NCBI RefSeq assembly: GCF_000420165.1
Contig: NZ_ATUK01000015.1
Coordinates: 62,001 to 126,000, forward strand
DNA from: Thioalkalivibrio sp. AKL19
Lineage (GTDB): Bacteria; Pseudomonadota; Gammaproteobacteria; Ectothiorhodospirales; Ectothiorhodospiraceae
Length of the DNA stretch: 64,000 bases
Direction of reading: 5' to 3'
In this document: one piece after another, positions 1-64,000 of the stretch
Position numbering within the stretch: the stretch's first letter is position 1
How the letters are laid out: every line of letters begins with the position of its first letter
Notes under the pieces: generated by a model
The model's input: only the letters and a program-made list of their open reading frames with translations
The model's database searches: none
What the model was told of the DNA's origin: nothing
Translations under genes and position numbers: made by a program

Positions 1-69
<69 letters not shown>

Positions 70-86
70 GTATTCGGGGAGGGTAC

Positions 87-135
87 AAACGACTGCGGCG
101 CCATTCTACCCGGAAAGGCAGGGATGGCGCCGCAG
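87..135 (-). terminator. Large hairpin downstream of rpoD, probable terminator
   Basis: CTGCGGCGCCAT (93-104) and ATGGCGCCGCAG (124-135) form a perfect 12-bp stem with a 19-base loop. On the minus strand it is followed by TCGTTTG, a weak U-rich stretch. It lies between the rpoD stop codon and the tRNA, as expected for the end of the dnaG-rpoD unit. The weak U tract leaves open a processing or RNA-protecting role. Confidence 0.5.
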
Positions 136-173
136 CGGCAGGGCAGGTTCCGGCCGTGCGGCCGGGACACCGG

Positions 174-2084
<1,911 letters not shown>

Positions 2085-2132
2085 TGCGGTAGCACTCCGA
2101 GGGAAGTCGAGTCGGCCAAAAATTAATCCTAC

Positions 2133-2165
2133 ATTGTAGCAGAAGATTCTTATATTGCTGGCTGC
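2133..2165 (-). promoter_or_regulatory. Possible rpoD promoter with extended -10
   Basis: Read on the minus strand, the 184-bp dnaG-rpoD gap contains TGCTACAAT (2133-2141), a good extended -10 element about 50 bases before the rpoD ATG. No strong -35 is visible at 17-bp spacing, as is common for extended -10 promoters. An internal rpoD promoter is known in the E. coli operon. This site is inferred from sequence only. Confidence 0.4.
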
Positions 2166-2268
2166 CCGACATAATTTGCGGTCAAGGGCATGCCGCGAGC
2201 GCCGTGTGAGGCGGTTCCGCTGACTGCAACAGTGCGGGCAAATGCCGCCACTTCAAGGGCCTGGAGGG

Positions 2269-4056
2269 CTATCGTGGCGTGTCGAATTTCTGCAGCTGCC
2301 CGGTAAGACGAGCGAGCTCGGCGCGTTGTTCCGTCCCGAGTTCGGTTCCGGGGCGTGTCAGTTCACGAATTCGCGAACGATAGTGCTGGCGCAGGAGCTG
2401 CCGGGCGCAGTCGAGGGCCGTCTGCCGGGTGACAGCCACCTCGCCGTCGTCCAGCGTCTGGTGGGCCAGGGCCATCAGTCGCTGGAAGTGGCGCTGGTCG
2501 CGGAAGCGTTCCAGCAGGCCGGCGGTATGCCGTTCGGGGTTCTCGTCCAGGGCCGCGAGGAGTTCGCGCAGCGTCGTCGCAGCCACGCCGGGCAGTTCGA
2601 CCAGCTGGCGGAACTCGGGTTCGGACCAGTCCAGCTCCGGGTGTTGCAGCACGCGGGCCAGCAGGGCGCCCCACAGCGCCGGGGGGCTTTCCCCCCCACC
2701 CGCAGGTGCGTGGGCGCCGCCGGATGGGGCCGGGAGCTCGCCGCCCGCATACGGGTCGATCCCACGGGCGGGCCCGGGTGGTTGTTCGGCCAGGACCTGT
2801 TCCAGGCGCTCGTGGCTCAGTCCGGTTTCCTGTCCGATGCGTTCGACCAGCTGGTCGCGGAATAGCGGATCGCGGGCGGTGGCGACCAACTTCATCGCCG
2901 CGTGGGCGAAGCGGGTGCGGCCCTCGGCGGTATCGGTCGGATGTTCCTCGCGCAGCAGCCGCACCAGGGTTTCGGACAGCGGGAGGGCGCTGGCCAGGCG
3001 TTCCTCCCAGCCGGCCAGCCCGTCTCGCAGTACCAGGCTGTCGGGGTCGTCGCCCTCCGGCAGGAACAGCACGCGCACCTCGCGCAGGCCCTGGATCGCG
3101 GGCAGGGCCTCGCCCAGGGAGCGCCAGGCGGCGCGGCGGCCGGCGGCATCGCCGTCGAAGCACAGGGTGATGCGCGAGACCTGGCGGAACAGGCTGTCCA
3201 GGTGGGCGCGGGTGAGGGCGGTGCCCATGCAGGCCACCGCGCGGCGGAAGCCGGCGCGTGCCAGCCCGACCACGTCCATGTAGCCCTCGACCACCACGAT
3301 GTCGTCCAGACGGGTGTTGGCCTTGCGTGCCTCGAACAGGCCGTAGATGACCTGGCCCTTGTGGAAGACCTCGCTCTCCGGACTGTTCAGGTATTTCGGC
3401 TCACCGTCCTCGATCAGGCGCCCGCCGAAGCCGGTGATGCGCCCGCGCCGGTCGCGGATCGGGAACATGATGCGGGCGCGGAAGCGCTCGCGGATGCCGC
3501 CGTCGTCGCGCCGCGCGGCCAGCCCGGCATCCACCAGCTGCTGCGGGGTGAAGTGCGGCTTCAGCACCTCGATCAGGCCCGACGGCGGAGCCCAGCCGAT
3601 CTGGTAATCGCGTGCGGTCGTGCCGTCGATGCCGCGCTTTTTCAGGTAATCCACCGCCTTCGGCGTCTGGCGCAGCTGCTGCACGTAGTACTCGGCGGCG
3701 GCATTCAGCGCGTCATACAGTGGCGCGTGGGCTTCGGGCTGCTCGGAGCCCCCGGCCTCGCGCGGGACCTCGAGCCCGGCCTGCTCGGCCAGCTGCTCGA
3801 CCGCCTCGGGAAAGCTCAGGTTCTCGTACTCCATCAGGAAGCTGATGGCCGTGCCGTGCGCCCCGCAGCCGAAGCAGTGATAGAACTGCTTTTGCGGGGA
3901 GACGTAGAAAGATGGCGTCTTCTCGCCGTGGAACGGGCAGCAAGCCGCGAACTCGCGTCCGGCCTTCTTCAGGCTGACGCGACGCTGGATGACTTCGACG
4001 ATGTCGCTGCGCTCGAGCAGCTCGTCGATGAACGCCTGGGGGATGAGGCCTGCCAT
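2269..4056 (-). CDS. dnaG: DNA primase DnaG
   Basis: Synthesises RNA primers for the replication fork and acts with the DnaB helicase. The 595-aa protein begins with a CHC2 zinc finger: Cys40-x2-His43 and Cys61-x2-Cys64 (FYHCFGCGAHG). The TOPRIM catalytic core follows, with VVVEGYMDVVGLARAGF and an acidic FDGDAAGRRAA segment. A proline/glycine-rich hinge (about residues 425-455) leads into the C-terminal helicase-binding domain. Length fits the family. The ATG at 4056 starts the conserved MAGLIPQAFIDELL. It is upstream of rpoD on the same strand. Its usual upstream partners rpsU and yqeY are missing here and lie at 13.9-14.6 kb in the opposite orientation. Confidence 0.98.
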   Translation of the reverse strand: MAGLIPQAFIDELLERSDIVEVIQRRVSLKKAGREFAACCPFHGEKTPSFYVSPQKQFYHCFGCGAHGTAISFLMEYENLSFPEAVEQLAEQAGLEVPREAGGSEQPEAHAPLYDALNAAAEYYVQQLRQTPKAVDYLKKRGIDGTTARDYQIGWAPPSGLIEVLKPHFTPQQLVDAGLAARRDDGGIRERFRARIMFPIRDRRGRITGFGGRLIEDGEPKYLNSPESEVFHKGQVIYGLFEARKANTRLDDIVVVEGYMDVVGLARAGFRRAVACMGTALTRAHLDSLFRQVSRITLCFDGDAAGRRAAWRSLGEALPAIQGLREVRVLFLPEGDDPDSLVLRDGLAGWEERLASALPLSETLVRLLREEHPTDTAEGRTRFAHAAMKLVATARDPLFRDQLVERIGQETGLSHERLEQVLAEQPPGPARGIDPYAGGELPAPSGGAHAPAGGGESPPALWGALLARVLQHPELDWSEPEFRQLVELPGVAATTLRELLAALDENPERHTAGLLERFRDQRHFQRLMALAHQTLDDGEVAVTRQTALDCARQLLRQHYRSRIRELTRPGTELGTEQRAELARLTGQLQKFDTPR

Positions 4057-4144
4057 GGTGTCGCGGGGTGTTCCTCGGGGGTGTGCTCGTCGTCAGGTTC
4101 GCATGATAGCCCGGCGTCGGGCCGCAACACGTCATTGCGGCACG

Positions 4145-4420
4145 CCTAGGGAGACGCTGATCAATGCGCACGTCCGCGCTCGAGTCGACTTTGCGGGCTG
4201 ACAAGGCGCGGCGAGTGAAGTGTAGCCGAGCTACATGAGCGAGCCGCTACGCGGTCAGCGGGCAAAATCGGCCGAGCCCCTTCGGGGTTGGGCCCCATTT
4301 TCCCCGATCCTGCGTTGCGCCGCTTGACCGTAGAATGACTACGGCGCTGCGCTGCGCGCCTTGTCTCGGGAAAAATGGGGCACCAACGCGGACGTGCGCA
4401 TTGATCAGCGTCTCCCTAGG
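4145..4420. repeat. Family-A palindromic element, copy 1 (276 bp)
   Basis: Perfect 34-bp inverted arms run from 4145 to 4178 and 4387 to 4420, starting CCTAGGGAGACGCTGATC and ending with its reverse complement. The interior is also partly self-complementary: GACAAGGCGCG near the left pairs with CGCGCCTTGTC near the right, and CCATTTTCCC pairs with GGGAAAAATGG. There is no transposase gene. The size and architecture suggest a MITE-like non-autonomous element or a large REP-type palindrome. Copies at 17151, 40538 and 42931 share the arms. Confidence 0.85.
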
Positions 4421-4473
4421 CCGACGGGGCAAGACCCGGCGGTTTCCAAGGCGGACGCCGGGGTTGCCCGTGG

Positions 4474-4557
4474 AGATCGCCACGTCGCTTCGCTCCTCGC
4501 GATGACGGTGTTTCGCTCTCCCGTCATTGCGAGGAGCCGGAGGCGACGAAGCAATCG
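4474..4557. repeat. Inverted repeat of the GTCATTGCGAGGAGC type
   Basis: Left arm 4474-4508 (CGCTTCGCTCCTCGCGATGA) and right arm 4521-4557 (TCATTGCGAGGAGCCGGAGG) are imperfect reverse complements separated by about 12 bases. The motif resembles the short REP-like palindromes with CGTCATTGCGAGG cores found scattered in many bacterial genomes. It could form a stable stem-loop downstream of dnaG/gltB. Family membership is from memory and has not been searched. Confidence 0.7.
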
Positions 4558-4664
4558 TTATCTATGGCCCCCGATTCCGGTGCGGGACGCGGGACTGGAT
4601 ATTACGCGCTGCTCCTTTGCCACGGTCCCTGTTGGGTCCTGTAATGACGGACTTTTACGCGCGC

Positions 4665-4692
4665 AAACAAAACGGGCCCCGTGAGGGGCCCG
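4665..4692 (-). terminator. Rho-independent terminator of gltB
   Basis: On the minus strand CGGGCCCC-TCAC-GGGGCCCG forms an 8-bp all-GC stem with a tetraloop, followed directly by TTTTGTTTG. It lies 28 bases beyond the gltB stop codon. It is a textbook intrinsic terminator and shows gltB is now a transcript end, not read through into gltD. Confidence 0.9.
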
Positions 4693-4719
4693 AATCGGGG
4701 TGCCGCCGGCTGTGGCGGG

Positions 4720-7700
4720 TCAGGCGGCCTGGCGCAGGTTGGCCAGCAGGCCCCGGAGTTCCGAGGCCTTGGGCTTCACCAGCCAGAACGAGCCCTGGTA
4801 GTCGTCGAAGCGTTCCAGGATCTCGCGGCCCCAGGCGCTGTCCGTCTCGTGCACGAACTCGGTGATGAGCTCCTCGAGATAGTTGCGGTGCGCCTCCATC
4901 TCCTCGGTGTCGAGGCGATGCAGGTCGATCAACTCGTTGTTGATGCGGTCCGGGAAGTCGTTCTCCCGGTCCAGCACGAACGCGAAGCCGCCGGTCATGC
5001 CCGCGCCGAAGTTGATGCCGGTGTTGCCCAGCACCACCATCACGCCGCCGGTCATGTACTCGCAGCCGTGGTCGCCGATGCCTTCCACCACGGCGAGCGC
5101 GCCGGAATTGCGCACGCCGAAGCGTTCGCCACACTGGCCGGCCGCGAACAGCTTGCCGCCGGTCGCGCCATACAGGCAGGTGTTACCCATGATGGTGGTG
5201 TCCTGACTGGCGAAGCTCGAGCCCTCCGGCGGACGGATCACCAGCTTGCCGCCGGTCATGCCCTTGCCGACATAGTCGTTGGCGTCACCCTCCAGGTACA
5301 GGTGCAGGCCGCCGGCGTTCCAGACGCCGAAGCTCTGCCCGGCCGTGCCCTTCATGCGCACGGTGATCGGGGCATCGGACATGCCCTGGTTGCCATGGCG
5401 CTTGGCGATCTCGCCGGACAGGCGGGCGCCGATCGAGCGATCGGTGTTGGCCACGTCGAACTGGTATTCGCCCCCGGCCTTGCTCTCGATCGCCTCGAGC
5501 ATCGCCGCGACCATCTTCTCGGCCAGCTCGCCCTTGTCGAACGGCTCGTTCTTCGGCGCCTTGCAGAAGCGCGGCTTGTCGGCCAGATCGCCGCTGGCCA
5601 GCAGGCCGTTCAGGTCCAGGTGCTGCTGCTTGGGCGTCTCCCCCGGCAGGACCTCCAGCAGATCGGTGCGGCCGATCAGGTCGGTCATGCTGCGCACACC
5701 CAGTTTCGCCATCCACTCGCGGGTCTCGCGGGCGACGAACTGGAAGTAGTGCATGACCATCTCGGGCAGCCCGATGAAGTGGTTCATGCGCAGCACCTTG
5801 TCCTGCGTGGCGACACCCGTTGCACAGTTGTTCAAGTGGCAGATGCGCAGGTACTTGCAGCCGAGTGCCACCATCGGACCGGTGCCGAAGCCGAAGCTCT
5901 CGGCCCCCAGGATCGCGGCTTTGATCACGTCCAGGCCGGTCTTCAGGCCGCCGTCGGTCTGCAGGCGCACCTTGTCGCGCAGGTCGTTGCCGCGCAGGGT
6001 CGCGTGGGTCTCGGTCAGGCCCAGCTCCCACGGGGTGCCGGCGTACTTCACCGAGGTCAGCGGGCTGGCGCCGGTCCCGCCGTCGTAGCCGGAGATGGTG
6101 ATCAGGTCGGCGTAGGCCTTGGCCACGCCGGCGGCGATGGTGCCGACCCCGGCTTCGGAGACCAGCTTCACCGAGACCAGCGCATCCGGATTGACCTGCT
6201 TGAGGTCGAAGATCAGCTGCGCCAGGTCCTCGATGGAGTAGATGTCGTGGTGCGGCGGCGGCGAGATCAGGGCCACGCCCGGATTCGAGTAGCGCAGCTC
6301 CGCGATCATCTTGTTGACCTTGTGCCCCGGCAGCTGGCCGCCCTCGCCGGGCTTGGCGCCCTGGGCCACCTTGATCTGCAGGACCTCGGCGTTGACCAGG
6401 TAGTGCGGGGTCACGCCGAAGCGGCCGGAGGCCACCTGCTTGATCTTGGACATGCGCTCGGTGCCGTAGCGGGAGACGGCCTCGCCGCCCTCGCCGGAGT
6501 TGGAGCGCCCGCCGAGGCGGTTCATCGCGGTGGCCAGGGCCTCGTGGGCCTCCGGCGACAGCGCGCCCAGGCTCATGCCGGCGGAGTCGAAGCGCGGCAG
6601 GATCTCGGCCTCGGACTCGACCTCATCCAGCGCGATCGGCTCGATGTCGTCGCGCACCTTGAGCAGGTCGCGCAGTACGGTCACCGGGCGCTCGTTCACC
6701 AGGTCCGCGTATTCCTTGTAGACGCCGTAGTCGCCGGACTGCACCGCGCGGTGCAGGGTCTGGATCACGTCCGGGTTGTAGGCGTGGTACTCGCCCCCGT
6801 GGACGTACTTCAGCAGGCCGCCCTGACCGGCGCTCTTGCGCGGGTTCCAGGCGCGCTTCGACAGCGTCTCGAGGTCCGCCTGGATGTCGGCGAAGCGGGT
6901 GCCCTTGATGCGGCTGGTGGTGCCGGTAAAGCAGGTCGCCACGACCTCGTCGGCCAGGCCGACGATCTCGAACAGCTGCGCGCCGCGGTAGCTGGCGATG
7001 GTCGAGATGCCCATCTTCGACAGGATCTTGAACAGGCCCTTGTTGATGCCGCGGCGGTAGTTCTGCGCCAGGGTCAGCGGGTCGGCGTTCGGGATCTCGC
7101 CGGACTGGCACATGCCGTGCAGCGCGGAGTACGCCAGATACGGGTAGATCGCGGTGGCGCCGTAGCCGAGCAGCACCGCGAAATGGTGCGGGTCGCGCAC
7201 GGTGGCGGTCTCGGCGACGATGTTGGCGTCGGTGCGCAGTTTGGCGCGGATCAGCGCGTGATGCACCGCGCCCACGGCCAGCGCGGCCGGGATCGGGCGG
7301 CGTTCCGGGTCGATGCCGCGGTCCGACAGCACCAGCACCACGGCACCGTCGCGCACGGCCTCGACCGCGTTTGCGGTCAGGGCCTTCACGGCGTCCTCCA
7401 GCGAGCCGGAGTGGACGTCGTAGTTGAGGTCCATGCGCTCGACGCGGAAGGCGTCCTCGGTCTGGTTGCACAGCTCGCGGAACTTGGCCTCGGACAGCAC
7501 CGGGGAGTCGGACACCAGGCGGTGGGCGTGGTCCGGGGTCTCCTCGAACAGGTTCTGTTCGCGGCCGAAGCAGGTCTCCAGCGACATCACGATGCTCTCG
7601 CGCAGCGGGTCGATCGCCGGGTTGGTCACCTGGGCGAACTGCTGGCGGAAGTAGTCGAACAGCGAACGGGTGTGGCCGGAGAGCACCGCGAACGGCGTGT

Positions 7701-9183
7701 CGTCACCCATGGAACCGACGGCCTCCTGCCCGGCCTCGGCCAGCACGCGCAGGATCTGGTCGCGCTCCTCGAAGGTCACGTCGAACAGCTTCTCGTAGGT
7801 CTCCAGGCGCTCGGGCGGCATCGGCTCGCCGGAGAACAGCTGGTTGTCGTCCAGCTGGCTCTTCAGGTGCCGGACGTGCGCCCGCAGCCACTGGCGGTAG
7901 GGCTGGCGGGTGCGGTTGATGCGGTCGATGTCCTCGGGCTGCAACAGCTCGCCGGATTCGGTGTCCACGGCCAGCATCTGGCCGGGCTTCAGGCGCCCCT
8001 TGGCGACCACGTCCCCGGGGGCGTAGTCATACACGCCGATCTCCGAGGCCAGGGTGATGTGGCGGTCCTTGGTAATCACGTAGCGCGCCGGGCGCAGGCC
8101 ATTGCGGTCCAGGGTGCAGGCGGCGTAGCGGCCGTCGGTCAGCACGATGCCGGCCGGGCCGTCCCAGGGCTCCATGTGCATGGAGTTGTATTCGTAGAAC
8201 GCGCGCAGGTCGGAATCCATGTGCGCGACGTTCTGCCACGCCGGCGGGACCAGCAGGCGCATCGCGCGGAACAGGTCCATGCCGCCGGCCAGCAGCACCT
8301 CCAGCATGTTGTCCAGGCTCTGCGAGTCCGAGCCTTCGAGGTTGACCAGCGGCTCCAGCTCGGCCAGCTCCGGCAGCTTCTCGGTGGCGAATTTGTGCTG
8401 GCGCGCGACCGCCCAGTTGCGGTTGCCCTGCACGGTGTTGATCTCGCCGTTGTGGGCGAGGAAACGGAACGGCTGCGCCAGGCCCCACTGCGGGAAGGTG
8501 TTGGTGGAGAAACGCTGGTGGAACACGCAGATCGCGGTCTCCAGTTCCGGGCGCTTCAGGTCCGGGTAGAACACCGGCAGGTTGGCCGGCATCACCAGGC
8601 CCTTGTAGGAGAGCACGTGCGCCGACAGGCTGGGCACGTAGAACACCGGATCGTCGCCCATTGCGATCTCGGCGCGGCGACGCACCACGAACAGCGCGCG
8701 TTCGAAGGCGGCCGCGTCCATCTCTGCCGGGGCATTGATGAACACCTGCAGGATGTGCGGCTGGCTCTTCATCGCCTCGGCGCCGCAGGCGTCTTCCGGA
8801 TTGACCGGCACCTCGCGCCAGCCGGCAAGCCGGAGCGGGCCGCGCTCGATGGCGCTCTCCACGGCGGCGCGGGTCTCGGCGATCTGGGCCGGGTTGATGA
8901 ACACGATGCCGGCGGCGAAGCGCTCGGCCAGTTCGATGTTCGACTCGGAGGCGAGGGTGCGCAGGAAGGCCTCGGGGGTCTTCATCAGGAGCCCGCAGCC
9001 GTCGCCGGTCTTGCCGTCGGCGGCGATCGCGCCGCGGTGGGTCATGCGTTCCAGGGCCTTGATCGCGGTGTCGACCACCCAGTGGCTGGCTACGCCGTCC
9101 ATGTGCGCAATGAGGCCGAAGCCGCAGTTGTCGCGCTCGAATTCGGGGCGGTAGAGGGTGCCGTTCAGTTGGTTCTGTCGCAT
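4720..9183 (-). CDS. gltB: Glutamate synthase (NADPH) large subunit GltB
   Basis: Makes glutamate from 2-oxoglutarate and glutamine-derived ammonia together with GltD. The protein is 1487 aa, the usual length. The N terminus carries a 19-residue propeptide before the class-II amidotransferase nucleophile Cys20 ([13 protein letters not shown]). The central and FMN-binding synthase domains follow, with [11 protein letters not shown] and [20 protein letters not shown]. The Fe-S cysteine segment is [14 protein letters not shown]. The C-terminal beta-helix has repeated Gly-rich turns ([19 protein letters not shown]). It is the last gene of a leftward aroB-dgt-damX-gltB unit. gltD, normally adjacent, is 5.5 kb away on the other strand. 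Confidence 0.98.
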
Positions 9184-9277
9184 CGGTCAACTCCGGTCGC
9201 AGCGCGCGGGGCCATACGCGGGCGCGGTACGTTGGTCAGGGCCGTCCCTGGAAAAAGAACACGGAAAAAGGCGCAGG

Positions 9278-9307
9278 AATATAGCCGAACCGTCATTCTC
9301 CCGGCAA
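9278..9307 (-). promoter_or_regulatory. Candidate gltB promoter
   Basis: On the minus strand TTGCCG (9302-9307) and TATATT (9278-9283) are separated by 18 bases and would give a leader of roughly 85-90 bases before the gltB ATG. An alternative -35 (TTGACC) lies further upstream. This is a sequence-based prediction only. Confidence 0.4.
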
Positions 9308-9381
9308 ACCGGGGCCGGTCAAGAAGACACGACACCGACGCAGGTTAAGCGTGGCAGGGCGGCTCGCTCCGAACCGCGCGA

Positions 9382-9535
9382 AGCCACAAATCAGGTGAAG
9401 GGCGATTTACAGGAAGACGCGAAGATGGGAAGGAAAGGACGATTCTGACTAAAAACAATCCAAGTCCCTACCATCTTGCCTTTCCATCTTTCTGTTAATG
9501 CTTTTCAGGTCTTCTTTGAGCGCTTCGTGGTGAAC
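9382..9535. repeat. Family-B inverted-repeat element, copy 1
   Basis: The inner arms ACAGGAAGACGCGAAGATGG and CCATCTTGCCTTTCCATCTT...CTGT are imperfect reverse complements. The outer arms GAAGCCACAAAT and CTTCGTGGTGAAC are as well. The spacer is AT-rich. A second copy with the same order of motifs lies at about 26112-26275. No coding capacity is visible. Confidence 0.55.
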
Positions 9536-9549
9536 AAGCAGCCTGGGGA

Positions 9550-11403
9550 TTAGTCGCGGACGGCGTTCTGGACCGAGCCGATGGAGCGGATCCAGGGTTC
9601 GTCACTGCGCACGGCGGCTGGCAGGTCCTCCACCGCGCGCTGGGCGGCGGCCCGGTCGGGAAAGACCCCGGCCAGGATGACCACGAACTCGCGGTTGTTG
9701 ACCCGCGTCGGGATGTAGCGGATGCCGCCCAGTTCGTGCTGGTCGGCATAGGCTCGTGCAGCCCCCATGTTCGGCGCGGCCAGCAGCTGGATGGTGGTGG
9801 CGCCGCCGTCCTGGTCGTTCAGCCAGGTGCGGTCGTTCTGCAGGCGCTCGGCGTCCCCATCTTCTGTAGCGAGTTCCTCGGTGGCGGGCTCCGGTTCCGG
9901 GTCGGCGGTGGGCTCGGGCGCGGGTTCCGGCTCCGGTTCCGGTTCCTGAGCGGGTTCGGGCTCGGGCTCGGGCTCGGCTTGAGGTGCCGGCTCTGCCGGT
10001 TCCGCGGGCATCTCGGGTTCGGGCTCGGCCGGGGTCGGTGCGTCGGTCGGTGGTTCGGTCGGTTCGGCTTCAGCCGGACCGGGCAGGTCCAGCGGGTCGG
10101 CCACGACGACCTCGTCGTCGGTGGCGGGCGCGGCGGGTTCCGGCTCGGCCTCGGTGATGCGCGGTTCGGGCAGGGGCAGTTCGATGATCTCGCTGTCGGC
10201 GGGCGCGGGTTCGCTCTCCAGTAGCTGCCAGGCCACCGGTGCGGCAATCCCCAGGGCCACGGTGATGGCCACGGCCGGGACGAACCAGCGCTGGTTCCAG
10301 AATGCCGCGTTTTCCGTAACTGGGGGTTCGGGGATGCGGTCGTCCGCGTCGATGCCGCCCGGCCCGCGCGCCTGGGGTTCGGCTGCAATGCCGGATTCCG
10401 GAGTGTCGGACGGGGCGGTCGAGGCCAAGGCCTCGGCCGCTGGTGTGAAGTCGTCGTCTGCATCGCGGCTGGCACGTATTGCCGGTTCGGTGGGCGCCTC
10501 CGACCCGGTCTCGGGGGCGGCGGTGAACACGGCCTCGTCGGTTCGCGGTGGGTCTGCGGCGCCTCCTGCGGTGCCGGCCTCGGCCGCTTCGCCGGCGGCA
10601 ACCCCGGGAGCTGTGCTGTCGAGGGCGGCTGCGCCGCCGGCTCGGCGTTCGCTGCGGCACTGGCGCTCGAGGAAGTTGTTGGCCTCGCGGTTGAGGTTTC
10701 CGGGCAGGCCCTGGCTGGTGGTCTGCAGGTGGTGGATGGTGTCCGCATCCAGCAGGCGCTCCGGGTCGGCGAGGCCGGCCGCCTGTAGCCGGTGGCGCAG
10801 GTAGGCCGCCGTCTGCTCGAGGTTGAACGGGCGCAGGCTGACGCGGGTGACCTGGTCCTCGTCGGCGGGGTCGGGGAGGTAGAGGCGCCGGCGCAGAAGG
10901 CCGCCGGAACCGACCAGGACGATGCGCGGGGCGCGGCCGTGCTTGGCGAGGACCTCGCTGCGCATGCGCATCAGGTTGTTGACGATGTCGGTGCCCACAA
11001 GGTGGGCGTCGTCCATTGCGATGACCGGGTCTACGCCCTCGGCGATGCGGTCGGCCAGGAGTTCGGTCAGGGGGCGGTCGGGGTCGTCCGCGTTCTGCGA
11101 GCGCAGGTAGTTGCGGATGGTGTTGTCCACCGACTCGAACTGGGTGTTGATGCGGGCGCGGAAGGCGATCAGCTCGAACGGGTCGGGCAGCATGGCCAGC
11201 AGCCGCATCAACTGGAGGCTGCGGCCGGACCCGTTCTCGCCGGTCATCAGTACGACTGCGCCGGGGCCGTTCAGGGCCGCGCGGGCCGATTCCAGCAGCC
11301 CGTCGAGCAGGGGGTCGCTGTAGACGAAGGTCTCGTCGGGGGCGTCGTCAAACGGCGGTGCGTGCAGGCCGAGTTGTTCCAGGCATTGTTCGGAAAGTGC
11401 CAT
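9550..11403 (-). CDS. damX: DamX-like AAA/SPOR-domain cell-division protein
   Basis: The 617-aa protein has three parts. Residues 1-250 form a cytoplasmic AAA-type domain with Walker A at 55-62 and Walker B at 127-133 (IAMDDAH). A single membrane helix sits at about 373-392. A periplasmic Glu-Pro-rich linker (about 400-510) leads to a C-terminal SPOR domain (about 535-610) of the kind that binds denuded septal peptidoglycan. Walker A reads GENGSGRS, with Arg in place of the catalytic Lys, so ATP hydrolysis may be lost or altered. Its position between aroB/dgt and gltB matches the damX neighbourhood of Pseudomonas. The E/P linker is low complexity. Confidence 0.85.
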   Translation of the reverse strand: MALSEQCLEQLGLHAPPFDDAPDETFVYSDPLLDGLLESARAALNGPGAVVLMTGENGSGRSLQLMRLLAMLPDPFELIAFRARINTQFESVDNTIRNYLRSQNADDPDRPLTELLADRIAEGVDPVIAMDDAHLVGTDIVNNLMRMRSEVLAKHGRAPRIVLVGSGGLLRRRLYLPDPADEDQVTRVSLRPFNLEQTAAYLRHRLQAAGLADPERLLDADTIHHLQTTSQGLPGNLNREANNFLERQCRSERRAGGAAALDSTAPGVAAGEAAEAGTAGGAADPPRTDEAVFTAAPETGSEAPTEPAIRASRDADDDFTPAAEALASTAPSDTPESGIAAEPQARGPGGIDADDRIPEPPVTENAAFWNQRWFVPAVAITVALGIAAPVAWQLLESEPAPADSEIIELPLPEPRITEAEPEPAAPATDDEVVVADPLDLPGPAEAEPTEPPTDAPTPAEPEPEMPAEPAEPAPQAEPEPEPEPAQEPEPEPEPAPEPTADPEPEPATEELATEDGDAERLQNDRTWLNDQDGGATTIQLLAAPNMGAARAYADQHELGGIRYIPTRVNNREFVVILAGVFPDRAAAQRAVEDLPAAVRSDEPWIRSIGSVQNAVRD

Positions 11404-11414
11404 CAGATTCGGTC

Positions 11415-12605
11415 TCAGGTCAGCGTGCCCAGGTCGAACAGGCGGTGATGTTCGCGGATGGCGTGGCGGTCGGTCATGCCGGCGATGTAGTCGGCGACGG
11501 CCCGCTGCGCACCATGCGGGTCGTGGGCGGCGATCTCCTCGGCGTGGCGCTGGTAATTCTCGGGCATCAGGCGGGGGTCTGCCTCGAACGCGGAAAACAG
11601 GTCGTGGATCAACTGGCGGGCCTTGTGCATCACCCCGTGTACCTGGTGGTGATGGTAGAGGTTCTCGCGCAGGAAGGCCTTGAGTTCGCGCGCCTGTTCC
11701 GCCATTTCCGGGCTGAACCGGATCAGCGGTTCACCGGTGCGGCGCACGTCGTCGGGGCTTTGCGGGCGGCGCTGGTCGATCGTGGCCTGGCTGGTCTCGA
11801 TCAGGTCGCCGACCAGGGCGTCGATCATGCGTCGTACGGTTTCGTGCTGGGTCCGCCGCGGATCCAGCCCCGGATAACGGGCCTGGACCGTCTCGCGGCA
11901 TTCGCGGAACAGGGTGACCTCGGCGAGGCTGTCCATGGTGAGCAGGCCGGAGCGCAGGCCGTCGTCGACGTCGTGGTTGTTGTAGGCGATTTCGTCGGCC
12001 ACGTTCGCGAGCTGGGCCTCCAGGCTCGGCTGTTCCTTCTGCAGGAAGCGCACGCCGATCTCGCCCAGCTGGCGGGCCTTCTCCGGCGAGCAGTGCTTGA
12101 GGATGCCCTCGCGCGTCTCGAAGGTCAGGTTGAGGCCGTCGAAGTCGGCGTAGTGGCGTTCCAGCAGGTCGACGATGCGCAGGGACTGCAGGTTGTGCTC
12201 GAAGCCGCCGTGCTCGCGCATGCAGGCATTCAGCGCGTGCTGACCGGCATGTCCGAAGGGGGTGTGGCCGAGATCATGCGCCAGGGCAATGGCTTCGACC
12301 AGGTCTTCGTTCAGCCGCAGGGCGCGCGCGATGGAGCGTCCGATCTGGGCGACCTCCAGCGAGTGGGTCAGGCGGTTGCGGAACAGATCGCCCTCGTGAC
12401 TGATGAAGACCTGGGTCTTGTACTCCAGCCGGCGAAAGGCACTGGAGTGCACGATGCGGTCGCGGTCGCGCTGGAAGTCGCTGCGGTGGCGGGGTGCCGC
12501 CTCGGTCTGGGCGCGACCGCGCGAGCGCGTCGGGTCGCAAGCCCAGGGCGCCAGGCCTGACGCGGTCGTGCTGATGGTGGCCGTGACTTCAGGCGACACG
12601 GGCAT
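11415..12605 (-). CDS. dGTPase-like HD-domain triphosphohydrolase
   Basis: Deoxyguanosinetriphosphate triphosphohydrolase-like protein of 396 aa, predicted to cleave dNTPs to deoxynucleoside plus triphosphate. The metal-binding HD motifs are intact: His81 in [14 protein letters not shown], His110-Asp111 in [15 protein letters not shown], and a later [16 protein letters not shown] segment. The early [20 protein letters not shown] signature is typical. The ATG overlaps the 3' end of aroB by 17 bases and the stop is 11 bases before the damX-like gene, so it is in the aroB transcription unit. Substrate preference cannot be read from sequence. Confidence 0.93.
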
Positions 12606-13698
12606 GCTCGTGCAGGGTGTGGTCCAGCGCGGTCTCGTCGAATTGATCGGTCAGGACGGCCTCGCCGATGCCGCGCAGCAGCACCAGGCGCAGGCGCCCG
12701 CTGGCGACCTTCTTGTCGATGGCCATCAGTTCGCGGAAGCGCTCCGGCGTGACCGCGGCCGGCGGTTCCAGGGCGAGGCCGGCGCGGCGGATCAGGGCCT
12801 CGGCACGTTCGCGCCCCGCGCGGTCCAGCCAGCCCATGCGCTCGGACATGCGGGCGGCCATGGCCATGCCGGTGCCCACGGCCTCGCCGTGGAGCCAGGC
12901 GCCGTAGCCCATGCCGGCCTCGATCGCATGGCCGAAGGTGTGGCCCAGGTTGAGCAGGGCGCGGATGCCACCCTCGCGCTCGTCGGCGGCGACGATCTCC
13001 GCCTTGCAGGCGCAGGAGCGGCGGATGGCGTAAGCGAGGGGCTCCGGCTCCAGGGCGCGCAGGGCGTCGATGTGCTCTTCCAGCCAGGCGAAGAACCCGG
13101 CGTCGCGGATCAGGCCGTACTTGATGACCTCGGCCAGGCCCGCCTGCAGCTCGCGCTCGGGCAGGGTCTTCAGGGTGTCGGTATCGATGACCACGGCGCG
13201 CGGCTGGTGGAAGGACCCGATCATGTTCTTGCCCAGCGGGTGGTTGACCCCGGTCTTGCCACCCACCGACGAGTCCACCTGGGCGAGCAGGGTGGTCGGC
13301 ACCTGCACGAAGTCGATGCCGCGCTGGTAGATCGCGGCGGCAAACCCGGCGATATCGCCGACGACGCCCCCGCCCAGAGCGACGATTCGGCTGCCGCGAT
13401 CCAGCCGGGCCTCCAGCAGCCGGGTCAGGATGGTCTCCACGGTGGCCAGGGTCTTGTGCTGTTCGCCGTCGGGCAGTTCGATCCACAGCGGCTCGCCGCT
13501 GATGGTGCATTGGTCCAGGGTTGCGCGCAGGGCTTCGCCGTACAGCGGGCCGACCGTGGTGTTGGTCACCACGGCGACGCGCCGGCCCTCCAGCGCCGGA
13601 CGCAACCGTTCCGGGGCGGCCAGCATCCCCGGTCCGATGTGGATCGGGTAGGCGCGCTCGCCCAGTTCTACATTGAGGCTTTCCATGCCCGTCATCAT
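12589..13698 (-). CDS. aroB: 3-dehydroquinate synthase AroB
   Basis: Second step of the shikimate pathway, converting DAHP to 3-dehydroquinate using NAD and a divalent metal. Visible family blocks are NAD-binding [33 protein letters not shown], and the metal-ligand segment [19 protein letters not shown] followed by [10 protein letters not shown]. Three in-frame ATGs are possible (13698, 13695, 13686). The 13686 start, giving MESLNVELG, best matches the family, but no strong ribosome site separates them. It is the first gene of the leftward unit and is divergent from rpsU. Its usual partner aroK is 12 kb away at 25.5 kb. Confidence 0.97.
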
Positions 13699-13762
13699 AG
13701 CGTGCGGGTTGGCGGCGGCGTAAGCGGGGCATCGCCCACGCTGCGGATCGCTTCACGGACTT

Positions 13763-13790
13763 TTGCAATTGGTGCGGGTTGGATTACCAT
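13763..13790 (+). promoter_or_regulatory. Candidate rpsU promoter
   Basis: TTGCAA (13763-13768) and TACCAT (13785-13790), spaced 16 bases, lie in the divergent aroB-rpsU gap about 85 bases upstream of rpsU. The match is moderate and no other candidate in the gap is better. Confidence 0.35.
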
Positions 13791-13878
13791 AGGGAGTTCT
13801 GCATGGTCGCCCGGAGTGTTTGGCGGCCAGTTTTGTTGTTTTTGATCGAGATGATCCAGCATCCGTTTCGGAGATTGT

Positions 13879-14094
13879 ATGCCGCACGTACGAGTTCGTG
13901 AGAATGAGCCCTTCGAGGTTGCCCTGCGCCGCTTCAAGCGCACCTGCGAGAAGGCCGGCGTGGTCGCGGAAGTCCGCCGCCGCGAGTACTACGAAAAGCC
14001 GACCACCGAGCGCAAGCGCAAGGCCGCCGCGGCGGTGAAGCGCCAGCTGAAGAAGAATTCCCGCGACATGACCCGTCGGGTGCGTCTGTACTGA
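13879..14094 (+). CDS. rpsU: 30S ribosomal protein S21
   Basis: The 71-aa basic protein is S21, a small-subunit protein that aids mRNA selection at initiation. It has the family opening ([18 protein letters not shown]) and a Lys/Arg-rich C terminus ([18 protein letters not shown]). A CGGAG ribosome site lies just before the ATG. rpsU normally heads the operon rpsU-(yqeY)-dnaG-rpoD. Here yqeY follows directly but dnaG-rpoD are about 10 kb to the left on the opposite strand. Confidence 0.97.
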
Positions 14095-14101
14095 ACCCCT
14101 A

Positions 14102-14119
14102 TCCGGGTGGCTGCCCGGA
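14102..14119 (+). terminator. Hairpin between rpsU and yqeY, possible attenuator
   Basis: TCCGGG (14102-14107) and CCCGGA (14114-14119) form a 6-bp stem around a 6-base loop just after the rpsU stop. There is no U tract, so full termination is unlikely. A partial attenuator or processing site would fit the known need to make far more S21 than the downstream products. Confidence 0.3.
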
Positions 14120-14134
14120 CCCGAGGACCCAAAG

Positions 14135-14584
14135 ATGTCGCTCAAGGCCCGGTTGCAGGATGACGTGAAGCAGGCCATGCGGGCCCGGGAAAAGGACCGC
14201 CTGGCCGCATTGCGCATGATTCAGGCCGAGGTGTCGCAGTTCGAGGTGGACGAGCGGCGCGAGGCCGACGACGACACCGTGCTGGCGATCCTCAACCGCA
14301 TGCTCAAGCAGCGGCGCGATTCCATCGATCAGTACCAGAAGGGTGGTCGCGAGGACCTCGCCGACCGCGAGGCCGCCGAGGTCGCCATTATCGAGGAATA
14401 CATGCCCGAGCCGCTGGACGCGGCGGCCCTCGATCAGCTGGTGCAGGAAGCGATCGCCGAGACCGGCGCCGCAGCCCCCGGTGACATGGGCAAGGTGATG
14501 GGTGTGCTCAAGCCGCGGGTGTTTGGCCGCGCCGACATGGGGCAGGTGAGCCAGAAGGTCCGGTCCGCGCTGGGGAATTCTTGA
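14135..14584 (+). CDS. yqeY: GatB/YqeY-domain protein
   Basis: The 149-aa YqeY-family protein is related to the tail domain of the GatB amidotransferase subunit. Its molecular role is unsettled. It begins SLKARLQDDVKQAMRAREKDRLAALRMI and contains the typical EYMPEPLD segment and a C-terminal GDMGKVMGVLKPRVFGRADM. It follows rpsU by 40 bases with a GAGG ribosome site. yqeY between rpsU and dnaG is the common order in many proteobacteria, so it marks where dnaG was probably attached before rearrangement. Confidence 0.93.
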   Translation: MSLKARLQDDVKQAMRAREKDRLAALRMIQAEVSQFEVDERREADDDTVLAILNRMLKQRRDSIDQYQKGGREDLADREAAEVAIIEEYMPEPLDAAALDQLVQEAIAETGAAAPGDMGKVMGVLKPRVFGRADMGQVSQKVRSALGNS

Positions 14585-14681
14585 CCGGCCTGCCCGGTTG
14601 GCCGTAAAGCCCTCCTAACCTGAACGCAACAACGGGGAACCCGTGGCGTCCGCGCCTGCGAGTGTTCGCCGGAGCGAGTGA

Positions 14682-16091
<1,410 letters not shown>

Positions 16092-16099
16092 GCCTTTCG

Positions 16100-17155
16100 A
16101 TGTCCCAGAACCTGAAGAACGACCTCCTGCTGCGAGCCCAGCTGCGCGAACCGGTGGAGCGTCCGCCGATCTGGATCATGCGCCAGGCCGGGCGCTACCT
16201 GCCGGAGTATCGCGAGACCCGCGCCCAGGCCGGCAGCTTCATGAGCCTGTGCCAGAACCCGGAGCTGGCCTGCGAAGTCACCATGCAGCCACTGCGCCGG
16301 TTTCCTCTCGATGCGGCGATCCTGTTCTCCGACATCCTCACCATCCCCGACGCGATGGGGCTGGGTCTGTATTTCGAGACGGGCGAGGGCCCGCGTTTCC
16401 GCGAGCCGGTGCGTACGCTGGAGGCGATCGAGAACCTCCCGGTGCCCGATCCGGAGCAGGAACTGCGCTACGTGATGGACGCGGTGCGCCTGATCCGCCG
16501 CGAACTGGACGGCCAGGTTCCGCTGATCGGTTTTGCCGGTAGTCCATGGACGCTGGCGACCTATATGGTCGAGGGTCAGGGCTCGCGCGACTTCGCCGAG
16601 ACCAAGCGTCTGATGTACGGCGAGCCGCAGGCGATGCACGCCCTGCTGCAAAAGGTCGCCACCGCGGTGACCGACTACCTCAACGCGCAGATCCGCGCCG
16701 GCGCCCAGTCGGTGATGATCTTCGACACCTGGGGGGGCTCGCTTACCCCGCGCGGTTATCGCGAATTCTCGCTGGCGTACATGCAGCGCATCGTCGACGG
16801 GCTGATCCGCGAGAACGACGGCCGCCGCGTGCCGGTGACACTGTTCACCAAGGGCGGCGGGGCCTGGCTGGAGGCGATGGCGGACACCGGGGCCGATGCC
16901 CTGGGGCTGGATTGGACGATCGAGATCGGCGAGGCCAGCCGCCGGGTCGGCGACCGCGTCGCATTGCAGGGCAACCTCGACCCGTCGGTGCTCTACGCAC
17001 CGGAGGCCGTGGTGCGCGAGGAGACGCAGCGCGTGCTGGACGGCTTCGATCGTGATTCCGGGCACATCTTCAATCTGGGCCACGGCGTTCATCCGGGGAT
17101 CGACCCGGAGCGTGTCGCCGCGATGGTGGACACCGTCACCAACTACCGACGCTAG
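16100..17155 (+). CDS. hemE: Uroporphyrinogen decarboxylase HemE
   Basis: Decarboxylates uroporphyrinogen III to coproporphyrinogen III in haem synthesis. The family signature [16 protein letters not shown] is near residue 23. [25 protein letters not shown] and the C-terminal [13 protein letters not shown] follow. The ATG at 16100 is preferred; a TTG at 16088 overlapping the gltD stop is less likely. It sits directly behind gltD, as in Pseudomonas. The stop codon TAG is contained in the terminal CTAG of the family-A palindromic element that begins at 17151. Confidence 0.97.
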
Positions 17156-17318
17156 GGAGACGCTGATTCAATCGCACGTTCCCGTTGGTGCCCCCTGTTT
17201 CCCGCGCACGGCGTTGCGGCGCCGTTGTGCAGAATGGCTGAACGGCAGTCACCGCGCCTTGTTCGCACGCAAATGCGACTCGAGCGCGAACGTGCGATTG
17301 AATCAGCGTCTCCCTAGC
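17151..17318. repeat. Family-A palindromic element, copy 2 (168 bp)
   Basis: The arms are perfect inverted repeats of 31 bases, starting GCTAGGGAGACGCTGATT at 17151 and ending with its reverse complement at 17318. The internal right part (CGCACGGCGTTGCGGC...TTGTGCAGAATG, then GCGACTCGAGCGCGAACG) is shared in diverged form with copies 3 and 4. The left terminal CTAG provides the hemE stop codon. Transcription of hemE from the left and of the hypothetical gene from the right converges on the element, so its hairpin may also end both transcripts. Confidence 0.85.
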
Positions 17319-17360
17319 CCGCAGGAGGGCTTCGGGTTTCGGTGGCCCGCTCTAGTCGGC

Positions 17361-17993
17361 CTAGTCGGCCGTGACGGCGGCCTCGTCGGCGCTGGCTTCC
17401 GCGAGCAATCTCTCCACGTCCACGCGGGTGGCGCGCGCCATCGGGCGCCCGTCCACGGGTGACGGCGGCGCCTGGCGCATGCCGTCCAGCGGGAACACCG
17501 TGAGTTCGATATCGGTGTCGTCCGGACCGCTAAAGGCGAGGAAGGGGATCCGTTGTTCGCGGCCTTGGCGGCTGCGGTAGCGGCGTTCCCCGCTCTCGCA
17601 GTGGATGCCCCGTTCGCCCAGTTCCAGGATCACCTCCTCCACTGTCTCCGCGAAGGCATGGAGATTGATCAGCGGCTGCGACTCGACAAGTCCCTGGAGC
17701 AAGGGGCCGACCAGGCGCGGCTCCAGATGCCGCAGGCGCTCCATCACGATCAGGGCGGCCTCCAGGCGTTCGCGGTAGGCGGCCCGGCTGGCGGGGCTGG
17801 CAAACAGCCGGCTGCGTTCGATGGCCGCGTCCTGGATCTCCAGGTTTCCGGGCATCTCGTGGCGGGCATCCACACCCAGGTGTTCGGCGGCCTTGCGCTT
17901 GGCGAGACCGAAGTCGCGAATGCCGTCGTCGAGCATGATCCGGGCGGCCTCCTGCGCCAGTTCCAGGCGCACGCGCGAAGGGCTGCCCATCAA
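17361..17993 (-). CDS. Conserved hypothetical protein downstream of ponA
   Basis: Soluble 210-aa protein with no signal peptide or membrane segment. The N-terminal half is helical and charged (LDDGIRDFGLAKRKAAEHLG). The C-terminal half has beta-type segments with LINLHAFAETVEEVILELGE, IELTVFPLDGMRQAPPSP and VDGRPMARA. The pattern reminds me of a nucleotidyltransferase-fold family of proteobacterial hypotheticals, but I cannot confirm that. Its ATG overlaps the ponA stop by four bases (ATGA), so translation is probably coupled to PBP1a. Confidence 0.8.
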   Translation of the reverse strand: MMGSPSRVRLELAQEAARIMLDDGIRDFGLAKRKAAEHLGVDARHEMPGNLEIQDAAIERSRLFASPASRAAYRERLEAALIVMERLRHLEPRLVGPLLQGLVESQPLINLHAFAETVEEVILELGERGIHCESGERRYRSRQGREQRIPFLAFSGPDDTDIELTVFPLDGMRQAPPSPVDGRPMARATRVDVERLLAEASADEAAVTAD

Positions 17994-20365
17994 AACACCA
18001 GTTCGGGTTGCTGGCTGTTGCCGCCGTTGCCCCCGTCACCGGGGATGACGTGCCCGCGTTCGGGGATCTGGTGCGGCAGCAACCACTGGTTAGTGGCGCC
18101 CGGGGCGTCGTCGCTGGGCGCGCGCTGGCCATTGGGAAGGATGGCGACGCGGACGAGATCGTCGGGACGTTCCAGCGGACGCTCCGGTTGGTCGGCCAGC
18201 ACACTGCCCATAAAGCGGGTCCAGATCGGCAGGGCGGCGCGGCCGCCGCTCTCGCGCCGGCCCAGCTCGCGATTGTCGTCGAACCCGATCCACGCGGTCG
18301 CGACGAGGTCTGCGTTGAACCCCGCGAACCACGCATCCCGGTAGTCGTTGGTAGTGCCGGTCTTTCCGGCCAGGTCGGACCGGCCCAGTTCCATGGCCCG
18401 CCGCCCGGTTCCCGATGTGATGACGCTGCGCAGCATGTCACCCATCTGCCAGGCGATGCCCGGGTCCAGGACCGGAATCGGGTCGGTGTACTGCAGTGGC
18501 CCACTGCTGGCGACCAGCGGCAGGTCCTGACCCTTCGGGCTGGAACAGGGGGCCGGGCAGGCGCGTTCGGTGGCGGCTTCGTAGAGCACCTCGCCGTCCA
18601 CGGTCTCGATCCGCGAGATGATCCACGGGCTGTTGAGGCGCCCGCCGCTGGCGAACACGCCATAGGCGTTGTTCAACTGCAGCGGGGTCAGCGTCCCCGT
18701 GCCCAGAACCATGGACAGGTTGTTCGGCTGCGTCTCGCGGCTGAGGCCGAAGCGGCCGAGTTCCTGGTGGACGTTGCCGGTGCCGAGCCGATCCAGCAGG
18801 CGGATGGACGCCAGGTTGCGGGAATTGGCGAGTGCCTCGCGCAGCGTCGTCTCGCCATGGAAGCGTCGGGTGTAGTTTTGCGGGCGCCATTCGGCCCCCA
18901 GGGCCGGATCATTGAACACCATCGGGGCGTCGACGACCGTCCCTTCCGGGCGGTGGCCTTCGCGCAGGGCCAGGGCATAGACCAGCGGCTTGAAGGCGGA
19001 GCCGGGCTGGCGCTGGGCCTGCGTCGTTCGATCGTAGCGGTTCTCGAAGAAGTCGAAGCCACCGGCCAGGGCTGTAATGGCCCCGTCCTCCGGCGCCTGG
19101 GCGATTACGGCGCCGGTCGCCTCGGGCTTCTGTGCCAGGCGCCAGCGCCCGTCGATATAAGGCCGGACGCGAATGACATCGCCCCGTTCGAATTCGGGGG
19201 AGTCCGCCCATTCGCGGTCTTCCGGCAGGATCTGCTGCTCGCCGATGCGACCACCGTCCACGTGCAGTACACCGTCGTCGTCCTGCTCCAGAACCACCGC
19301 CGGGAACAGCAGCCGACCATGTACGCCGATGGCCAGCAGCGCGCGTTCGCGCGCCTCGGCGTCTTCCATGGTCGCGGCCGGGACGCGCATCTCAGGGCCG
19401 CGAAAACCGTGACGTTCGTCATATTCCAGCAATCCTTCGCGCAGCGCCTGATTGGCGGCCTCCTGCTGGCGGGAGTCGATCGTGGTGTGTACCTGCAAGC
19501 CGCGGCGATAGGCATCGTCACCCCACAGGTTGACCACCATCTGGCGCGCCATCTCCGCCACCCAGTGGGCGTCGATCTCGGTGGCCGCGGTATGGCGTTC
19601 GGACAGCACGGGCCGGGACATCGCTGCCTCGAAGGCTTCTTCGTCGATGGCCCCGGTTTCCAGCATGCGGCGCAGCACATAGTTGCGGCGAATCTCCGCG
19701 CGCTCAGGGCTGGTGACCGGATTGGTGGTCGACGGTGCCTTCGGCAGGGCCGCCAGCGTGGCAATTTCGTCCAGCTCCAGTTCGTCCAGCGAGCGGCCGA
19801 AATATACCCGCGAGGCGGCTTCAATGCCGTAGGCGCGCTGCCCCAGGTAGATTTTGTTGAGGTAGAGCTCGAGGATCTCGTCCTTGGTCATCTCCTGTTC
19901 CAGGCGGATGGCCAGGAAGATCTCGCGCAACTTGCGTTCATAGGTGCGCTCGCGCGTCAGGAAAATATTGCGCGCGAGTTGCATGGTGATGGTGCTGCCG
20001 CCCTGGCTGCGTTCGCCGCCGGTGGAGATGACATTCAGCCCGGCTCGGGCGAGCCCCATGACATCGACCCCTGGATGGTCGTAGAAGCGCTCGTCTTCTG
20101 CCGCAATAAAGGCGTCGCGCACTTGTTGCGGGATTGCGTCGATCGCGACCGGAATGCGGCGTTCTTCGGCGAATTCTCCCATCAGGCGGCCGTCCGCGCT
20201 GCGTACCTGCAGTGGTGTCTGCAGACGCACGTCGCGCACGGCGTCGGCCTCGGGGAGGGTCGGCGCGTAATGGATATAGAGAGCGGCCAGTGCGATGGAC
20301 AGGCCGACTCCGGCTGCCAGAATCAGGGCAAGCAGCGCCGTAGTAATCTTGAGGACCGGATTCAT
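17990..20365 (-). CDS. mrcA: Penicillin-binding protein 1A (bifunctional transglycosylase/transpeptidase)
   Basis: Polymerises and cross-links peptidoglycan. An N-terminal membrane anchor (ITTALLALILAAGVGLSIAL) precedes the GT51 glycosyltransferase domain with EDERFYDHPGVD, GGSTITMQLARN and RKLREIFLAIRLE. The transpeptidase domain has the active-site SAFK (PGSAFKPLVYAL), SRN and KTGTT (AGKTGTTNDYRDAWF) boxes. I prefer the ATG at 20365 (MNPVLKI) over a longer reading from 20419 because it places the anchor properly. It is divergent from pilM, the classical ponA-pilM arrangement. Confidence 0.95.
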   Translation of the reverse strand: MNPVLKITTALLALILAAGVGLSIALAALYIHYAPTLPEADAVRDVRLQTPLQVRSADGRLMGEFAEERRIPVAIDAIPQQVRDAFIAAEDERFYDHPGVDVMGLARAGLNVISTGGERSQGGSTITMQLARNIFLTRERTYERKLREIFLAIRLEQEMTKDEILELYLNKIYLGQRAYGIEAASRVYFGRSLDELELDEIATLAALPKAPSTTNPVTSPERAEIRRNYVLRRMLETGAIDEEAFEAAMSRPVLSERHTAATEIDAHWVAEMARQMVVNLWGDDAYRRGLQVHTTIDSRQQEAANQALREGLLEYDERHGFRGPEMRVPAATMEDAEARERALLAIGVHGRLLFPAVVLEQDDDGVLHVDGGRIGEQQILPEDREWADSPEFERGDVIRVRPYIDGRWRLAQKPEATGAVIAQAPEDGAITALAGGFDFFENRYDRTTQAQRQPGSAFKPLVYALALREGHRPEGTVVDAPMVFNDPALGAEWRPQNYTRRFHGETTLREALANSRNLASIRLLDRLGTGNVHQELGRFGLSRETQPNNLSMVLGTGTLTPLQLNNAYGVFASGGRLNSPWIISRIETVDGEVLYEAATERACPAPCSSPKGQDLPLVASSGPLQYTDPIPVLDPGIAWQMGDMLRSVITSGTGRRAMELGRSDLAGKTGTTNDYRDAWFAGFNADLVATAWIGFDDNRELGRRESGGRAALPIWTRFMGSVLADQPERPLERPDDLVRVAILPNGQRAPSDDAPGATNQWLLPHQIPERGHVIPGDGGNGGNSQQPELVF

Positions 20366-20394
20366 GACAGCAAAAAAAGTGAGGCCAAGGTAAG

Positions 20395-20441
20395 AAGTCG
20401 CTTTCAATGCGACTTGCAACCTTGAAGTCGCGGTGTATATT
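20395..20441 (+). promoter_or_regulatory. ponA-pilM divergent control region with AAGTCGC repeats and pilM promoter
   Basis: AAGTCGC occurs at 20395-20401 and 20425-20431 and its inverse GCGACTT at 20409-20415. The first pair forms a 7-bp stem. A good promoter for pilM overlaps them: TTGCAA (20414-20419), 16 bases, TATATT (20436-20441). The repeats could be an operator or a stem-loop for either divergent gene. The regulator is unknown. Confidence 0.45.
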
Positions 20442-20508
20442 GTGAACCAGCTAGCATACGTGATTGTAACGCTACCAGTTACTTTCGTTGGGGTATACAG
20501 GGGGATGT

Positions 20509-21576
20509 GTGCTGAGTCTCGGAAAATCCAAACAAGGGGTCCTGGGCGTGGATATCAGCTCGGCAGCCGTCAAGGTGCTGGAGCTGGCGCGACAGGGTAA
20601 GGGGTACCGGGTCGAGGCCTTCGCGGTCGAACCCCTTCCTGACGGGGTTATGGTCGACAAGGTCTGTCAGGACACCGAAGCCGTGGGCAATGCCCTCGCC
20701 CGCGCGGTCAAGCGTTCCGGCACCCGGCTCAAGCACTGCGCGATGGCTGTTCCATCCTCCGCCGTGATCACCAAGACGATCCAGATGTCGGCCGCGCTGG
20801 GCGATGCGGAGCTCGAAGGCCAGGTCTTCGTGGAGGCCGACCAGTACATCCCCTATACCCTCGAGGAGGTCAACCTCGACTTCCAGGTCCTCGGCAAGAA
20901 CGAGAAGAATCCGCAGATGGTGGACGTGCTGGTGGTCGCCTCGCGCCGCGAGAACGTCGATTCCCGCGTGGCCATCGCCGAGGCCGCCAAGCTTACCCCC
21001 GAGCTGGTGGATGTCGAGGCCTACGCCATCGAACACACCGCCGAACGCCTGATGGAGCAGGTCCCCGATCGCGAGAACAAGCCGATCGTCGCGGTCGTCG
21101 ACGTGGGCTCGTCGGTCACCGCGGTCTACGTGGTCAGTCAGGACGAGGGCGTGGTCTATACCCGCGAGCAGAACTTCGGTGGCCGCATGCTCACCGAGGA
21201 GATCATGCGCCGCTACAGCATGAATTATCAGGAGGCCGGCGCGGCCAAGATGAGCGGGGACCTTCCCGCCGACTATACGAGCGCCATCCTCGAGCCGTTC
21301 AAGCAGACCATGGTGGACCAGATCCAGCGGCTGCTGCAGTACTTCTACGTGACCCGTCCGCAGGACACCATCGATCACATCCTGCTGGGTGGTGGTTGCG
21401 CGGCCATCCCGGGTGTGGACGAGCTGCTCGAGGAGGCCGCCGGGACGCCGGTATCCATCGCCAATCCGTTCCGCGGCATGGCCCTGGCCAAACGGGTGAA
21501 CCAGGAACGCTTCGCGAATGATGCCCCGGCGCTGATGACGGCCTGTGGCCTGGCCATGCGGGGGTATGCGTCATGA
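20509..21576 (+). CDS. pilM: Type IV pilus inner-membrane assembly protein PilM
   Basis: Actin-like cytoplasmic ATPase-fold protein that binds the N terminus of PilN and links the pilus motor to the alignment complex. The GTG at 20509 is chosen because it follows AGGGGG and gives the family start LSLGKSKQGVLGVDIS. The first phosphate-binding loop (LGVDISSAAVKVLEL) and second (VAVVDVGSSVTAVYVV) are visible, with LLGGGCAAIPGVDELL near the C terminus. It heads the pilMNOPQ operon and overlaps pilN by four bases (ATGA). Confidence 0.96.
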   Translation: MLSLGKSKQGVLGVDISSAAVKVLELARQGKGYRVEAFAVEPLPDGVMVDKVCQDTEAVGNALARAVKRSGTRLKHCAMAVPSSAVITKTIQMSAALGDAELEGQVFVEADQYIPYTLEEVNLDFQVLGKNEKNPQMVDVLVVASRRENVDSRVAIAEAAKLTPELVDVEAYAIEHTAERLMEQVPDRENKPIVAVVDVGSSVTAVYVVSQDEGVVYTREQNFGGRMLTEEIMRRYSMNYQEAGAAKMSGDLPADYTSAILEPFKQTMVDQIQRLLQYFYVTRPQDTIDHILLGGGCAAIPGVDELLEEAAGTPVSIANPFRGMALAKRVNQERFANDAPALMTACGLAMRGYAS

Positions 21577-22136
21577 TTTACATCAACCTGCTTCCCTGGC
21601 GCGAGAAGGCCCGCGAACAGCGGCGCAAGCAGTTCTTCGCGGCCGTTGGTGGCGCGGCCGTGGTCGGTGTCCTGCTGGCGTTCGCCGGATACAGCTTCAT
21701 GGGCTCGCTGATCGATCACCAGCAATCGCGCAATCAGATGCTGGAGAGCGAGATCCGCGAACTGGACCGTCAGATTGCCCGGATCCGCGATCTCGATGAA
21801 CAGCGCGAGGCGCTGATCGCTCGCATGGAAGTCATCCAGACCCTGCAGGCGCGGCGCCCCGAAGCGGTCCACCTGTTCGATCAGCTCGTCGAGACCCTGC
21901 CCGATGGCACCTATCTCAACGAGGTTCGACAGGAGGACGAAAACGTCCGCCTGGTCGGGCGTTCCGAGTCCAACACCCGCATCTCCGCGCTGATGCGCCG
22001 GATCGACGCCTCGCCCTGGCTGGGCAGTTCCAACCTGCAGATCATCGAGACACGGGAAGAGGGCCGCCTCCAGGTCCGTGACTTCCGTCTGGATGCCACG
22101 CAGACCCGGCCGGATGCCGAAGAGGGGGATTCCTGA
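21573..22136 (+). CDS. pilN: Type IV pilus assembly protein PilN
   Basis: Inner-membrane alignment-subcomplex protein. The 187 aa begin with the conserved cytoplasmic MIYINLLPWREKAREQRRK that docks into PilM. One membrane helix (FFAAVGGAAVVGVLLAFAGY) follows, then a periplasmic coiled coil (ESEIRELDRQIARIRDLDEQ) and a ferredoxin-like domain. It overlaps pilM by four bases and pilO by one, indicating coupled translation. Confidence 0.96.
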   Translation: MIYINLLPWREKAREQRRKQFFAAVGGAAVVGVLLAFAGYSFMGSLIDHQQSRNQMLESEIRELDRQIARIRDLDEQREALIARMEVIQTLQARRPEAVHLFDQLVETLPDGTYLNEVRQEDENVRLVGRSESNTRISALMRRIDASPWLGSSNLQIIETREEGRLQVRDFRLDATQTRPDAEEGDS

Positions 22137-22717
22137 TGGATCTGAAGGAACTCAACCAGATCGACTTCAACAACATCGGGGAGGCCTCCTGGGGCGTTAA
22201 GGGCCTGATCCTGGCCGTGATCGTCCTGGCCATCCTCGGCCTGTCGTATTACCTCTTCATCGGTGATCAACGCACGGAACTCGAGCGCGCGGAAAGCCGC
22301 GAGCTGCAGCTGCGGGACGAGTTCGAGGACAAGCAGGAACGCGCGGCCAACCTGCAGGCCTACGAGGACCAGCTCGAGGAGATGGAGCGCATGTTCGCCT
22401 CGCTGCTGGAGTTGCTGCCGAGCAGCGCCGAGATTCCCAGCCTGCTGGTGGACATCTCGCAGACCGGGCTGCAGGCCGGCCTCGAGATCGAACTGTTCGA
22501 GCCACGGGGCGAGAACCGCCGCGACTTCTACGCCGAAGTGCCGATCCGCCTTCGGGTCCGCGGCGATTACGAGGATCTCGCGGAGTTCGTCAGTGGGGTC
22601 TCGGCCCTGCCGCGCGTGGTCACCATGCACAACATGCACATCCGTCCCGGTGATTCCGACAACGACCTGCTGATGGACGCGGTCGCCCGAACCTACCGCT
22701 ACCTGGAGGAGAACTGA
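22136..22717 (+). CDS. pilO: Type IV pilus assembly protein PilO
   Basis: Periplasmic partner of PilN. The 193 aa contain an N-terminal INFNN-like cytoplasmic segment, one membrane helix (GLILAVIVLAILGLSYYLFI), a coiled coil (ELERAESRELQLRDEFEDKQ) and a C-terminal ferredoxin-like domain including FYAEVPIRLRVRGDYEDLAE. It overlaps pilN and pilP by one base each, so the operon is tightly packed. Confidence 0.96.
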   Translation: MDLKELNQIDFNNIGEASWGVKGLILAVIVLAILGLSYYLFIGDQRTELERAESRELQLRDEFEDKQERAANLQAYEDQLEEMERMFASLLELLPSSAEIPSLLVDISQTGLQAGLEIELFEPRGENRRDFYAEVPIRLRVRGDYEDLAEFVSGVSALPRVVTMHNMHIRPGDSDNDLLMDAVARTYRYLEEN

Positions 22718-23259
22718 TGAAGCATTCTTCCATGCAGGCGGTGTGGCCCGGGCTGGCCATGATCCTGGCGGGCGGTTTCCTGTTATCCGGATGCGCCCAG
22801 GACAACCGGGATCTCCAGGAGTACATCGCCGAGGTCAAGGAGCGCCCCGGCAGCGGCATCGAGCCGATTCCGACCCTGGAGCCGCACGAGCCCTATCTCT
22901 ATCCGGGGCATACCCGGTCGCCCTTTGATTCCTCGGTGATCGCCCAGCCGGAACTGGCCGCCGCCGAGGGCCAGCCGGGTGATGCGGAGATCGATCCCGA
23001 TCGCCCGCGCGAGTTCCTCGAGGGCTTTCCGCTGGACTCCCTGCGCATGGTCGGCTCGCTGGAGCAGCACGGGGTGCGCTATGCCCTGGTCCGGACCCCG
23101 GATCGAGGGGTGCAGCGTGTCACTGCCGGCAATTACATGGGACAGAACCACGGGGAGATCGTGGAGATCACGCCGACGCAGATTCGTCTGGTCGAGATCG
23201 TGCCGGATGCCTTCGGCGGCCATGTGGAGCGCGAAAACTCCGTGGCGCTGACCGACTAG
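22717..23259 (+). CDS. pilP: Type IV pilus lipoprotein PilP
   Basis: Inner-membrane-anchored lipoprotein that connects PilNO to the PilQ secretin. The signal peptide ends in the lipobox LLSGC with lipidated Cys26. A proline-rich flexible stretch follows (IEPIPTLEPHEPYLYPG). The C-terminal beta domain includes LDSLRMVGSLEQHGVRYALV and GNYMGQNHGEIVEITPTQI, the conserved core of the family. The 180-aa length is typical. Confidence 0.95.
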   Translation: MKHSSMQAVWPGLAMILAGGFLLSGCAQDNRDLQEYIAEVKERPGSGIEPIPTLEPHEPYLYPGHTRSPFDSSVIAQPELAAAEGQPGDAEIDPDRPREFLEGFPLDSLRMVGSLEQHGVRYALVRTPDRGVQRVTAGNYMGQNHGEIVEITPTQIRLVEIVPDAFGGHVERENSVALTD

Positions 23260-23278
23260 CGGTTTGGGGGAGAAGAAC

Positions 23279-25471
23279 ATGATGACGAGCATTCGCCGCA
23301 AGGTCGGCACAACCAACAGGGGATTCAACATGGGTTCTTCCATGCGCGCTTTCGCAGGGACGGTCATGGCCGGCCTGCTGTTCATGGTGTCCCAGGGGGT
23401 GGCTGCCACCGAACTGGAAGAGATCCGGGCCGGCAGCCTGAGCGGGGACCGGGTGCAGGTGAACCTGCGCTTCTCGGAGGCGCCGCCCTCCGATATCCGG
23501 GCCTTTGCGATCGATTCGCCCCCGCGCATTGCCCTGGACTTGCCCAACGTGGGGAATGCCCTGCCGAGTCGCGAGACGGACCTGAATGTCGGTCCGTTGC
23601 TGCGCGCCAGTTCGGTCGAAGCCGGCGACCGCACCCGCGTGGTCTTTAATCTGACCCAGGCCTCCGAGTACCAGACCCGGGTGGAGGGCAACAACCTGAT
23701 CCTTACGCTGGGCCGCGGTGTATCCGAGGCGGATGCCCGTACCCAGCAGGTCGTGGATCGGGCCGGTGAGCCGACCACTACGACCCGCAGCGCGCGCCCC
23801 GTGGAGATCACGGGGATCGATTTCCGCCGTGGCGGCGAAGGCGAGGGCCGCGTCGAGGTGGATCTTTCCCGCTCTGGCGCCGAGATCAACGTGCGCGAAC
23901 AGGCGGGCCGCATCGAGATGACCTTCCCGCGCGCGATGATCGACGAAGGCCTGGAGCGCCGACTCGATGTCGTCGACTTCGCCACTCCGGTTCACACCAT
24001 CGATACCGTTTCGGAGCGTGACCGCGTGCGTATGGAGGTCGAGGCGCGTGGCGAATACGAGATCCTTTCCTATCAGAGTGATCGCCAGTTCGTCCTCGAG
24101 GTCGCGCCGATTTCCGAGGCGGAACGCCAGGCCCGCGCCCGCGAGGAGCGGGAATTCGAGGGCGAACGCCTGTCGCTGAATTTCCAGGACATCGAGGTGC
24201 GTTCCGTCCTGCAGCTGCTGGCGGACTTCACCGACCTGAACATCGTGGTCAGCGATACCGTGGACGGCAACATTACGCTGCGCCTGAACAACGTGCCGTG
24301 GGATCAGGCACTGGACGTCATTCTCCAGGCGCGAGGCTTGGACAAGCGAATGGACGGGAACGTCCTCTACGTCGCTCCCAGCGAGGAGATCGCGGCTCGT
24401 GAGAGGCTAGAGATGGAAGCTCAGCGCGATCGCCAAGAGTTGGAGCCCTTGCGCACTGAGTTCGTTCAGATCAACTTTGCTCAGGCCGAGCAGATCGCCT
24501 CCCTGATTCGGAGTGACGAAGGCGGTCAGTTCCTGTCCGAGCGCGGTAGTATCACCATCGACAGCCGGACGAACACTCTGCTTATTCAAGACACGCAGAG
24601 CCGTATTGAAGATGTTCGGCGGCTAGTGTCTACGTTGGACGTACCCGTTCAGCAGGTGTTGATCGAAACGCGTATTGTTATTGCCGAGGATAACTTTCAA
24701 CGTGACCTTGGTGCGCGTTTCGGCATCAGTGGCACTCGTGGTACTGGAAGACGTACGGGCCTCGGCGTCGGAGGGTCTCTTGCTGGGGCGGACGTGGCGC
24801 GAGATGGAACCACTAGCGCCCTCGGAAGCCGTCTTTCGAATGAAAATGCCGCTCCTTACGGCGATTACAATTACGGCGAAGACTTCCTAATGGGGAATCG
24901 ACTTAATAGCTCGCTTCCTGCGGGCCCCGATCGGGCTGCAGGAATCGGGTTCAGTATTCTCCGTAGTGGAGTCCTGCTTGACCTGGAACTCAGTGCGTTA
25001 CAGGTCGAAGGGCGTGGTGAAGTGATCTCAAGCCCGCGAGTTGTCACGGCGAACGGGCAAACCGCGAGGATCGAGCAGGGGGAGCGGATTCCCTATCAGG
25101 AGGCAACCGGACAAGGTAATACGACTACCCAGTTCATTGATGCATTACTGAAAACCGAGGTTACCCCCCAGATCACCCCCAATGGCAATATCATCATGGA
25201 TATCTTGGTTACGCGGAATAATCGGAGTAATGAACCTCCAGTTCAGGGGGTGCCTGGCATTTCGACGCGCGAGGTTGAAACGCAGGTGTTCGTTGGGAAT
25301 GGCGAAACGGTGGTCCTTGGGGGTGTCTATGAAATCGAAAGTGCCGAAGCCTTGGAAAAAGTCCCGTTCTTTGGCGATATCCCATTCCTCGGTAATTTCT
25401 TCCGGAATCGATCGAACCAAAACAGCAAGGCAGAACTGCTGGTCTTTGTAACGCCACGCGTGATCGATTAA
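23279..25471 (+). CDS. pilQ: Type IV pilus secretin PilQ
   Basis: Outer-membrane secretin through which the pilus passes. After the signal peptide come AMIN-type domains (LEEIRAGSLSGDRVQVNLRF and ITGIDFRRGGEGEGRVEVDL). The N0/N1 domains follow from LSLNFQDIEVRSVLQLLADF, and the secretin core has VISSPRVVTANGQTARIEQG and the C-terminal VPFFGDIPFLGNFFRNRSN. The ATG at 23279 has GGGGGAGA upstream; an earlier TTG is less likely. From roughly 24,400 to the stop codon, GC content and codon choice differ clearly from the first half of the gene, which suggests a recombinant 3' half. Confidence 0.96.
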   Translation: MMTSIRRKVGTTNRGFNMGSSMRAFAGTVMAGLLFMVSQGVAATELEEIRAGSLSGDRVQVNLRFSEAPPSDIRAFAIDSPPRIALDLPNVGNALPSRETDLNVGPLLRASSVEAGDRTRVVFNLTQASEYQTRVEGNNLILTLGRGVSEADARTQQVVDRAGEPTTTTRSARPVEITGIDFRRGGEGEGRVEVDLSRSGAEINVREQAGRIEMTFPRAMIDEGLERRLDVVDFATPVHTIDTVSERDRVRMEVEARGEYEILSYQSDRQFVLEVAPISEAERQARAREEREFEGERLSLNFQDIEVRSVLQLLADFTDLNIVVSDTVDGNITLRLNNVPWDQALDVILQARGLDKRMDGNVLYVAPSEEIAARERLEMEAQRDRQELEPLRTEFVQINFAQAEQIASLIRSDEGGQFLSERGSITIDSRTNTLLIQDTQSRIEDVRRLVSTLDVPVQQVLIETRIVIAEDNFQRDLGARFGISGTRGTGRRTGLGVGGSLAGADVARDGTTSALGSRLSNENAAPYGDYNYGEDFLMGNRLNSSLPAGPDRAAGIGFSILRSGVLLDLELSALQVEGRGEVISSPRVVTANGQTARIEQGERIPYQEATGQGNTTTQFIDALLKTEVTPQITPNGNIIMDILVTRNNRSNEPPVQGVPGISTREVETQVFVGNGETVVLGGVYEIESAEALEKVPFFGDIPFLGNFFRNRSNQNSKAELLVFVTPRVID

Positions 25472-25492
25472 CCGGCCATTGCTGGTCGTTTC

Positions 25493-25521
25493 AAAGCCGG
25501 GGCCTGTCCCCGGCTTTTCTT
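25493..25521 (+). terminator. Rho-independent terminator after pilQ
   Basis: AAAGCCGGGG (25493-25502) and CCCCGGCTTT (25508-25517) make a 10-bp stem with loop CCTGT, followed by TCTTT. It lies 22 bases after the pilQ stop and separates the pil operon from aroK, which in Pseudomonas continues the cluster. Confidence 0.9.
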
Positions 25522-25551
25522 TGGCTGCCCCAGCCAGTAGCCTTGGCGTCC

Positions 25552-26094
25552 ATGCAGAACATCGTACTGGTAGGCCCGATGGGGGCCGGCAAGAGCACAA
25601 TCGGGCGTGGCCTCGCGGGGCTGCTGCGTCGGCCGTTCTTCGATACCGATCAGGAGATCCAGCGGCGTACCGGTGTGGATATCCCGACCATCTTCGAGTT
25701 CGAGGGGGAGGCGGGCTTTCGCAAGCGCGAGACGGCGATGCTGGAGTCGCTTCTGGAACAGGAGGGGGCGGTGATTGCCACCGGGGGCGGGATCGTCGAG
25801 CGCCCGGAAAACCGCGAGCTCCTGCGCGACGAGTTCGTGATCTACCTGCGGGTGCCGGTGGAGGAGCAGTTCCGGCGTACCCGGCGCAACCGGAAGCGCC
25901 CGCTGATCGCGGAGGCGGCAGACCCGAAGGCGCGCCTGCAGGAGCTTTTCGAGGCCCGCGACCCGCTGTACCAGGAAATCGCCAGCCTGACGCTCGAGGG
26001 CAAGGGGCGGCGGGTGCGCGACGCGGTCAAGGGCGTGTGTTCTGCCCTCCAGGTGCAGCGCCCCGACCTGTGCCAGCCCCGCTCCGACGGTTAG
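25552..26094 (+). CDS. aroK: Shikimate kinase AroK
   Basis: Phosphorylates shikimate at the 3-hydroxyl using ATP. Walker A is GPMGAGKST near residue 9. The shikimate-binding acid is in FFDTDQEIQRRTG, the Arg-containing FEGEAGFRKRE segment follows, and GGGIVERPENR is present. A C-terminal NRKRPLIAEAADPKARLQEL contains the lid arginine. The ATG at 25552 (MQNIVLVG) is chosen over a TTG three codons upstream. It is not followed by aroB, which lies 12 kb away, unlike most gammaproteobacteria. Confidence 0.95.
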   Translation: MQNIVLVGPMGAGKSTIGRGLAGLLRRPFFDTDQEIQRRTGVDIPTIFEFEGEAGFRKRETAMLESLLEQEGAVIATGGGIVERPENRELLRDEFVIYLRVPVEEQFRRTRRNRKRPLIAEAADPKARLQELFEARDPLYQEIASLTLEGKGRRVRDAVKGVCSALQVQRPDLCQPRSDG

Positions 26095-26111
26095 TCTTTA
26101 TTTGGCTACAA

Positions 26112-26275
26112 AGCCACGTAATATAAAGCCGAAACAGGAAGATAGGAAGATTGGGAGTGGGGTAATGCCACTGGGATTGCCACCTCATTACTCAACGAGC
26201 AGTCCTTTCTGCCTTCCCAGCTTCCTGTGAATCTCCCTTGACCTTCGGACCCTGTGCGGGCGTTTGTGGTGAAGG
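26112..26275. repeat. Family-B inverted-repeat element, copy 2
   Basis: AAAGCCACG and TTTGTGGTGAAGG form the outer arms. ACAGGAAGATAGGAAGATTGGGA and its imperfect complement CTTCCCAGCTTCCTGT form the inner arms. The centre contains GGTAATGCCACTGGG...GCCACCTCATTACTC, another inverted pair. The motif order matches the element at 9382-9535. It fills the aroK to NTF2-gene gap. Confidence 0.55.
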
Positions 26276-26278
26276 CTG

Positions 26279-26716
26279 CTAATGGCGGGTGCTGCCGCCG
26301 CCGTTAGGGACGAATGTGCCGTCCTGGGACGGTGGCGAACGACGTCCGTGCGAGGCGTGGTGGAACAGGAGGCGCCAGCGATCGTCCAGCCAGCGCCAAG
26401 TCTGGCTGATCAGGATCGTACCGGTCGGGGCGACGTCGCCCGGGCGTGTGATCGCCTCCTCGATGACCACGCTGATGATCTCCCCGGTTTCGTGGCGCCC
26501 CACGATCTTCGGCTCGATGCCGATGTTGAGCTCGCGTGCGAAGACCAGCAGCCAGCTCTCCATGACCTCCGCCACGCCCCTGTGGGCGCGCGGGCTGCCC
26601 GGATGGATGCAGACGATATCCGGGCGCTCGCCCCACAGGCGCATCATCTGTTCGATGTCGGCGGCGCGGAAGGCGGCGTAGTAGTCCTCGACGCAGCGGT
26701 CAACGTCTCCCGGCAT
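26279..26716 (-). CDS. NTF2/SnoaL-like protein (second of a tandem pair)
   Basis: Cone-fold protein of about 145 aa from the ATG at 26716 (MPGDVDRC). Family features are an N-terminal helix (VEDYYAAFRAADIEQMMRLW), the conserved VCIHPGSPRAHRG turn and a C-terminal TWRWLDDRWRLLFHHAS sheet strand. The tail is Ser/Pro/Gly-rich. Such proteins are small enzymes or ligand-binding domains; no catalytic residue set is diagnostic here. Its start codon overlaps the stop of the next gene upstream as TGATG, so the two are translationally coupled. Confidence 0.85.
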   Translation of the reverse strand: MPGDVDRCVEDYYAAFRAADIEQMMRLWGERPDIVCIHPGSPRAHRGVAEVMESWLLVFARELNIGIEPKIVGRHETGEIISVVIEEAITRPGDVAPTGTILISQTWRWLDDRWRLLFHHASHGRRSPPSQDGTFVPNGGGSTRH

Positions 26717-27126
26717 CAGTGCATTCCCCCGGTGGGCCATTCGGGTGTCGGCTCCGGGTCGGCACTGGCGTGGTGGAGCACCATGCGCCAACTGTCACCG
26801 ACCTGACGGTAGCCATTGGTCGCCAGCATGACGCCACGGCGTTCGCCGTGGACGTACAGGTTCTCCCGCAGGACATGAACGACCAGGTCGTCACCCGGTA
26901 TGGCGGTCACCTGGGTCCGGTGCACGATCACCCCGCGCATGCCCGGCAGGATGTCGTCCCAGCTCTCCAGGATCACGTCCGTTCCCTGCAGGCGCTCGCC
27001 ACCGGGGTGGATGCATACGCACTCCGCACTGTCGTGCCAGATCTCGCGCATGCCCTGCGCGTCGCCTGCCTGAAAGGCTTCGTAGAAGGCGGCTTCCGTG
27101 GATTCGGGAGAGGGGAACGTGGCCAT
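26716..27126 (-). CDS. NTF2/SnoaL-like protein (first of a tandem pair)
   Basis: Protein of 136 aa from the ATG at 27126 (MATFPSPES). It shares the pattern AAFYEAFQAGDAQGMREIW, CVCIHPGGERLQGTDVILES and SWRMVLHHAS with its downstream neighbour, so the two look like diverged tandem duplicates, perhaps forming a heterodimer. No signal peptide. It is divergent from the PfkB kinase, with 133 bases between starts. Function is unknown; related proteins are often annotated as DUF4440/SnoaL. Confidence 0.85.
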   Translation of the reverse strand: MATFPSPESTEAAFYEAFQAGDAQGMREIWHDSAECVCIHPGGERLQGTDVILESWDDILPGMRGVIVHRTQVTAIPGDDLVVHVLRENLYVHGERRGVMLATNGYRQVGDSWRMVLHHASADPEPTPEWPTGGMH

Positions 27127-27259
27127 ACGGGTCGGGCCTCCTGGGACGGGGTCTCCATTGTCGCAGGAGCATTCGCGGATGACGAATGCGGCGCCCACCC
27201 GTGGATGACGGATTCCGCGCGAACCGCCAGAATGACGCTCCTTGAACCAGGGAGCCCCT

Positions 27260-28150
27260 ATGGCACGCATCCTCGCCACCGGTATTGTCACGCTGGACCA
27301 CACCCTCGATGTCGAGGTCTACCCGGCCGAGGACGGCGAAGTCCGGGCGCTCGACAGCACCACGCAGCCCGGCGGGAATGCCACCAATACCGCGGCGATC
27401 CTCGCCCAGTTCGGACACCGGCCGGGCCTGGCCGCGGTGGTGGCCGCGGGCGCGGACGGGGATGCCCTGACCGAGCAGCTCAAGGCCCGCGGGCTGGATA
27501 TTCGCCACTGCGTGCGGCGGCCGGGCGTGACGCCGACCTCGCACATCCTGCGCTCGCGGGCCACCGGCAGCCGCACGATCGTCCACCATCGCGATCTGCC
27601 CGAGCTCGCGGTCGCGGATCTCGCCGCCATCCCCTGGCCGGAATACGACTGGCTGCACTTCGAGGGGCGCAATCCGGAGGCCCTGGCGTCGATCCTGCGT
27701 GCCGCGCGGGACAGTATCTTCGATCAGCCGCTGTCCCTGGAGCTGGAGAAACCCCGTCCCGGGCTGGAAGCATGCCTGGATTACGCGGACGTCCTGATGC
27801 TCTCGCGTGACTGGGCCGCGAATATTGCGGACAGCCCCGAGGCGGCGCTGAAGCAACTGGCCGCGCGGTTTCCTGACCGCATCCTGACGGTTACCGCCGG
27901 CAGCGCCGGCGCGTGGATGGCTGCGCGCGGCGAGATCCACCATCGTGCGCCGACGCCCGGTCTCCGGGTGGTCGACAGCGTGGGGGCGGGGGATACCTTC
28001 AATGCCGGCCTGATCCATGCGCTGGTTTCCGGGGAACCACCGGAGCAGGCGTTGACCGCTGCCGTGCGCCTGGCCGAGCGCAAGCTTGTGCAGGTCGGCT
28101 TCGAGGGGTTGGCGGCGGAGGTTTCCGACCCGGGGGCGTGGCCGGGCTAG
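27260..28150 (+). CDS. PfkB-family sugar kinase (ketohexokinase-like)
   Basis: Ribokinase-superfamily kinase of 296 aa. The N-terminal substrate region has GIVTLDHTLDVEVYPAEDGE and GGNATNTAAILAQFG. The C-terminal signature DSVGAGDTFNAGLIHAL carries the catalytic Asp in GAGD. TVTAGSAGAWM is the nucleotide-side strand. The ATG at 27260 follows an AGGGAG ribosome site. Overall layout is like animal ketohexokinase and bacterial fructose/tagatose kinases, but the substrate cannot be assigned. It stands alone, convergent with the PTS genes. Confidence 0.88.
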   Translation: MARILATGIVTLDHTLDVEVYPAEDGEVRALDSTTQPGGNATNTAAILAQFGHRPGLAAVVAAGADGDALTEQLKARGLDIRHCVRRPGVTPTSHILRSRATGSRTIVHHRDLPELAVADLAAIPWPEYDWLHFEGRNPEALASILRAARDSIFDQPLSLELEKPRPGLEACLDYADVLMLSRDWAANIADSPEAALKQLAARFPDRILTVTAGSAGAWMAARGEIHHRAPTPGLRVVDSVGAGDTFNAGLIHALVSGEPPEQALTAAVRLAERKLVQVGFEGLAAEVSDPGAWPG

Positions 28151-28207
28151 CGCCCCCAAGAAACTTGCATCGTCACCGGCGCGGTGACGTGACCCTGCGA
28201 GGGGGCG
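28151..28207. terminator. Nested inverted repeat between convergent genes, possible bidirectional terminator
   Basis: The outer stem CGCCCCC (28151-28157) pairs with GGGGGCG (28201-28207). The inner stem CGTCACC (28171-28177) pairs with GGTGACG (28183-28189). The structure fills the gap between the ends of the PfkB kinase and ptsH genes. There is no U tract, so the terminator role is a guess from position. Confidence 0.4.
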
Positions 28208-28210
28208 GGG

Positions 28211-28480
28211 TCAGGCCTCTTCGCCGAAGCGGTCGGCGACCAGCTCGGTCAGCGCGTCCAGGGCCTCGGATGCATCCTCGCCCTCGGCCTCGATGGTGAT
28301 CTCGCTGCCCTGGGCGGCCGCCAGCATCATGACGCCCATGATGCTCTTGCCGTTGACCTCCTGCTGGTTGCGGGAGACGGTGACGTCCGCGGCGTACTGG
28401 CTGGCCAGGCTGACAAACTTGGCCGCTGCGCGCGCGTGCATCCCCAGGCGGTTAACGATGGGGACTACGCGCTGCGGCAT
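28211..28480 (-). CDS. ptsH: HPr phosphocarrier protein
   Basis: The 89-aa HPr is a small protein phosphorylated by enzyme I at His15 and by HPr kinase at Ser46. Both are present at the canonical numbers: RLGMHARAAAKF (His15) and NGKSIMGVMML (Ser46). It overlaps the upstream EIIA-Man gene by 29 bases. With HprK, EIIA-Man and EIIA-Ntr nearby and no sugar permease in sight, it probably serves regulation, not transport. No enzyme I gene is in the window. Confidence 0.96.
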   Translation of the reverse strand: MPQRVVPIVNRLGMHARAAAKFVSLASQYAADVTVSRNQQEVNGKSIMGVMMLAAAQGSEITIEAEGEDASEALDALTELVADRFGEEA

Positions 28481-28877
28481 CGCTGCACTCCTGATCGCAG
28501 AGAAGAATCCCGTCGTGCCCCCCGGAAAGGGCCTTGTTGACCAGTTCGGTCAGGGGAAGGTGCTGGTAGTTGAGCACGCGGATCAGCATCGGCAGGTTGA
28601 TGCCGGCGATCACGCGCGCATTTGCGCCGCGGGCGACGCGGCTGGCCACGTTGGAAGGCGTGGAGCCGAACATGTCGGTCAGGATCAGGACCCCCGAACC
28701 GCTGTCCAGGGTGGTCAGGCGTTCGCGCGCACGGGTCAGGACCTCGTCCGGGTCGTCGTTCTGGGACATCGCCATGGACTCGCAGTCCTCGGGCAGACCC
28801 CCAAGCATGCTCTGCGCGGTCTGCAACAGGGTGTCGCCCAGATTTTGATGCGTGATCAGAATGAGACCAACGCCCAT
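28452..28877 (-). CDS. PTS EIIA component, mannose family
   Basis: The 141-aa EIIA-Man-type domain carries the phosphorylatable His10 in LILITHQNLGDTLL. The core VLILTDMFGSTPSNVASRVA and INLPMLIRVLNY segments match the family. It lies between rapZ and ptsH and lacks fused or neighbouring EIIB, EIIC or EIID. Such orphan EIIA-Man proteins with HPr and HPr kinase occur in many non-fermenting proteobacteria as a regulatory chain. The target is unknown. Confidence 0.92.
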   Translation of the reverse strand: MGVGLILITHQNLGDTLLQTAQSMLGGLPEDCESMAMSQNDDPDEVLTRARERLTTLDSGSGVLILTDMFGSTPSNVASRVARGANARVIAGINLPMLIRVLNYQHLPLTELVNKALSGGHDGILLCDQECSDAAARSPHR

Positions 28878-28928
28878 GGATCGGCTCCGATTGCGGGTTC
28901 CAGAAAGGCCTTTGCCCGCGTCCAGTGT

Positions 28929-29801
28929 TTACTGCTTGGCCAGCTCGCGGTGACGGATGCTAACAGTAACATGTTCCCGATCCTGCCACGCCCTCGCGAG
29001 GCGCTCGACCAGGTACACCGAGCGGTGCTGTCCGCCGGTGCAGCCGATGGATACGGTCACGTAACTGCGGTGGTCATCCACCAGGCGCGGCAGCCACTGC
29101 GACAGGAAGCCCTGCACGCTGTCGAACATGGCCGCGACCTCCGCGTGTCCCTCGAGGAAGTCGCATACCGGCTGGTCGCGACCGGTCAACCCGGCCAGCT
29201 CCCGTTCATAGTGCGGGTTGGGCAGGCAGCGCACATCGAACACGAAATCGGAGTCCAGGGGGGCCCCGTGCTTGAAGCCGAAGGACTGGAACAGCAGTGA
29301 CAGTTCGTGCTCCCCGCGTTCGCCCATGCGATCGCGCAGGGTGCGGGCGAGATCGTGCATCGACAACCGCGAGGTGTCCACCGTCAGGTCGGCTTCCATG
29401 GCCACGTGGCCCAGCCACTCGCGTTCGCGGTCGATGGCCTCGACCAGCGGCACCCCGTCGCGCGCCAGCGGATGGCGCCGCCGGGTCAGATGGTAGCGTC
29501 GCAACAGGACCTCGCTGGAGGCCTGCAGGAACAGCACCTCCACCTGGATTTCCTCGGCCCGCAGCTGCGCGAGAAGGCCGGCGAATCCCTCCAGTGCCTC
29601 CAGTCCGCTGCGCACGTCCACACCGACGGCCAGGTGGCGATCGCCCTCGGTGTCATAGTGGCCCTGGCGTACCTGGTTGATCAGGTCCGGCAGCAGCGGC
29701 AGCGGGAGGTTGTCGACGCAGAAATAGCCGGCATCCTCCAGGGTGTGCAGGGCTACGGTCTTGCCCGACCCGGAGAGACCGCTGACGATCAGCAGACGCA
29801 T
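28929..29801 (-). CDS. rapZ: RNase adapter protein / nucleotide-binding RapZ
   Basis: RapZ-family P-loop protein of 290 aa. In enterics it delivers the GlmZ small RNA to RNase E to control glucosamine-6-phosphate synthase. Walker A is GLSGSGKT at residues 8-15. The conserved C-terminal GCTGGQHRSVYLVERLA and FDVRCLPNPHYERELAGLTG are present. The ATG at 29801 gives the family start MRLLIVSG. It follows hprK by 7 bases. The presence of GlmZ-type RNAs cannot be judged here. Confidence 0.95.
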   Translation of the reverse strand: MRLLIVSGLSGSGKTVALHTLEDAGYFCVDNLPLPLLPDLINQVRQGHYDTEGDRHLAVGVDVRSGLEALEGFAGLLAQLRAEEIQVEVLFLQASSEVLLRRYHLTRRRHPLARDGVPLVEAIDREREWLGHVAMEADLTVDTSRLSMHDLARTLRDRMGERGEHELSLLFQSFGFKHGAPLDSDFVFDVRCLPNPHYERELAGLTGRDQPVCDFLEGHAEVAAMFDSVQGFLSQWLPRLVDDHRSYVTVSIGCTGGQHRSVYLVERLARAWQDREHVTVSIRHRELAKQ

Positions 29802-29808
29802 GACGGGA

Positions 29809-30840
29809 TCAGCCCTCCGGGTCCGGGTTGGGAACCGTGGTGGCGGGTACCGCACGGTGATAGGGCGGTTCCTCCGCCTCGCCGGTCATCTGGCGTCGCT
29901 GGCGGGCGCGCAGGTCGTCGCCGGCGATGTAGCCCTGCATGTGCAGCATGTGGTTGCGCACGGCGGCCTCGATCATTACCGCGATGTTGCGACCCGGTGC
30001 CACCGGGAGGCTGATCAGCGGGATCCGCAGGCCGAGGATGTCGATCTCGCCGCGGCGCCCGTTGAGCCGGTCGTCGGGGACCGGCGAGGGTTCGCCGTGA
30101 TCGCGGAGGTCGATAATCAGCCGCAGGTACTTGCCACCCTTGATCGCCGAGTCGCCGTACATCGCGCGGATGTTCAGGACCCCGAGCCCGCGCACCTCGA
30201 GCAGATCCTGGAGCAGGGCCGGGCAGTGGCCGCGCACGATGTCGGGCGCAATGCGCGCGAATTCGGGGGCATCGTCGGCGATCAGGCGATGCCCGCGCGA
30301 GATCAATTCCAGCGCCACCTCGCTCTTGCCGACGCTGGAGGCGCCGCTGATCAGCACCCCGATGCCGAGGATCTCCATGAATACGCCATGGCGTACCTCG
30401 AAATGGGCCAGGCGCTGCTGCAGGAAATAGCGCAGCAGCGAGATGATCTCGTGGCTGCTGGTGCTGGAGCACAGGATCAGCGGCAACGCCTCCTGCGGGG
30501 CGTCCGGCATCTCCGAGAACGGGCAGGTGTCCTCGGCGAAGATCACCGCGGTGGTCCCGGTGCGGGCCATTTCCAGGATCAGGTCGTTGCGCTGGCTGTC
30601 GCTGAGGTTGGCGATGTAGCGGGCTTCGAAGTCCCCGATGACCTGGATGCGGTTGGGCCGGATGAGGTTGAGGTGACCGGCCAGGGGCAGGTCATCACCG
30701 TCCTCGCCGACCAGCTTGCGGTCGCCGGCGGCATGTTCGCCGTGGACAAAGCGCAGGTCCAGGCGATGGCCCATCGCCTGAATCAGGCTCTCCACATTGA
30801 TGTCGCGGGCGATCCCGCCTTCGCCCAGCGCCTCGTTCAT
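29809..30840 (-). CDS. hprK: HPr kinase/phosphorylase HprK
   Basis: Phosphorylates and dephosphorylates HPr at Ser46. The 343-aa protein has an N-terminal MurE-like domain and a C-terminal kinase domain with P-loop ISGASSVGKSEVALEL and the family signature LLEVRGLGVLNI. IADDAPEF supplies the catalytic acidic residues. HPr kinase is rarer in Gammaproteobacteria than in Firmicutes and fits the regulatory PTS seen here, with Ser46 conserved in the neighbouring HPr. The C-terminal tail after about residue 315 is not conserved in my reading. Confidence 0.95.
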   Translation of the reverse strand: MNEALGEGGIARDINVESLIQAMGHRLDLRFVHGEHAAGDRKLVGEDGDDLPLAGHLNLIRPNRIQVIGDFEARYIANLSDSQRNDLILEMARTGTTAVIFAEDTCPFSEMPDAPQEALPLILCSSTSSHEIISLLRYFLQQRLAHFEVRHGVFMEILGIGVLISGASSVGKSEVALELISRGHRLIADDAPEFARIAPDIVRGHCPALLQDLLEVRGLGVLNIRAMYGDSAIKGGKYLRLIIDLRDHGEPSPVPDDRLNGRRGEIDILGLRIPLISLPVAPGRNIAVMIEAAVRNHMLHMQGYIAGDDLRARQRRQMTGEAEEPPYHRAVPATTVPNPDPEG

Positions 30841-30891
30841 GGTGCGGGCCGGTGCGGACTGATAGCGGGGCGGGGTGCGGGCTGCACGGGA

Positions 30892-31359
30892 TCAGTCCTC
30901 GCGGAAGCGGCGGACGAGTTCCTGTTCCAGGCTGGCGGCATCCCCGGCCCGGCGCAGCGCGGCAATGGTGTCCGGCTGCGAAAGGCCCCGAGCGAGCTGG
31001 GCCAGCAGGTCGAGGTGCTCGCTGGTGGCGGCCTCCGGGACCAGCAGGGCAATCAGGATGTCCACTGGCTCGTGGTCCATGGCGTCGAAATCGACGCCGT
31101 TCCCCAGGCGCAGTACGGCCACCCGGGGCGCCTCGAGATCGGCCAGGCGGCCATGGGGAATCGCGACCCCGTGGCCCAGCCCGGTAGAGCCCAGCTTTTC
31201 GCGCGCCGACAGGGCCTCGAAGATCGCGCCGCTACCCGGTCCGCCGGCATCATCGCCAGCGGCGAGGAGTTCGGCCAGGGTCTCGAGGGCCCGCTTCTGA
31301 CTGGAACACTCGGGCTCCAGCCGGATGCGCTCGGCGGTGATCAGCTCGGCAATGCCCAT
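30892..31359 (-). CDS. ptsN: PTS EIIA-Ntr (nitrogen regulatory) protein
   Basis: The 155-aa EIIA of the fructose/mannitol type is phosphorylated at His69 in GHGVAIPHGRLADLEAPRV. It opens with the usual MGIAELITAERIRLE. In other bacteria it controls potassium transport, phosphate-starvation response and sigma-54-linked functions. It starts 3 bases after hpf, within the rpoN-hpf-ptsN-hprK-rapZ series conserved across Gammaproteobacteria. Confidence 0.95.
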   Translation of the reverse strand: MGIAELITAERIRLEPECSSQKRALETLAELLAAGDDAGGPGSGAIFEALSAREKLGSTGLGHGVAIPHGRLADLEAPRVAVLRLGNGVDFDAMDHEPVDILIALLVPEAATSEHLDLLAQLARGLSQPDTIAALRRAGDAASLEQELVRRFRED

Positions 31360-31362
31360 GGA

Positions 31363-31701
31363 TCAGGAAGCCTGCTCGCGGTTGCGCTGGGCGCCCTCGG
31401 CGCGGTGATGGTCCTTGACCTTCTCCTTGTGCTTGATCAGCTGGCGGTCAACCTTGTCGATCAGGGCATCGATCGCGGCATACATGTCCTCATGCGAGGC
31501 CTCGGCATGGATGTGGTTGCCGCTGACCTGGAGGTTTGCCTCGGCCTTGTTGTGCTGGTTCTGGGTCTTCTCGTGGGTCAGCACGACGTGGACGTCGATG
31601 ACCTTGTCGAAGTGGCGCTCCAGCTTCGTGAACTTCTCGTTGACGTAGTCGCGCAGGGCATCGGTGAGGTCCACGTGGTGGCCGGTCAGGTTGATCTGCA
31701 T
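31363..31701 (-). CDS. hpf: Ribosome hibernation promoting factor (short HPF)
   Basis: The 112-aa short-form HPF/YfiA protein binds the 30S decoding region and promotes 100S ribosome dimers in stationary phase. The family segments are INLTGHHVDLTDALRDYVNE and KAEANLQVSGNHIHAEASHE, followed by MYAAIDALIDKVDRQLIKHK. The ATG at 31701 has AAGGAG about 9 bases upstream and gives the standard MQINLTG start. It lies 16 bases downstream of rpoN. Confidence 0.95.
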   Translation of the reverse strand: MQINLTGHHVDLTDALRDYVNEKFTKLERHFDKVIDVHVVLTHEKTQNQHNKAEANLQVSGNHIHAEASHEDMYAAIDALIDKVDRQLIKHKEKVKDHHRAEGAQRNREQAS

Positions 31702-31717
31702 GGTCAGGACTCCTTGG

Positions 31718-33199
31718 TTACTTGTTGCCGGTGGGCATCGAGGCCATCTGCCGGCGTTCGCTGGATGAAGGGATGTGCATCGCCTCGCGGTACTTGGCCA
31801 CGGTGCGACGCGCCACGTTGATGCCCCGGTCCGCCAGCACCTGGGCGAGCCGGGCATCGCTGAGCGGTTTGTTCGGGGGTTCGTCGTCGATCAATTCGCG
31901 AATCATGGCACGGATGGCGGTGGCGGAACACTCGCCGCCATCGTTGGTGCCGACGTGGCTGGAAAAGAAATACTTGAACTCGAAAACCCCGCGCGGGGTG
32001 TGCATGTATTTCTGGGTCGTCACCCGGGAGATGGTCGATTCGTGCATCTCCAGGATCTCGGCGATATCGCGCAGGATCAGCGGCTGCATCGCGACCTCGC
32101 CGTGCTCCAGAAAGCCCTGCTGGCGATGAACGATGGCCTCGGCGACCCGCAGGAGGGTGTCGTTGCGGCTGTGCAGGCTCTTCAGGAACCAGCGCGCCTC
32201 CTGCAGCTGGTCGCGCATAAAGGCGCTGTCGCGGGCATCCGAAACCTGGCGCACCATGCCGGCGTAGAGGTCGTTGATGCGGATGCGCGGGGCGATCTCC
32301 GGATTCAGCTCCACGCGCCAGCCCTCGGGGGTATGCCGCACGTAGACATCCGGTACCACGTATTCGGAAGTGGCGGAGCTGATCTGTGCGCCGGGGCGCG
32401 GATTCAGGGTGCGGATCAGGTCCAGTGCGCGCGCCAGTTCGTCCGGGTCGCGCACCCCGGACTGGCGTTGCAGGGCCTTGTAATCGCGCTTGCCGAGGCT
32501 GTCCATGCCGTGTTCCAGGATCGCCCGTGCAGCGTCGCGGGCCGGGGCGTCCGGGGCCAGTTCGCGCAGCTGGATCTCCAGGCATTCGCGCAGATCGCGC
32601 GCGCCCACGCCCAGCGGGTCGCATTGCTGAATCCAGTGGAGCACTGCCTCGACCTCGTCGACGCCGACGGTTTCATCCTCGCCTCGGCTGATGGTCTCGG
32701 CCAGGGTGTCGAGGTCGCCCTCGAGATAGCCGTCGGGGCTGATGGCGTCGATCAGGGCCGCCCCGATGCGCTGGTCGCGCGGCGTCAGGTGGCTGAGGTG
32801 CAGCTGCCATAGCAGGTGGTCCTGCAGGCCCTCGCCGTCGTCGTCGCTCGTGTTTTCGAGCGGGTCGCGGTCGTCCACGCCCTTGGGGGCGGGGGCCGGC
32901 TCGTAGATGTCGTCCCAGCGGCTGTCGGTGGTGAGTTCCTCGGGGATCACGTCATCGCTGGTAGTGGTGGCCTCCATGCGATCGCCTTCCACCAGCTCGC
33001 CATCGTGGTTCAGGCGCTCGGTGTCGGCCTCGGACTCTTCGTCCTCGACCTGTTCGAGCATGGGGTTGCTCTCCAGTGCCTGCTGGATTTCTACCTGGAG
33101 CTCGAGCGTGGACAGCTGCAACAGGCGGATCGCCTGCTGCAGTTGCGGGGTCATGGTGAGCGTCTGACCCAGCTGCAGATTCAGGCCGGGTTTCAGCAT
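31718..33199 (-). CDS. rpoN: RNA polymerase sigma-54 factor RpoN
   Basis: Alternative sigma factor for -24/-12 promoters that need an AAA activator. The 493-aa protein shows the Gln/Leu-rich activator-interacting region I (LQLGQTLTMTPQLQQAIRLL), an acidic region II (EDEESEADTERL), the core-binding domain and a C-terminal RpoN box in VARRTVAKYREAMHIPSSS. Length and order are standard. Located between lptB and hpf, as in Pseudomonas and E. coli. Confidence 0.97.
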   Translation of the reverse strand: MLKPGLNLQLGQTLTMTPQLQQAIRLLQLSTLELQVEIQQALESNPMLEQVEDEESEADTERLNHDGELVEGDRMEATTTSDDVIPEELTTDSRWDDIYEPAPAPKGVDDRDPLENTSDDDGEGLQDHLLWQLHLSHLTPRDQRIGAALIDAISPDGYLEGDLDTLAETISRGEDETVGVDEVEAVLHWIQQCDPLGVGARDLRECLEIQLRELAPDAPARDAARAILEHGMDSLGKRDYKALQRQSGVRDPDELARALDLIRTLNPRPGAQISSATSEYVVPDVYVRHTPEGWRVELNPEIAPRIRINDLYAGMVRQVSDARDSAFMRDQLQEARWFLKSLHSRNDTLLRVAEAIVHRQQGFLEHGEVAMQPLILRDIAEILEMHESTISRVTTQKYMHTPRGVFEFKYFFSSHVGTNDGGECSATAIRAMIRELIDDEPPNKPLSDARLAQVLADRGINVARRTVAKYREAMHIPSSSERRQMASMPTGNK

Positions 33200-33287
33200 C
33201 GGGTATTCGGGTCGAGGGTGACCATAAGGAGATCTTAAATCCTGCCTCGTGTCTTGTGCACCGGCCTGAATGCTGTGCGTGCCGGTA

Positions 33288-34058
33288 TCACAGGCGGAAG
33301 TGCTCGCCGAGATAGACCCGGCGTACCTGGGGATCGGCCAGCAGCTCGTCCGGTGTACCGGCGGCGAGCAGGCGTCCCTCGCTCAGAATATAGGCCCTGT
33401 GGCAGATGCCGAGGGTCTCGCGCACGTTGTGATCGGAGATCAGTACGCCGATCCCGCGCTGGGCGAGATGCCGGATCACGTCCTGGATGTCGCCCACCGA
33501 GATCGGATCCACCCCGGCGAAGGGCTCGTCCAGGCAGATGAACTGCGGATCCCCGGCCAGGGCGCGGGCGATCTCGGCGCGGCGGCGTTCGCCGCCGGAC
33601 AGCGCGATGCCGGGGCTGTGGCGCACGGTCTCGAGCTGGAACTCCTCGATCAGCGCATCGCCAATGCGGCGGCGCTCGTGGCGATCAAGTCCGGGGCGCA
33701 GTTCCAGCACGGCCTGGAGGTTGTCCCACACGCTCAGGCGGCGAAAGATCGAGGCCTCCTGCGGCAGGTAGCCCAGGCCGGCCCGGGCGCGCACGTGGAT
33801 GGGGGCGCGGGTGATGTCGCGCTCGCCCAGGGTGATGCGTCCGGCGTTGGGGCGGATCAGCCCGACCAGGCTGTAGAAGCAGGTGGTCTTGCCGGCCCCG
33901 TTCGGGCCCAGCAGGCCGACCACCTCGCCGGGCGCGAGGTCGACGTCCACCTGGTCCAGCACCGTGCGCTGGCCATAGCGCTTGGTCAGTTCGCGCCCGA
34001 TCAGGCGGTCGCGGGCCTCCGCTGGTGCTGCAGCCGGGCTGGGGGCGGTGGCGTTCAT
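33288..34058 (-). CDS. lptB: Lipopolysaccharide export ATPase LptB
   Basis: Cytoplasmic ABC ATPase that powers LPS extraction from the inner membrane by LptFG. Walker A is [14 protein letters not shown], the Q-loop is [18 protein letters not shown], the ABC signature is [15 protein letters not shown] and Walker B is [14 protein letters not shown]. The 256 aa carry about 15 extra N-terminal Ala/Pro residues. It overlaps lptA by four bases. lptF/G are not in the window. Confidence 0.96.
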
Positions 34059-34579
34059 TCGTCGTCGCGCGGCTGGATGGTGATGCGTACGCGTTCGCCG
34101 TCACCCTCGCCGCGCTCGGCCTCGATCACGTCGGTCGTCAGGTCATAGGTGATGCGCTTGCCGCGCGCCTCTTCGCTGGCGGTAACCACATGGGCCTGGT
34201 CGGTGAGGATCATGCGGTCCTCGTTCAGCAGGTAGTCGATGCGCAGCGCTGTGGCAATGCGCATCTCCCCGGTTTCCGGATCGGGTGATTCCAGGCGAGC
34301 CGGCTCGCCGTGGGCCTCCATCTCGTAGGGGCGGCGATCGCGGGTGCGCACGTAGACCTTGTCGGCCTCCAGGGTCATGTCGCCACGGATCACGATCACG
34401 TCACCGGTGTAGGTACCCAGCCCCTGGCGTTCGTCCATCTCCGCGTGGTCGGCGGTGATCTCCACCGGCAGTGCCGGCCCCGAGCCCTGCTGGGCCATCG
34501 CCGGGATGGCCGGGAGGCCGGCCAGCAGGGCCGCCGCCAGGAGGCGCGGGAGCCGGCGGCTATGGGGATTCGGGGTCAT
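34055..34579 (-). CDS. lptA: Lipopolysaccharide transport periplasmic protein LptA
   Basis: Periplasmic bridge protein that carries LPS from LptC to LptD. The signal peptide ([18 protein letters not shown]) is followed by the OstA-type beta-jellyroll fold with [39 protein letters not shown] and a later [20 protein letters not shown]. About 174 aa from the ATG at 34579, which overlaps the lptC stop region by 20 bases, so the two are coupled. Confidence 0.94.
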
Positions 34580-35147
34580 GCGCGGGATCCTCCTCGCTCG
34601 TCTCGCTGTAGAGCGAGTAGACGTCATGGAATAGCTCTATGGTATCCGCTCGCGAGTCCACGCGCAGGCCGGTGCCGCGCTGGAACAGGCCCGGCTGGTT
34701 CAGGGTGGAGAGGAAATCCGAGGTGGCGACCATGGTGTCCGTGGCGATGCGCACGTCGTGCGAGTCGATCACGGTCTGTACGCGCTCGCCTCGGGCCGGC
34801 TGGACGCCATGGGTGGGGCCGACCAGATCCAGGGTCTCGTCGCCCGGGCGGTGCAGCGCGGCCGGGGCGGTCCAGCGCCACTCGATGCCGCCGTCGGCGA
34901 ACAGGTCGAGGTCCGGATCGTCTACCCACTGGGGGCCGTCGCGGCCGAACTCGCGCAGGCGGGTGCCCTGCAGGCGATGGGTCTGTTCCCCGTCTTCGCC
35001 GGTGGCATGCAGGGTGAACCCGTCGATCTGCAGCGTGACCTCGCCCTCGGGTGGGTTCACCTCTGCCGCGGCTGCTGCCATGAGCACGAGCGGCGCAAGG
35101 GGGAGTGTCAGAACGAGCGCGAACCCGCTGCGAATCCGGTGATTCAT
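34560..35147 (-). CDS. lptC: Lipopolysaccharide export protein LptC
   Basis: Bitopic inner-membrane protein linking LptBFG to LptA. An N-terminal hydrophobic segment (FALVLTLPLAPLVLMAAAAA) precedes the jellyroll domain with LQIDGFTLHATGEDGEQTHR and ATDTMVATSDFLSTLNQPGL. About 195 aa from the ATG at 35147, which overlaps the kdsC stop (ATGA). Sequence conservation of LptC is low, so position between kdsC and lptA is important evidence. Confidence 0.9.
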   Translation of the reverse strand: MNHRIRSGFALVLTLPLAPLVLMAAAAAEVNPPEGEVTLQIDGFTLHATGEDGEQTHRLQGTRLREFGRDGPQWVDDPDLDLFADGGIEWRWTAPAALHRPGDETLDLVGPTHGVQPARGERVQTVIDSHDVRIATDTMVATSDFLSTLNQPGLFQRGTGLRVDSRADTIELFHDVYSLYSETSEEDPAHDPESP

Positions 35148-35683
35148 CCGTTCAGGTAGGTCTCGAGCAGGGCGTCCAGCCGGCCCTGTGCGGCCAGCAG
35201 CGCCTCGCAGGCCTCGCGCACGGCCCCGCGCCCGCCATGCGCCTCGGTGATCCACTGGGCATGGCGGCGCACCAGTGGATGGGAATCGCCGACCGCAATC
35301 CCGAGTCCGACCCGCCGCATCGCCGGCAGGTCCACGATGTCGTCACCCATGAAGGCCGCCTCGGCGGGGTCGTGGCCGGTGCGCTGCAGCAGTTCGTGCA
35401 GGGCCTCGCCCTTGTCGCGGCGGCCCTGGATCAGATGCTCCACGCCCAGGTCGCGCATGCGGTGCTCGACGACCCCGGAGGTGCGCCCGGTCAGGATGGC
35501 GATCTCGATGCCGCCGTCCAGGGCCAGACGGATACCGTGGCCGTCGCGGCTGTTGAAGGCCTTGTACTGCTCGCCGCCGTCGCCGAGGAACAGGCTGCCG
35601 TCGGTCAGCACGCCGTCCACGTCCAGGATCAGCAGGCGAACGGCCTGCTGGCGGGTCTGCAGGGTTGCGGCGTCCAGGTTCAT
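35144..35683 (-). CDS. kdsC: 3-deoxy-D-manno-octulosonate 8-phosphate phosphatase KdsC
   Basis: Removes phosphate from Kdo-8-phosphate for LPS core synthesis. The 179-aa HAD-superfamily protein lacks a cap domain and acts as a tetramer in known members. Motif I is LILDVDGVLTDGSLF, followed by FNSRDGHGIRLAL, the TGRTSGVVEHR segment and motif IV AAFMGDDIVDLPAM. It overlaps kdsD by one base and lptC by four. Confidence 0.96.
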   Translation of the reverse strand: MNLDAATLQTRQQAVRLLILDVDGVLTDGSLFLGDGGEQYKAFNSRDGHGIRLALDGGIEIAILTGRTSGVVEHRMRDLGVEHLIQGRRDKGEALHELLQRTGHDPAEAAFMGDDIVDLPAMRRVGLGIAVGDSHPLVRRHAQWITEAHGGRGAVREACEALLAAQGRLDALLETYLNG

Positions 35684-36660
35684 CAGGCCACCCCGGCACG
35701 CAGCAGATCGTGCATGTTGATCACGCCCACCAGGCGGTTTTCGGCGTCGGTAACCGGAAGGGCGTTGATGCGCCGGCTCTCCATGGTCTCCAGGGCCTCC
35801 ACCGCCAGCCAGTCGGGCTGCGCGGTGTGACCGCCGGTGGTCATGGCCTCGCCGATGGTCAGGCTGTCCAGGCTGTGCCCGGCGTCCAGGGTGCGGCGCA
35901 GGTCGCCATCGGTGAACACGCCCTGGATCTTGTCGTCGGCGCCGGCCACGATCACCAGTCCCAGGCCCTTGCGGGTGATCTCGAACAGGGCGTCCTTGAG
36001 CGGCGCCTCCGGGGTGATGCGCGGGATCGCATCATCGGTGTGCATGATATCGGCGACATGCACCAGCAGGCGCCGACCGAGGCGGCCGCCGGGGTGCGAG
36101 CGGGCAAAGTCGTTGGCGGTAAAGCCGCGTGCATCCAGCACCGCGACGGCCAGGGCATCGCCCATCGCCAGCGCGGCGGTGGTGCTGGAGGTAGGAGCCA
36201 GGCCCAGCGGGCAGGCCTCGCGTTCGACGCTGACATCCAGGTGTACGGTGGCATCCGCACCGAGGCGCGATCCGGGGTTGCCGGTCATCGCGATCAACGG
36301 CACGCCCAGGCGCCGGATCAGCGGCAGGATGGTGATGATCTCGTCGGTCTCGCCGGAGTTCGACAGCGCGATGACCACGTCCTCGCGGGTGATCATGCCG
36401 AGATCGCCGTGGCTGGCCTCGCCCGGATGCACGAAGAAGGACGGCGTGCCGGTGGAGGCCAGGGTCGCGGCCAGCTTGCTGCCGATGTGCCCGGACTTGC
36501 CCATGCCGGTGACGATCACGCGGCCCTTGCACGCGAGGATGCAGCGGCAGGCCTCGAGGAAGCGGTCGTCGATGCGCCGGGCGAGGTTGCGTACGGCCTC
36601 GGCCTCGTCATTGAGGACGGCCAGGGCGAGGTTGCGGGTGGTTTCGGGGTTGAAGTTCAT
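35683..36660 (-). CDS. kdsD: Arabinose-5-phosphate isomerase KdsD
   Basis: Converts ribulose-5-phosphate to arabinose-5-phosphate, the first step toward Kdo. The 325-aa protein has an N-terminal SIS domain (VIVTGMGKSGHIGSKLAATL, and the conserved HPGEASHGDLGMITREDVVI) and two C-terminal CBS domains (GVFTDGDLRRTLDAG and VTDAENRLVGVINMHDLLRA). It overlaps kdsC by one base and the exchanger gene by four. Confidence 0.96.
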   Translation of the reverse strand: MNFNPETTRNLALAVLNDEAEAVRNLARRIDDRFLEACRCILACKGRVIVTGMGKSGHIGSKLAATLASTGTPSFFVHPGEASHGDLGMITREDVVIALSNSGETDEIITILPLIRRLGVPLIAMTGNPGSRLGADATVHLDVSVEREACPLGLAPTSSTTAALAMGDALAVAVLDARGFTANDFARSHPGGRLGRRLLVHVADIMHTDDAIPRITPEAPLKDALFEITRKGLGLVIVAGADDKIQGVFTDGDLRRTLDAGHSLDSLTIGEAMTTGGHTAQPDWLAVEALETMESRRINALPVTDAENRLVGVINMHDLLRAGVA

Positions 36661-37634
36661 GCAGTAGCCGTGATTCCCAAATAGACAAGGTAGCTTGCGA
36701 AGGCGACGAGGAGAAGGGCGCCCTGCCAGCGCCGGATCTGTCCGCGGCGGCCCAGCGCGATCAGGAACAGGGCCACGGTCAATGCCAGCATCACCGGATA
36801 GTCGCGCGCGAGCACATCGGCGTCGATTGCCAGCGGTGCGATCAGGGCCGGTACCGCCAGTACCGCGAGCAGGTTGAACAGATTGGAGCCGACTACATTC
36901 CCGATCGCCAGTCCGGCCTCGCGGCGGAAGGCGGCGACCACCGAGGTCGCCAGCTCCGGCAGGCTGGTGCCCACCGCGACAATGCTCAGCCCGATGACCA
37001 GGTCGCTGACCCCCAGTTGTTCGGCGATTTCGACGGCCCCCCAGACCAGGGCCTGGCTGCTCGCCAGCAGGAGCAGCAGCCCGAACACGAGCCAGGCGAT
37101 CGCGGGCCCCAGTCGGTCGCCCTCCGGGATCGTCTCGACCATGCCGCGCACCACCTCGGGGGTGTCGTCATGGGGAGACGGGCGTGCGCGCCGGGCGCTG
37201 ATGGCCATCCAGGCAGTGAACAGGACCAGACCGGCCAGCAGCGCGATGCCCTCCAGCCGGCCCAGTTCGCCATCCACAAGCAGGAGCAACACGCCGAAGC
37301 TGACCAGCAGCAGGATCGGCAGTTCGCGCCGAACCATGCCGCGCCCGATCGCCAGCGGCGCGACCAGGGTCGCGGCCCCCAGCACCAGCGCGATGTTGGC
37401 GATGTTCGAGCCGATCGCGTTGCCCACCGCCAGCCCCGGGTTGCCCTGCAGGCTCGCGAGCACCGAGACCACGATCTCCGGCGCCGAGGTCCCGAATGCG
37501 ACGATGGTCAGCCCGATCAGCAGCGGGCTGACGCCGACCCCGCGCGCGAACGCGGAGGCGCCGAAGACGAAGCGGTCGGCGCTCCAGGTCAGCAGGATCA
37601 GGCCGACGATGACGGCGGCAATGGGTAGTGCCAT
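36657..37634 (-). CDS. Calcium/sodium antiporter (YrbG family)
   Basis: Inner-membrane CaCA-superfamily exchanger of 325 aa with about ten membrane helices in two inverted halves. The two alpha-repeats are visible as AFGTSAPEIVVSVLASLQGN...GNAIGSNIANIAL and AVGTSLPELATSVVAAFRRE...GNVVGSNLFNLLA, each with the ion-coordinating acidic residue. The ATG at 37634 (MALPIAAVIVG) is preferred to a longer in-frame reading. It heads the kdsD-kdsC-lptCAB series, as yrbG does in E. coli. Confidence 0.93.
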   Translation of the reverse strand: MALPIAAVIVGLILLTWSADRFVFGASAFARGVGVSPLLIGLTIVAFGTSAPEIVVSVLASLQGNPGLAVGNAIGSNIANIALVLGAATLVAPLAIGRGMVRRELPILLLVSFGVLLLLVDGELGRLEGIALLAGLVLFTAWMAISARRARPSPHDDTPEVVRGMVETIPEGDRLGPAIAWLVFGLLLLLASSQALVWGAVEIAEQLGVSDLVIGLSIVAVGTSLPELATSVVAAFRREAGLAIGNVVGSNLFNLLAVLAVPALIAPLAIDADVLARDYPVMLALTVALFLIALGRRGQIRRWQGALLLVAFASYLVYLGITATA

Positions 37635-37695
37635 GGACAGTCCATGTTTCCCTGGGAGGGTCAGGGCCGCGATTGTAGCGGATCGGGACGCCGTT

Positions 37696-38628
37696 TCAGC
37701 GGCGCAGGCGCTCCAGACATTCGTCGGTGGTGACTCGCGGCGACCAGCCGAGCTGTTCACGGGCACGGGTGCAGTCCAGTACCAGCGGGCCGTCCAGCCC
37801 GCGCACCCAGCCGGGGTCCCCGGCGCGCGCGGTCACGCGCCAGGCCAGTGGGTGCAGGCCGCGGATCAGCGCCAGGGGGATTGGCAGGCCCCAGCGCCGC
37901 CGGTAGCGCGCCATCGCGCGCAGCGACCAGGCGGGTTCCGCCCCCAGGTTGAAGGTCCCCGCCGTGCGGGTCGTGACGCTGCGCACGATCGCGGCTGCGG
38001 CATCGTCTTCCCACAGAATCTGCACCGGCTGCGCCTCCCCGGCGGGGTAGAATCGCCCGCGGGCGATCTGCAGCAGCAGCGGGTGGGCGTGCGGGCCGAC
38101 GATCGCGGGAGGGCGCAGGACGGTCACGTGGCACTCGGGGTGTTCCCGGGCTAGCGCGCGCAGGGCCTGCTCCACGGCGACTTTGTCCTCGGCGTAGGGG
38201 AAGCGTGGCCGGGTCGGGGTATCCTCGGTCAGCGGTTGCGGGCTGTCCGGCCAGGGGCCGTAGACCGCGGCGCTGGACAGGAACACGATGTGGCGCACAC
38301 CGGCCGCAACCGCGGACCGGAAGACATGATGGCTGAGGGCGACGTTCTGCTCCCGGACCCAGGCACGGTCGTGGCGACGCCGCTGGCCATGCCCCCCCAT
38401 CAGCTGAAAGGCGAGGTGTACCAGGGTATCCACTCCGGTCAGCTCCTGCGGCTGGAGCTGCGCCAGGTCGAGCACGCGCGCGTCGATGGCGGCGCCGTTT
38501 CCGGGGGGTGGCAGCGTCGGCGTGGCCCGGTCCAGCGCGAGGACGTGCTGGACGGCCGGCTCGCGCGCCAGGGCGGGCAGCACGGCCTGCCCCAGGCACC
38601 CGGCGGCGCCGGTCACGGCGACGTGCAT
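37696..38628 (-). CDS. NAD-dependent epimerase/dehydratase family protein
   Basis: Extended short-chain dehydrogenase of 310 aa. The Rossmann motif is VTGAAGCLGQAV at the N terminus. The catalytic Ser-Tyr-Lys set appears as FLSSAAVYG and PYAEDKVAVEQ. VLRPPAIVGP is a typical mid-protein block. It resembles SDR proteins acting on sugar nucleotides or related substrates, but none can be assigned. It ends beside the exchanger and starts 11 bases after the stop of the luciferase-like gene, so the two may be co-transcribed. Confidence 0.88.
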   Translation of the reverse strand: MHVAVTGAAGCLGQAVLPALAREPAVQHVLALDRATPTLPPPGNGAAIDARVLDLAQLQPQELTGVDTLVHLAFQLMGGHGQRRRHDRAWVREQNVALSHHVFRSAVAAGVRHIVFLSSAAVYGPWPDSPQPLTEDTPTRPRFPYAEDKVAVEQALRALAREHPECHVTVLRPPAIVGPHAHPLLLQIARGRFYPAGEAQPVQILWEDDAAAAIVRSVTTRTAGTFNLGAEPAWSLRAMARYRRRWGLPIPLALIRGLHPLAWRVTARAGDPGWVRGLDGPLVLDCTRAREQLGWSPRVTTDECLERLRR

Positions 38629-38639
38629 CCGTGTTTCCC

Positions 38640-39740
38640 TCAGGTCGCGCTGCGGGCGACGGTGGCCGGGGCGGGGTCGGCAAACGCGGGCATGACCTCT
38701 TCCGCGAAGCAGTCCATGGACTCCTCGGTCAGCGCATGCGGAACAGCCCCGGCGCCGAAGGCGAGCAGCACCTGGTCGACCCCGGCCTCGCGCAGCCCCT
38801 CGATGCGTTCGCGACACTCGGTGGGGGTGCCGACGAGCGTCATGCCCAGCATGTCGAGGACCTTCAGGTTGATCCCGGCCTTGACCAGATGGCGGAAGCG
38901 GCCGAGCGAGCGGTAATAGTCGTAGCCCTCGATCAGGCGTTCCAGCACCGGCAGGGTTTGCTGGAACATGTGGCGGTAGAACCACTCGAAGGCGGGCTTG
39001 GCCTCGCGCCGGGCGCGCTTGCCGTCCGGCAGGCACAGGACCCCAAGCGTCATGCCGACCCGGGGCGGGTGGGCCACGTCCGTGCGTGTCGCGTCCCAGG
39101 CCTCGTGGTACAGGCGGATGTCCTCGCGGATCATCTGCCAGGGCTTGAATGGCCCGGCCAGCGCCCCGATGCCCTGCTGCGCCGCCCAGGTAAAGGACTC
39201 CGGGCTGACCGCGGCGGTCCAGATCGGTGGGTGCGGGGTCTGTACCGGGCGCGGCATCACCGGCACGTCGTCCAGGTGATGGAACGGCCCGTCCTGGGTG
39301 ATGCGGCCGGTGGCGAAGGCCTGGCGCAGTGCATCCAGCCCGGCGTCGACCCGGGCGCGGGACTCGCTCATCTCGGCCCCGAATGTGGCATATTCGCGCG
39401 GCGAGAAACCACGCCCGATGCCCAGGTCCAGGCGTCCGCCGGAGAGCTGGTCGAGCATGCCGACGCGCTGCGCCACGCGTAGGGGGTGGTGGTAGGGCAG
39501 CGGGACCACGCCCAGTCCCAGGCGCAGGTGCTCGGTGCGCTGGCTGGCGGCGGCCAGGACCAGGTCCGGCGCGGTGGAGTGGGAGAACTCCGGCATCAGG
39601 TGGTGCTCCACCAGCCAGGCGGTGCCGAAGCCGAGACGATCTGCGCGCTCCCACAGGCGCAGGGTGTTCTCCAGCACCTCCGCTTCGGAGGTCTGCAGGA
39701 AGTCGGGCACCGAAAGCTCATGGAACAGGTCGAAACGCAT
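38640..39740 (-). CDS. Luciferase-like flavin-dependent oxidoreductase
   Basis: TIM-barrel protein of the bacterial luciferase-like monooxygenase family, about 366 aa from the ATG at 39740 (MRFDLFHEL). Family blocks are GFGTAWLVEHHL, LGLGVVPLPYHHPLRVAQRV, MLDQLSGGRLDLGIGRG and VGTPTECRERIEGLREAGVD. It would use FMNH2 or F420. FMN is more likely in this kind of organism. The substrate is unknown. Confidence 0.9.
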   Translation of the reverse strand: MRFDLFHELSVPDFLQTSEAEVLENTLRLWERADRLGFGTAWLVEHHLMPEFSHSTAPDLVLAAASQRTEHLRLGLGVVPLPYHHPLRVAQRVGMLDQLSGGRLDLGIGRGFSPREYATFGAEMSESRARVDAGLDALRQAFATGRITQDGPFHHLDDVPVMPRPVQTPHPPIWTAAVSPESFTWAAQQGIGALAGPFKPWQMIREDIRLYHEAWDATRTDVAHPPRVGMTLGVLCLPDGKRARREAKPAFEWFYRHMFQQTLPVLERLIEGYDYYRSLGRFRHLVKAGINLKVLDMLGMTLVGTPTECRERIEGLREAGVDQVLLAFGAGAVPHALTEESMDCFAEEVMPAFADPAPATVARSAT

Positions 39741-39818
39741 GGCGCCAACTGTGCCGCGCGCACGAGAGCGATACAAGCAGGCCGCGCAAAGCTGCGGTTA
39801 CGTCAGACGAGGAGAGGC

Positions 39819-40475
39819 ATGTCACAGGATCAGGGGGCGATGGTATTGCAGGCCGCCGGGGTCGCGGGCCCCGGCGAGGACTGGTGGGAAGGCTTCTTCC
39901 CGGAGGATCTGCCGCGGGAGTGGCAGCTCGAGTACTACACCCATTACCACAGCCGCTTGCTGCTGCCCGCTTCGGTGTGGCTGGAGACCGAAGCCCCGGC
40001 CTTTGGCGACTGGGGCGAGGCCGTGGCCCCCGCGCTGCGCCTGACACTGGACTGGCCGGCCGATCTTGCTCCCGGGGCGGGGGCCGCGCGGGTCCTCGCG
40101 CTCGCGGAGGCCGTTGGCGACTGCCTGCAGGCGGTGGTCCCGGGGCCGATGGACGCGGCCCGGGTACAGGCGATACGGGAGGCGCTGGAGTCGGCCGATC
40201 TGGGCCGCCTGACCGTCTACGGGGCCGGAGAGGATCGCGCGATCGCACGGGCCGCGGTGGCCTCGTTTCATCCGCCGGCAGGGGGTGAGTCGGCGGCCGC
40301 CGGCGGGGCCTGGCAGCTCGCCCCCGAGGCCGGACTGGATGCCCCGGGCTGGCGGGCGCTGGTGGAGGCCCTGGGTCAGGCCGGTGGCAGCGGGGAGATC
40401 CCGGTGTTCCTGCGTGCCCGCCCGGAACGTCTTTCCGACTTCCGTACCATTGCCCAGTTGCTGGGGGTGGGATGA
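39819..40475 (+). CDS. Hypothetical protein with a short DUF72-like N-terminal motif
   Basis: The 218-aa soluble protein starts at the ATG at 39819 behind an AGGAGAG ribosome site. Residues about 20-45 (DWWEGFFPEDLPREWQLEYY) resemble the opening of DUF72/YecE proteins. The expected TIM-barrel remainder is not recognisable and the protein is shorter than YecE, so it may be a diverged or truncated relative. The C-terminal third contains GGSGEIPVFLRARPERLSDF. It is followed by the family-A element copy 3. Confidence 0.7.
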   Translation: MSQDQGAMVLQAAGVAGPGEDWWEGFFPEDLPREWQLEYYTHYHSRLLLPASVWLETEAPAFGDWGEAVAPALRLTLDWPADLAPGAGAARVLALAEAVGDCLQAVVPGPMDAARVQAIREALESADLGRLTVYGAGEDRAIARAAVASFHPPAGGESAAAGGAWQLAPEAGLDAPGWRALVEALGQAGGSGEIPVFLRARPERLSDFRTIAQLLGVG

Positions 40476-40537
40476 AGTCTTCCAATACGGGTTTGACGGC
40501 CCCCGGGCCGGCGGCCAGACTTCCGGGTTCCGAGGGC

Positions 40538-40816
40538 CTAAGGAAACACTGATTAATGTACACACTCGCGTTGGTACCCCAGGTTTTCCGAGGCAAGGCG
40601 CGCGACGCAGCGGGTAGTGGTTCTACCCGCAAGCGGCGCAACGCAGGATCGGGGAACCTGGGGTACCAACCCCGAAGGGGCTCGGCCTCTTTTGCGTGCG
40701 CACGGCGTTGCGGCTCCCTTGTGCAGAATGACTGCACGGCGGTCACCGCACTCCACTCCTTCGCCCGCAAAAGCGACTCGAGCGCGAGCGTGTACATTAG
40801 TCAGTGTTTCCTTAAG
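40538..40816. repeat. Family-A palindromic element, copy 3 (about 279 bp)
   Basis: The left arm begins CCTAAGGAAACACTGATTAA and the right arm ends with the near-exact complement (…GTCAGTGTTTCCTTAAG). Arms extend about 33 bases with a few mismatches. The left half contains a second hairpin-rich part with GGTTTTCCGAGGCAAGGCGC and GGAACCTGGGGTACC. The right half from about 40,690 is nearly identical to copy 4. It occupies the gap just upstream of mlaF and may carry or disturb its promoter. Confidence 0.85.
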
Positions 40817-40830
40817 GGCGAGGAGCGCGC

Positions 40831-41664
40831 GTGACTGACCCGGCAGTGGAAGACAGTCCGCATATCGTGATCGAGAACCTGCGCTTCCGGCGCGGGCGCA
40901 AGGTGATCTTCGATGACCTGTCGATGCGCATTCCGCGCGGACAGGTGACGACCGTGATGGGCCCCAGCGGCAGCGGCAAGACCACGCTGCTGCGCCTGGT
41001 CGGCGGCCAGCTGCGCCCCGACAAGGGCCGCATCTGGGTTGATGGCCAGGAGGTGGCAAGGCTCTCCACGCGGCGGCTGTACGCCCTGCGCAAGCGCATG
41101 GGCATGCTGTTCCAGAGTGGTGCGTTGCTGACCGATCTCTCGGTGTTCGAGAACGTCGCCTTCCCGCTGCGCGAGCACACCGACCTGCCGGAGGACGTGC
41201 TGCACGCGCTGGTGCTGCTGAAACTCGAGGCGGTGGGGCTGCGCGCAGCGCGCGACCTGGACCCGGCCTCGCTGTCCGGGGGCATGGCGCGGCGTGTCGC
41301 CCTGGCGCGGGCGATCGCACTGGATCCGGACCTGATCCTCTACGACGAGCCCTTTACCGGGCTGGATCCGATCACGATGGGTCAGATCGTCAGCCTGATC
41401 CGCCGGACCAATCAAAGCCTGGGGCTCACCAGCGTACTGGTCTCGCATGACGTGACCGAGGCGATGGCGATCTCCGATCAGGTGGTGCTGATCGCCGATG
41501 GCCGGGTGGTGGATGCCGGACCGCCGGACGAGCTGGAGGCGCGTGCCTCCGACTGGAGCGCGCAGTTCCTGCAGGGGCGTCCGGACGGGCCGGTTCCGTT
41601 TCATTACCCGGGCGCGTCCTACCGCGACGACCTGCTGGGGCAGGCGGAGCGCCGCGATGACTGA
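40831..41664 (+). CDS. mlaF: Phospholipid transport ATPase MlaF
   Basis: ATP-binding subunit of the Mla system that keeps outer-membrane lipid asymmetry. The 277-aa ABC protein has Walker A GPSGSGKTTLLRLV, signature SLSGGMARRVALARAI and Walker B LILYDEPFTGLDP. It has a GTG start at 40831, with a GGCGAGGAG ribosome site upstream. It overlaps mlaE by eight bases. The start lies only 14 bases after a family-A repeat element. Confidence 0.95.
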   Translation: MTDPAVEDSPHIVIENLRFRRGRKVIFDDLSMRIPRGQVTTVMGPSGSGKTTLLRLVGGQLRPDKGRIWVDGQEVARLSTRRLYALRKRMGMLFQSGALLTDLSVFENVAFPLREHTDLPEDVLHALVLLKLEAVGLRAARDLDPASLSGGMARRVALARAIALDPDLILYDEPFTGLDPITMGQIVSLIRRTNQSLGLTSVLVSHDVTEAMAISDQVVLIADGRVVDAGPPDELEARASDWSAQFLQGRPDGPVPFHYPGASYRDDLLGQAERRDD

Positions 41665-42439
41665 CGCGATCGCCTCGCTGGGCCGGACCACGATCAACGC
41701 GCTGGTGGTGTTCGGTCGCGCGTTCGTCTTCCTGATCCGGGTGCTGGCCAGCCTGGATATTGTCATCCGTCGTTTCGGCCTGACGCTTGCCCAGGTGTAC
41801 TCGGTGGGCGTGCGGTCGCTGCTGATCATCATCGTGTCGGGGCTGTTTGTCGGCATGGTGCTGGCGTACCAGGGCTACATCACGCTGGTGAACTTTGGCG
41901 CCGCCGAGGCCCTGGGCGGGGTAGTCGCGCTGTCGCTGGTGCGCGAGCTGGGGCCGGTGGTGACGGCGCTGCTGTTCGCCGGGCGCGCCGGCTCCGCGCT
42001 GACCGCGGAGCTGGGGCTGATGAAGACCACCGAGCAGCTCTCGGCGATGGAGATGATGGCGGTGAACCCCTATCGCCGGATCTTCGCGCCGCGTTTTGTC
42101 GCCGGGTTCCTCTCCATGCCGCTTTTGGCCGCGATCTTCAGCGCCGTGGGCGTGATGGGCGGCTATATCGTCGGGGTGGGGCTGCTCGGCGTGGACAGCG
42201 GCGCCTACTTCTCGCAGATGCAGTCGGTGACCGACTGGAACGAGGATGTGCTCTCCGGCGTCATCAAAAGCATCGTGTTCGGCTTCGTGGTGACCTGGAT
42301 CGCGGTGTTCCAGGGCTTCAATGCCCAGCCGACGTCCGAGGGCATCTCGCGCGCCACGACCCAGACGGTGGTGGTGTCGTCGCTGGCGGTGCTGGGCCTC
42401 GATTTCATCCTGACCGGGCTGATGTTCGGCGCGGGTTGA
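41657..42439 (+). CDS. mlaE: Phospholipid ABC transporter permease MlaE
   Basis: The 260-aa MlaE/YrbE permease has five to six membrane helices, including VRSLLIIIVSGLFVGMVLAY. The conserved loop LVRELGPVVTALLFAGRAGS, ELGLMKTTEQLSAMEMMAVN and SVIFGF-like FGFVVTWIAVFQGFNA segments are typical. It forms the membrane core with MlaF (ATPase), MlaD (MCE ring) and MlaB. It overlaps mlaF by 8 bases; a remnant of a family-A element separates it from mlaD. Confidence 0.95.
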   Translation: MTDAIASLGRTTINALVVFGRAFVFLIRVLASLDIVIRRFGLTLAQVYSVGVRSLLIIIVSGLFVGMVLAYQGYITLVNFGAAEALGGVVALSLVRELGPVVTALLFAGRAGSALTAELGLMKTTEQLSAMEMMAVNPYRRIFAPRFVAGFLSMPLLAAIFSAVGVMGGYIVGVGLLGVDSGAYFSQMQSVTDWNEDVLSGVIKSIVFGFVVTWIAVFQGFNAQPTSEGISRATTQTVVVSSLAVLGLDFILTGLMFGAG

Positions 42440-42440
42440 C

Positions 42441-42461
42441 CCATCAGTGTTTCCCTAGGGT
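42441..42461. repeat. Family-A element remnant between mlaE and mlaD
   Basis: ATCAGTGTTTCCCTAGGG (42443-42460) matches the terminal sequence of the right ends of copies 3 and 4, without a partner arm or interior. It occupies most of the 29-base mlaE-mlaD spacer and reaches to the translation start region of mlaD. It looks like the leftover of an excised or internally deleted copy. The short length leaves some chance of coincidence, but its identity to the family terminus over 13 or more bases is suggestive. Confidence 0.6.
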
Positions 42462-42468
42462 GGCAATA

Positions 42469-42927
42469 ATGAAGGTACGTTTCTTCGAACTGGCGGTCGG
42501 TGTCTTCGTGCTCCTGGGCATCGGGGCGCTGTTCTACCTGGCGGTCCAGGTCAGCAACGTGACCGACTACCACGATCGCGACACCTACACCGTGACCGGC
42601 TATTTCGACAACATCGGCGGCCTCAAGACGCGGGCCCCGGTCACGGTCTCGGGTGTGCGCATCGGCCGGGTCGCGGATATCCGCTACGATCCGGAACGCT
42701 TTCGCGCCGAGGTGACCCTGGCGATCCGCTCGGAGCACGACTACCTGCCGATGGATACCCAGGCCGCCATCCATACCGCGGGGCTGCTGGGCGAGCAGTA
42801 CATTGCGCTGGAGCCGGGTGGCGACTACGAGACCCTGCAGGATGGTGATGAAGTGATGTTTACCCAGTCGGCGCTGGTGCTCGAGAACCTCATCGGCCGT
42901 TTCATGACCAATATGGGGAGCGACTGA
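42469..42927 (+). CDS. mlaD: Mla system MCE-domain protein MlaD
   Basis: The 152-aa MCE protein is anchored by one N-terminal helix (FELAVGVFVLLGIGALFYLA) and forms a hexameric lipid channel ring. MCE features include YFDNIGGLKTRAPVTVSGV, GRVADIRYDPERFRAEVTLA and AAIHTAGLLGEQYIALEPGG. The ATG at 42469 gives MKVRFFEL. An upstream GTG at 42460 is possible. The ribosome-binding area overlaps the family-A remnant. It is followed by a full family-A element before mlaC. Confidence 0.95.
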   Translation: MKVRFFELAVGVFVLLGIGALFYLAVQVSNVTDYHDRDTYTVTGYFDNIGGLKTRAPVTVSGVRIGRVADIRYDPERFRAEVTLAIRSEHDYLPMDTQAAIHTAGLLGEQYIALEPGGDYETLQDGDEVMFTQSALVLENLIGRFMTNMGSD

Positions 42928-42930
42928 GCG

Positions 42931-43145
42931 CCTAGGCAAACACTGATTAATGTACACACTCGCGTTGGCACCCCACAAGCGATTGAATGCAGGGGCTCGG
43001 CCGCCCGTTGTTGACGAAAACGGGCGCGCGCACGGCGTTGCGGCTCCCTTGTGCAGAATGACTGCACGGCGGTCACCGCACTCCACTCCTTCGCCCGCAA
43101 AAGCGACTCGAGCGCGAGCGTGTACATTAATCAGTGTTTGCGTAG
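42931..43145. repeat. Family-A palindromic element, copy 4 (about 215 bp)
   Basis: The left arm CTAGGCAAACACTGATTAAT and the right arm ending ATTAATCAGTGTTTGCGTAG are near-perfect inverted repeats. From about 43,025 the right half is almost base-for-base identical to copy 3, with a single difference seen in about 110 bases. The left interior differs: a short ACAAGCGATTGAATGCAGGG block and a GCCCGTTGTTGACGAAAACGGGC hairpin. It separates mlaD from mlaC within the operon. Confidence 0.85.
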
Positions 43146-43171
43146 AACGATCCAAACCGGGAGCAAGAGAC

Positions 43172-43833
43172 ATGACATGGTTGCGTGACTACATGCGGAT
43201 CCTGCCGCTGGGGCTGCTGGCCCTGCTGCTGGCAGCACCAGCCCAGGCCGACAACCCGAGCGAGCTTATCAAGCAGTCCATCGACGCGGTCTACGATGAG
43301 CTGCGCGCCAACAAGGAACGTGCCCAGGAGGAGCCCGATTTCGTCATTGGCGTGATCGAGGACAAGATCCTGCCCGGCGTGGACCTCGACGGCATGGCGC
43401 GTCTGGTCCTGGCTCGCCACTGGCGCGATGCGTCCGATGAGCAGCGCGAACGCTTTACCGAGGGATTCAAGAACACCCTGCTGCAGGCCTACGGGGTGCA
43501 GCTGGCGGATCACCTGGACAAGGACGTGCGCGTGATCGAACGCCGCTCGCGCCAGGACGAGCGCATGGCGGTGGTGGCTACCGAGGTGGTGATGGGCTCC
43601 GGCCAGTCGAACATCCAGGTCAACTACCGTCTGCGCCCGGTGAACGGCGAATGGAAGGTCTTCGACGTCGAAGCCGAGGGGCTCAGCTTCGTGGGCAACT
43701 TTCGTACCCGCTTCAACGAGGAGATCAACCGCGACGGCCTGGATGCCCTGATCGCGCGCCTGGAGGACGGGGACGAGGCGCTGATCGAGGATGCGGTCGG
43801 AGATGTAACCCCTGACAATGGGGCCGGAAACCG

Positions 43834-43837
<4 letters not shown>
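43172..43837 (+). CDS. mlaC: Mla periplasmic phospholipid-binding protein MlaC
   Basis: Periplasmic shuttle that carries phospholipid between the outer-membrane MlaA complex and MlaFEDB. The signal peptide (ILPLGLLALLLAAPAQAD) is followed by the NTF2-like Ttg2D domain: IEDKILPGVDLDGMARLVLA, RFTEGFKNTLLQAYGVQLAD and a C-terminal VFDVEAEGLSFVGNFRTRFN. 221 aa. It starts behind a GAGCAAGAG purine stretch, 26 bases after the family-A element, and overlaps mlaB by four bases. Confidence 0.94.
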
Positions 43838-45521
<1,684 letters not shown>

Positions 45522-45559
45522 TCCCGCGACTCAAACCGAACCGGACGAACGCCTGACCC

Positions 45560-46210
45560 ATGATGGATCCCAACGCCCTGACCATCGCCCTGTCCAAGGG
45601 CCGCATCCTCAAGGACACCCTGCCGCTGCTTTCCAGCGCGGGGATCGAACTGCTGGAGGATCCGGACAACACGCGCAAGCTGATCCTCGACACCAACCGC
45701 GAGGACGTGAAGATCGTGGTGGTGCGCGCGACCGACGTGCCGACCTACGTGCAGCATGGCGCGGCATCCATCGGCGTGGCCGGCAAGGACGTACTGATGG
45801 AGCACGGCGCGGCCGGGCTGTACGAGCCGCTGGACCTGCACATCGCCCAATGCCGCCTGATGCTGGCGGGCCGTCCGGGGCGGCAGCCGGACCCGCAGCA
45901 GCGCCTGCGCATTGCCACCAAGTTCGTGAACATCACGCAGAACTACTTCGCCCAGCAGGGTCGCCAGGTCGAGATCATCAAGCTCTACGGCTCGATGGAA
46001 CTGGCACCGCTGGTGGGCCTGGCCGACTACATCGTGGACCTGGTGGATACCGGGAACACCCTCAAGGCCAACGGCCTGGAGCCGCTGGAACTGATTACCC
46101 CCATCAGTTCCCGGTTGATCGTGAACCAGGCAGCCATGAAGATGCGACATAGAACCATTCAAAATCTTGTCGAGGGCCTGCGGGAGGCCGTCACCCCCGC
46201 GACGACGTAA
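45560..46210 (+). CDS. hisG: ATP phosphoribosyltransferase, short form HisG
   Basis: First enzyme of histidine synthesis, condensing ATP and PRPP. The 216-aa length marks the short form, which needs the regulatory subunit HisZ; no hisZ is in this window. Segments include [38 protein letters not shown] and the PRPP-binding [19 protein letters not shown]. Two adjacent ATGs are possible starts. It is 38 bases after murA and 11 bases before the DAHP synthase. Confidence 0.95.
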
Positions 46211-46221
46211 CCGAGAACACC

Positions 46222-47289
<1,068 letters not shown>

Positions 47290-47303
47290 CCGAGGAGTTT
47301 CAC

Positions 47304-48605
47304 ATGCCATCGATTGCCCGACTCGATACCCAGCAGCCCGATTTCGATCAGGCCCTGGAGCACCTGCTGTCCTGGGAATCCGTTGCCGACACCGGCGTGC
47401 GGGACGCGGTGGACGAGATCCTCGGCGCGGTGCGCTCCGAGGGCGACGCCGCGGTCCTGCGCTACACCACCAAATTCGACCGTCTCGACCGCGCCGCAGT
47501 CTCCGAGCTGGAGATCCCGCACGACCGGCTGCAGGCCGCACTGGAGTCGATCCCGCCGGAGCAGCGCAAGGCCCTGGAGCTGGCCAGCGCACGCATCCGC
47601 CGCTACGCCGAGCACCAGCTCATGCGGGATTGGGATTTCACCGACGAGGACGGCACCGTTCTCGGCCAGCGCGTGACCGCGCTGGACTCGGTGGGCCTGT
47701 ACGTCCCCGGGGGCAAGGCGGCCTACCCGTCCTCCGTGCTGATGAACGCCATCCCGGCCAAGGTCGCCGGTGTCGAGTTGCTGGTCATGGTCGTGCCCGC
47801 CCCCGGCGGTGAGTTGAACGATCTGGTGCTGGCCGCGGCCGCCGTGGCCGGCGTGGATCGCGTGTTTACCGTGGGGGGTGCCCAGGCCGTGGCCGCGCTG
47901 GCCTATGGGACGCAGACGATCCCGGCGGTGGACAAGATCGTTGGTCCCGGCAACATCTTCGTGGCCGCGGCCAAGCGCGAGGTGTTCGGCACCGTCGGCA
48001 TCGACATGATCGCCGGTCCGTCCGAGATCCTGGTGGTCTGCGACGGCGAGACCGACCCCGACTGGATCGCGGCCGACCTGTTCTCTCAGGCCGAGCACGA
48101 CGAGCAGGCCCAGTCCATCCTGCTGTCCTGGGACGACGCGTTTCTTGACCGCGTGGCCGAGGCCATGGACCGTCTGCTCGAAGAAATGCCGCGCGCCGAG
48201 ATCATCCGCACCAGCCTCGACAAGCGCGGCGCGCTGGTGAAGGTGCGCGACTCGGCCGAGGCCGTCGCGGTCGCCAACCGCATCGCCCCGGAGCACCTGG
48301 AGCTGTCGGTGGCCGACCCGCAGGCGATGCTGGATGCCGGGCTGCGCCACGCCGGCGCGATCTTCATGGGCCGCTATACCTCCGAGGCCCTGGGCGACTA
48401 CTGCGCCGGTCCCAACCACGTGCTGCCGACCTCGCGTACCGCGCGCTTCTCCTCGCCACTGGGCGTGTACGACTTCCAGAAGCGTTCGAGCATCATCCAC
48501 TGCTCGGCCGAGGGCGCGGCCAAGCTGGGCGAGACCGCCGCGGCGCTGGCCCATGGCGAGGGCCTGACCGCCCACGCGCGCTCCGCCGAACTGCGCAGTC
48601 GATGA
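47304..48605 (+). CDS. hisD: Histidinol dehydrogenase HisD
   Basis: Zinc- and NAD-dependent enzyme that oxidises histidinol to histidine in two steps. The 433-aa protein contains [51 protein letters not shown], the Zn/acid-base segment [18 protein letters not shown] and [20 protein letters not shown] with [21 protein letters not shown] ribosome site precedes the ATG. It overlaps hisC by four bases. Confidence 0.97.
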
Positions 48606-49696
48606 CCGCCCGTGCGACCCGGACCCCGGACGCCCTGATGCGCCCGGAGGTGCTGGCGCAGCCGGCCTACCAGGTGGCCGACGCGACGGGCCTGATCAAG
48701 CTGGACGCGATGGAGAACCCGCATCCCTGGCCGGGGGAGCTGGAAGACGCCTGGCTGGCGGCCCTGCGCGATCCGCAGCTGAACCGCTATCCCGACGCCC
48801 AGGCACTGGGTCTGGCCGCACAGGTGCGCGCCGCCCACGGCGTGCCCGAGGCCGCCGGATTGATGTTCGGCAATGGCTCCGACGAACTCATCCAGATCCT
48901 GATCACGGCGGTCGCGGGTTCCGGGCGTCCGGTGCTGGCGCCGGAGCCGACCTTCGTGATGTATGGCGTGCTGGCCCGAGCGCTGGGGGTGCCGTTCATC
49001 GGTGTCCCCCTGAACGCGGACTTCACCCTGGCCCTCGACGCGATGCGCGCGGCGATGGCCGAGCACAACCCGGCGCTGGTGTTCCTCGCCTACCCGAACA
49101 ATCCCACCGGGACGCTGGACGATGCCGCGACGGTAGAGGCCATCGTCGACGAGAACCCCGGTGTCACGGTGGTCGACGAGGCCTACGCCCCGTTCGCCGC
49201 GCACAGCTTCCTTCCGCGCGTCGGAGAGGATGACGGCCTGATGGTGATGCGCACGGTCTCCAAGCTGGGGCTGGCCGGTGCACGGCTTGGCTATCTGGCA
49301 GGCACGCCGGCCTGGATCGATGCGCTGGATCGCCTGCGCCTGCCGTACAACATCAATACCCTGACCCAGCGCTCGGTGGCCTTCGCCCTGGAGCACCGCG
49401 AGGCGCTGGACACGCAGGCGCGCGGAATCGTCGAGGAACGCGACCGCCTGAGCGAGCGTCTGATCGCGACGACGGGGGTCGAGCAGGTCTTTCCCAGCCA
49501 GGCGAACTTCATCCTGTTCCGGGTACGCGCCGGGGCGGGGCATGCGACCTTCGCGGCCCTGCGCGACGCCGGGATCCTGATCAAGGACGTCGGCCGCGCG
49601 CATCCGCTACTCGCGGATTGTCTGCGCGTGACCGTCGGTCGCCCCGACGAAAACGACGCCTTCCTCGCCGCGCTGGGGCAGGCCCTCGCCGCCTGA
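48602..49696 (+). CDS. hisC: Histidinol-phosphate aminotransferase HisC
   Basis: PLP-dependent aminotransferase of 364 aa converting imidazole acetol phosphate to histidinol phosphate. Fold-type I motifs include [42 protein letters not shown] and the PLP lysine in [17 protein letters not shown]. The C-terminal Arg that binds the substrate carboxylate is in [15 protein letters not shown] overlaps the hisD stop (ATGA). It ends the murA-hisG-aro-hisD-hisC series. Confidence 0.96.
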
Positions 49697-50141
49697 CGCT
49701 TTTCCCGGCGCCACGCCTTTTGGTTGCACCACAGAGTGCACAGAGGACACGGAGAAATTCGTGGAGTGGTTTCCGGAACGGGTTAAGTGGAGCGCACACG
49801 GGGTCTTGCCATCGCGTACGCCGCGGCGAGATCGGATGAAGGCGGGGCACCAGGTCCGGTTTTCGTTCACCCTGTCCCGACCTCGGAAAACCGGAGGTCT
49901 TCCCGGCCGCAACGTAGCGAAGAGCCGGGATCTCCGACGTAAATCCTGCCCTCCAGCGTTCGGTTGGGCCACACCGCGGAGATCCCGGATAACCGCTGCG
50001 CGGTTTCCGGGATGACAAGGGGGCGTTGCCGGGCCGGTGTGCAAGAGCGGCGATAGCCCCTGACAGCCCTGCGCATTTCTCCGTGTCCTCCGTGCCCTCT
50101 GTGGTGAAAAGCCTTTCCTGGCCCTTTCCCGGCGCGGCTTG
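49697..50141. repeat. Gene-free gap bounded by CACAGAG/CTCTGTG inverted arms (family C)
   Basis: The left arm at about 49,728-49,756 (CACCACAGAG…GAGGACACGGAGAAA) and right arm at about 50,076-50,106 (TTTCTCCGTGTCCTC…CTCTGTGGTG) are near-perfect reverse complements, about 320 bases apart. The interior has smaller inverted pairs, such as GCCGGGATCT against AGATCCCGG and AACCGC against GCGGTT. I find no convincing gene. The arms match a widely scattered bacterial intergenic motif type (ACCACAGAGNCACAGAGG). It lies between hisC and lhr, whose ends converge here. Confidence 0.7.
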
Positions 50142-54659
<4,518 letters not shown>

Positions 54660-54672
54660 GGCCCCGGCGGGG

Positions 54673-54975
54673 TCAGGCGTGGCCGACGGTGGTGTCGGTG
54701 GTGGCGTGGAAATAGTCGCTGTCGCGCGCCAGCTCGTCGATCAGCTCGTGCAGCATGGCCAGACGGCTCTCGGCATCCGCGAACGGGGCGCAGTCCTGGC
54801 ACAACGGATCGCCGCAGGGCTGGCGGCTGTACAGCCAGAAATGCACGGCACCGGCCAGCAGGCCGTCGGCAACGTCGCCGGTCTCGTCGGCCTGGCCGTC
54901 GTCGGCCAGGCGGTTGGCCAGCTCGATCAGGTGCTGGGCGGCGTTGTTGTAGGTCTGGTCGGCGGTGTCGTTCAT
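54673..54975 (-). CDS. Small hypothetical protein with a Cys cluster
   Basis: Acidic 100-aa protein with no signal peptide or membrane helix. The centre has Cys-x4-Cys-x2-Cys (QPCGDPLCQDCAPF), which could bind a metal. Helical flanks are rich in Leu, Ala and Asp. I do not recognise a family. It sits directly upstream of lhr (13-base gap) and downstream of the phosphodiesterase gene, so it is probably in the bolA-PDE-lhr transcript. Confidence 0.75.
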   Translation of the reverse strand: MNDTADQTYNNAAQHLIELANRLADDGQADETGDVADGLLAGAVHFWLYSRQPCGDPLCQDCAPFADAESRLAMLHELIDELARDSDYFHATTDTTVGHA

Positions 54976-55036
54976 GGGATCTCGAAATCGGTTTACGGCA
55001 AGCCGCGATCATTCGACCGCGGGCAAACCCCGCAGT

Positions 55037-56248
55037 TTACCGCGTCTGCCCGATATTCCGAAGAAACAGGGGAATATGGCGCTCCTCCGGGGACAGCCCG
55101 CCGTGGGCGCCGACGAAGAACGGGCCCTCGTCGTCCGCCGGCGGGTCCACCAGGTAGGCGTCCTCGGCGGGCAGCAGCAGGTAGTCGCCCGCCCGCGCGC
55201 GCAGTTCGGGATGTTCCGGGCCGTGGCCCAGAGTTCGGTCCTGCGCGCCGGGTTCCAGCCAGTCGGCGGCGGGTACCACGGCGACGTCATCGCCAAATGC
55301 GGCGTGCAGGGCGGCGAGGAAGTCTGCGTCACGTCCCTCGCGCACGTGGGCGAGGGCGGCGCGGGGTTCGCCGGTCAGGCGGTGGCGCAGACAGGCCTGG
55401 ACCGCCGGGTGCTCGCGCAGGTCCAGCCGGCGCTCCATGGTACGCATGCCGTGGTCGGCGGTGGTCAGGAACACGCTCTCCGGGCGCTGGATCTGCGCGC
55501 AGGTCGCGGTATAGGCCAGGTCCAGCTGTTTCAGATGGCGCTCCACCTCCGGGCTCTCCGGGCCGTATTCGTGGCCCAGGTGGTCCAGCTCCGACCAGTA
55601 CACGTAGGTGAAATGCGGCCCCGGTGTCGCGTTCACGTGCGCGGCCACCCGCGCCGGCAGCTCGGACAGGTCCTCGAAGCCGATGAAGTCCGCGCCGCCA
55701 TTCATCATGCGGTTGTACGGCGTGTCGCCAATCCATTCCGGGCCGATGCAGGTCATGCCGCAGCCCAGCCGGTCGCTCAGGCGGTCGGGTTGCACGCGGC
55801 CGGTCAGTTCGCGGTAGCCGAGCGTGTTGATGCGGTCTTCGCTGTCGCGCTCCTGGCCCATGAGCACGGTCAGCGTGCGCTCGGCGGCGGACAGGCGGGT
55901 GTGCCAGCCGAGCAGGCCGTGCTGCGCCGGATGGCGGCCGGTCAGGATGCTGGTGATCGCGGTGGCCGTGGTGCTGGGGAACACGGTTTCGAGGTCGGTC
56001 ACGTAGTCCGCGCCCAGCAGCGGCGTGTGGCGGCGATAGCGCGTGGCAAAGCCGTCGATCAGCCAAAGCACGATGTGGCGGTCCGCCCCCAGGTGCTCGG
56101 ATGCGCCCGGCAGCGGCGGGTGGCTGGCCGCCGGGTTCAGGCTGGCCTCGATCTGGCCGAGCAGGTCCATCAGCCCGGGGGATTCCAGCCGCGCGCACAG
56201 GATGGCGTCCACGGCCGAGTGGGCCGTTGGGGTGGCAGTGACCGACAA
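55037..56248 (-). CDS. Alkaline-phosphatase-fold phosphodiesterase / nucleotide pyrophosphatase family
   Basis: The 403-aa protein of the type I phosphodiesterase/nucleotide pyrophosphatase group has no signal peptide. Metal and active-site residues are visible: Asp65 in VLWLIDGFATRY, the nucleophile Thr in VFPSTTATAITSILTGRHPA (Thr93/94), WSELDHLGHEYG, TTADHGMRT and VGAHGGLSP. It starts 4 bases after the bolA stop. The substrate is unknown; the family acts on nucleotides, phospholipids or phosphonates. Confidence 0.9.
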   Translation of the reverse strand: MSVTATPTAHSAVDAILCARLESPGLMDLLGQIEASLNPAASHPPLPGASEHLGADRHIVLWLIDGFATRYRRHTPLLGADYVTDLETVFPSTTATAITSILTGRHPAQHGLLGWHTRLSAAERTLTVLMGQERDSEDRINTLGYRELTGRVQPDRLSDRLGCGMTCIGPEWIGDTPYNRMMNGGADFIGFEDLSELPARVAAHVNATPGPHFTYVYWSELDHLGHEYGPESPEVERHLKQLDLAYTATCAQIQRPESVFLTTADHGMRTMERRLDLREHPAVQACLRHRLTGEPRAALAHVREGRDADFLAALHAAFGDDVAVVPAADWLEPGAQDRTLGHGPEHPELRARAGDYLLLPAEDAYLVDPPADDEGPFFVGAHGGLSPEERHIPLFLRNIGQTR

Positions 56249-56252
56249 GACC

Positions 56253-56576
56253 TCAGGCCTTCGCGCCGCCGTCGCCGCCCATGCAGGGCGGGGAATCCGC
56301 GACCTTTCCGGCGCGCTCGAACCACTGGTCCGGGTCCAGGGTGTGCAGCGCCAAGGCGTGGATGCCCCCGGCCAGCTCGTCGGCCAGGGCCTGGTTCACC
56401 AGCCGGTGCCGCGCGATCAGCTTCTGGTCGCGAAAGGCCTCGGATACCACGGTCACCTTGAAGTGCGACTCCGAACCCGGCGGCACGTTGTGCATGTGGC
56501 TCTCGTTCACCACCTCCAGATGCTCGGGCGCAAAGCGTTCCTCCAGCTTCCGGCTAATGGTCTCCTGCATAGTCAT
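56253..56576 (-). CDS. bolA: BolA family protein
   Basis: The 107-aa BolA protein partners monothiol glutaredoxins in Fe-S handling and, in E. coli, also affects cell shape genes. The core HMHNVPPGSESHFKVTVVSE and IARHRLVNQALADELAGGIH are diagnostic; the conserved His is in RHRLVN. The ATG at 56576 (MTMQETISRKL) is chosen because the upstream in-frame extension is unconserved. It heads the leftward group with the phosphodiesterase and lhr. Confidence 0.92.
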   Translation of the reverse strand: MTMQETISRKLEERFAPEHLEVVNESHMHNVPPGSESHFKVTVVSEAFRDQKLIARHRLVNQALADELAGGIHALALHTLDPDQWFERAGKVADSPPCMGGDGGAKA

Positions 56577-56691
56577 CGACGACTCCAGTGCTTCGAATGG
56601 TGGGTCAACCAACGTGTCCAGTCTGCCGTGTCGGCAACGCATGTCCAGATCCTCTGTGGGCCGCATGGCTGCCGTGCCCGGAAGGCCGGGA

Positions 56692-56991
56692 TTACGCGCC
56701 CGGTGCGCGGGTCTTCCAATAGTCCGGATCACGATGCAGGTGCATGATGGCGAGAATCAGAACAGCGTCCTCGTCTTCTGTGTAAAGGACTCCGTACGGA
56801 AATCGCTTCACGAACGAGCGCCGTACTTCGCCCTCGAGAACCGTCCATGCGCGCGGATAAGCGAGGGCGCGTTGCACCGCTGCAAACACTTCAACCGCAA
56901 AATCGTTCCCGAGTCCGGGCTCGATTTCTTCGTAGTACTGGACGGCTTCCGTGAGTTCTTGCTCCGCTTCCGGATGAAAGCGAAAACTCAT
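56692..56991 (-). CDS. RelE/ParE-family toxin
   Basis: The 99-aa compact basic/aromatic protein has the ParE/RelE pattern: FHPEAEQELTEAVQYYEEIE at the N terminus, VRRSFVKRFPYGVLYTEDED in the middle and the C-terminal AIMHLHRDPDYWKTR. Members inhibit gyrase or cleave mRNA at the ribosome; which applies here is not clear. Its ATG overlaps the upstream antitoxin stop by four bases, the usual TA arrangement. Confidence 0.88.
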   Translation of the reverse strand: MSFRFHPEAEQELTEAVQYYEEIEPGLGNDFAVEVFAAVQRALAYPRAWTVLEGEVRRSFVKRFPYGVLYTEDEDAVLILAIMHLHRDPDYWKTRAPGA

Positions 56992-57212
56992 CGTTCAAAC
57001 CGGTGCCATATCTTCTCGAAGACCTGCTCGCCCGGAATGGCCGCGACCGTGCCAGACCGGATCTCTTCCAGGCGTTTTCGGGAGACTGCCGCCCATTTTC
57101 GGTCTACACCCGCATCGGGCGGGTTCAGGCTGCGCAGGAGAGAATCGACTACCAGGGCGCGGTCCTCCACGGGTAGGGACTCGGCTTCGTCGATGAGGTC
57201 TTTGATCTTCAT
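56988..57212 (-). CDS. Addiction-module antitoxin (PF09720-like)
   Basis: The 74-aa protein begins MKIKDLIDEAESLPVEDRAL and matches the small putative addiction-module family often paired with RelE/ParE toxins. The C terminus (GTVAAIPGEQVFEKIWHRFE) carries the typical short toxin-wrapping motif. The ATG at 57212 is used; longer in-frame readings run into unconserved sequence. It probably autoregulates the pair, but no operator is evident in the 130-base upstream gap. Confidence 0.85.
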   Translation of the reverse strand: MKIKDLIDEAESLPVEDRALVVDSLLRSLNPPDAGVDRKWAAVSRKRLEEIRSGTVAAIPGEQVFEKIWHRFER

Positions 57213-57342
57213 GTCATCATCCTCGTGACATCGCTGTGGGCGATGGCCGGAGCAAGGTGTCTGCTCATACTGGCATGGTAGTGCGAGAGGGCGCCATTGT
57301 GGCCGGCATGAAGCAGGTGGTTCCCGCTCCCGGGAGGTGATG

Positions 57343-58011
57343 ATGCGACAGACACTGGCGTTCGATGTGTACGGGGCGCTGATCGATACGCAGGGGATTG
57401 CGGCGACGCTCGAAGGCTGGATCGGCGAGCGGGCACCTGTGCTGGCGCGTGCCTGGCGCGAGAAGCAGCTGGAATACACCTTCCGGCGCGGGCTGATGGG
57501 GGCGTATGCGGACTTCGATACCTGTACCGAGCAGGCGCTGCGCTATTGCTGCCAGGCGTTGGATATCGCGCTCGAACCGGAGCAGGAGGCGGAGTTGTTG
57601 CGGCGGTATCAAGAGCTCCCGGCGTTTGCCGATGCGGGACCGGCCCTGGATGCGCTGCGCGCGGATGGGCACCGGCTGTTTGCGTTCTCCAACGGGACGG
57701 CCGAGACGGTCAGCGGGCTGCTGCGGAACGCCGGGCTGGCGGATCGCTTCGAGGATCTCGTCAGTGTGGACGAGATTGGCTGCTTCAAACCGGACCCGCG
57801 CGTGTACCGGCATTTCCTGCAGCGGGCGAATGTGCTGCCCCAGCAGGCATGGCTGGTTTCAGGCAACCCCTTCGACGTGATTGGCGCGCAGGCTGCGGGT
57901 ATGTGCACGGTCTGGGTCGACCGGGCGCGGCAGGGTCTGTTCGACCCTTGGGGCGGGGATCCCACGGCCACCATCGGCAGCCTCGCTGGGCTGGCCGGGG
58001 TACTGCGTTAG
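57343..58011 (+). CDS. HAD-superfamily hydrolase, haloacid dehalogenase type II
   Basis: The 222-aa HAD protein has motif I LAFDVYGALIDTQG with the nucleophilic Asp, motif II FAFSNGTAETV, and FKPDPRVYRHFLQRANVLPQ with SGNPFDVIGAQAAGM as motif IV. The Asp-x-Tyr-Gly form is typical of L-2-haloacid dehalogenases, though such annotations often prove to be phosphatases. Of three nearby starts, the ATG at 57343 has the best spacing from GGGAGG. Divergent from the toxin-antitoxin pair. Confidence 0.88.
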   Translation: MRQTLAFDVYGALIDTQGIAATLEGWIGERAPVLARAWREKQLEYTFRRGLMGAYADFDTCTEQALRYCCQALDIALEPEQEAELLRRYQELPAFADAGPALDALRADGHRLFAFSNGTAETVSGLLRNAGLADRFEDLVSVDEIGCFKPDPRVYRHFLQRANVLPQQAWLVSGNPFDVIGAQAAGMCTVWVDRARQGLFDPWGGDPTATIGSLAGLAGVLR

Positions 58012-58114
58012 TCTCGATGCATGGATGATTGGAAGTGGCGATCCGGTTTAGCCTTGTCTTCAGGATTGATCCATACACGGCCCGGCAGCCTCCGCCGTCG
58101 CGAGGTATCCATTC

Positions 58115-59086
58115 ATGAAGAAATCCGGTACGAACCCACCGCGCGAGGATGAAATGAACGCGATCGTCGCGGCGATCGAACAGTCCCTGGCGCAGGACTC
58201 CCCTGGTGACCGAGCCGAAAGGGATGCGGTAGTGGCCGCTGCCGTCGCCGAGGTGAATGCCCGGCCGCTGGACGACTTCGCGGGCTTGTCGCCCGAGCAG
58301 ATGGGGGCACTCCTTTATTCACCGTTCGAGCACCCGGAGCTGGTGAGTTTTGCCGAGGGTGTAGCGGAATGTCCGACCACCGTGATGAGTGTGCTGTTCC
58401 GCGTGTTGGCGGATACCATTCGTGCAGAGGGCGGCATCCCGTTGACTCCAAAAGGCAATCTTCCGCTTCGAGTCGTGGCAGATGCGTGGGCCGCGGTGGA
58501 AGCCGCGGGGCTGGAACCGGAGTGGCACCCCGGGTCGCGGCGCAAGGAGGATGATTTCCCGGAACTGCATGTGACCCGGTTGCTGGTGCAGATGAGCGGG
58601 CTTGGGCGGAAATACCGCGGGCGGCTGCAACTGACCCGCTCGACGCAACAGAAAATCGAGCGCGGGGATTGGGCGTCAATCTTTCGCGAACTGCTGCGCT
58701 GGCATACCCGCGAGTTCAACTGGGCCTACCAGGACGGGTATCCGCCCCTGCCGACTGTCCAGCAGGGGGCGCTGTTTTCTCTGTATCTGCTTGCACGTTT
58801 TGGCGATGAGTGGCGCCCCGTATCGTTCTACATCGATGCCTTCGAGCGGGCCTTCCCGGTGGCGCTGGACGAGGCGGACGAATACGACGGCCCCTTCAGC
58901 GCGCAGGAGGTGCTGCGTAATGTCTGGCCCCTTCGGACCTTTATGCGGTTTGCTCACCCCTTCGGCCTGATCGAAGAACGCGACGATCCGGACGAGCCCG
59001 ATTCCCTGCTGGCATTCGAGCGAACCCGAGAGGTCCGCAAGAGTGCATTTTATGATCAGGCCGTGACCTGGAAAGTCCCAGGTTGA
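58115..59086 (+). CDS. Hypothetical protein, possibly pRiA4b ORF-3-related
   Basis: The 323-aa soluble protein has no signal or membrane segment. Residues about 60-85 (LSPEQMGALLYSPFEHPELV) and 110-130 (IPLTPKGNLPLRVVADAWAA) recall hypothetical proteins associated with plasmid pRiA4b ORF-3-like and SEC-C-containing families; this is a weak impression. The C-terminal half is rich in Trp, Phe and Arg (RWHTREFNWAYQDGYPPLPT). The next gene starts 41 bases downstream on the same strand and may be co-transcribed. Confidence 0.75.
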   Translation: MKKSGTNPPREDEMNAIVAAIEQSLAQDSPGDRAERDAVVAAAVAEVNARPLDDFAGLSPEQMGALLYSPFEHPELVSFAEGVAECPTTVMSVLFRVLADTIRAEGGIPLTPKGNLPLRVVADAWAAVEAAGLEPEWHPGSRRKEDDFPELHVTRLLVQMSGLGRKYRGRLQLTRSTQQKIERGDWASIFRELLRWHTREFNWAYQDGYPPLPTVQQGALFSLYLLARFGDEWRPVSFYIDAFERAFPVALDEADEYDGPFSAQEVLRNVWPLRTFMRFAHPFGLIEERDDPDEPDSLLAFERTREVRKSAFYDQAVTWKVPG

Positions 59087-59127
59087 GGTCAATGGGGAAA
59101 CGGGGTGTTTCTGGAGGTTGAGGCGAC

Positions 59128-59718
59128 ATGAGCCGTTCCCGTCATCGCGTCTCCTTGCAACTGCGTCCTTGCTCGGACGACCTCTCGGACGAGGAGTTGC
59201 GCGCCATCCTCCGCGCGGCGGACGACCTGATCATGTCCGGTGGGCGGAACCTGCTGGCCAAGGTGTTGAAGGGATCACGGGCGAAGAAGGTCCTGGAACT
59301 CGGCCTGGATGACAACCCTGCGCATGGTTTCTACCGCTCCCTTTCCGAAGACGAGACCCTCGCGCGGATCGATCGGGCCATCGTGGGTGGCTGGCTGGCG
59401 ATCGAGTACGACGGTCGCTTGCCTTTGCTGGTGTTCACGGACCGAGGCTGGGCCATCGAGCGGGAGGTTCGCGCGCGGGAGCTGTTCGATCAGATGGCCG
59501 AGAACGCCCGGCGTGGCCCGCCGTTCGAGGTGGAGATGCTGCGCGATCGCAACCGGTCGATGATCTGGCGCTTGCTGGATCTCGTCGAGGCCTCACATGA
59601 TCCCGACTTCATCGCGTTGTTGCAGGCCTGGGGGGAGATCGACTACCGCAAAGTTCGTCAGCGCATTCGTTCGGTCATCGCGCAGCTCCAGGCAGCGAGA
59701 ACGGCTGGATCCGAGTAG
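59128..59718 (+). CDS. RQC-domain-like winged-helix protein
   Basis: The 196-aa soluble protein has a central winged-helix region that resembles the RQC domain of RecQ helicases without any helicase domain: LSEDETLARIDRAIVGGWLA, IEYDGRLPLLVFTDRGWAIE. The N-terminal LRAADDLIMSGGRNLLAKVL is in the style of small stand-alone RQC proteins. The C-terminal helix (QRIRSVIAQLQAARTAGSE) is basic. It may bind structured DNA. Located just behind the hypothetical gene at 58.1 kb. Confidence 0.7.
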   Translation: MSRSRHRVSLQLRPCSDDLSDEELRAILRAADDLIMSGGRNLLAKVLKGSRAKKVLELGLDDNPAHGFYRSLSEDETLARIDRAIVGGWLAIEYDGRLPLLVFTDRGWAIEREVRARELFDQMAENARRGPPFEVEMLRDRNRSMIWRLLDLVEASHDPDFIALLQAWGEIDYRKVRQRIRSVIAQLQAARTAGSE

Positions 59719-59797
59719 CCTTTTTCTCGGTGCTTGCCGTCACTCCATGCGTGGCCGTGGAGTACGATGGAGATCGGGCAGCCGCCGGGAGAGGAGT

Positions 59798-60967
59798 GTG
59801 AGCCAGCAGGTCAAGCAACGGGTCGCGCCCGCAGTGGAATCGCCCCTGATTCGTGCGGCCACGCTGGAGGATCTGGAGGCGCTTGTGGCGCTGGAACAGG
59901 CGGCGTTCGAGGTCGATCGCATCTCGCGGCGGCAGTTTCGCTACCTGCTGACGCGCGGGCATGCCGCTACGCTGGTGGCAGAGGGCACGGCTGGTGAGGG
60001 CCTGCTTGGCTATGTGATGCTATTGTTCAGCCGGGGCACGTCGCTTGCGCGGCTGTACTCCATCGCGGTCAGCGCGCGGGCGCGCGGGCAAGGGCTCGGG
60101 CGGCGCCTGGTGGAGGCGGCGGAGGAGGTGACGCGGGATCATGGCCGGACCGATCTGCGCCTGGAGGTGCGGCGTGACAACGCGGCCAGTCAGGCGTTGT
60201 TCCGTGGGCTGGGGTATCGCGACTTCGGCACCATCGACGACTACTACGAAGACCATATGGATGCGCTGCGGCTGCAAAAGTCGCTGGCGCCCGGTCCCGA
60301 TCCGGCGCTGGTGCGCGCACCGTACTACGCGCAGACGCTGGAGTTCACCTGCGGCCCGGCCGCGCTGATGATGGCGATGCGCGCCATCGACCCGGACCTG
60401 AAGCTGGACCGGCGCCTGGAACTGCGCCTGTGGCGTGACGCCACTACCATCTTCATGACCTCCGGCCACGGCGGTTGCGGGCCCTACGGGCTGGCATTGG
60501 CGGCCGCCCATCGCGGGTTCGAGGTGGAGCTGCTGGTGCGCGATCGCGGCGTGGCGTTCGCGGATTCGGTGCGCAGTGCGGAGAAGAAGCAGGTCATGCA
60601 GCTGGTGCAGGAAGAGATGATCGAGGAGCTGGAACAACTCGGCGTGCCCGTGGTGCACGGTCCGGTGAACGTGGCCAAACTGGAGGCACGCTCTGCCGAG
60701 GGTGGGGTGCCGGTCGTACTGATCAGCAGCGTGCGACTGTATGCCGAACGCTTCCCGCACTGGGTGACGGTGACCGGGTTCGACGAGCGCTTTGTCTACG
60801 TGCACGACCCGTTCGTGGACGCCGAGCAGGGCGAGCGCGCGCTGGATTCGGTCAACATGCCGATCGCCCGCGCAGACTTCGAGCGCATGGCGCGCTATGG
60901 GCGCGCGGGGTTGCAGGCGGCGGTGATCGTCGGCCCCCGCAAGACGCCAGGGGTGGCGCATGCCTGA
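59798..60967 (+). CDS. GNAT acetyltransferase fused to C39-type peptidase domain
   Basis: 389-aa fusion protein. Residues 15-155 form a RimI-like GNAT domain with LYSIAVSARARGQGLGRRLV (acetyl-CoA loop RGQGLG at 97-102) and ASQALFRGLGYRDFG. Residues 175-380 form a papain-like C39 domain with a plausible full catalytic set: Gln179, Cys185 (LEFTCGPAAL), His321 (PHWVTVTG) and Asp337 (VHDP). The GTG at 59798 has GGGAGAGGAG upstream; longer in-frame extensions lack a conserved start. It overlaps the following ATP-grasp gene by 8 bases, implying a two-protein system that ligates and trims or acetylates peptides. The substrate is unknown. Confidence 0.88.
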   Translation: MSQQVKQRVAPAVESPLIRAATLEDLEALVALEQAAFEVDRISRRQFRYLLTRGHAATLVAEGTAGEGLLGYVMLLFSRGTSLARLYSIAVSARARGQGLGRRLVEAAEEVTRDHGRTDLRLEVRRDNAASQALFRGLGYRDFGTIDDYYEDHMDALRLQKSLAPGPDPALVRAPYYAQTLEFTCGPAALMMAMRAIDPDLKLDRRLELRLWRDATTIFMTSGHGGCGPYGLALAAAHRGFEVELLVRDRGVAFADSVRSAEKKQVMQLVQEEMIEELEQLGVPVVHGPVNVAKLEARSAEGGVPVVLISSVRLYAERFPHWVTVTGFDERFVYVHDPFVDAEQGERALDSVNMPIARADFERMARYGRAGLQAAVIVGPRKTPGVAHA

Positions 60968-62444
60968 GCACCGTATCCTGGTCGAGCGCCGGGCGGACTG
61001 GAAGCCGCACTTCCCCGACCTGCCGGTGATGGCGATCGACGACTACCTGCGCGGCCCGGCGGTCGACGACCCCACCACCCTGCGGGTGATCAACCTGTGC
61101 CGCAGCCAGCGCTACCTGTCGGCCGGCTACTACGGCTCGCTGCTGGCGGAGGCGCGCGGGCATCGCGTGATCCCCAGCGTGCGCACCCTGCAGGACCTGT
61201 CGCGCAAGTCGATCTACAGCCTGGATACCGAGGAGCTGGACGAGCGCGTCGCGCGCGTCCTCGGGCGCAGCCGCCAGGGCGTGCAACCCGAGCGCCTGGA
61301 ACTGACTGTGCTGTTCGGCCAGTGCGACGAGCCGGCGCTGCAGGAGATCGCCGGGCAGCTGTTCGCCCTGTTCCCCGCGCCGATGTTCCGGGTGGAGTTC
61401 CGTCTGCAGGGGCGCTGGCAGATTCACGCCCTGCGCCCGTTCGCGCTGAACGCGCTCGAGCCCGAGCAGGAGCCGTCCTTCTTCGCCGCGCTGGAGCGCT
61501 ACCTCTCCAAACCCTGGCGACGCCGCCGCGGGGCACGCAGCGCGCGCTACGAGCTGGCCATCCTGCACAACCCGGACGAGGCCCTGGCCCCGTCCACGCC
61601 GGCCACACTCAAGCGTTTCGCCCGCGCCGGACAGGAGCAGGGGATGGATGTCGAGCTGATCCAGGCGCGCGACCTGCCCCGGCTGGCGGAGTTCGATGCC
61701 CTGTTCATTCGCGAGACCACGGCGATCGACCACTACACCTATCGTTTCGCGCGCAAGGCCGAGGCCGAGGGCATGGTGGTGATCGACGACGCCGACTCCA
61801 TCCTGCGCTGCACCAACAAGGTCTACCTGGCCGAGCGCCTGGCTGCTCATCGCGTGCCCACGCCGAAGACGGTGATCCTCAACCGCGAGACCATCCTGCG
61901 CGCCGAGGAATCGATCGGCTATCCCGTAGTGCTCAAGATCCCGGACGGCAGCTTTTCGCGCGGCGTATTCAAGGCGAACGACCGCGGCGAGCTGGAATCC
62001 ATCGCTCGGCGCCTGCTCAAGGAGAGCGATCTGATCCTCGCCCAGGAGTTCGTCTACACCGAGTTCGACTGGCGCATCGGCGTGCTCAACCGCCAGCCGC
62101 TGTACGCCTCGCAATACCTGATGTCGCGCAAACACTGGCAGATCGTCAACCACGACGCCAAGGGCGGCGCGCGCGAGGGCGGCTTTCGCACCCAGGCCCT
62201 GGCCGACGTGCCCGCGGCGGTGGTCAAGACCGCCGTCAAGGCCGCCAACCTGATCGGCGACGGCCTCTACGGCGTCGACCTCAAGCAGACCCCGCGCGGC
62301 GTGATGGTGATCGAGGTCAACGACAACCCCAACCTCGACGCCGGCATCGAGGACAAGGTCCTCGGCGAAGCCCTCTACACCACCCTGATGCAGGACTTCG
62401 TCCGCCGCCTCGACGCCGCCCGCCGCCACCGCGCCGCACCCTGA
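60960..62444 (+). CDS. RimK-like ATP-grasp ligase with RLAN-type N-terminal domain
   Basis: The 494-aa protein has an N-terminal domain of the kind found in front of RimK-like ATP-grasp ligases (about 1-200; VINLCRSQRYLSAGYYGSLL, GHRVIPSVRTLQDL). The ATP-grasp core runs from about 240 to 485: ADSILRCTNKVYLAERLAAH, YPVVLKIPDGSFSRGVFKAN, AQEFVYTEFDWRIGVLNRQP and the metal-binding VIEVNDNPNLDAGIED. RimK-type enzymes add amino acids such as glutamate to protein or peptide C termini. It overlaps the GNAT-C39 gene, so the two are expected to work on a shared substrate. Confidence 0.9.
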   Translation: MPEHRILVERRADWKPHFPDLPVMAIDDYLRGPAVDDPTTLRVINLCRSQRYLSAGYYGSLLAEARGHRVIPSVRTLQDLSRKSIYSLDTEELDERVARVLGRSRQGVQPERLELTVLFGQCDEPALQEIAGQLFALFPAPMFRVEFRLQGRWQIHALRPFALNALEPEQEPSFFAALERYLSKPWRRRRGARSARYELAILHNPDEALAPSTPATLKRFARAGQEQGMDVELIQARDLPRLAEFDALFIRETTAIDHYTYRFARKAEAEGMVVIDDADSILRCTNKVYLAERLAAHRVPTPKTVILNRETILRAEESIGYPVVLKIPDGSFSRGVFKANDRGELESIARRLLKESDLILAQEFVYTEFDWRIGVLNRQPLYASQYLMSRKHWQIVNHDAKGGAREGGFRTQALADVPAAVVKTAVKAANLIGDGLYGVDLKQTPRGVMVIEVNDNPNLDAGIEDKVLGEALYTTLMQDFVRRLDAARRHRAAP

Positions 62445-62503
62445 CGAGGCTTTCCGGCGCGCTCGTTGCGGGCGAGGGGTGTCGAGGTTGTTCGGGTTCC
62501 AGG

Positions 62504-63049
62504 TCAGGCTGCGGCTTCGGGCTGTTCGCGTTGCGGGTCGTGGAGTTCGAGGTCGACCATCAGCTCGTTGGCGAGCGCCTCGAGGTCGTCCTGCAGGGTA
62601 TCCAGATCCACGCCTTCGGGGACGCCGAGTTGCGCCTGCGCGTGGAACATCGGTTCGCCGGTCATCGAGGCGGGCTCGCAGGCCGTGTCCAGGGTTTCCA
62701 CGCCTACGCTGTGGCGCGCGAGGACAGCGGTGATGTCCTGCACGATCCCCGGCCGGTCGTGTCCGACCAGATCGAGCATGACGTGATGCCGGACCGGTGC
62801 CGAAATATCGCTCCCGCGCTGAATCTGGACCTGCAGCCCATCCCCCTCCAACTCGCGCAGCGCCGATTCCAGGTTGTCGGCAACATCCGTTTCGGCCTCC
62901 AGCAGCACCACCCCGGCAAACTGCCCGGCCAGCTGCGCCATGCGGCTCTCCAGCCAGTTGCCGCCCGCTGCCCGTGCCCGGGCCGCCACCGCGCTGACCA
63001 GCCCCGGTCGGTCCGGCCCAATCACCGTCAAAATGATCGAAGTCTTCAT
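62504..63049 (-). CDS. gcvR: Glycine cleavage system transcriptional repressor-like ACT protein
   Basis: The 181-aa protein has two ACT domains: residues 1-80 (SIILTVIGPDRPGLVSAVAA) and 90-170 (HHVMLDLVGHDRPGIVQDIT). This is the GcvR architecture; in E. coli GcvR binds GcvA and responds to glycine. The ATG at 63049 (MKTSIILTVIG) is preferred. It converges with the ATP-grasp gene. The 290-base gap to tatD on its upstream side holds no feature I can name. No gcv genes are in the window. Confidence 0.88.
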   Translation of the reverse strand: MKTSIILTVIGPDRPGLVSAVAARARAAGGNWLESRMAQLAGQFAGVVLLEAETDVADNLESALRELEGDGLQVQIQRGSDISAPVRHHVMLDLVGHDRPGIVQDITAVLARHSVGVETLDTACEPASMTGEPMFHAQAQLGVPEGVDLDTLQDDLEALANELMVDLELHDPQREQPEAAA

Positions 63050-63339
63050 ACGCACGTCCCTCACGCCAATCGCTTTCGGACCAAACATCCTGCGCGCGGT
63101 TGCGAGCGGAGGCAACGCGGCCACTGGCGGCCCGCAGATTGATGCGGGCAAAGGCATACGGAAGGCATGACGGGGTTGGGCCACGGTAACCATCGGAAAA
63201 CACCAAAAAAGGCAACGCAGAGCGGCCCGGTTTCGGGCTTGGGGGCGCGATTTTGGCGTCCAAATTGTCTTGCCGCGGACCACGGGTTCAGGTCTGGCTG
63301 GTTGCCCCAGCCAAGCCCGACCGCTACGGCCCGTGCGCG

Positions 63340-64000
63340 TCAGGCATCCGCGGTTTCGGGGAGGTTGTAGAAGGCGCGGGCGGTGGCGGTGGTGTGGGTG
63401 GCGAGTTCTTCGGTGGTCTCGTCGCGCAGTTTGGCCACGTATTCGCCGATGTGGGGGAGGAAGGCGGGCTCGTTGCGGCGACCGTTGCCGATCTTCTTGC
63501 CGGTGCCCTTGGGCAGGCTGCGCGGCAGGAGGTAGGGTGCGTCGGTCTCGATCATCAGGCGGCCGCGCGGGATGCGCGGGACCAGCGGGTGCAGGTGGTG
63601 GCCGCGGCGTTCGTCGCAGACCCAGCCGGTGATGCCGATGTGGCAGTCGAGGTCGAGGTATTCGGCCAGGGCGTCGGCCTCGCCGGTGAAGCAGTGCACC
63701 ACTGCGGCCGGCACCTTGTCGCGCCAGCGGCGCAGGATCTGGGCGAAGTCGTGGTGGGCGTCACGTTCGTGCAGGAACACCGGCAGACCGAGGTCGGTGG
63801 CCAGCTCCAGCTGGGCCTCGAAGGCGCTGCGCTGCTGCGGGCGCGGCGAGTGGTCGCGGTTATAGTCCAGCCCCATTTCGCCCATCGCGACCACATTGGC
63901 GTCCGTGCGGGCGAGGTCACTGAACCGCGCGGCGATCGCGTCGGTCCACTGTCTGGCGAGATGCGGATGCACGCCCAGGGTGGCGCGGCAGCAGTCCGGG
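63340..64000 (-). CDS. tatD: TatD-family deoxyribonuclease (5' end beyond window)
   Basis: Metal-dependent TatD DNase/exonuclease. The visible part covers about 220 residues. The reading frame stays open to the right edge ([18 protein letters not shown]), so the N terminus with the first metal-binding HxH lies outside. Inside are [17 protein letters not shown], the [11 protein letters not shown] metal site, [18 protein letters not shown] and the C-terminal [18 protein letters not shown] with [16 protein letters not shown], which is typical of TatD proper. Confidence 0.93.

Follow-up and report, generated by a model that had tools for sequence, protein, structure and literature searches.

Bacterial MITEs, such as RUP, NEMIS, QMITE and Nezha, and with ERIC also counted among them, are non-coding elements bounded by terminal inverted repeats. 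They measure 70–300 bp, their transcripts adopt a stable fold (PMC3733652, PMC10969869) and they are typically AT-rich (PMC10969869). Insertion sequences of the IS5 family, including IS5 of E. coli, are defined by a DDE transposase (NF033581), short inverted ends and a 4-bp target duplication; the target of IS5 is given as Py-T-A-Pu, with CTAG the commonest version and CAAG also recorded (PMC5493358). REPs of the genus Thioalkalivibrio (GTAG-1 and GTAG-5) are described as palindromes of 20–40 bp with a GTAG tag (PMC3733652). Finally, the repair of hairpins by template switching (PMC8794818) would yield matched stems and paired changes.

Here we describe a family of palindromes from Thioalkalivibrio, a soda-lake bacterium, starting from copies in a 64,000-nucleotide stretch of Thioalkalivibrio sp. 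AKL19 (hereafter the window). The family resembles the IS5 family in the DDE transposase family of a partner IS, the Py-T-A-Pu-like target, the 4-bp duplication and the short inverted ends, but the window copies are without a gene, both of their ends are of one type and nothing in their interior matches the IS beyond the ends. It is likewise non-coding, inversely repeated at its termini and stably folded like the bacterial MITEs; in contrast to these, its matched arms of 28 bp extend past a 17-bp shared end, its fold is multi-branched with three two-state loop modules that vary between same-site orthologs, and it is, by reading, GC-rich. The REPs occur in the same genus and are palindromic, but the relevant part of PMC3733652 does not ascribe IS5-type ends to them. 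Strict same-site orthologs show none of the paired changes of template switching in their outer arms. On balance the family very probably consists of non-autonomous IS5-type MITEs that depend on a transposase acting in trans, with arms fixed at insertion and interiors rewritten by recombination.

The palindromes and their distribution

The features of the window are as follows; element ends were taken after the 4-bp flank.

4146–4419, minus strand: copy 1 with 4-bp flanks CTAG/CTAG (element 4150–4415, 266 bp)
17152–17317, plus strand: copy 2 with flanks CTAG/CTAG (element 17156–17313, 158 bp)
40538–40815, plus strand: copy 3 with flanks CTAA/TTAA (element 40542–40811, 270 bp)
40542–40569, plus strand: left arm of copy 3
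40694–40814, plus strand: right-hand block of copy 3 shared with copy 4 (43024–43144), 121 nt at 97%
40784–40811, plus strand: right arm of copy 3, outer stem, 26/28 matched
42443–42458, plus strand: remnant, a single right-hand end, ATCAGTGTTTCCCTAG, between mlaE and mlaD
42932–43145, plus strand: copy 4 with flanks CTAG/GTAG (element 42936–43141, 206 bp)

All four copies lie within a few bases of where the initial annotation had placed them, and the remnant that it listed beside them is real, although it comprises one end only. As had also been noted, the copies encode no transposase, being too short for one at 158–270 bp, and all are intergenic. Copy 2, however, sits exactly on a stop codon. 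Copy 1, whose 28-nt arms are perfect (28/28 matched), is flanked by two minus-strand genes, dnaG and the one for glutamate synthase; its site is empty in the related genome G021, which reads GCAG there, while the region is too divergent in G004 and G002 for an empty-site call. Copy 2 is right-type (27/28 matched) and has lost most of branch 1 to an interior deletion; hemE (16088–17155) takes its TAG stop codon from the left CTAG of this copy. Copy 2 is absent in G009, G021, G002 and G004, the last of which carries about 250 bp of other sequence after the stop. The remaining two copies, both with left-type arms, occupy the mla operon. Copy 3 (26/28 matched) lies upstream of mlaF (40831–41664) and has a same-site ortholog in G009, its site being empty in G002 (CTAA) and in G004 and G021 (TTAA). 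Copy 4 (27/28 matched; branch 1 deleted) lies between mlaD (42436–42927) and mlaC, at a site that is empty in G009, G002, G004 and G021. The block common to copies 3 and 4 bears out the modular interiors proposed earlier and carries a private variant that the ortholog of copy 3 in G009 lacks. Sequence similar to the remnant aligns in G004 and G021 and, in altered form, in G009; none aligns in G002. By reading, no T run follows the outer arms of the window copies, so that they do not have the make-up of intrinsic terminators, and a search of the whole window against Rfam at gathering threshold returned only a tRNA at 1–69, the palindromes matching no curated model.

The own genome has dispersed copies in about 40 places, and at least 44 paired copies were counted among the own-genome stretches examined. 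Full copies measure 265–313 bp. They thus combine terminal inverted repeats, short length and absence of coding capacity with dispersal and with empty sites in relatives, as expected of MITEs. A 16-nt end pattern, allowing up to two mismatches, has 122 occurrences in the own genome, whereas a reversed-pattern control has one; this is far above chance, and the same controlled scan finds it in other members of Thioalkalivibrio. DNA matches to the family were obtained in 16 of 30 sampled Thioalkalivibrio genomes and in none of seven sampled genomes from other genera of the same bacterial family. The exact end pattern is also present at two Burkholderiales loci (L099 and L105), where the one reading frame tested at each encodes no transposase. 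A class-wide hairpin module was considered and rejected: a search that scored at most two candidates per genome gave two weak matches in other genera, one of 53 nt (E 3e-4) and one of 58 nt (E 6e-4), and the strict pattern was found in only 2 of 274 genomes, both Thioalkalivibrio.

A partner insertion sequence and the target site

The own genome contains a 1.2-kb IS with the same 17-bp end as the palindromes, which supplies the full-length relative that the initial annotation had proposed to look for; same-end ISs are also found in some other Thioalkalivibrio species. Its transposase is an IS5-family DDE enzyme (NF033581; 306 bits, cut-off 140). The palindrome ends agree with the IS end at 17/17 nt in at least seven own-genome copies; in copy 3, the outermost 17 nt of the left arm are identical in 16 positions to the left end of the IS copy at G000:C11:202921-204116. 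When two ISs were compared with the 44 own copies, 126 of 134 matches fell at IS ends and the remaining eight had E values of 2.6 or worse, which leaves the palindrome interior without a match to the IS beyond the ends.

The two arm subtypes noted in the window hold for the window copies and in family-wide typing of ends. Among 187 candidate pairs, 138 are left-left and 18 right-right (156/187 of one type), with an unclassified arm in 30 rows; there is no clear mixed left/right pair, the one row called mixed reading as a mutated left type. Each of the eight IS copies with both ends in view has one left and one right end. Because this pairing is missing from the palindromes, they are filed as derivatives of the IS and not as an IS. 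The 16 genomes of the genus that carry the element divide into five with a strong transposase match, three with a weak or partial one and eight with none; some members of the genus may thus have lost the partner or have a different one.

The earlier suggestion of CTAG as a target-site duplication was right in kind: the target is YTAR-like and 4 bp long, CTAG being commonest. In 158 copies, CTAG/CTAG flanks occur 51 times, TTAA/TTAA 12 times and TTAA/CTAG never. Empty sites in sister genomes, which had been proposed as a check, were found for window copies and others, and the gap is exactly 4 bp in nine distinct insertion-by-genome comparisons representing six insertions. The rule has exceptions in flanks and empty sites alike. 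Only 16 of the 44 own copies have identical 4-mers at both ends and only 20 have YTAR at both; among the 107 copies with flanks other than CTAG/CTAG, the 144 mismatches of a direct-repeat model are no improvement on the 131 of an inverted one. Several empty sites are not YTAR (CCAG, CAAG, CGGG, CGGCG, TGTC and AATA), and CAAG and ctgg are recorded IS5 targets (PMC5493358). The flanking 4-mers of the IS itself are identical in five of the eight copies (CTAG at L185, GTAG at L200, CTAG at L210, TTAA at L187 and TAAG at L188) and differ in three (CTAA/CTAC at L184, CTAG/TTAA at L201 and CTAA/CTAG at L202).

Many dispersed copies, empty sites, the 4-bp duplication and the full-length IS uphold the MITE-like half of the original description. 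The other half, a giant-REP family, here taken as REPs or BIMEs spread by a RAYT (TnpA-REP) transposase, would also account for intergenic, palindromic, high-copy sequences in a genus for which REPs are reported (PMC3733652). However, REPs and BIMEs are RAYT-linked hairpins of 20–40 bp with a GTAG or CGTC tag, and the palindromes depart from them in length and ends, being branched, 265–313 bp long and two-ended, with IS5-type ends, a YTAR-like target and a 4-bp duplication; we consider this origin extremely improbable. The IS5-type transposase would instead move the palindrome copies in trans.

Fold, gene context and proposed exchange of interiors

RNA folding, also proposed earlier as a check, predicts a very stable branched junction for the whole element, made of the outer stem and branches (stability z −12.7 to −14.4). 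Covariation was seen in 25 of 60 chosen pairs against 16.4 in shuffled and 4–10 in slid controls, the tested structure having been chosen from the same sequences; further pair types were no higher than in shuffles (54 versus 54.3). When 140 copies were folded both ways, the predicted means were −175.0 and −174.0 kcal/mol (80 copies to 60), and in this model the element folds equally well on both strands, on which ground selection for RNA from one strand was rejected.

The fold and its covariation, the location of copies straight after stop codons and the presence of two copies in one operon could all be expected of a selected structured RNA (a 3′-UTR stabiliser, an RNase III substrate or a riboregulator) with mobility secondary. 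Against it stand the lack of strand preference, the variable presence of copies between close relatives and the background frequency of stop-codon placement, and we judge it unlikely. Eleven of the 44 own copies lie on a stop codon, with gene orientation taken from a GC3 heuristic and not from annotation, and this matches the YTAR background outside coding sequence, where 7 of 25 sites do so. A quarter of own copies sit on stop codons because YTAR holds TAG/TAA and is depleted elsewhere. The 4-bp duplication keeps the stop codon intact after insertion, and the family illustrates how, under a 4-bp target rule, genes can stay whole when mobile DNA lands on their stop codons.

Each of three loop modules has a short and a long form, which differ by about 15 nt (scored in 142 full copies), and in 12 of 17 hand-counted groups the same-site orthologs are not in the same module state. 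We infer that the copies recombine and thereby exchange interior sequence. Against this, a donor test of five own copies and their true orthologs, comprising 11 multi-difference segments, could trace only two segments to a second own copy with exactly the same allele, and deletion might explain some of the module changes. The orthologs might alternatively represent separate insertions into the same target, and near-site independent insertions do exist (L148/L048, 8 bp apart). Yet the strict pairs have a common junction, a common orientation, nearly all arm positions and 24 asymmetries in common, which makes this improbable. Exchange would then proceed by ectopic gene conversion, rewriting interiors in place between dozens of dispersed copies, with the ends presumably escaping conversion because their flanks have no homology. 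We tentatively entertain the further idea, possible though not the likelier outcome, that the interior is a pool of hairpin cassettes swapped in place between copies faster than point mutation, with frozen transposase ends and with structure kept at the DNA level on both strands, in the form of a cruciform or a single-strand hairpin.

Arm evolution in same-site orthologs

The match between the arms of a copy had been described as looking as if each palindrome were corrected against itself. In replication terms, one arm would be copied onto the other by template switching at quasi-palindromes while the copies drift apart, a mechanism published for other sequences (PMC8794818). Arms do match within copies, and many pairs have changed on both sides family-wide. 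In the outer arms of the 22 strict same-site ortholog pairs (17 groups), nevertheless, 21 changes affect a single arm and one is a double change of another kind, while matched double changes are absent, at 1.9% changed per arm position; elements with more than six arm mismatches were dropped for this count, leaving 165 of 187. At 24 arm positions the same asymmetry is kept by both orthologs, and 20 positions are asymmetric in only one of the two, the former figure being 32 before the filter removed one 317-bp false palindrome (nine arm mismatches). False or doubtful orthologs were left out, namely L016/L054, whose flanks are unrelated, L148/L048, L149/L165, where the flank matches are short, and two rows from a single locus.

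Over the 44 own copies, the left arm and its partner disagree at a mean of 1.61 of 28 positions, against 1.27 for the left arm and the most similar arm in any other copy, so that the latter is as close as the partner. In 13 of 37 own copies arm position 23 is left unpaired, as if derived from a mismatched source. A looser set of 15 ortholog pairs, which omits one false pair and one near-site pair, has 8 kept double changes against 81 single ones. Seven of the eight are in interior stems, which favours self-correction, but conversion of whole hairpins explains them equally well. The eighth is at arm position 28 of L080/L030, a pair with flanks about 84% identical that fails the strict junction rule and lies outside the 22-pair count; it is the single matched double change of that pair. 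Self-correction of the arms is thus not supported at the ortholog divergence examined, and as an account of the family it is very unlikely. The arms would rather be fixed at insertion, inherited from matched source copies; thereafter they change one side at a time.

New here are the one-type end pairs, the both-strand branched fold with covariation and the two-state loop modules that switch between same-site orthologs. The family gives a marker for comparing Thioalkalivibrio strains. It is also a clean natural test of palindrome evolution in bacteria, since its same-site copies separate insertion events (matched arms) from later ones (single-arm decay and module switching). If the interiors are indeed a common pool of cassettes, the copies would form one interacting population and not a set of independent, decaying fossils.

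Distribution of the palindromic family

The four palindromes of the initial annotation were recovered with 26–28 of the 28 arm positions (the outer inverted repeats) matched in each, and every copy carries a 4-bp flank on both sides. The annotated remnant is indeed one end only.

Elements of the window with their flanks
4150–4415: copy 1, CTAG/CTAG
17156–17313: copy 2, at the hemE stop, CTAG/CTAG
40542–40811: copy 3, in the mla operon, CTAA/TTAA
42936–43141: copy 4, between mlaD and mlaC, CTAG/GTAG
42443–42458: remnant, lone element end

Copies 3 and 4 have a private variant in common that is missing from the ortholog of copy 3 in genome G009. A frame that starts at an ATG within the left arm of copy 4 continues through the element into mlaC (window 42950–43837) and might extend the N-terminus of mlaC.

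The window comes from contig G000:C15 of a genome of 2.88 Mb, in which a search with copy 3 matched at about 40 places; the stretches examined contain 44 paired copies with up to six arm mismatches. The 16-nt end pattern, allowing two mismatches, occurs 122 times in this genome (control, 1), 84–168 times in each of 12 other genomes of the genus and 1–49 times in the remaining 17. Among 58 sampled genomes, DNA similarity places the element in 16, its own included, all of them Thioalkalivibrio (16/30), and in none of seven genomes from other genera of the same family; outside the genus, a search of 274 genomes of the class that scored at most two candidates per genome gave weak matches (53 and 58 nt) in only two. 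An end-sequence scan of named genomes gave 111 stretches; among the matches listed, 76 of the 80 named are Thioalkalivibrio, the other four being single matches in Paraburkholderia, Caballeronia, an Oscillospiraceae MAG and a Treponema MAG. In Paraburkholderia mimosarum and Caballeronia catudaia (L099:2544 and L105:6302) the exact end CTAGGGAAACACTGATTAATG is followed by similar sequence in both, possibly another IS5-type element. A local cluster (L332, G029:C1:949300–951500) packs three paired elements plus additional ends into 2.2 kb. REPs have been discussed for Thioalkalivibrio (PMC3733652), and the portions of the open-licence literature consulted on Thioalkalivibrio MITEs and insertion sequences, MITE conversion, IS5 MITEs and folds hold no description of this family.

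The probable partner IS and the insertion sites

A full-length IS with the same ends, as the initial annotation suggested looking for, lies at G000:C11:202921–204116 (1.2 kb) and encodes an IS5-family DDE transposase (Pfam DDE_Tnp_1, 3e-28; NCBIfam NF033581, 306 bits, cut-off 140). Several own copies match its left end over 17/17 nt, and when two ISs were compared with the 44 own copies 126 of 134 matches fell at the IS ends, the remaining eight having E-values of 2.6 or worse. Each of the two annotated arm subtypes is similar to one of the IS ends. One subtype has YAATG after GAT like the left end; the other is like the right end, where GAT is followed by TTAAT in five of nine cases and by TTATT or TTATG in four. 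The eight IS copies visible at both ends each combine a left and a right end, and the 187 candidate element pairs comprise 138 left-left, 18 right-right, one called mixed that on reading is a mutated left type, and 30 with an unclassified arm, mostly false pairs.

Copies 2, 3 and 4 are missing from otherwise matching sites in relatives; the site of copy 1 is empty in genome G021, and copy 3 has a same-site counterpart in G009. In G004 the site of copy 2 is filled by ~250 bp of other sequence after the hemE stop (ortholog of window 17156–17361), which contains inverted repeats AGGAGCCTGTCGG ... CCGATAGGCTCCT and may be a different small mobile element occupying this site. Across four genomes compared in 200-kb syntenic blocks, nine distinct insertion-by-genome comparisons, covering six insertions, leave exactly 4 bp at the empty site; the others give gaps of 5, -3, -6, -7 or larger. 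Empty sites that do not read YTAR (Py-T-A-Pu) are CCAG, CAAG, CGGG, CGGCG, TGTC and AATA. Own copies have identical 4-mers at both ends in 16/44 and YTAR at both ends in 20/44. In a 158-copy set, biased to CTAG by the end-sequence scan used, TTAA and CTAG each pair with their own kind and never with each other, and identical end 4-mers occur in 66 copies against 42 expected (maximum 55 in 1000 shuffles); for the rest of the set a direct-repeat model is not better than an inverted one (144 vs 131 mismatches). Of eight related IS copies visible at both ends, five carry the same 4-mer on each side (CTAG, GTAG, CTAG, TTAA, TAAG) and three carry differing ones. For E. coli IS5, duplication of Py-T-A-Pu has been reported, CTAG being commonest (15/24) and CAAG occurring once (PMC5493358). 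One right-type copy has an IS5-type IS inserted precisely at its bordering CTAG (L210:1037–2552), and element ends are therefore themselves targets.

By a GC3 heuristic, the 44 copies are faced by 25 gene ends whose stop is visible and by five more frames lacking a stop in range, some flanks being too short; in 11 of the 25, belonging to 11 different copies, the stop codon lies within the 4-bp target, and the case of hemE and copy 2 is confirmed by Pfam. Outside elements the window has only 35 YTAR sites (7 at stops, 18 intergenic, 10 coding). Since this background outside coding sequence (7/25 at stops) matches the observed 11/44, special homing is unneeded: stop-codon residence is the yield of the target rule after loss of gene-breaking insertions. 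CTAG itself occurs 11 times in the window against ~191 expected from base composition (~17-fold rarer), and at element edges it often appears as CCAG; both would presumably fit very-short-patch repair.

Inheritance of arms and proposed exchange of interiors

The initial annotation suggested that each palindrome looks as if corrected against itself, which the orthologs do not support for the arms. Across 44 own copies the left arm differs from its own partner at 1.61 of 28 positions, from the nearest arm of another copy at 1.27, and from other copies at 5.4 on average. Orthologs at strictly the same site (22 pairs in 17 groups) show 21 single-arm changes, one other double change and no matched double arm change; of their asymmetric arm positions, 24 are common to both orthologs, 20 occur in one only and two differ. 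Because changes are single-sided, matched doubles are absent and asymmetries are common to orthologs, the arms appear to be inherited and not corrected in place at the divergence examined (flanks ~80–98% identical). Interior stems show seven kept double changes between orthologs (15 pairs, after two others were dropped), mostly in apical stems, for which whole-hairpin conversion or template switching could be the source.

Copies 1 and 3 are predicted to fold as an outer stem that opens into three branches, two long and one short, at -170 to -185 kcal/mol (with z from -12.7 to -14.4), and over 140 copies both strands fold equally well. At 60 pairs picked from the predicted consensus and assessed on 37 own copies, pairing holds in 95.8% of cells (32–46% when slid), and both sides change in 25/60 pairs (16.4 shuffled, 4–10 slid); further pair types are no more numerous than in shuffles (54 vs 54.3). 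In almost all of the 142 full copies that were classified, each of three loop positions belongs to one of two size classes, seven B lengths of 33–37 being parse errors and a few others 1–5 nt off.

Size classes of the three loops
Loop A: 10 or 25 nt
Loop B: 9–10 or 24–25 nt
Loop C: 17 or 32–33 nt

All eight combinations of the A, B and C states are present among these copies. At least one state differs between same-site orthologs in 12 of 17 groups (counted by hand); one further group differs by deletion only and four are without difference. The apical hairpin allele also differs between the orthologs L011 and L181. The simplest reading is that copies exchange interiors by recombination, the ends escaping because flanks of different copies have no common homology. 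Only 2 of 11 segments had an exact donor, so this exchange is an inference.

Other cargo and persistence of the family

A CGTCATTGCGAGGAGC...GCAATC repeat adjoins copy 1 (window 4480–4560), and repeats of this kind make up the interior of six 131–158-bp elements (L321–L326) in G010 and G011, of a sister clade. These six bear the same IS5-type ends, which can therefore carry other hairpin cargo. Three 24-bp micro-palindromes (L327, L328, L329) of the form GGGAAACRCTGATCAGYGTTTCCC are the two ends joined together, as a deletion between the TGATCA direct repeats in the two arms would produce.

With one query protein, the 16 element-bearing genomes gave five strong, three weak or partial and eight no transposase matches; because half of them are without a match and three match only weakly or partially, the family can outlive its partner IS or use another.
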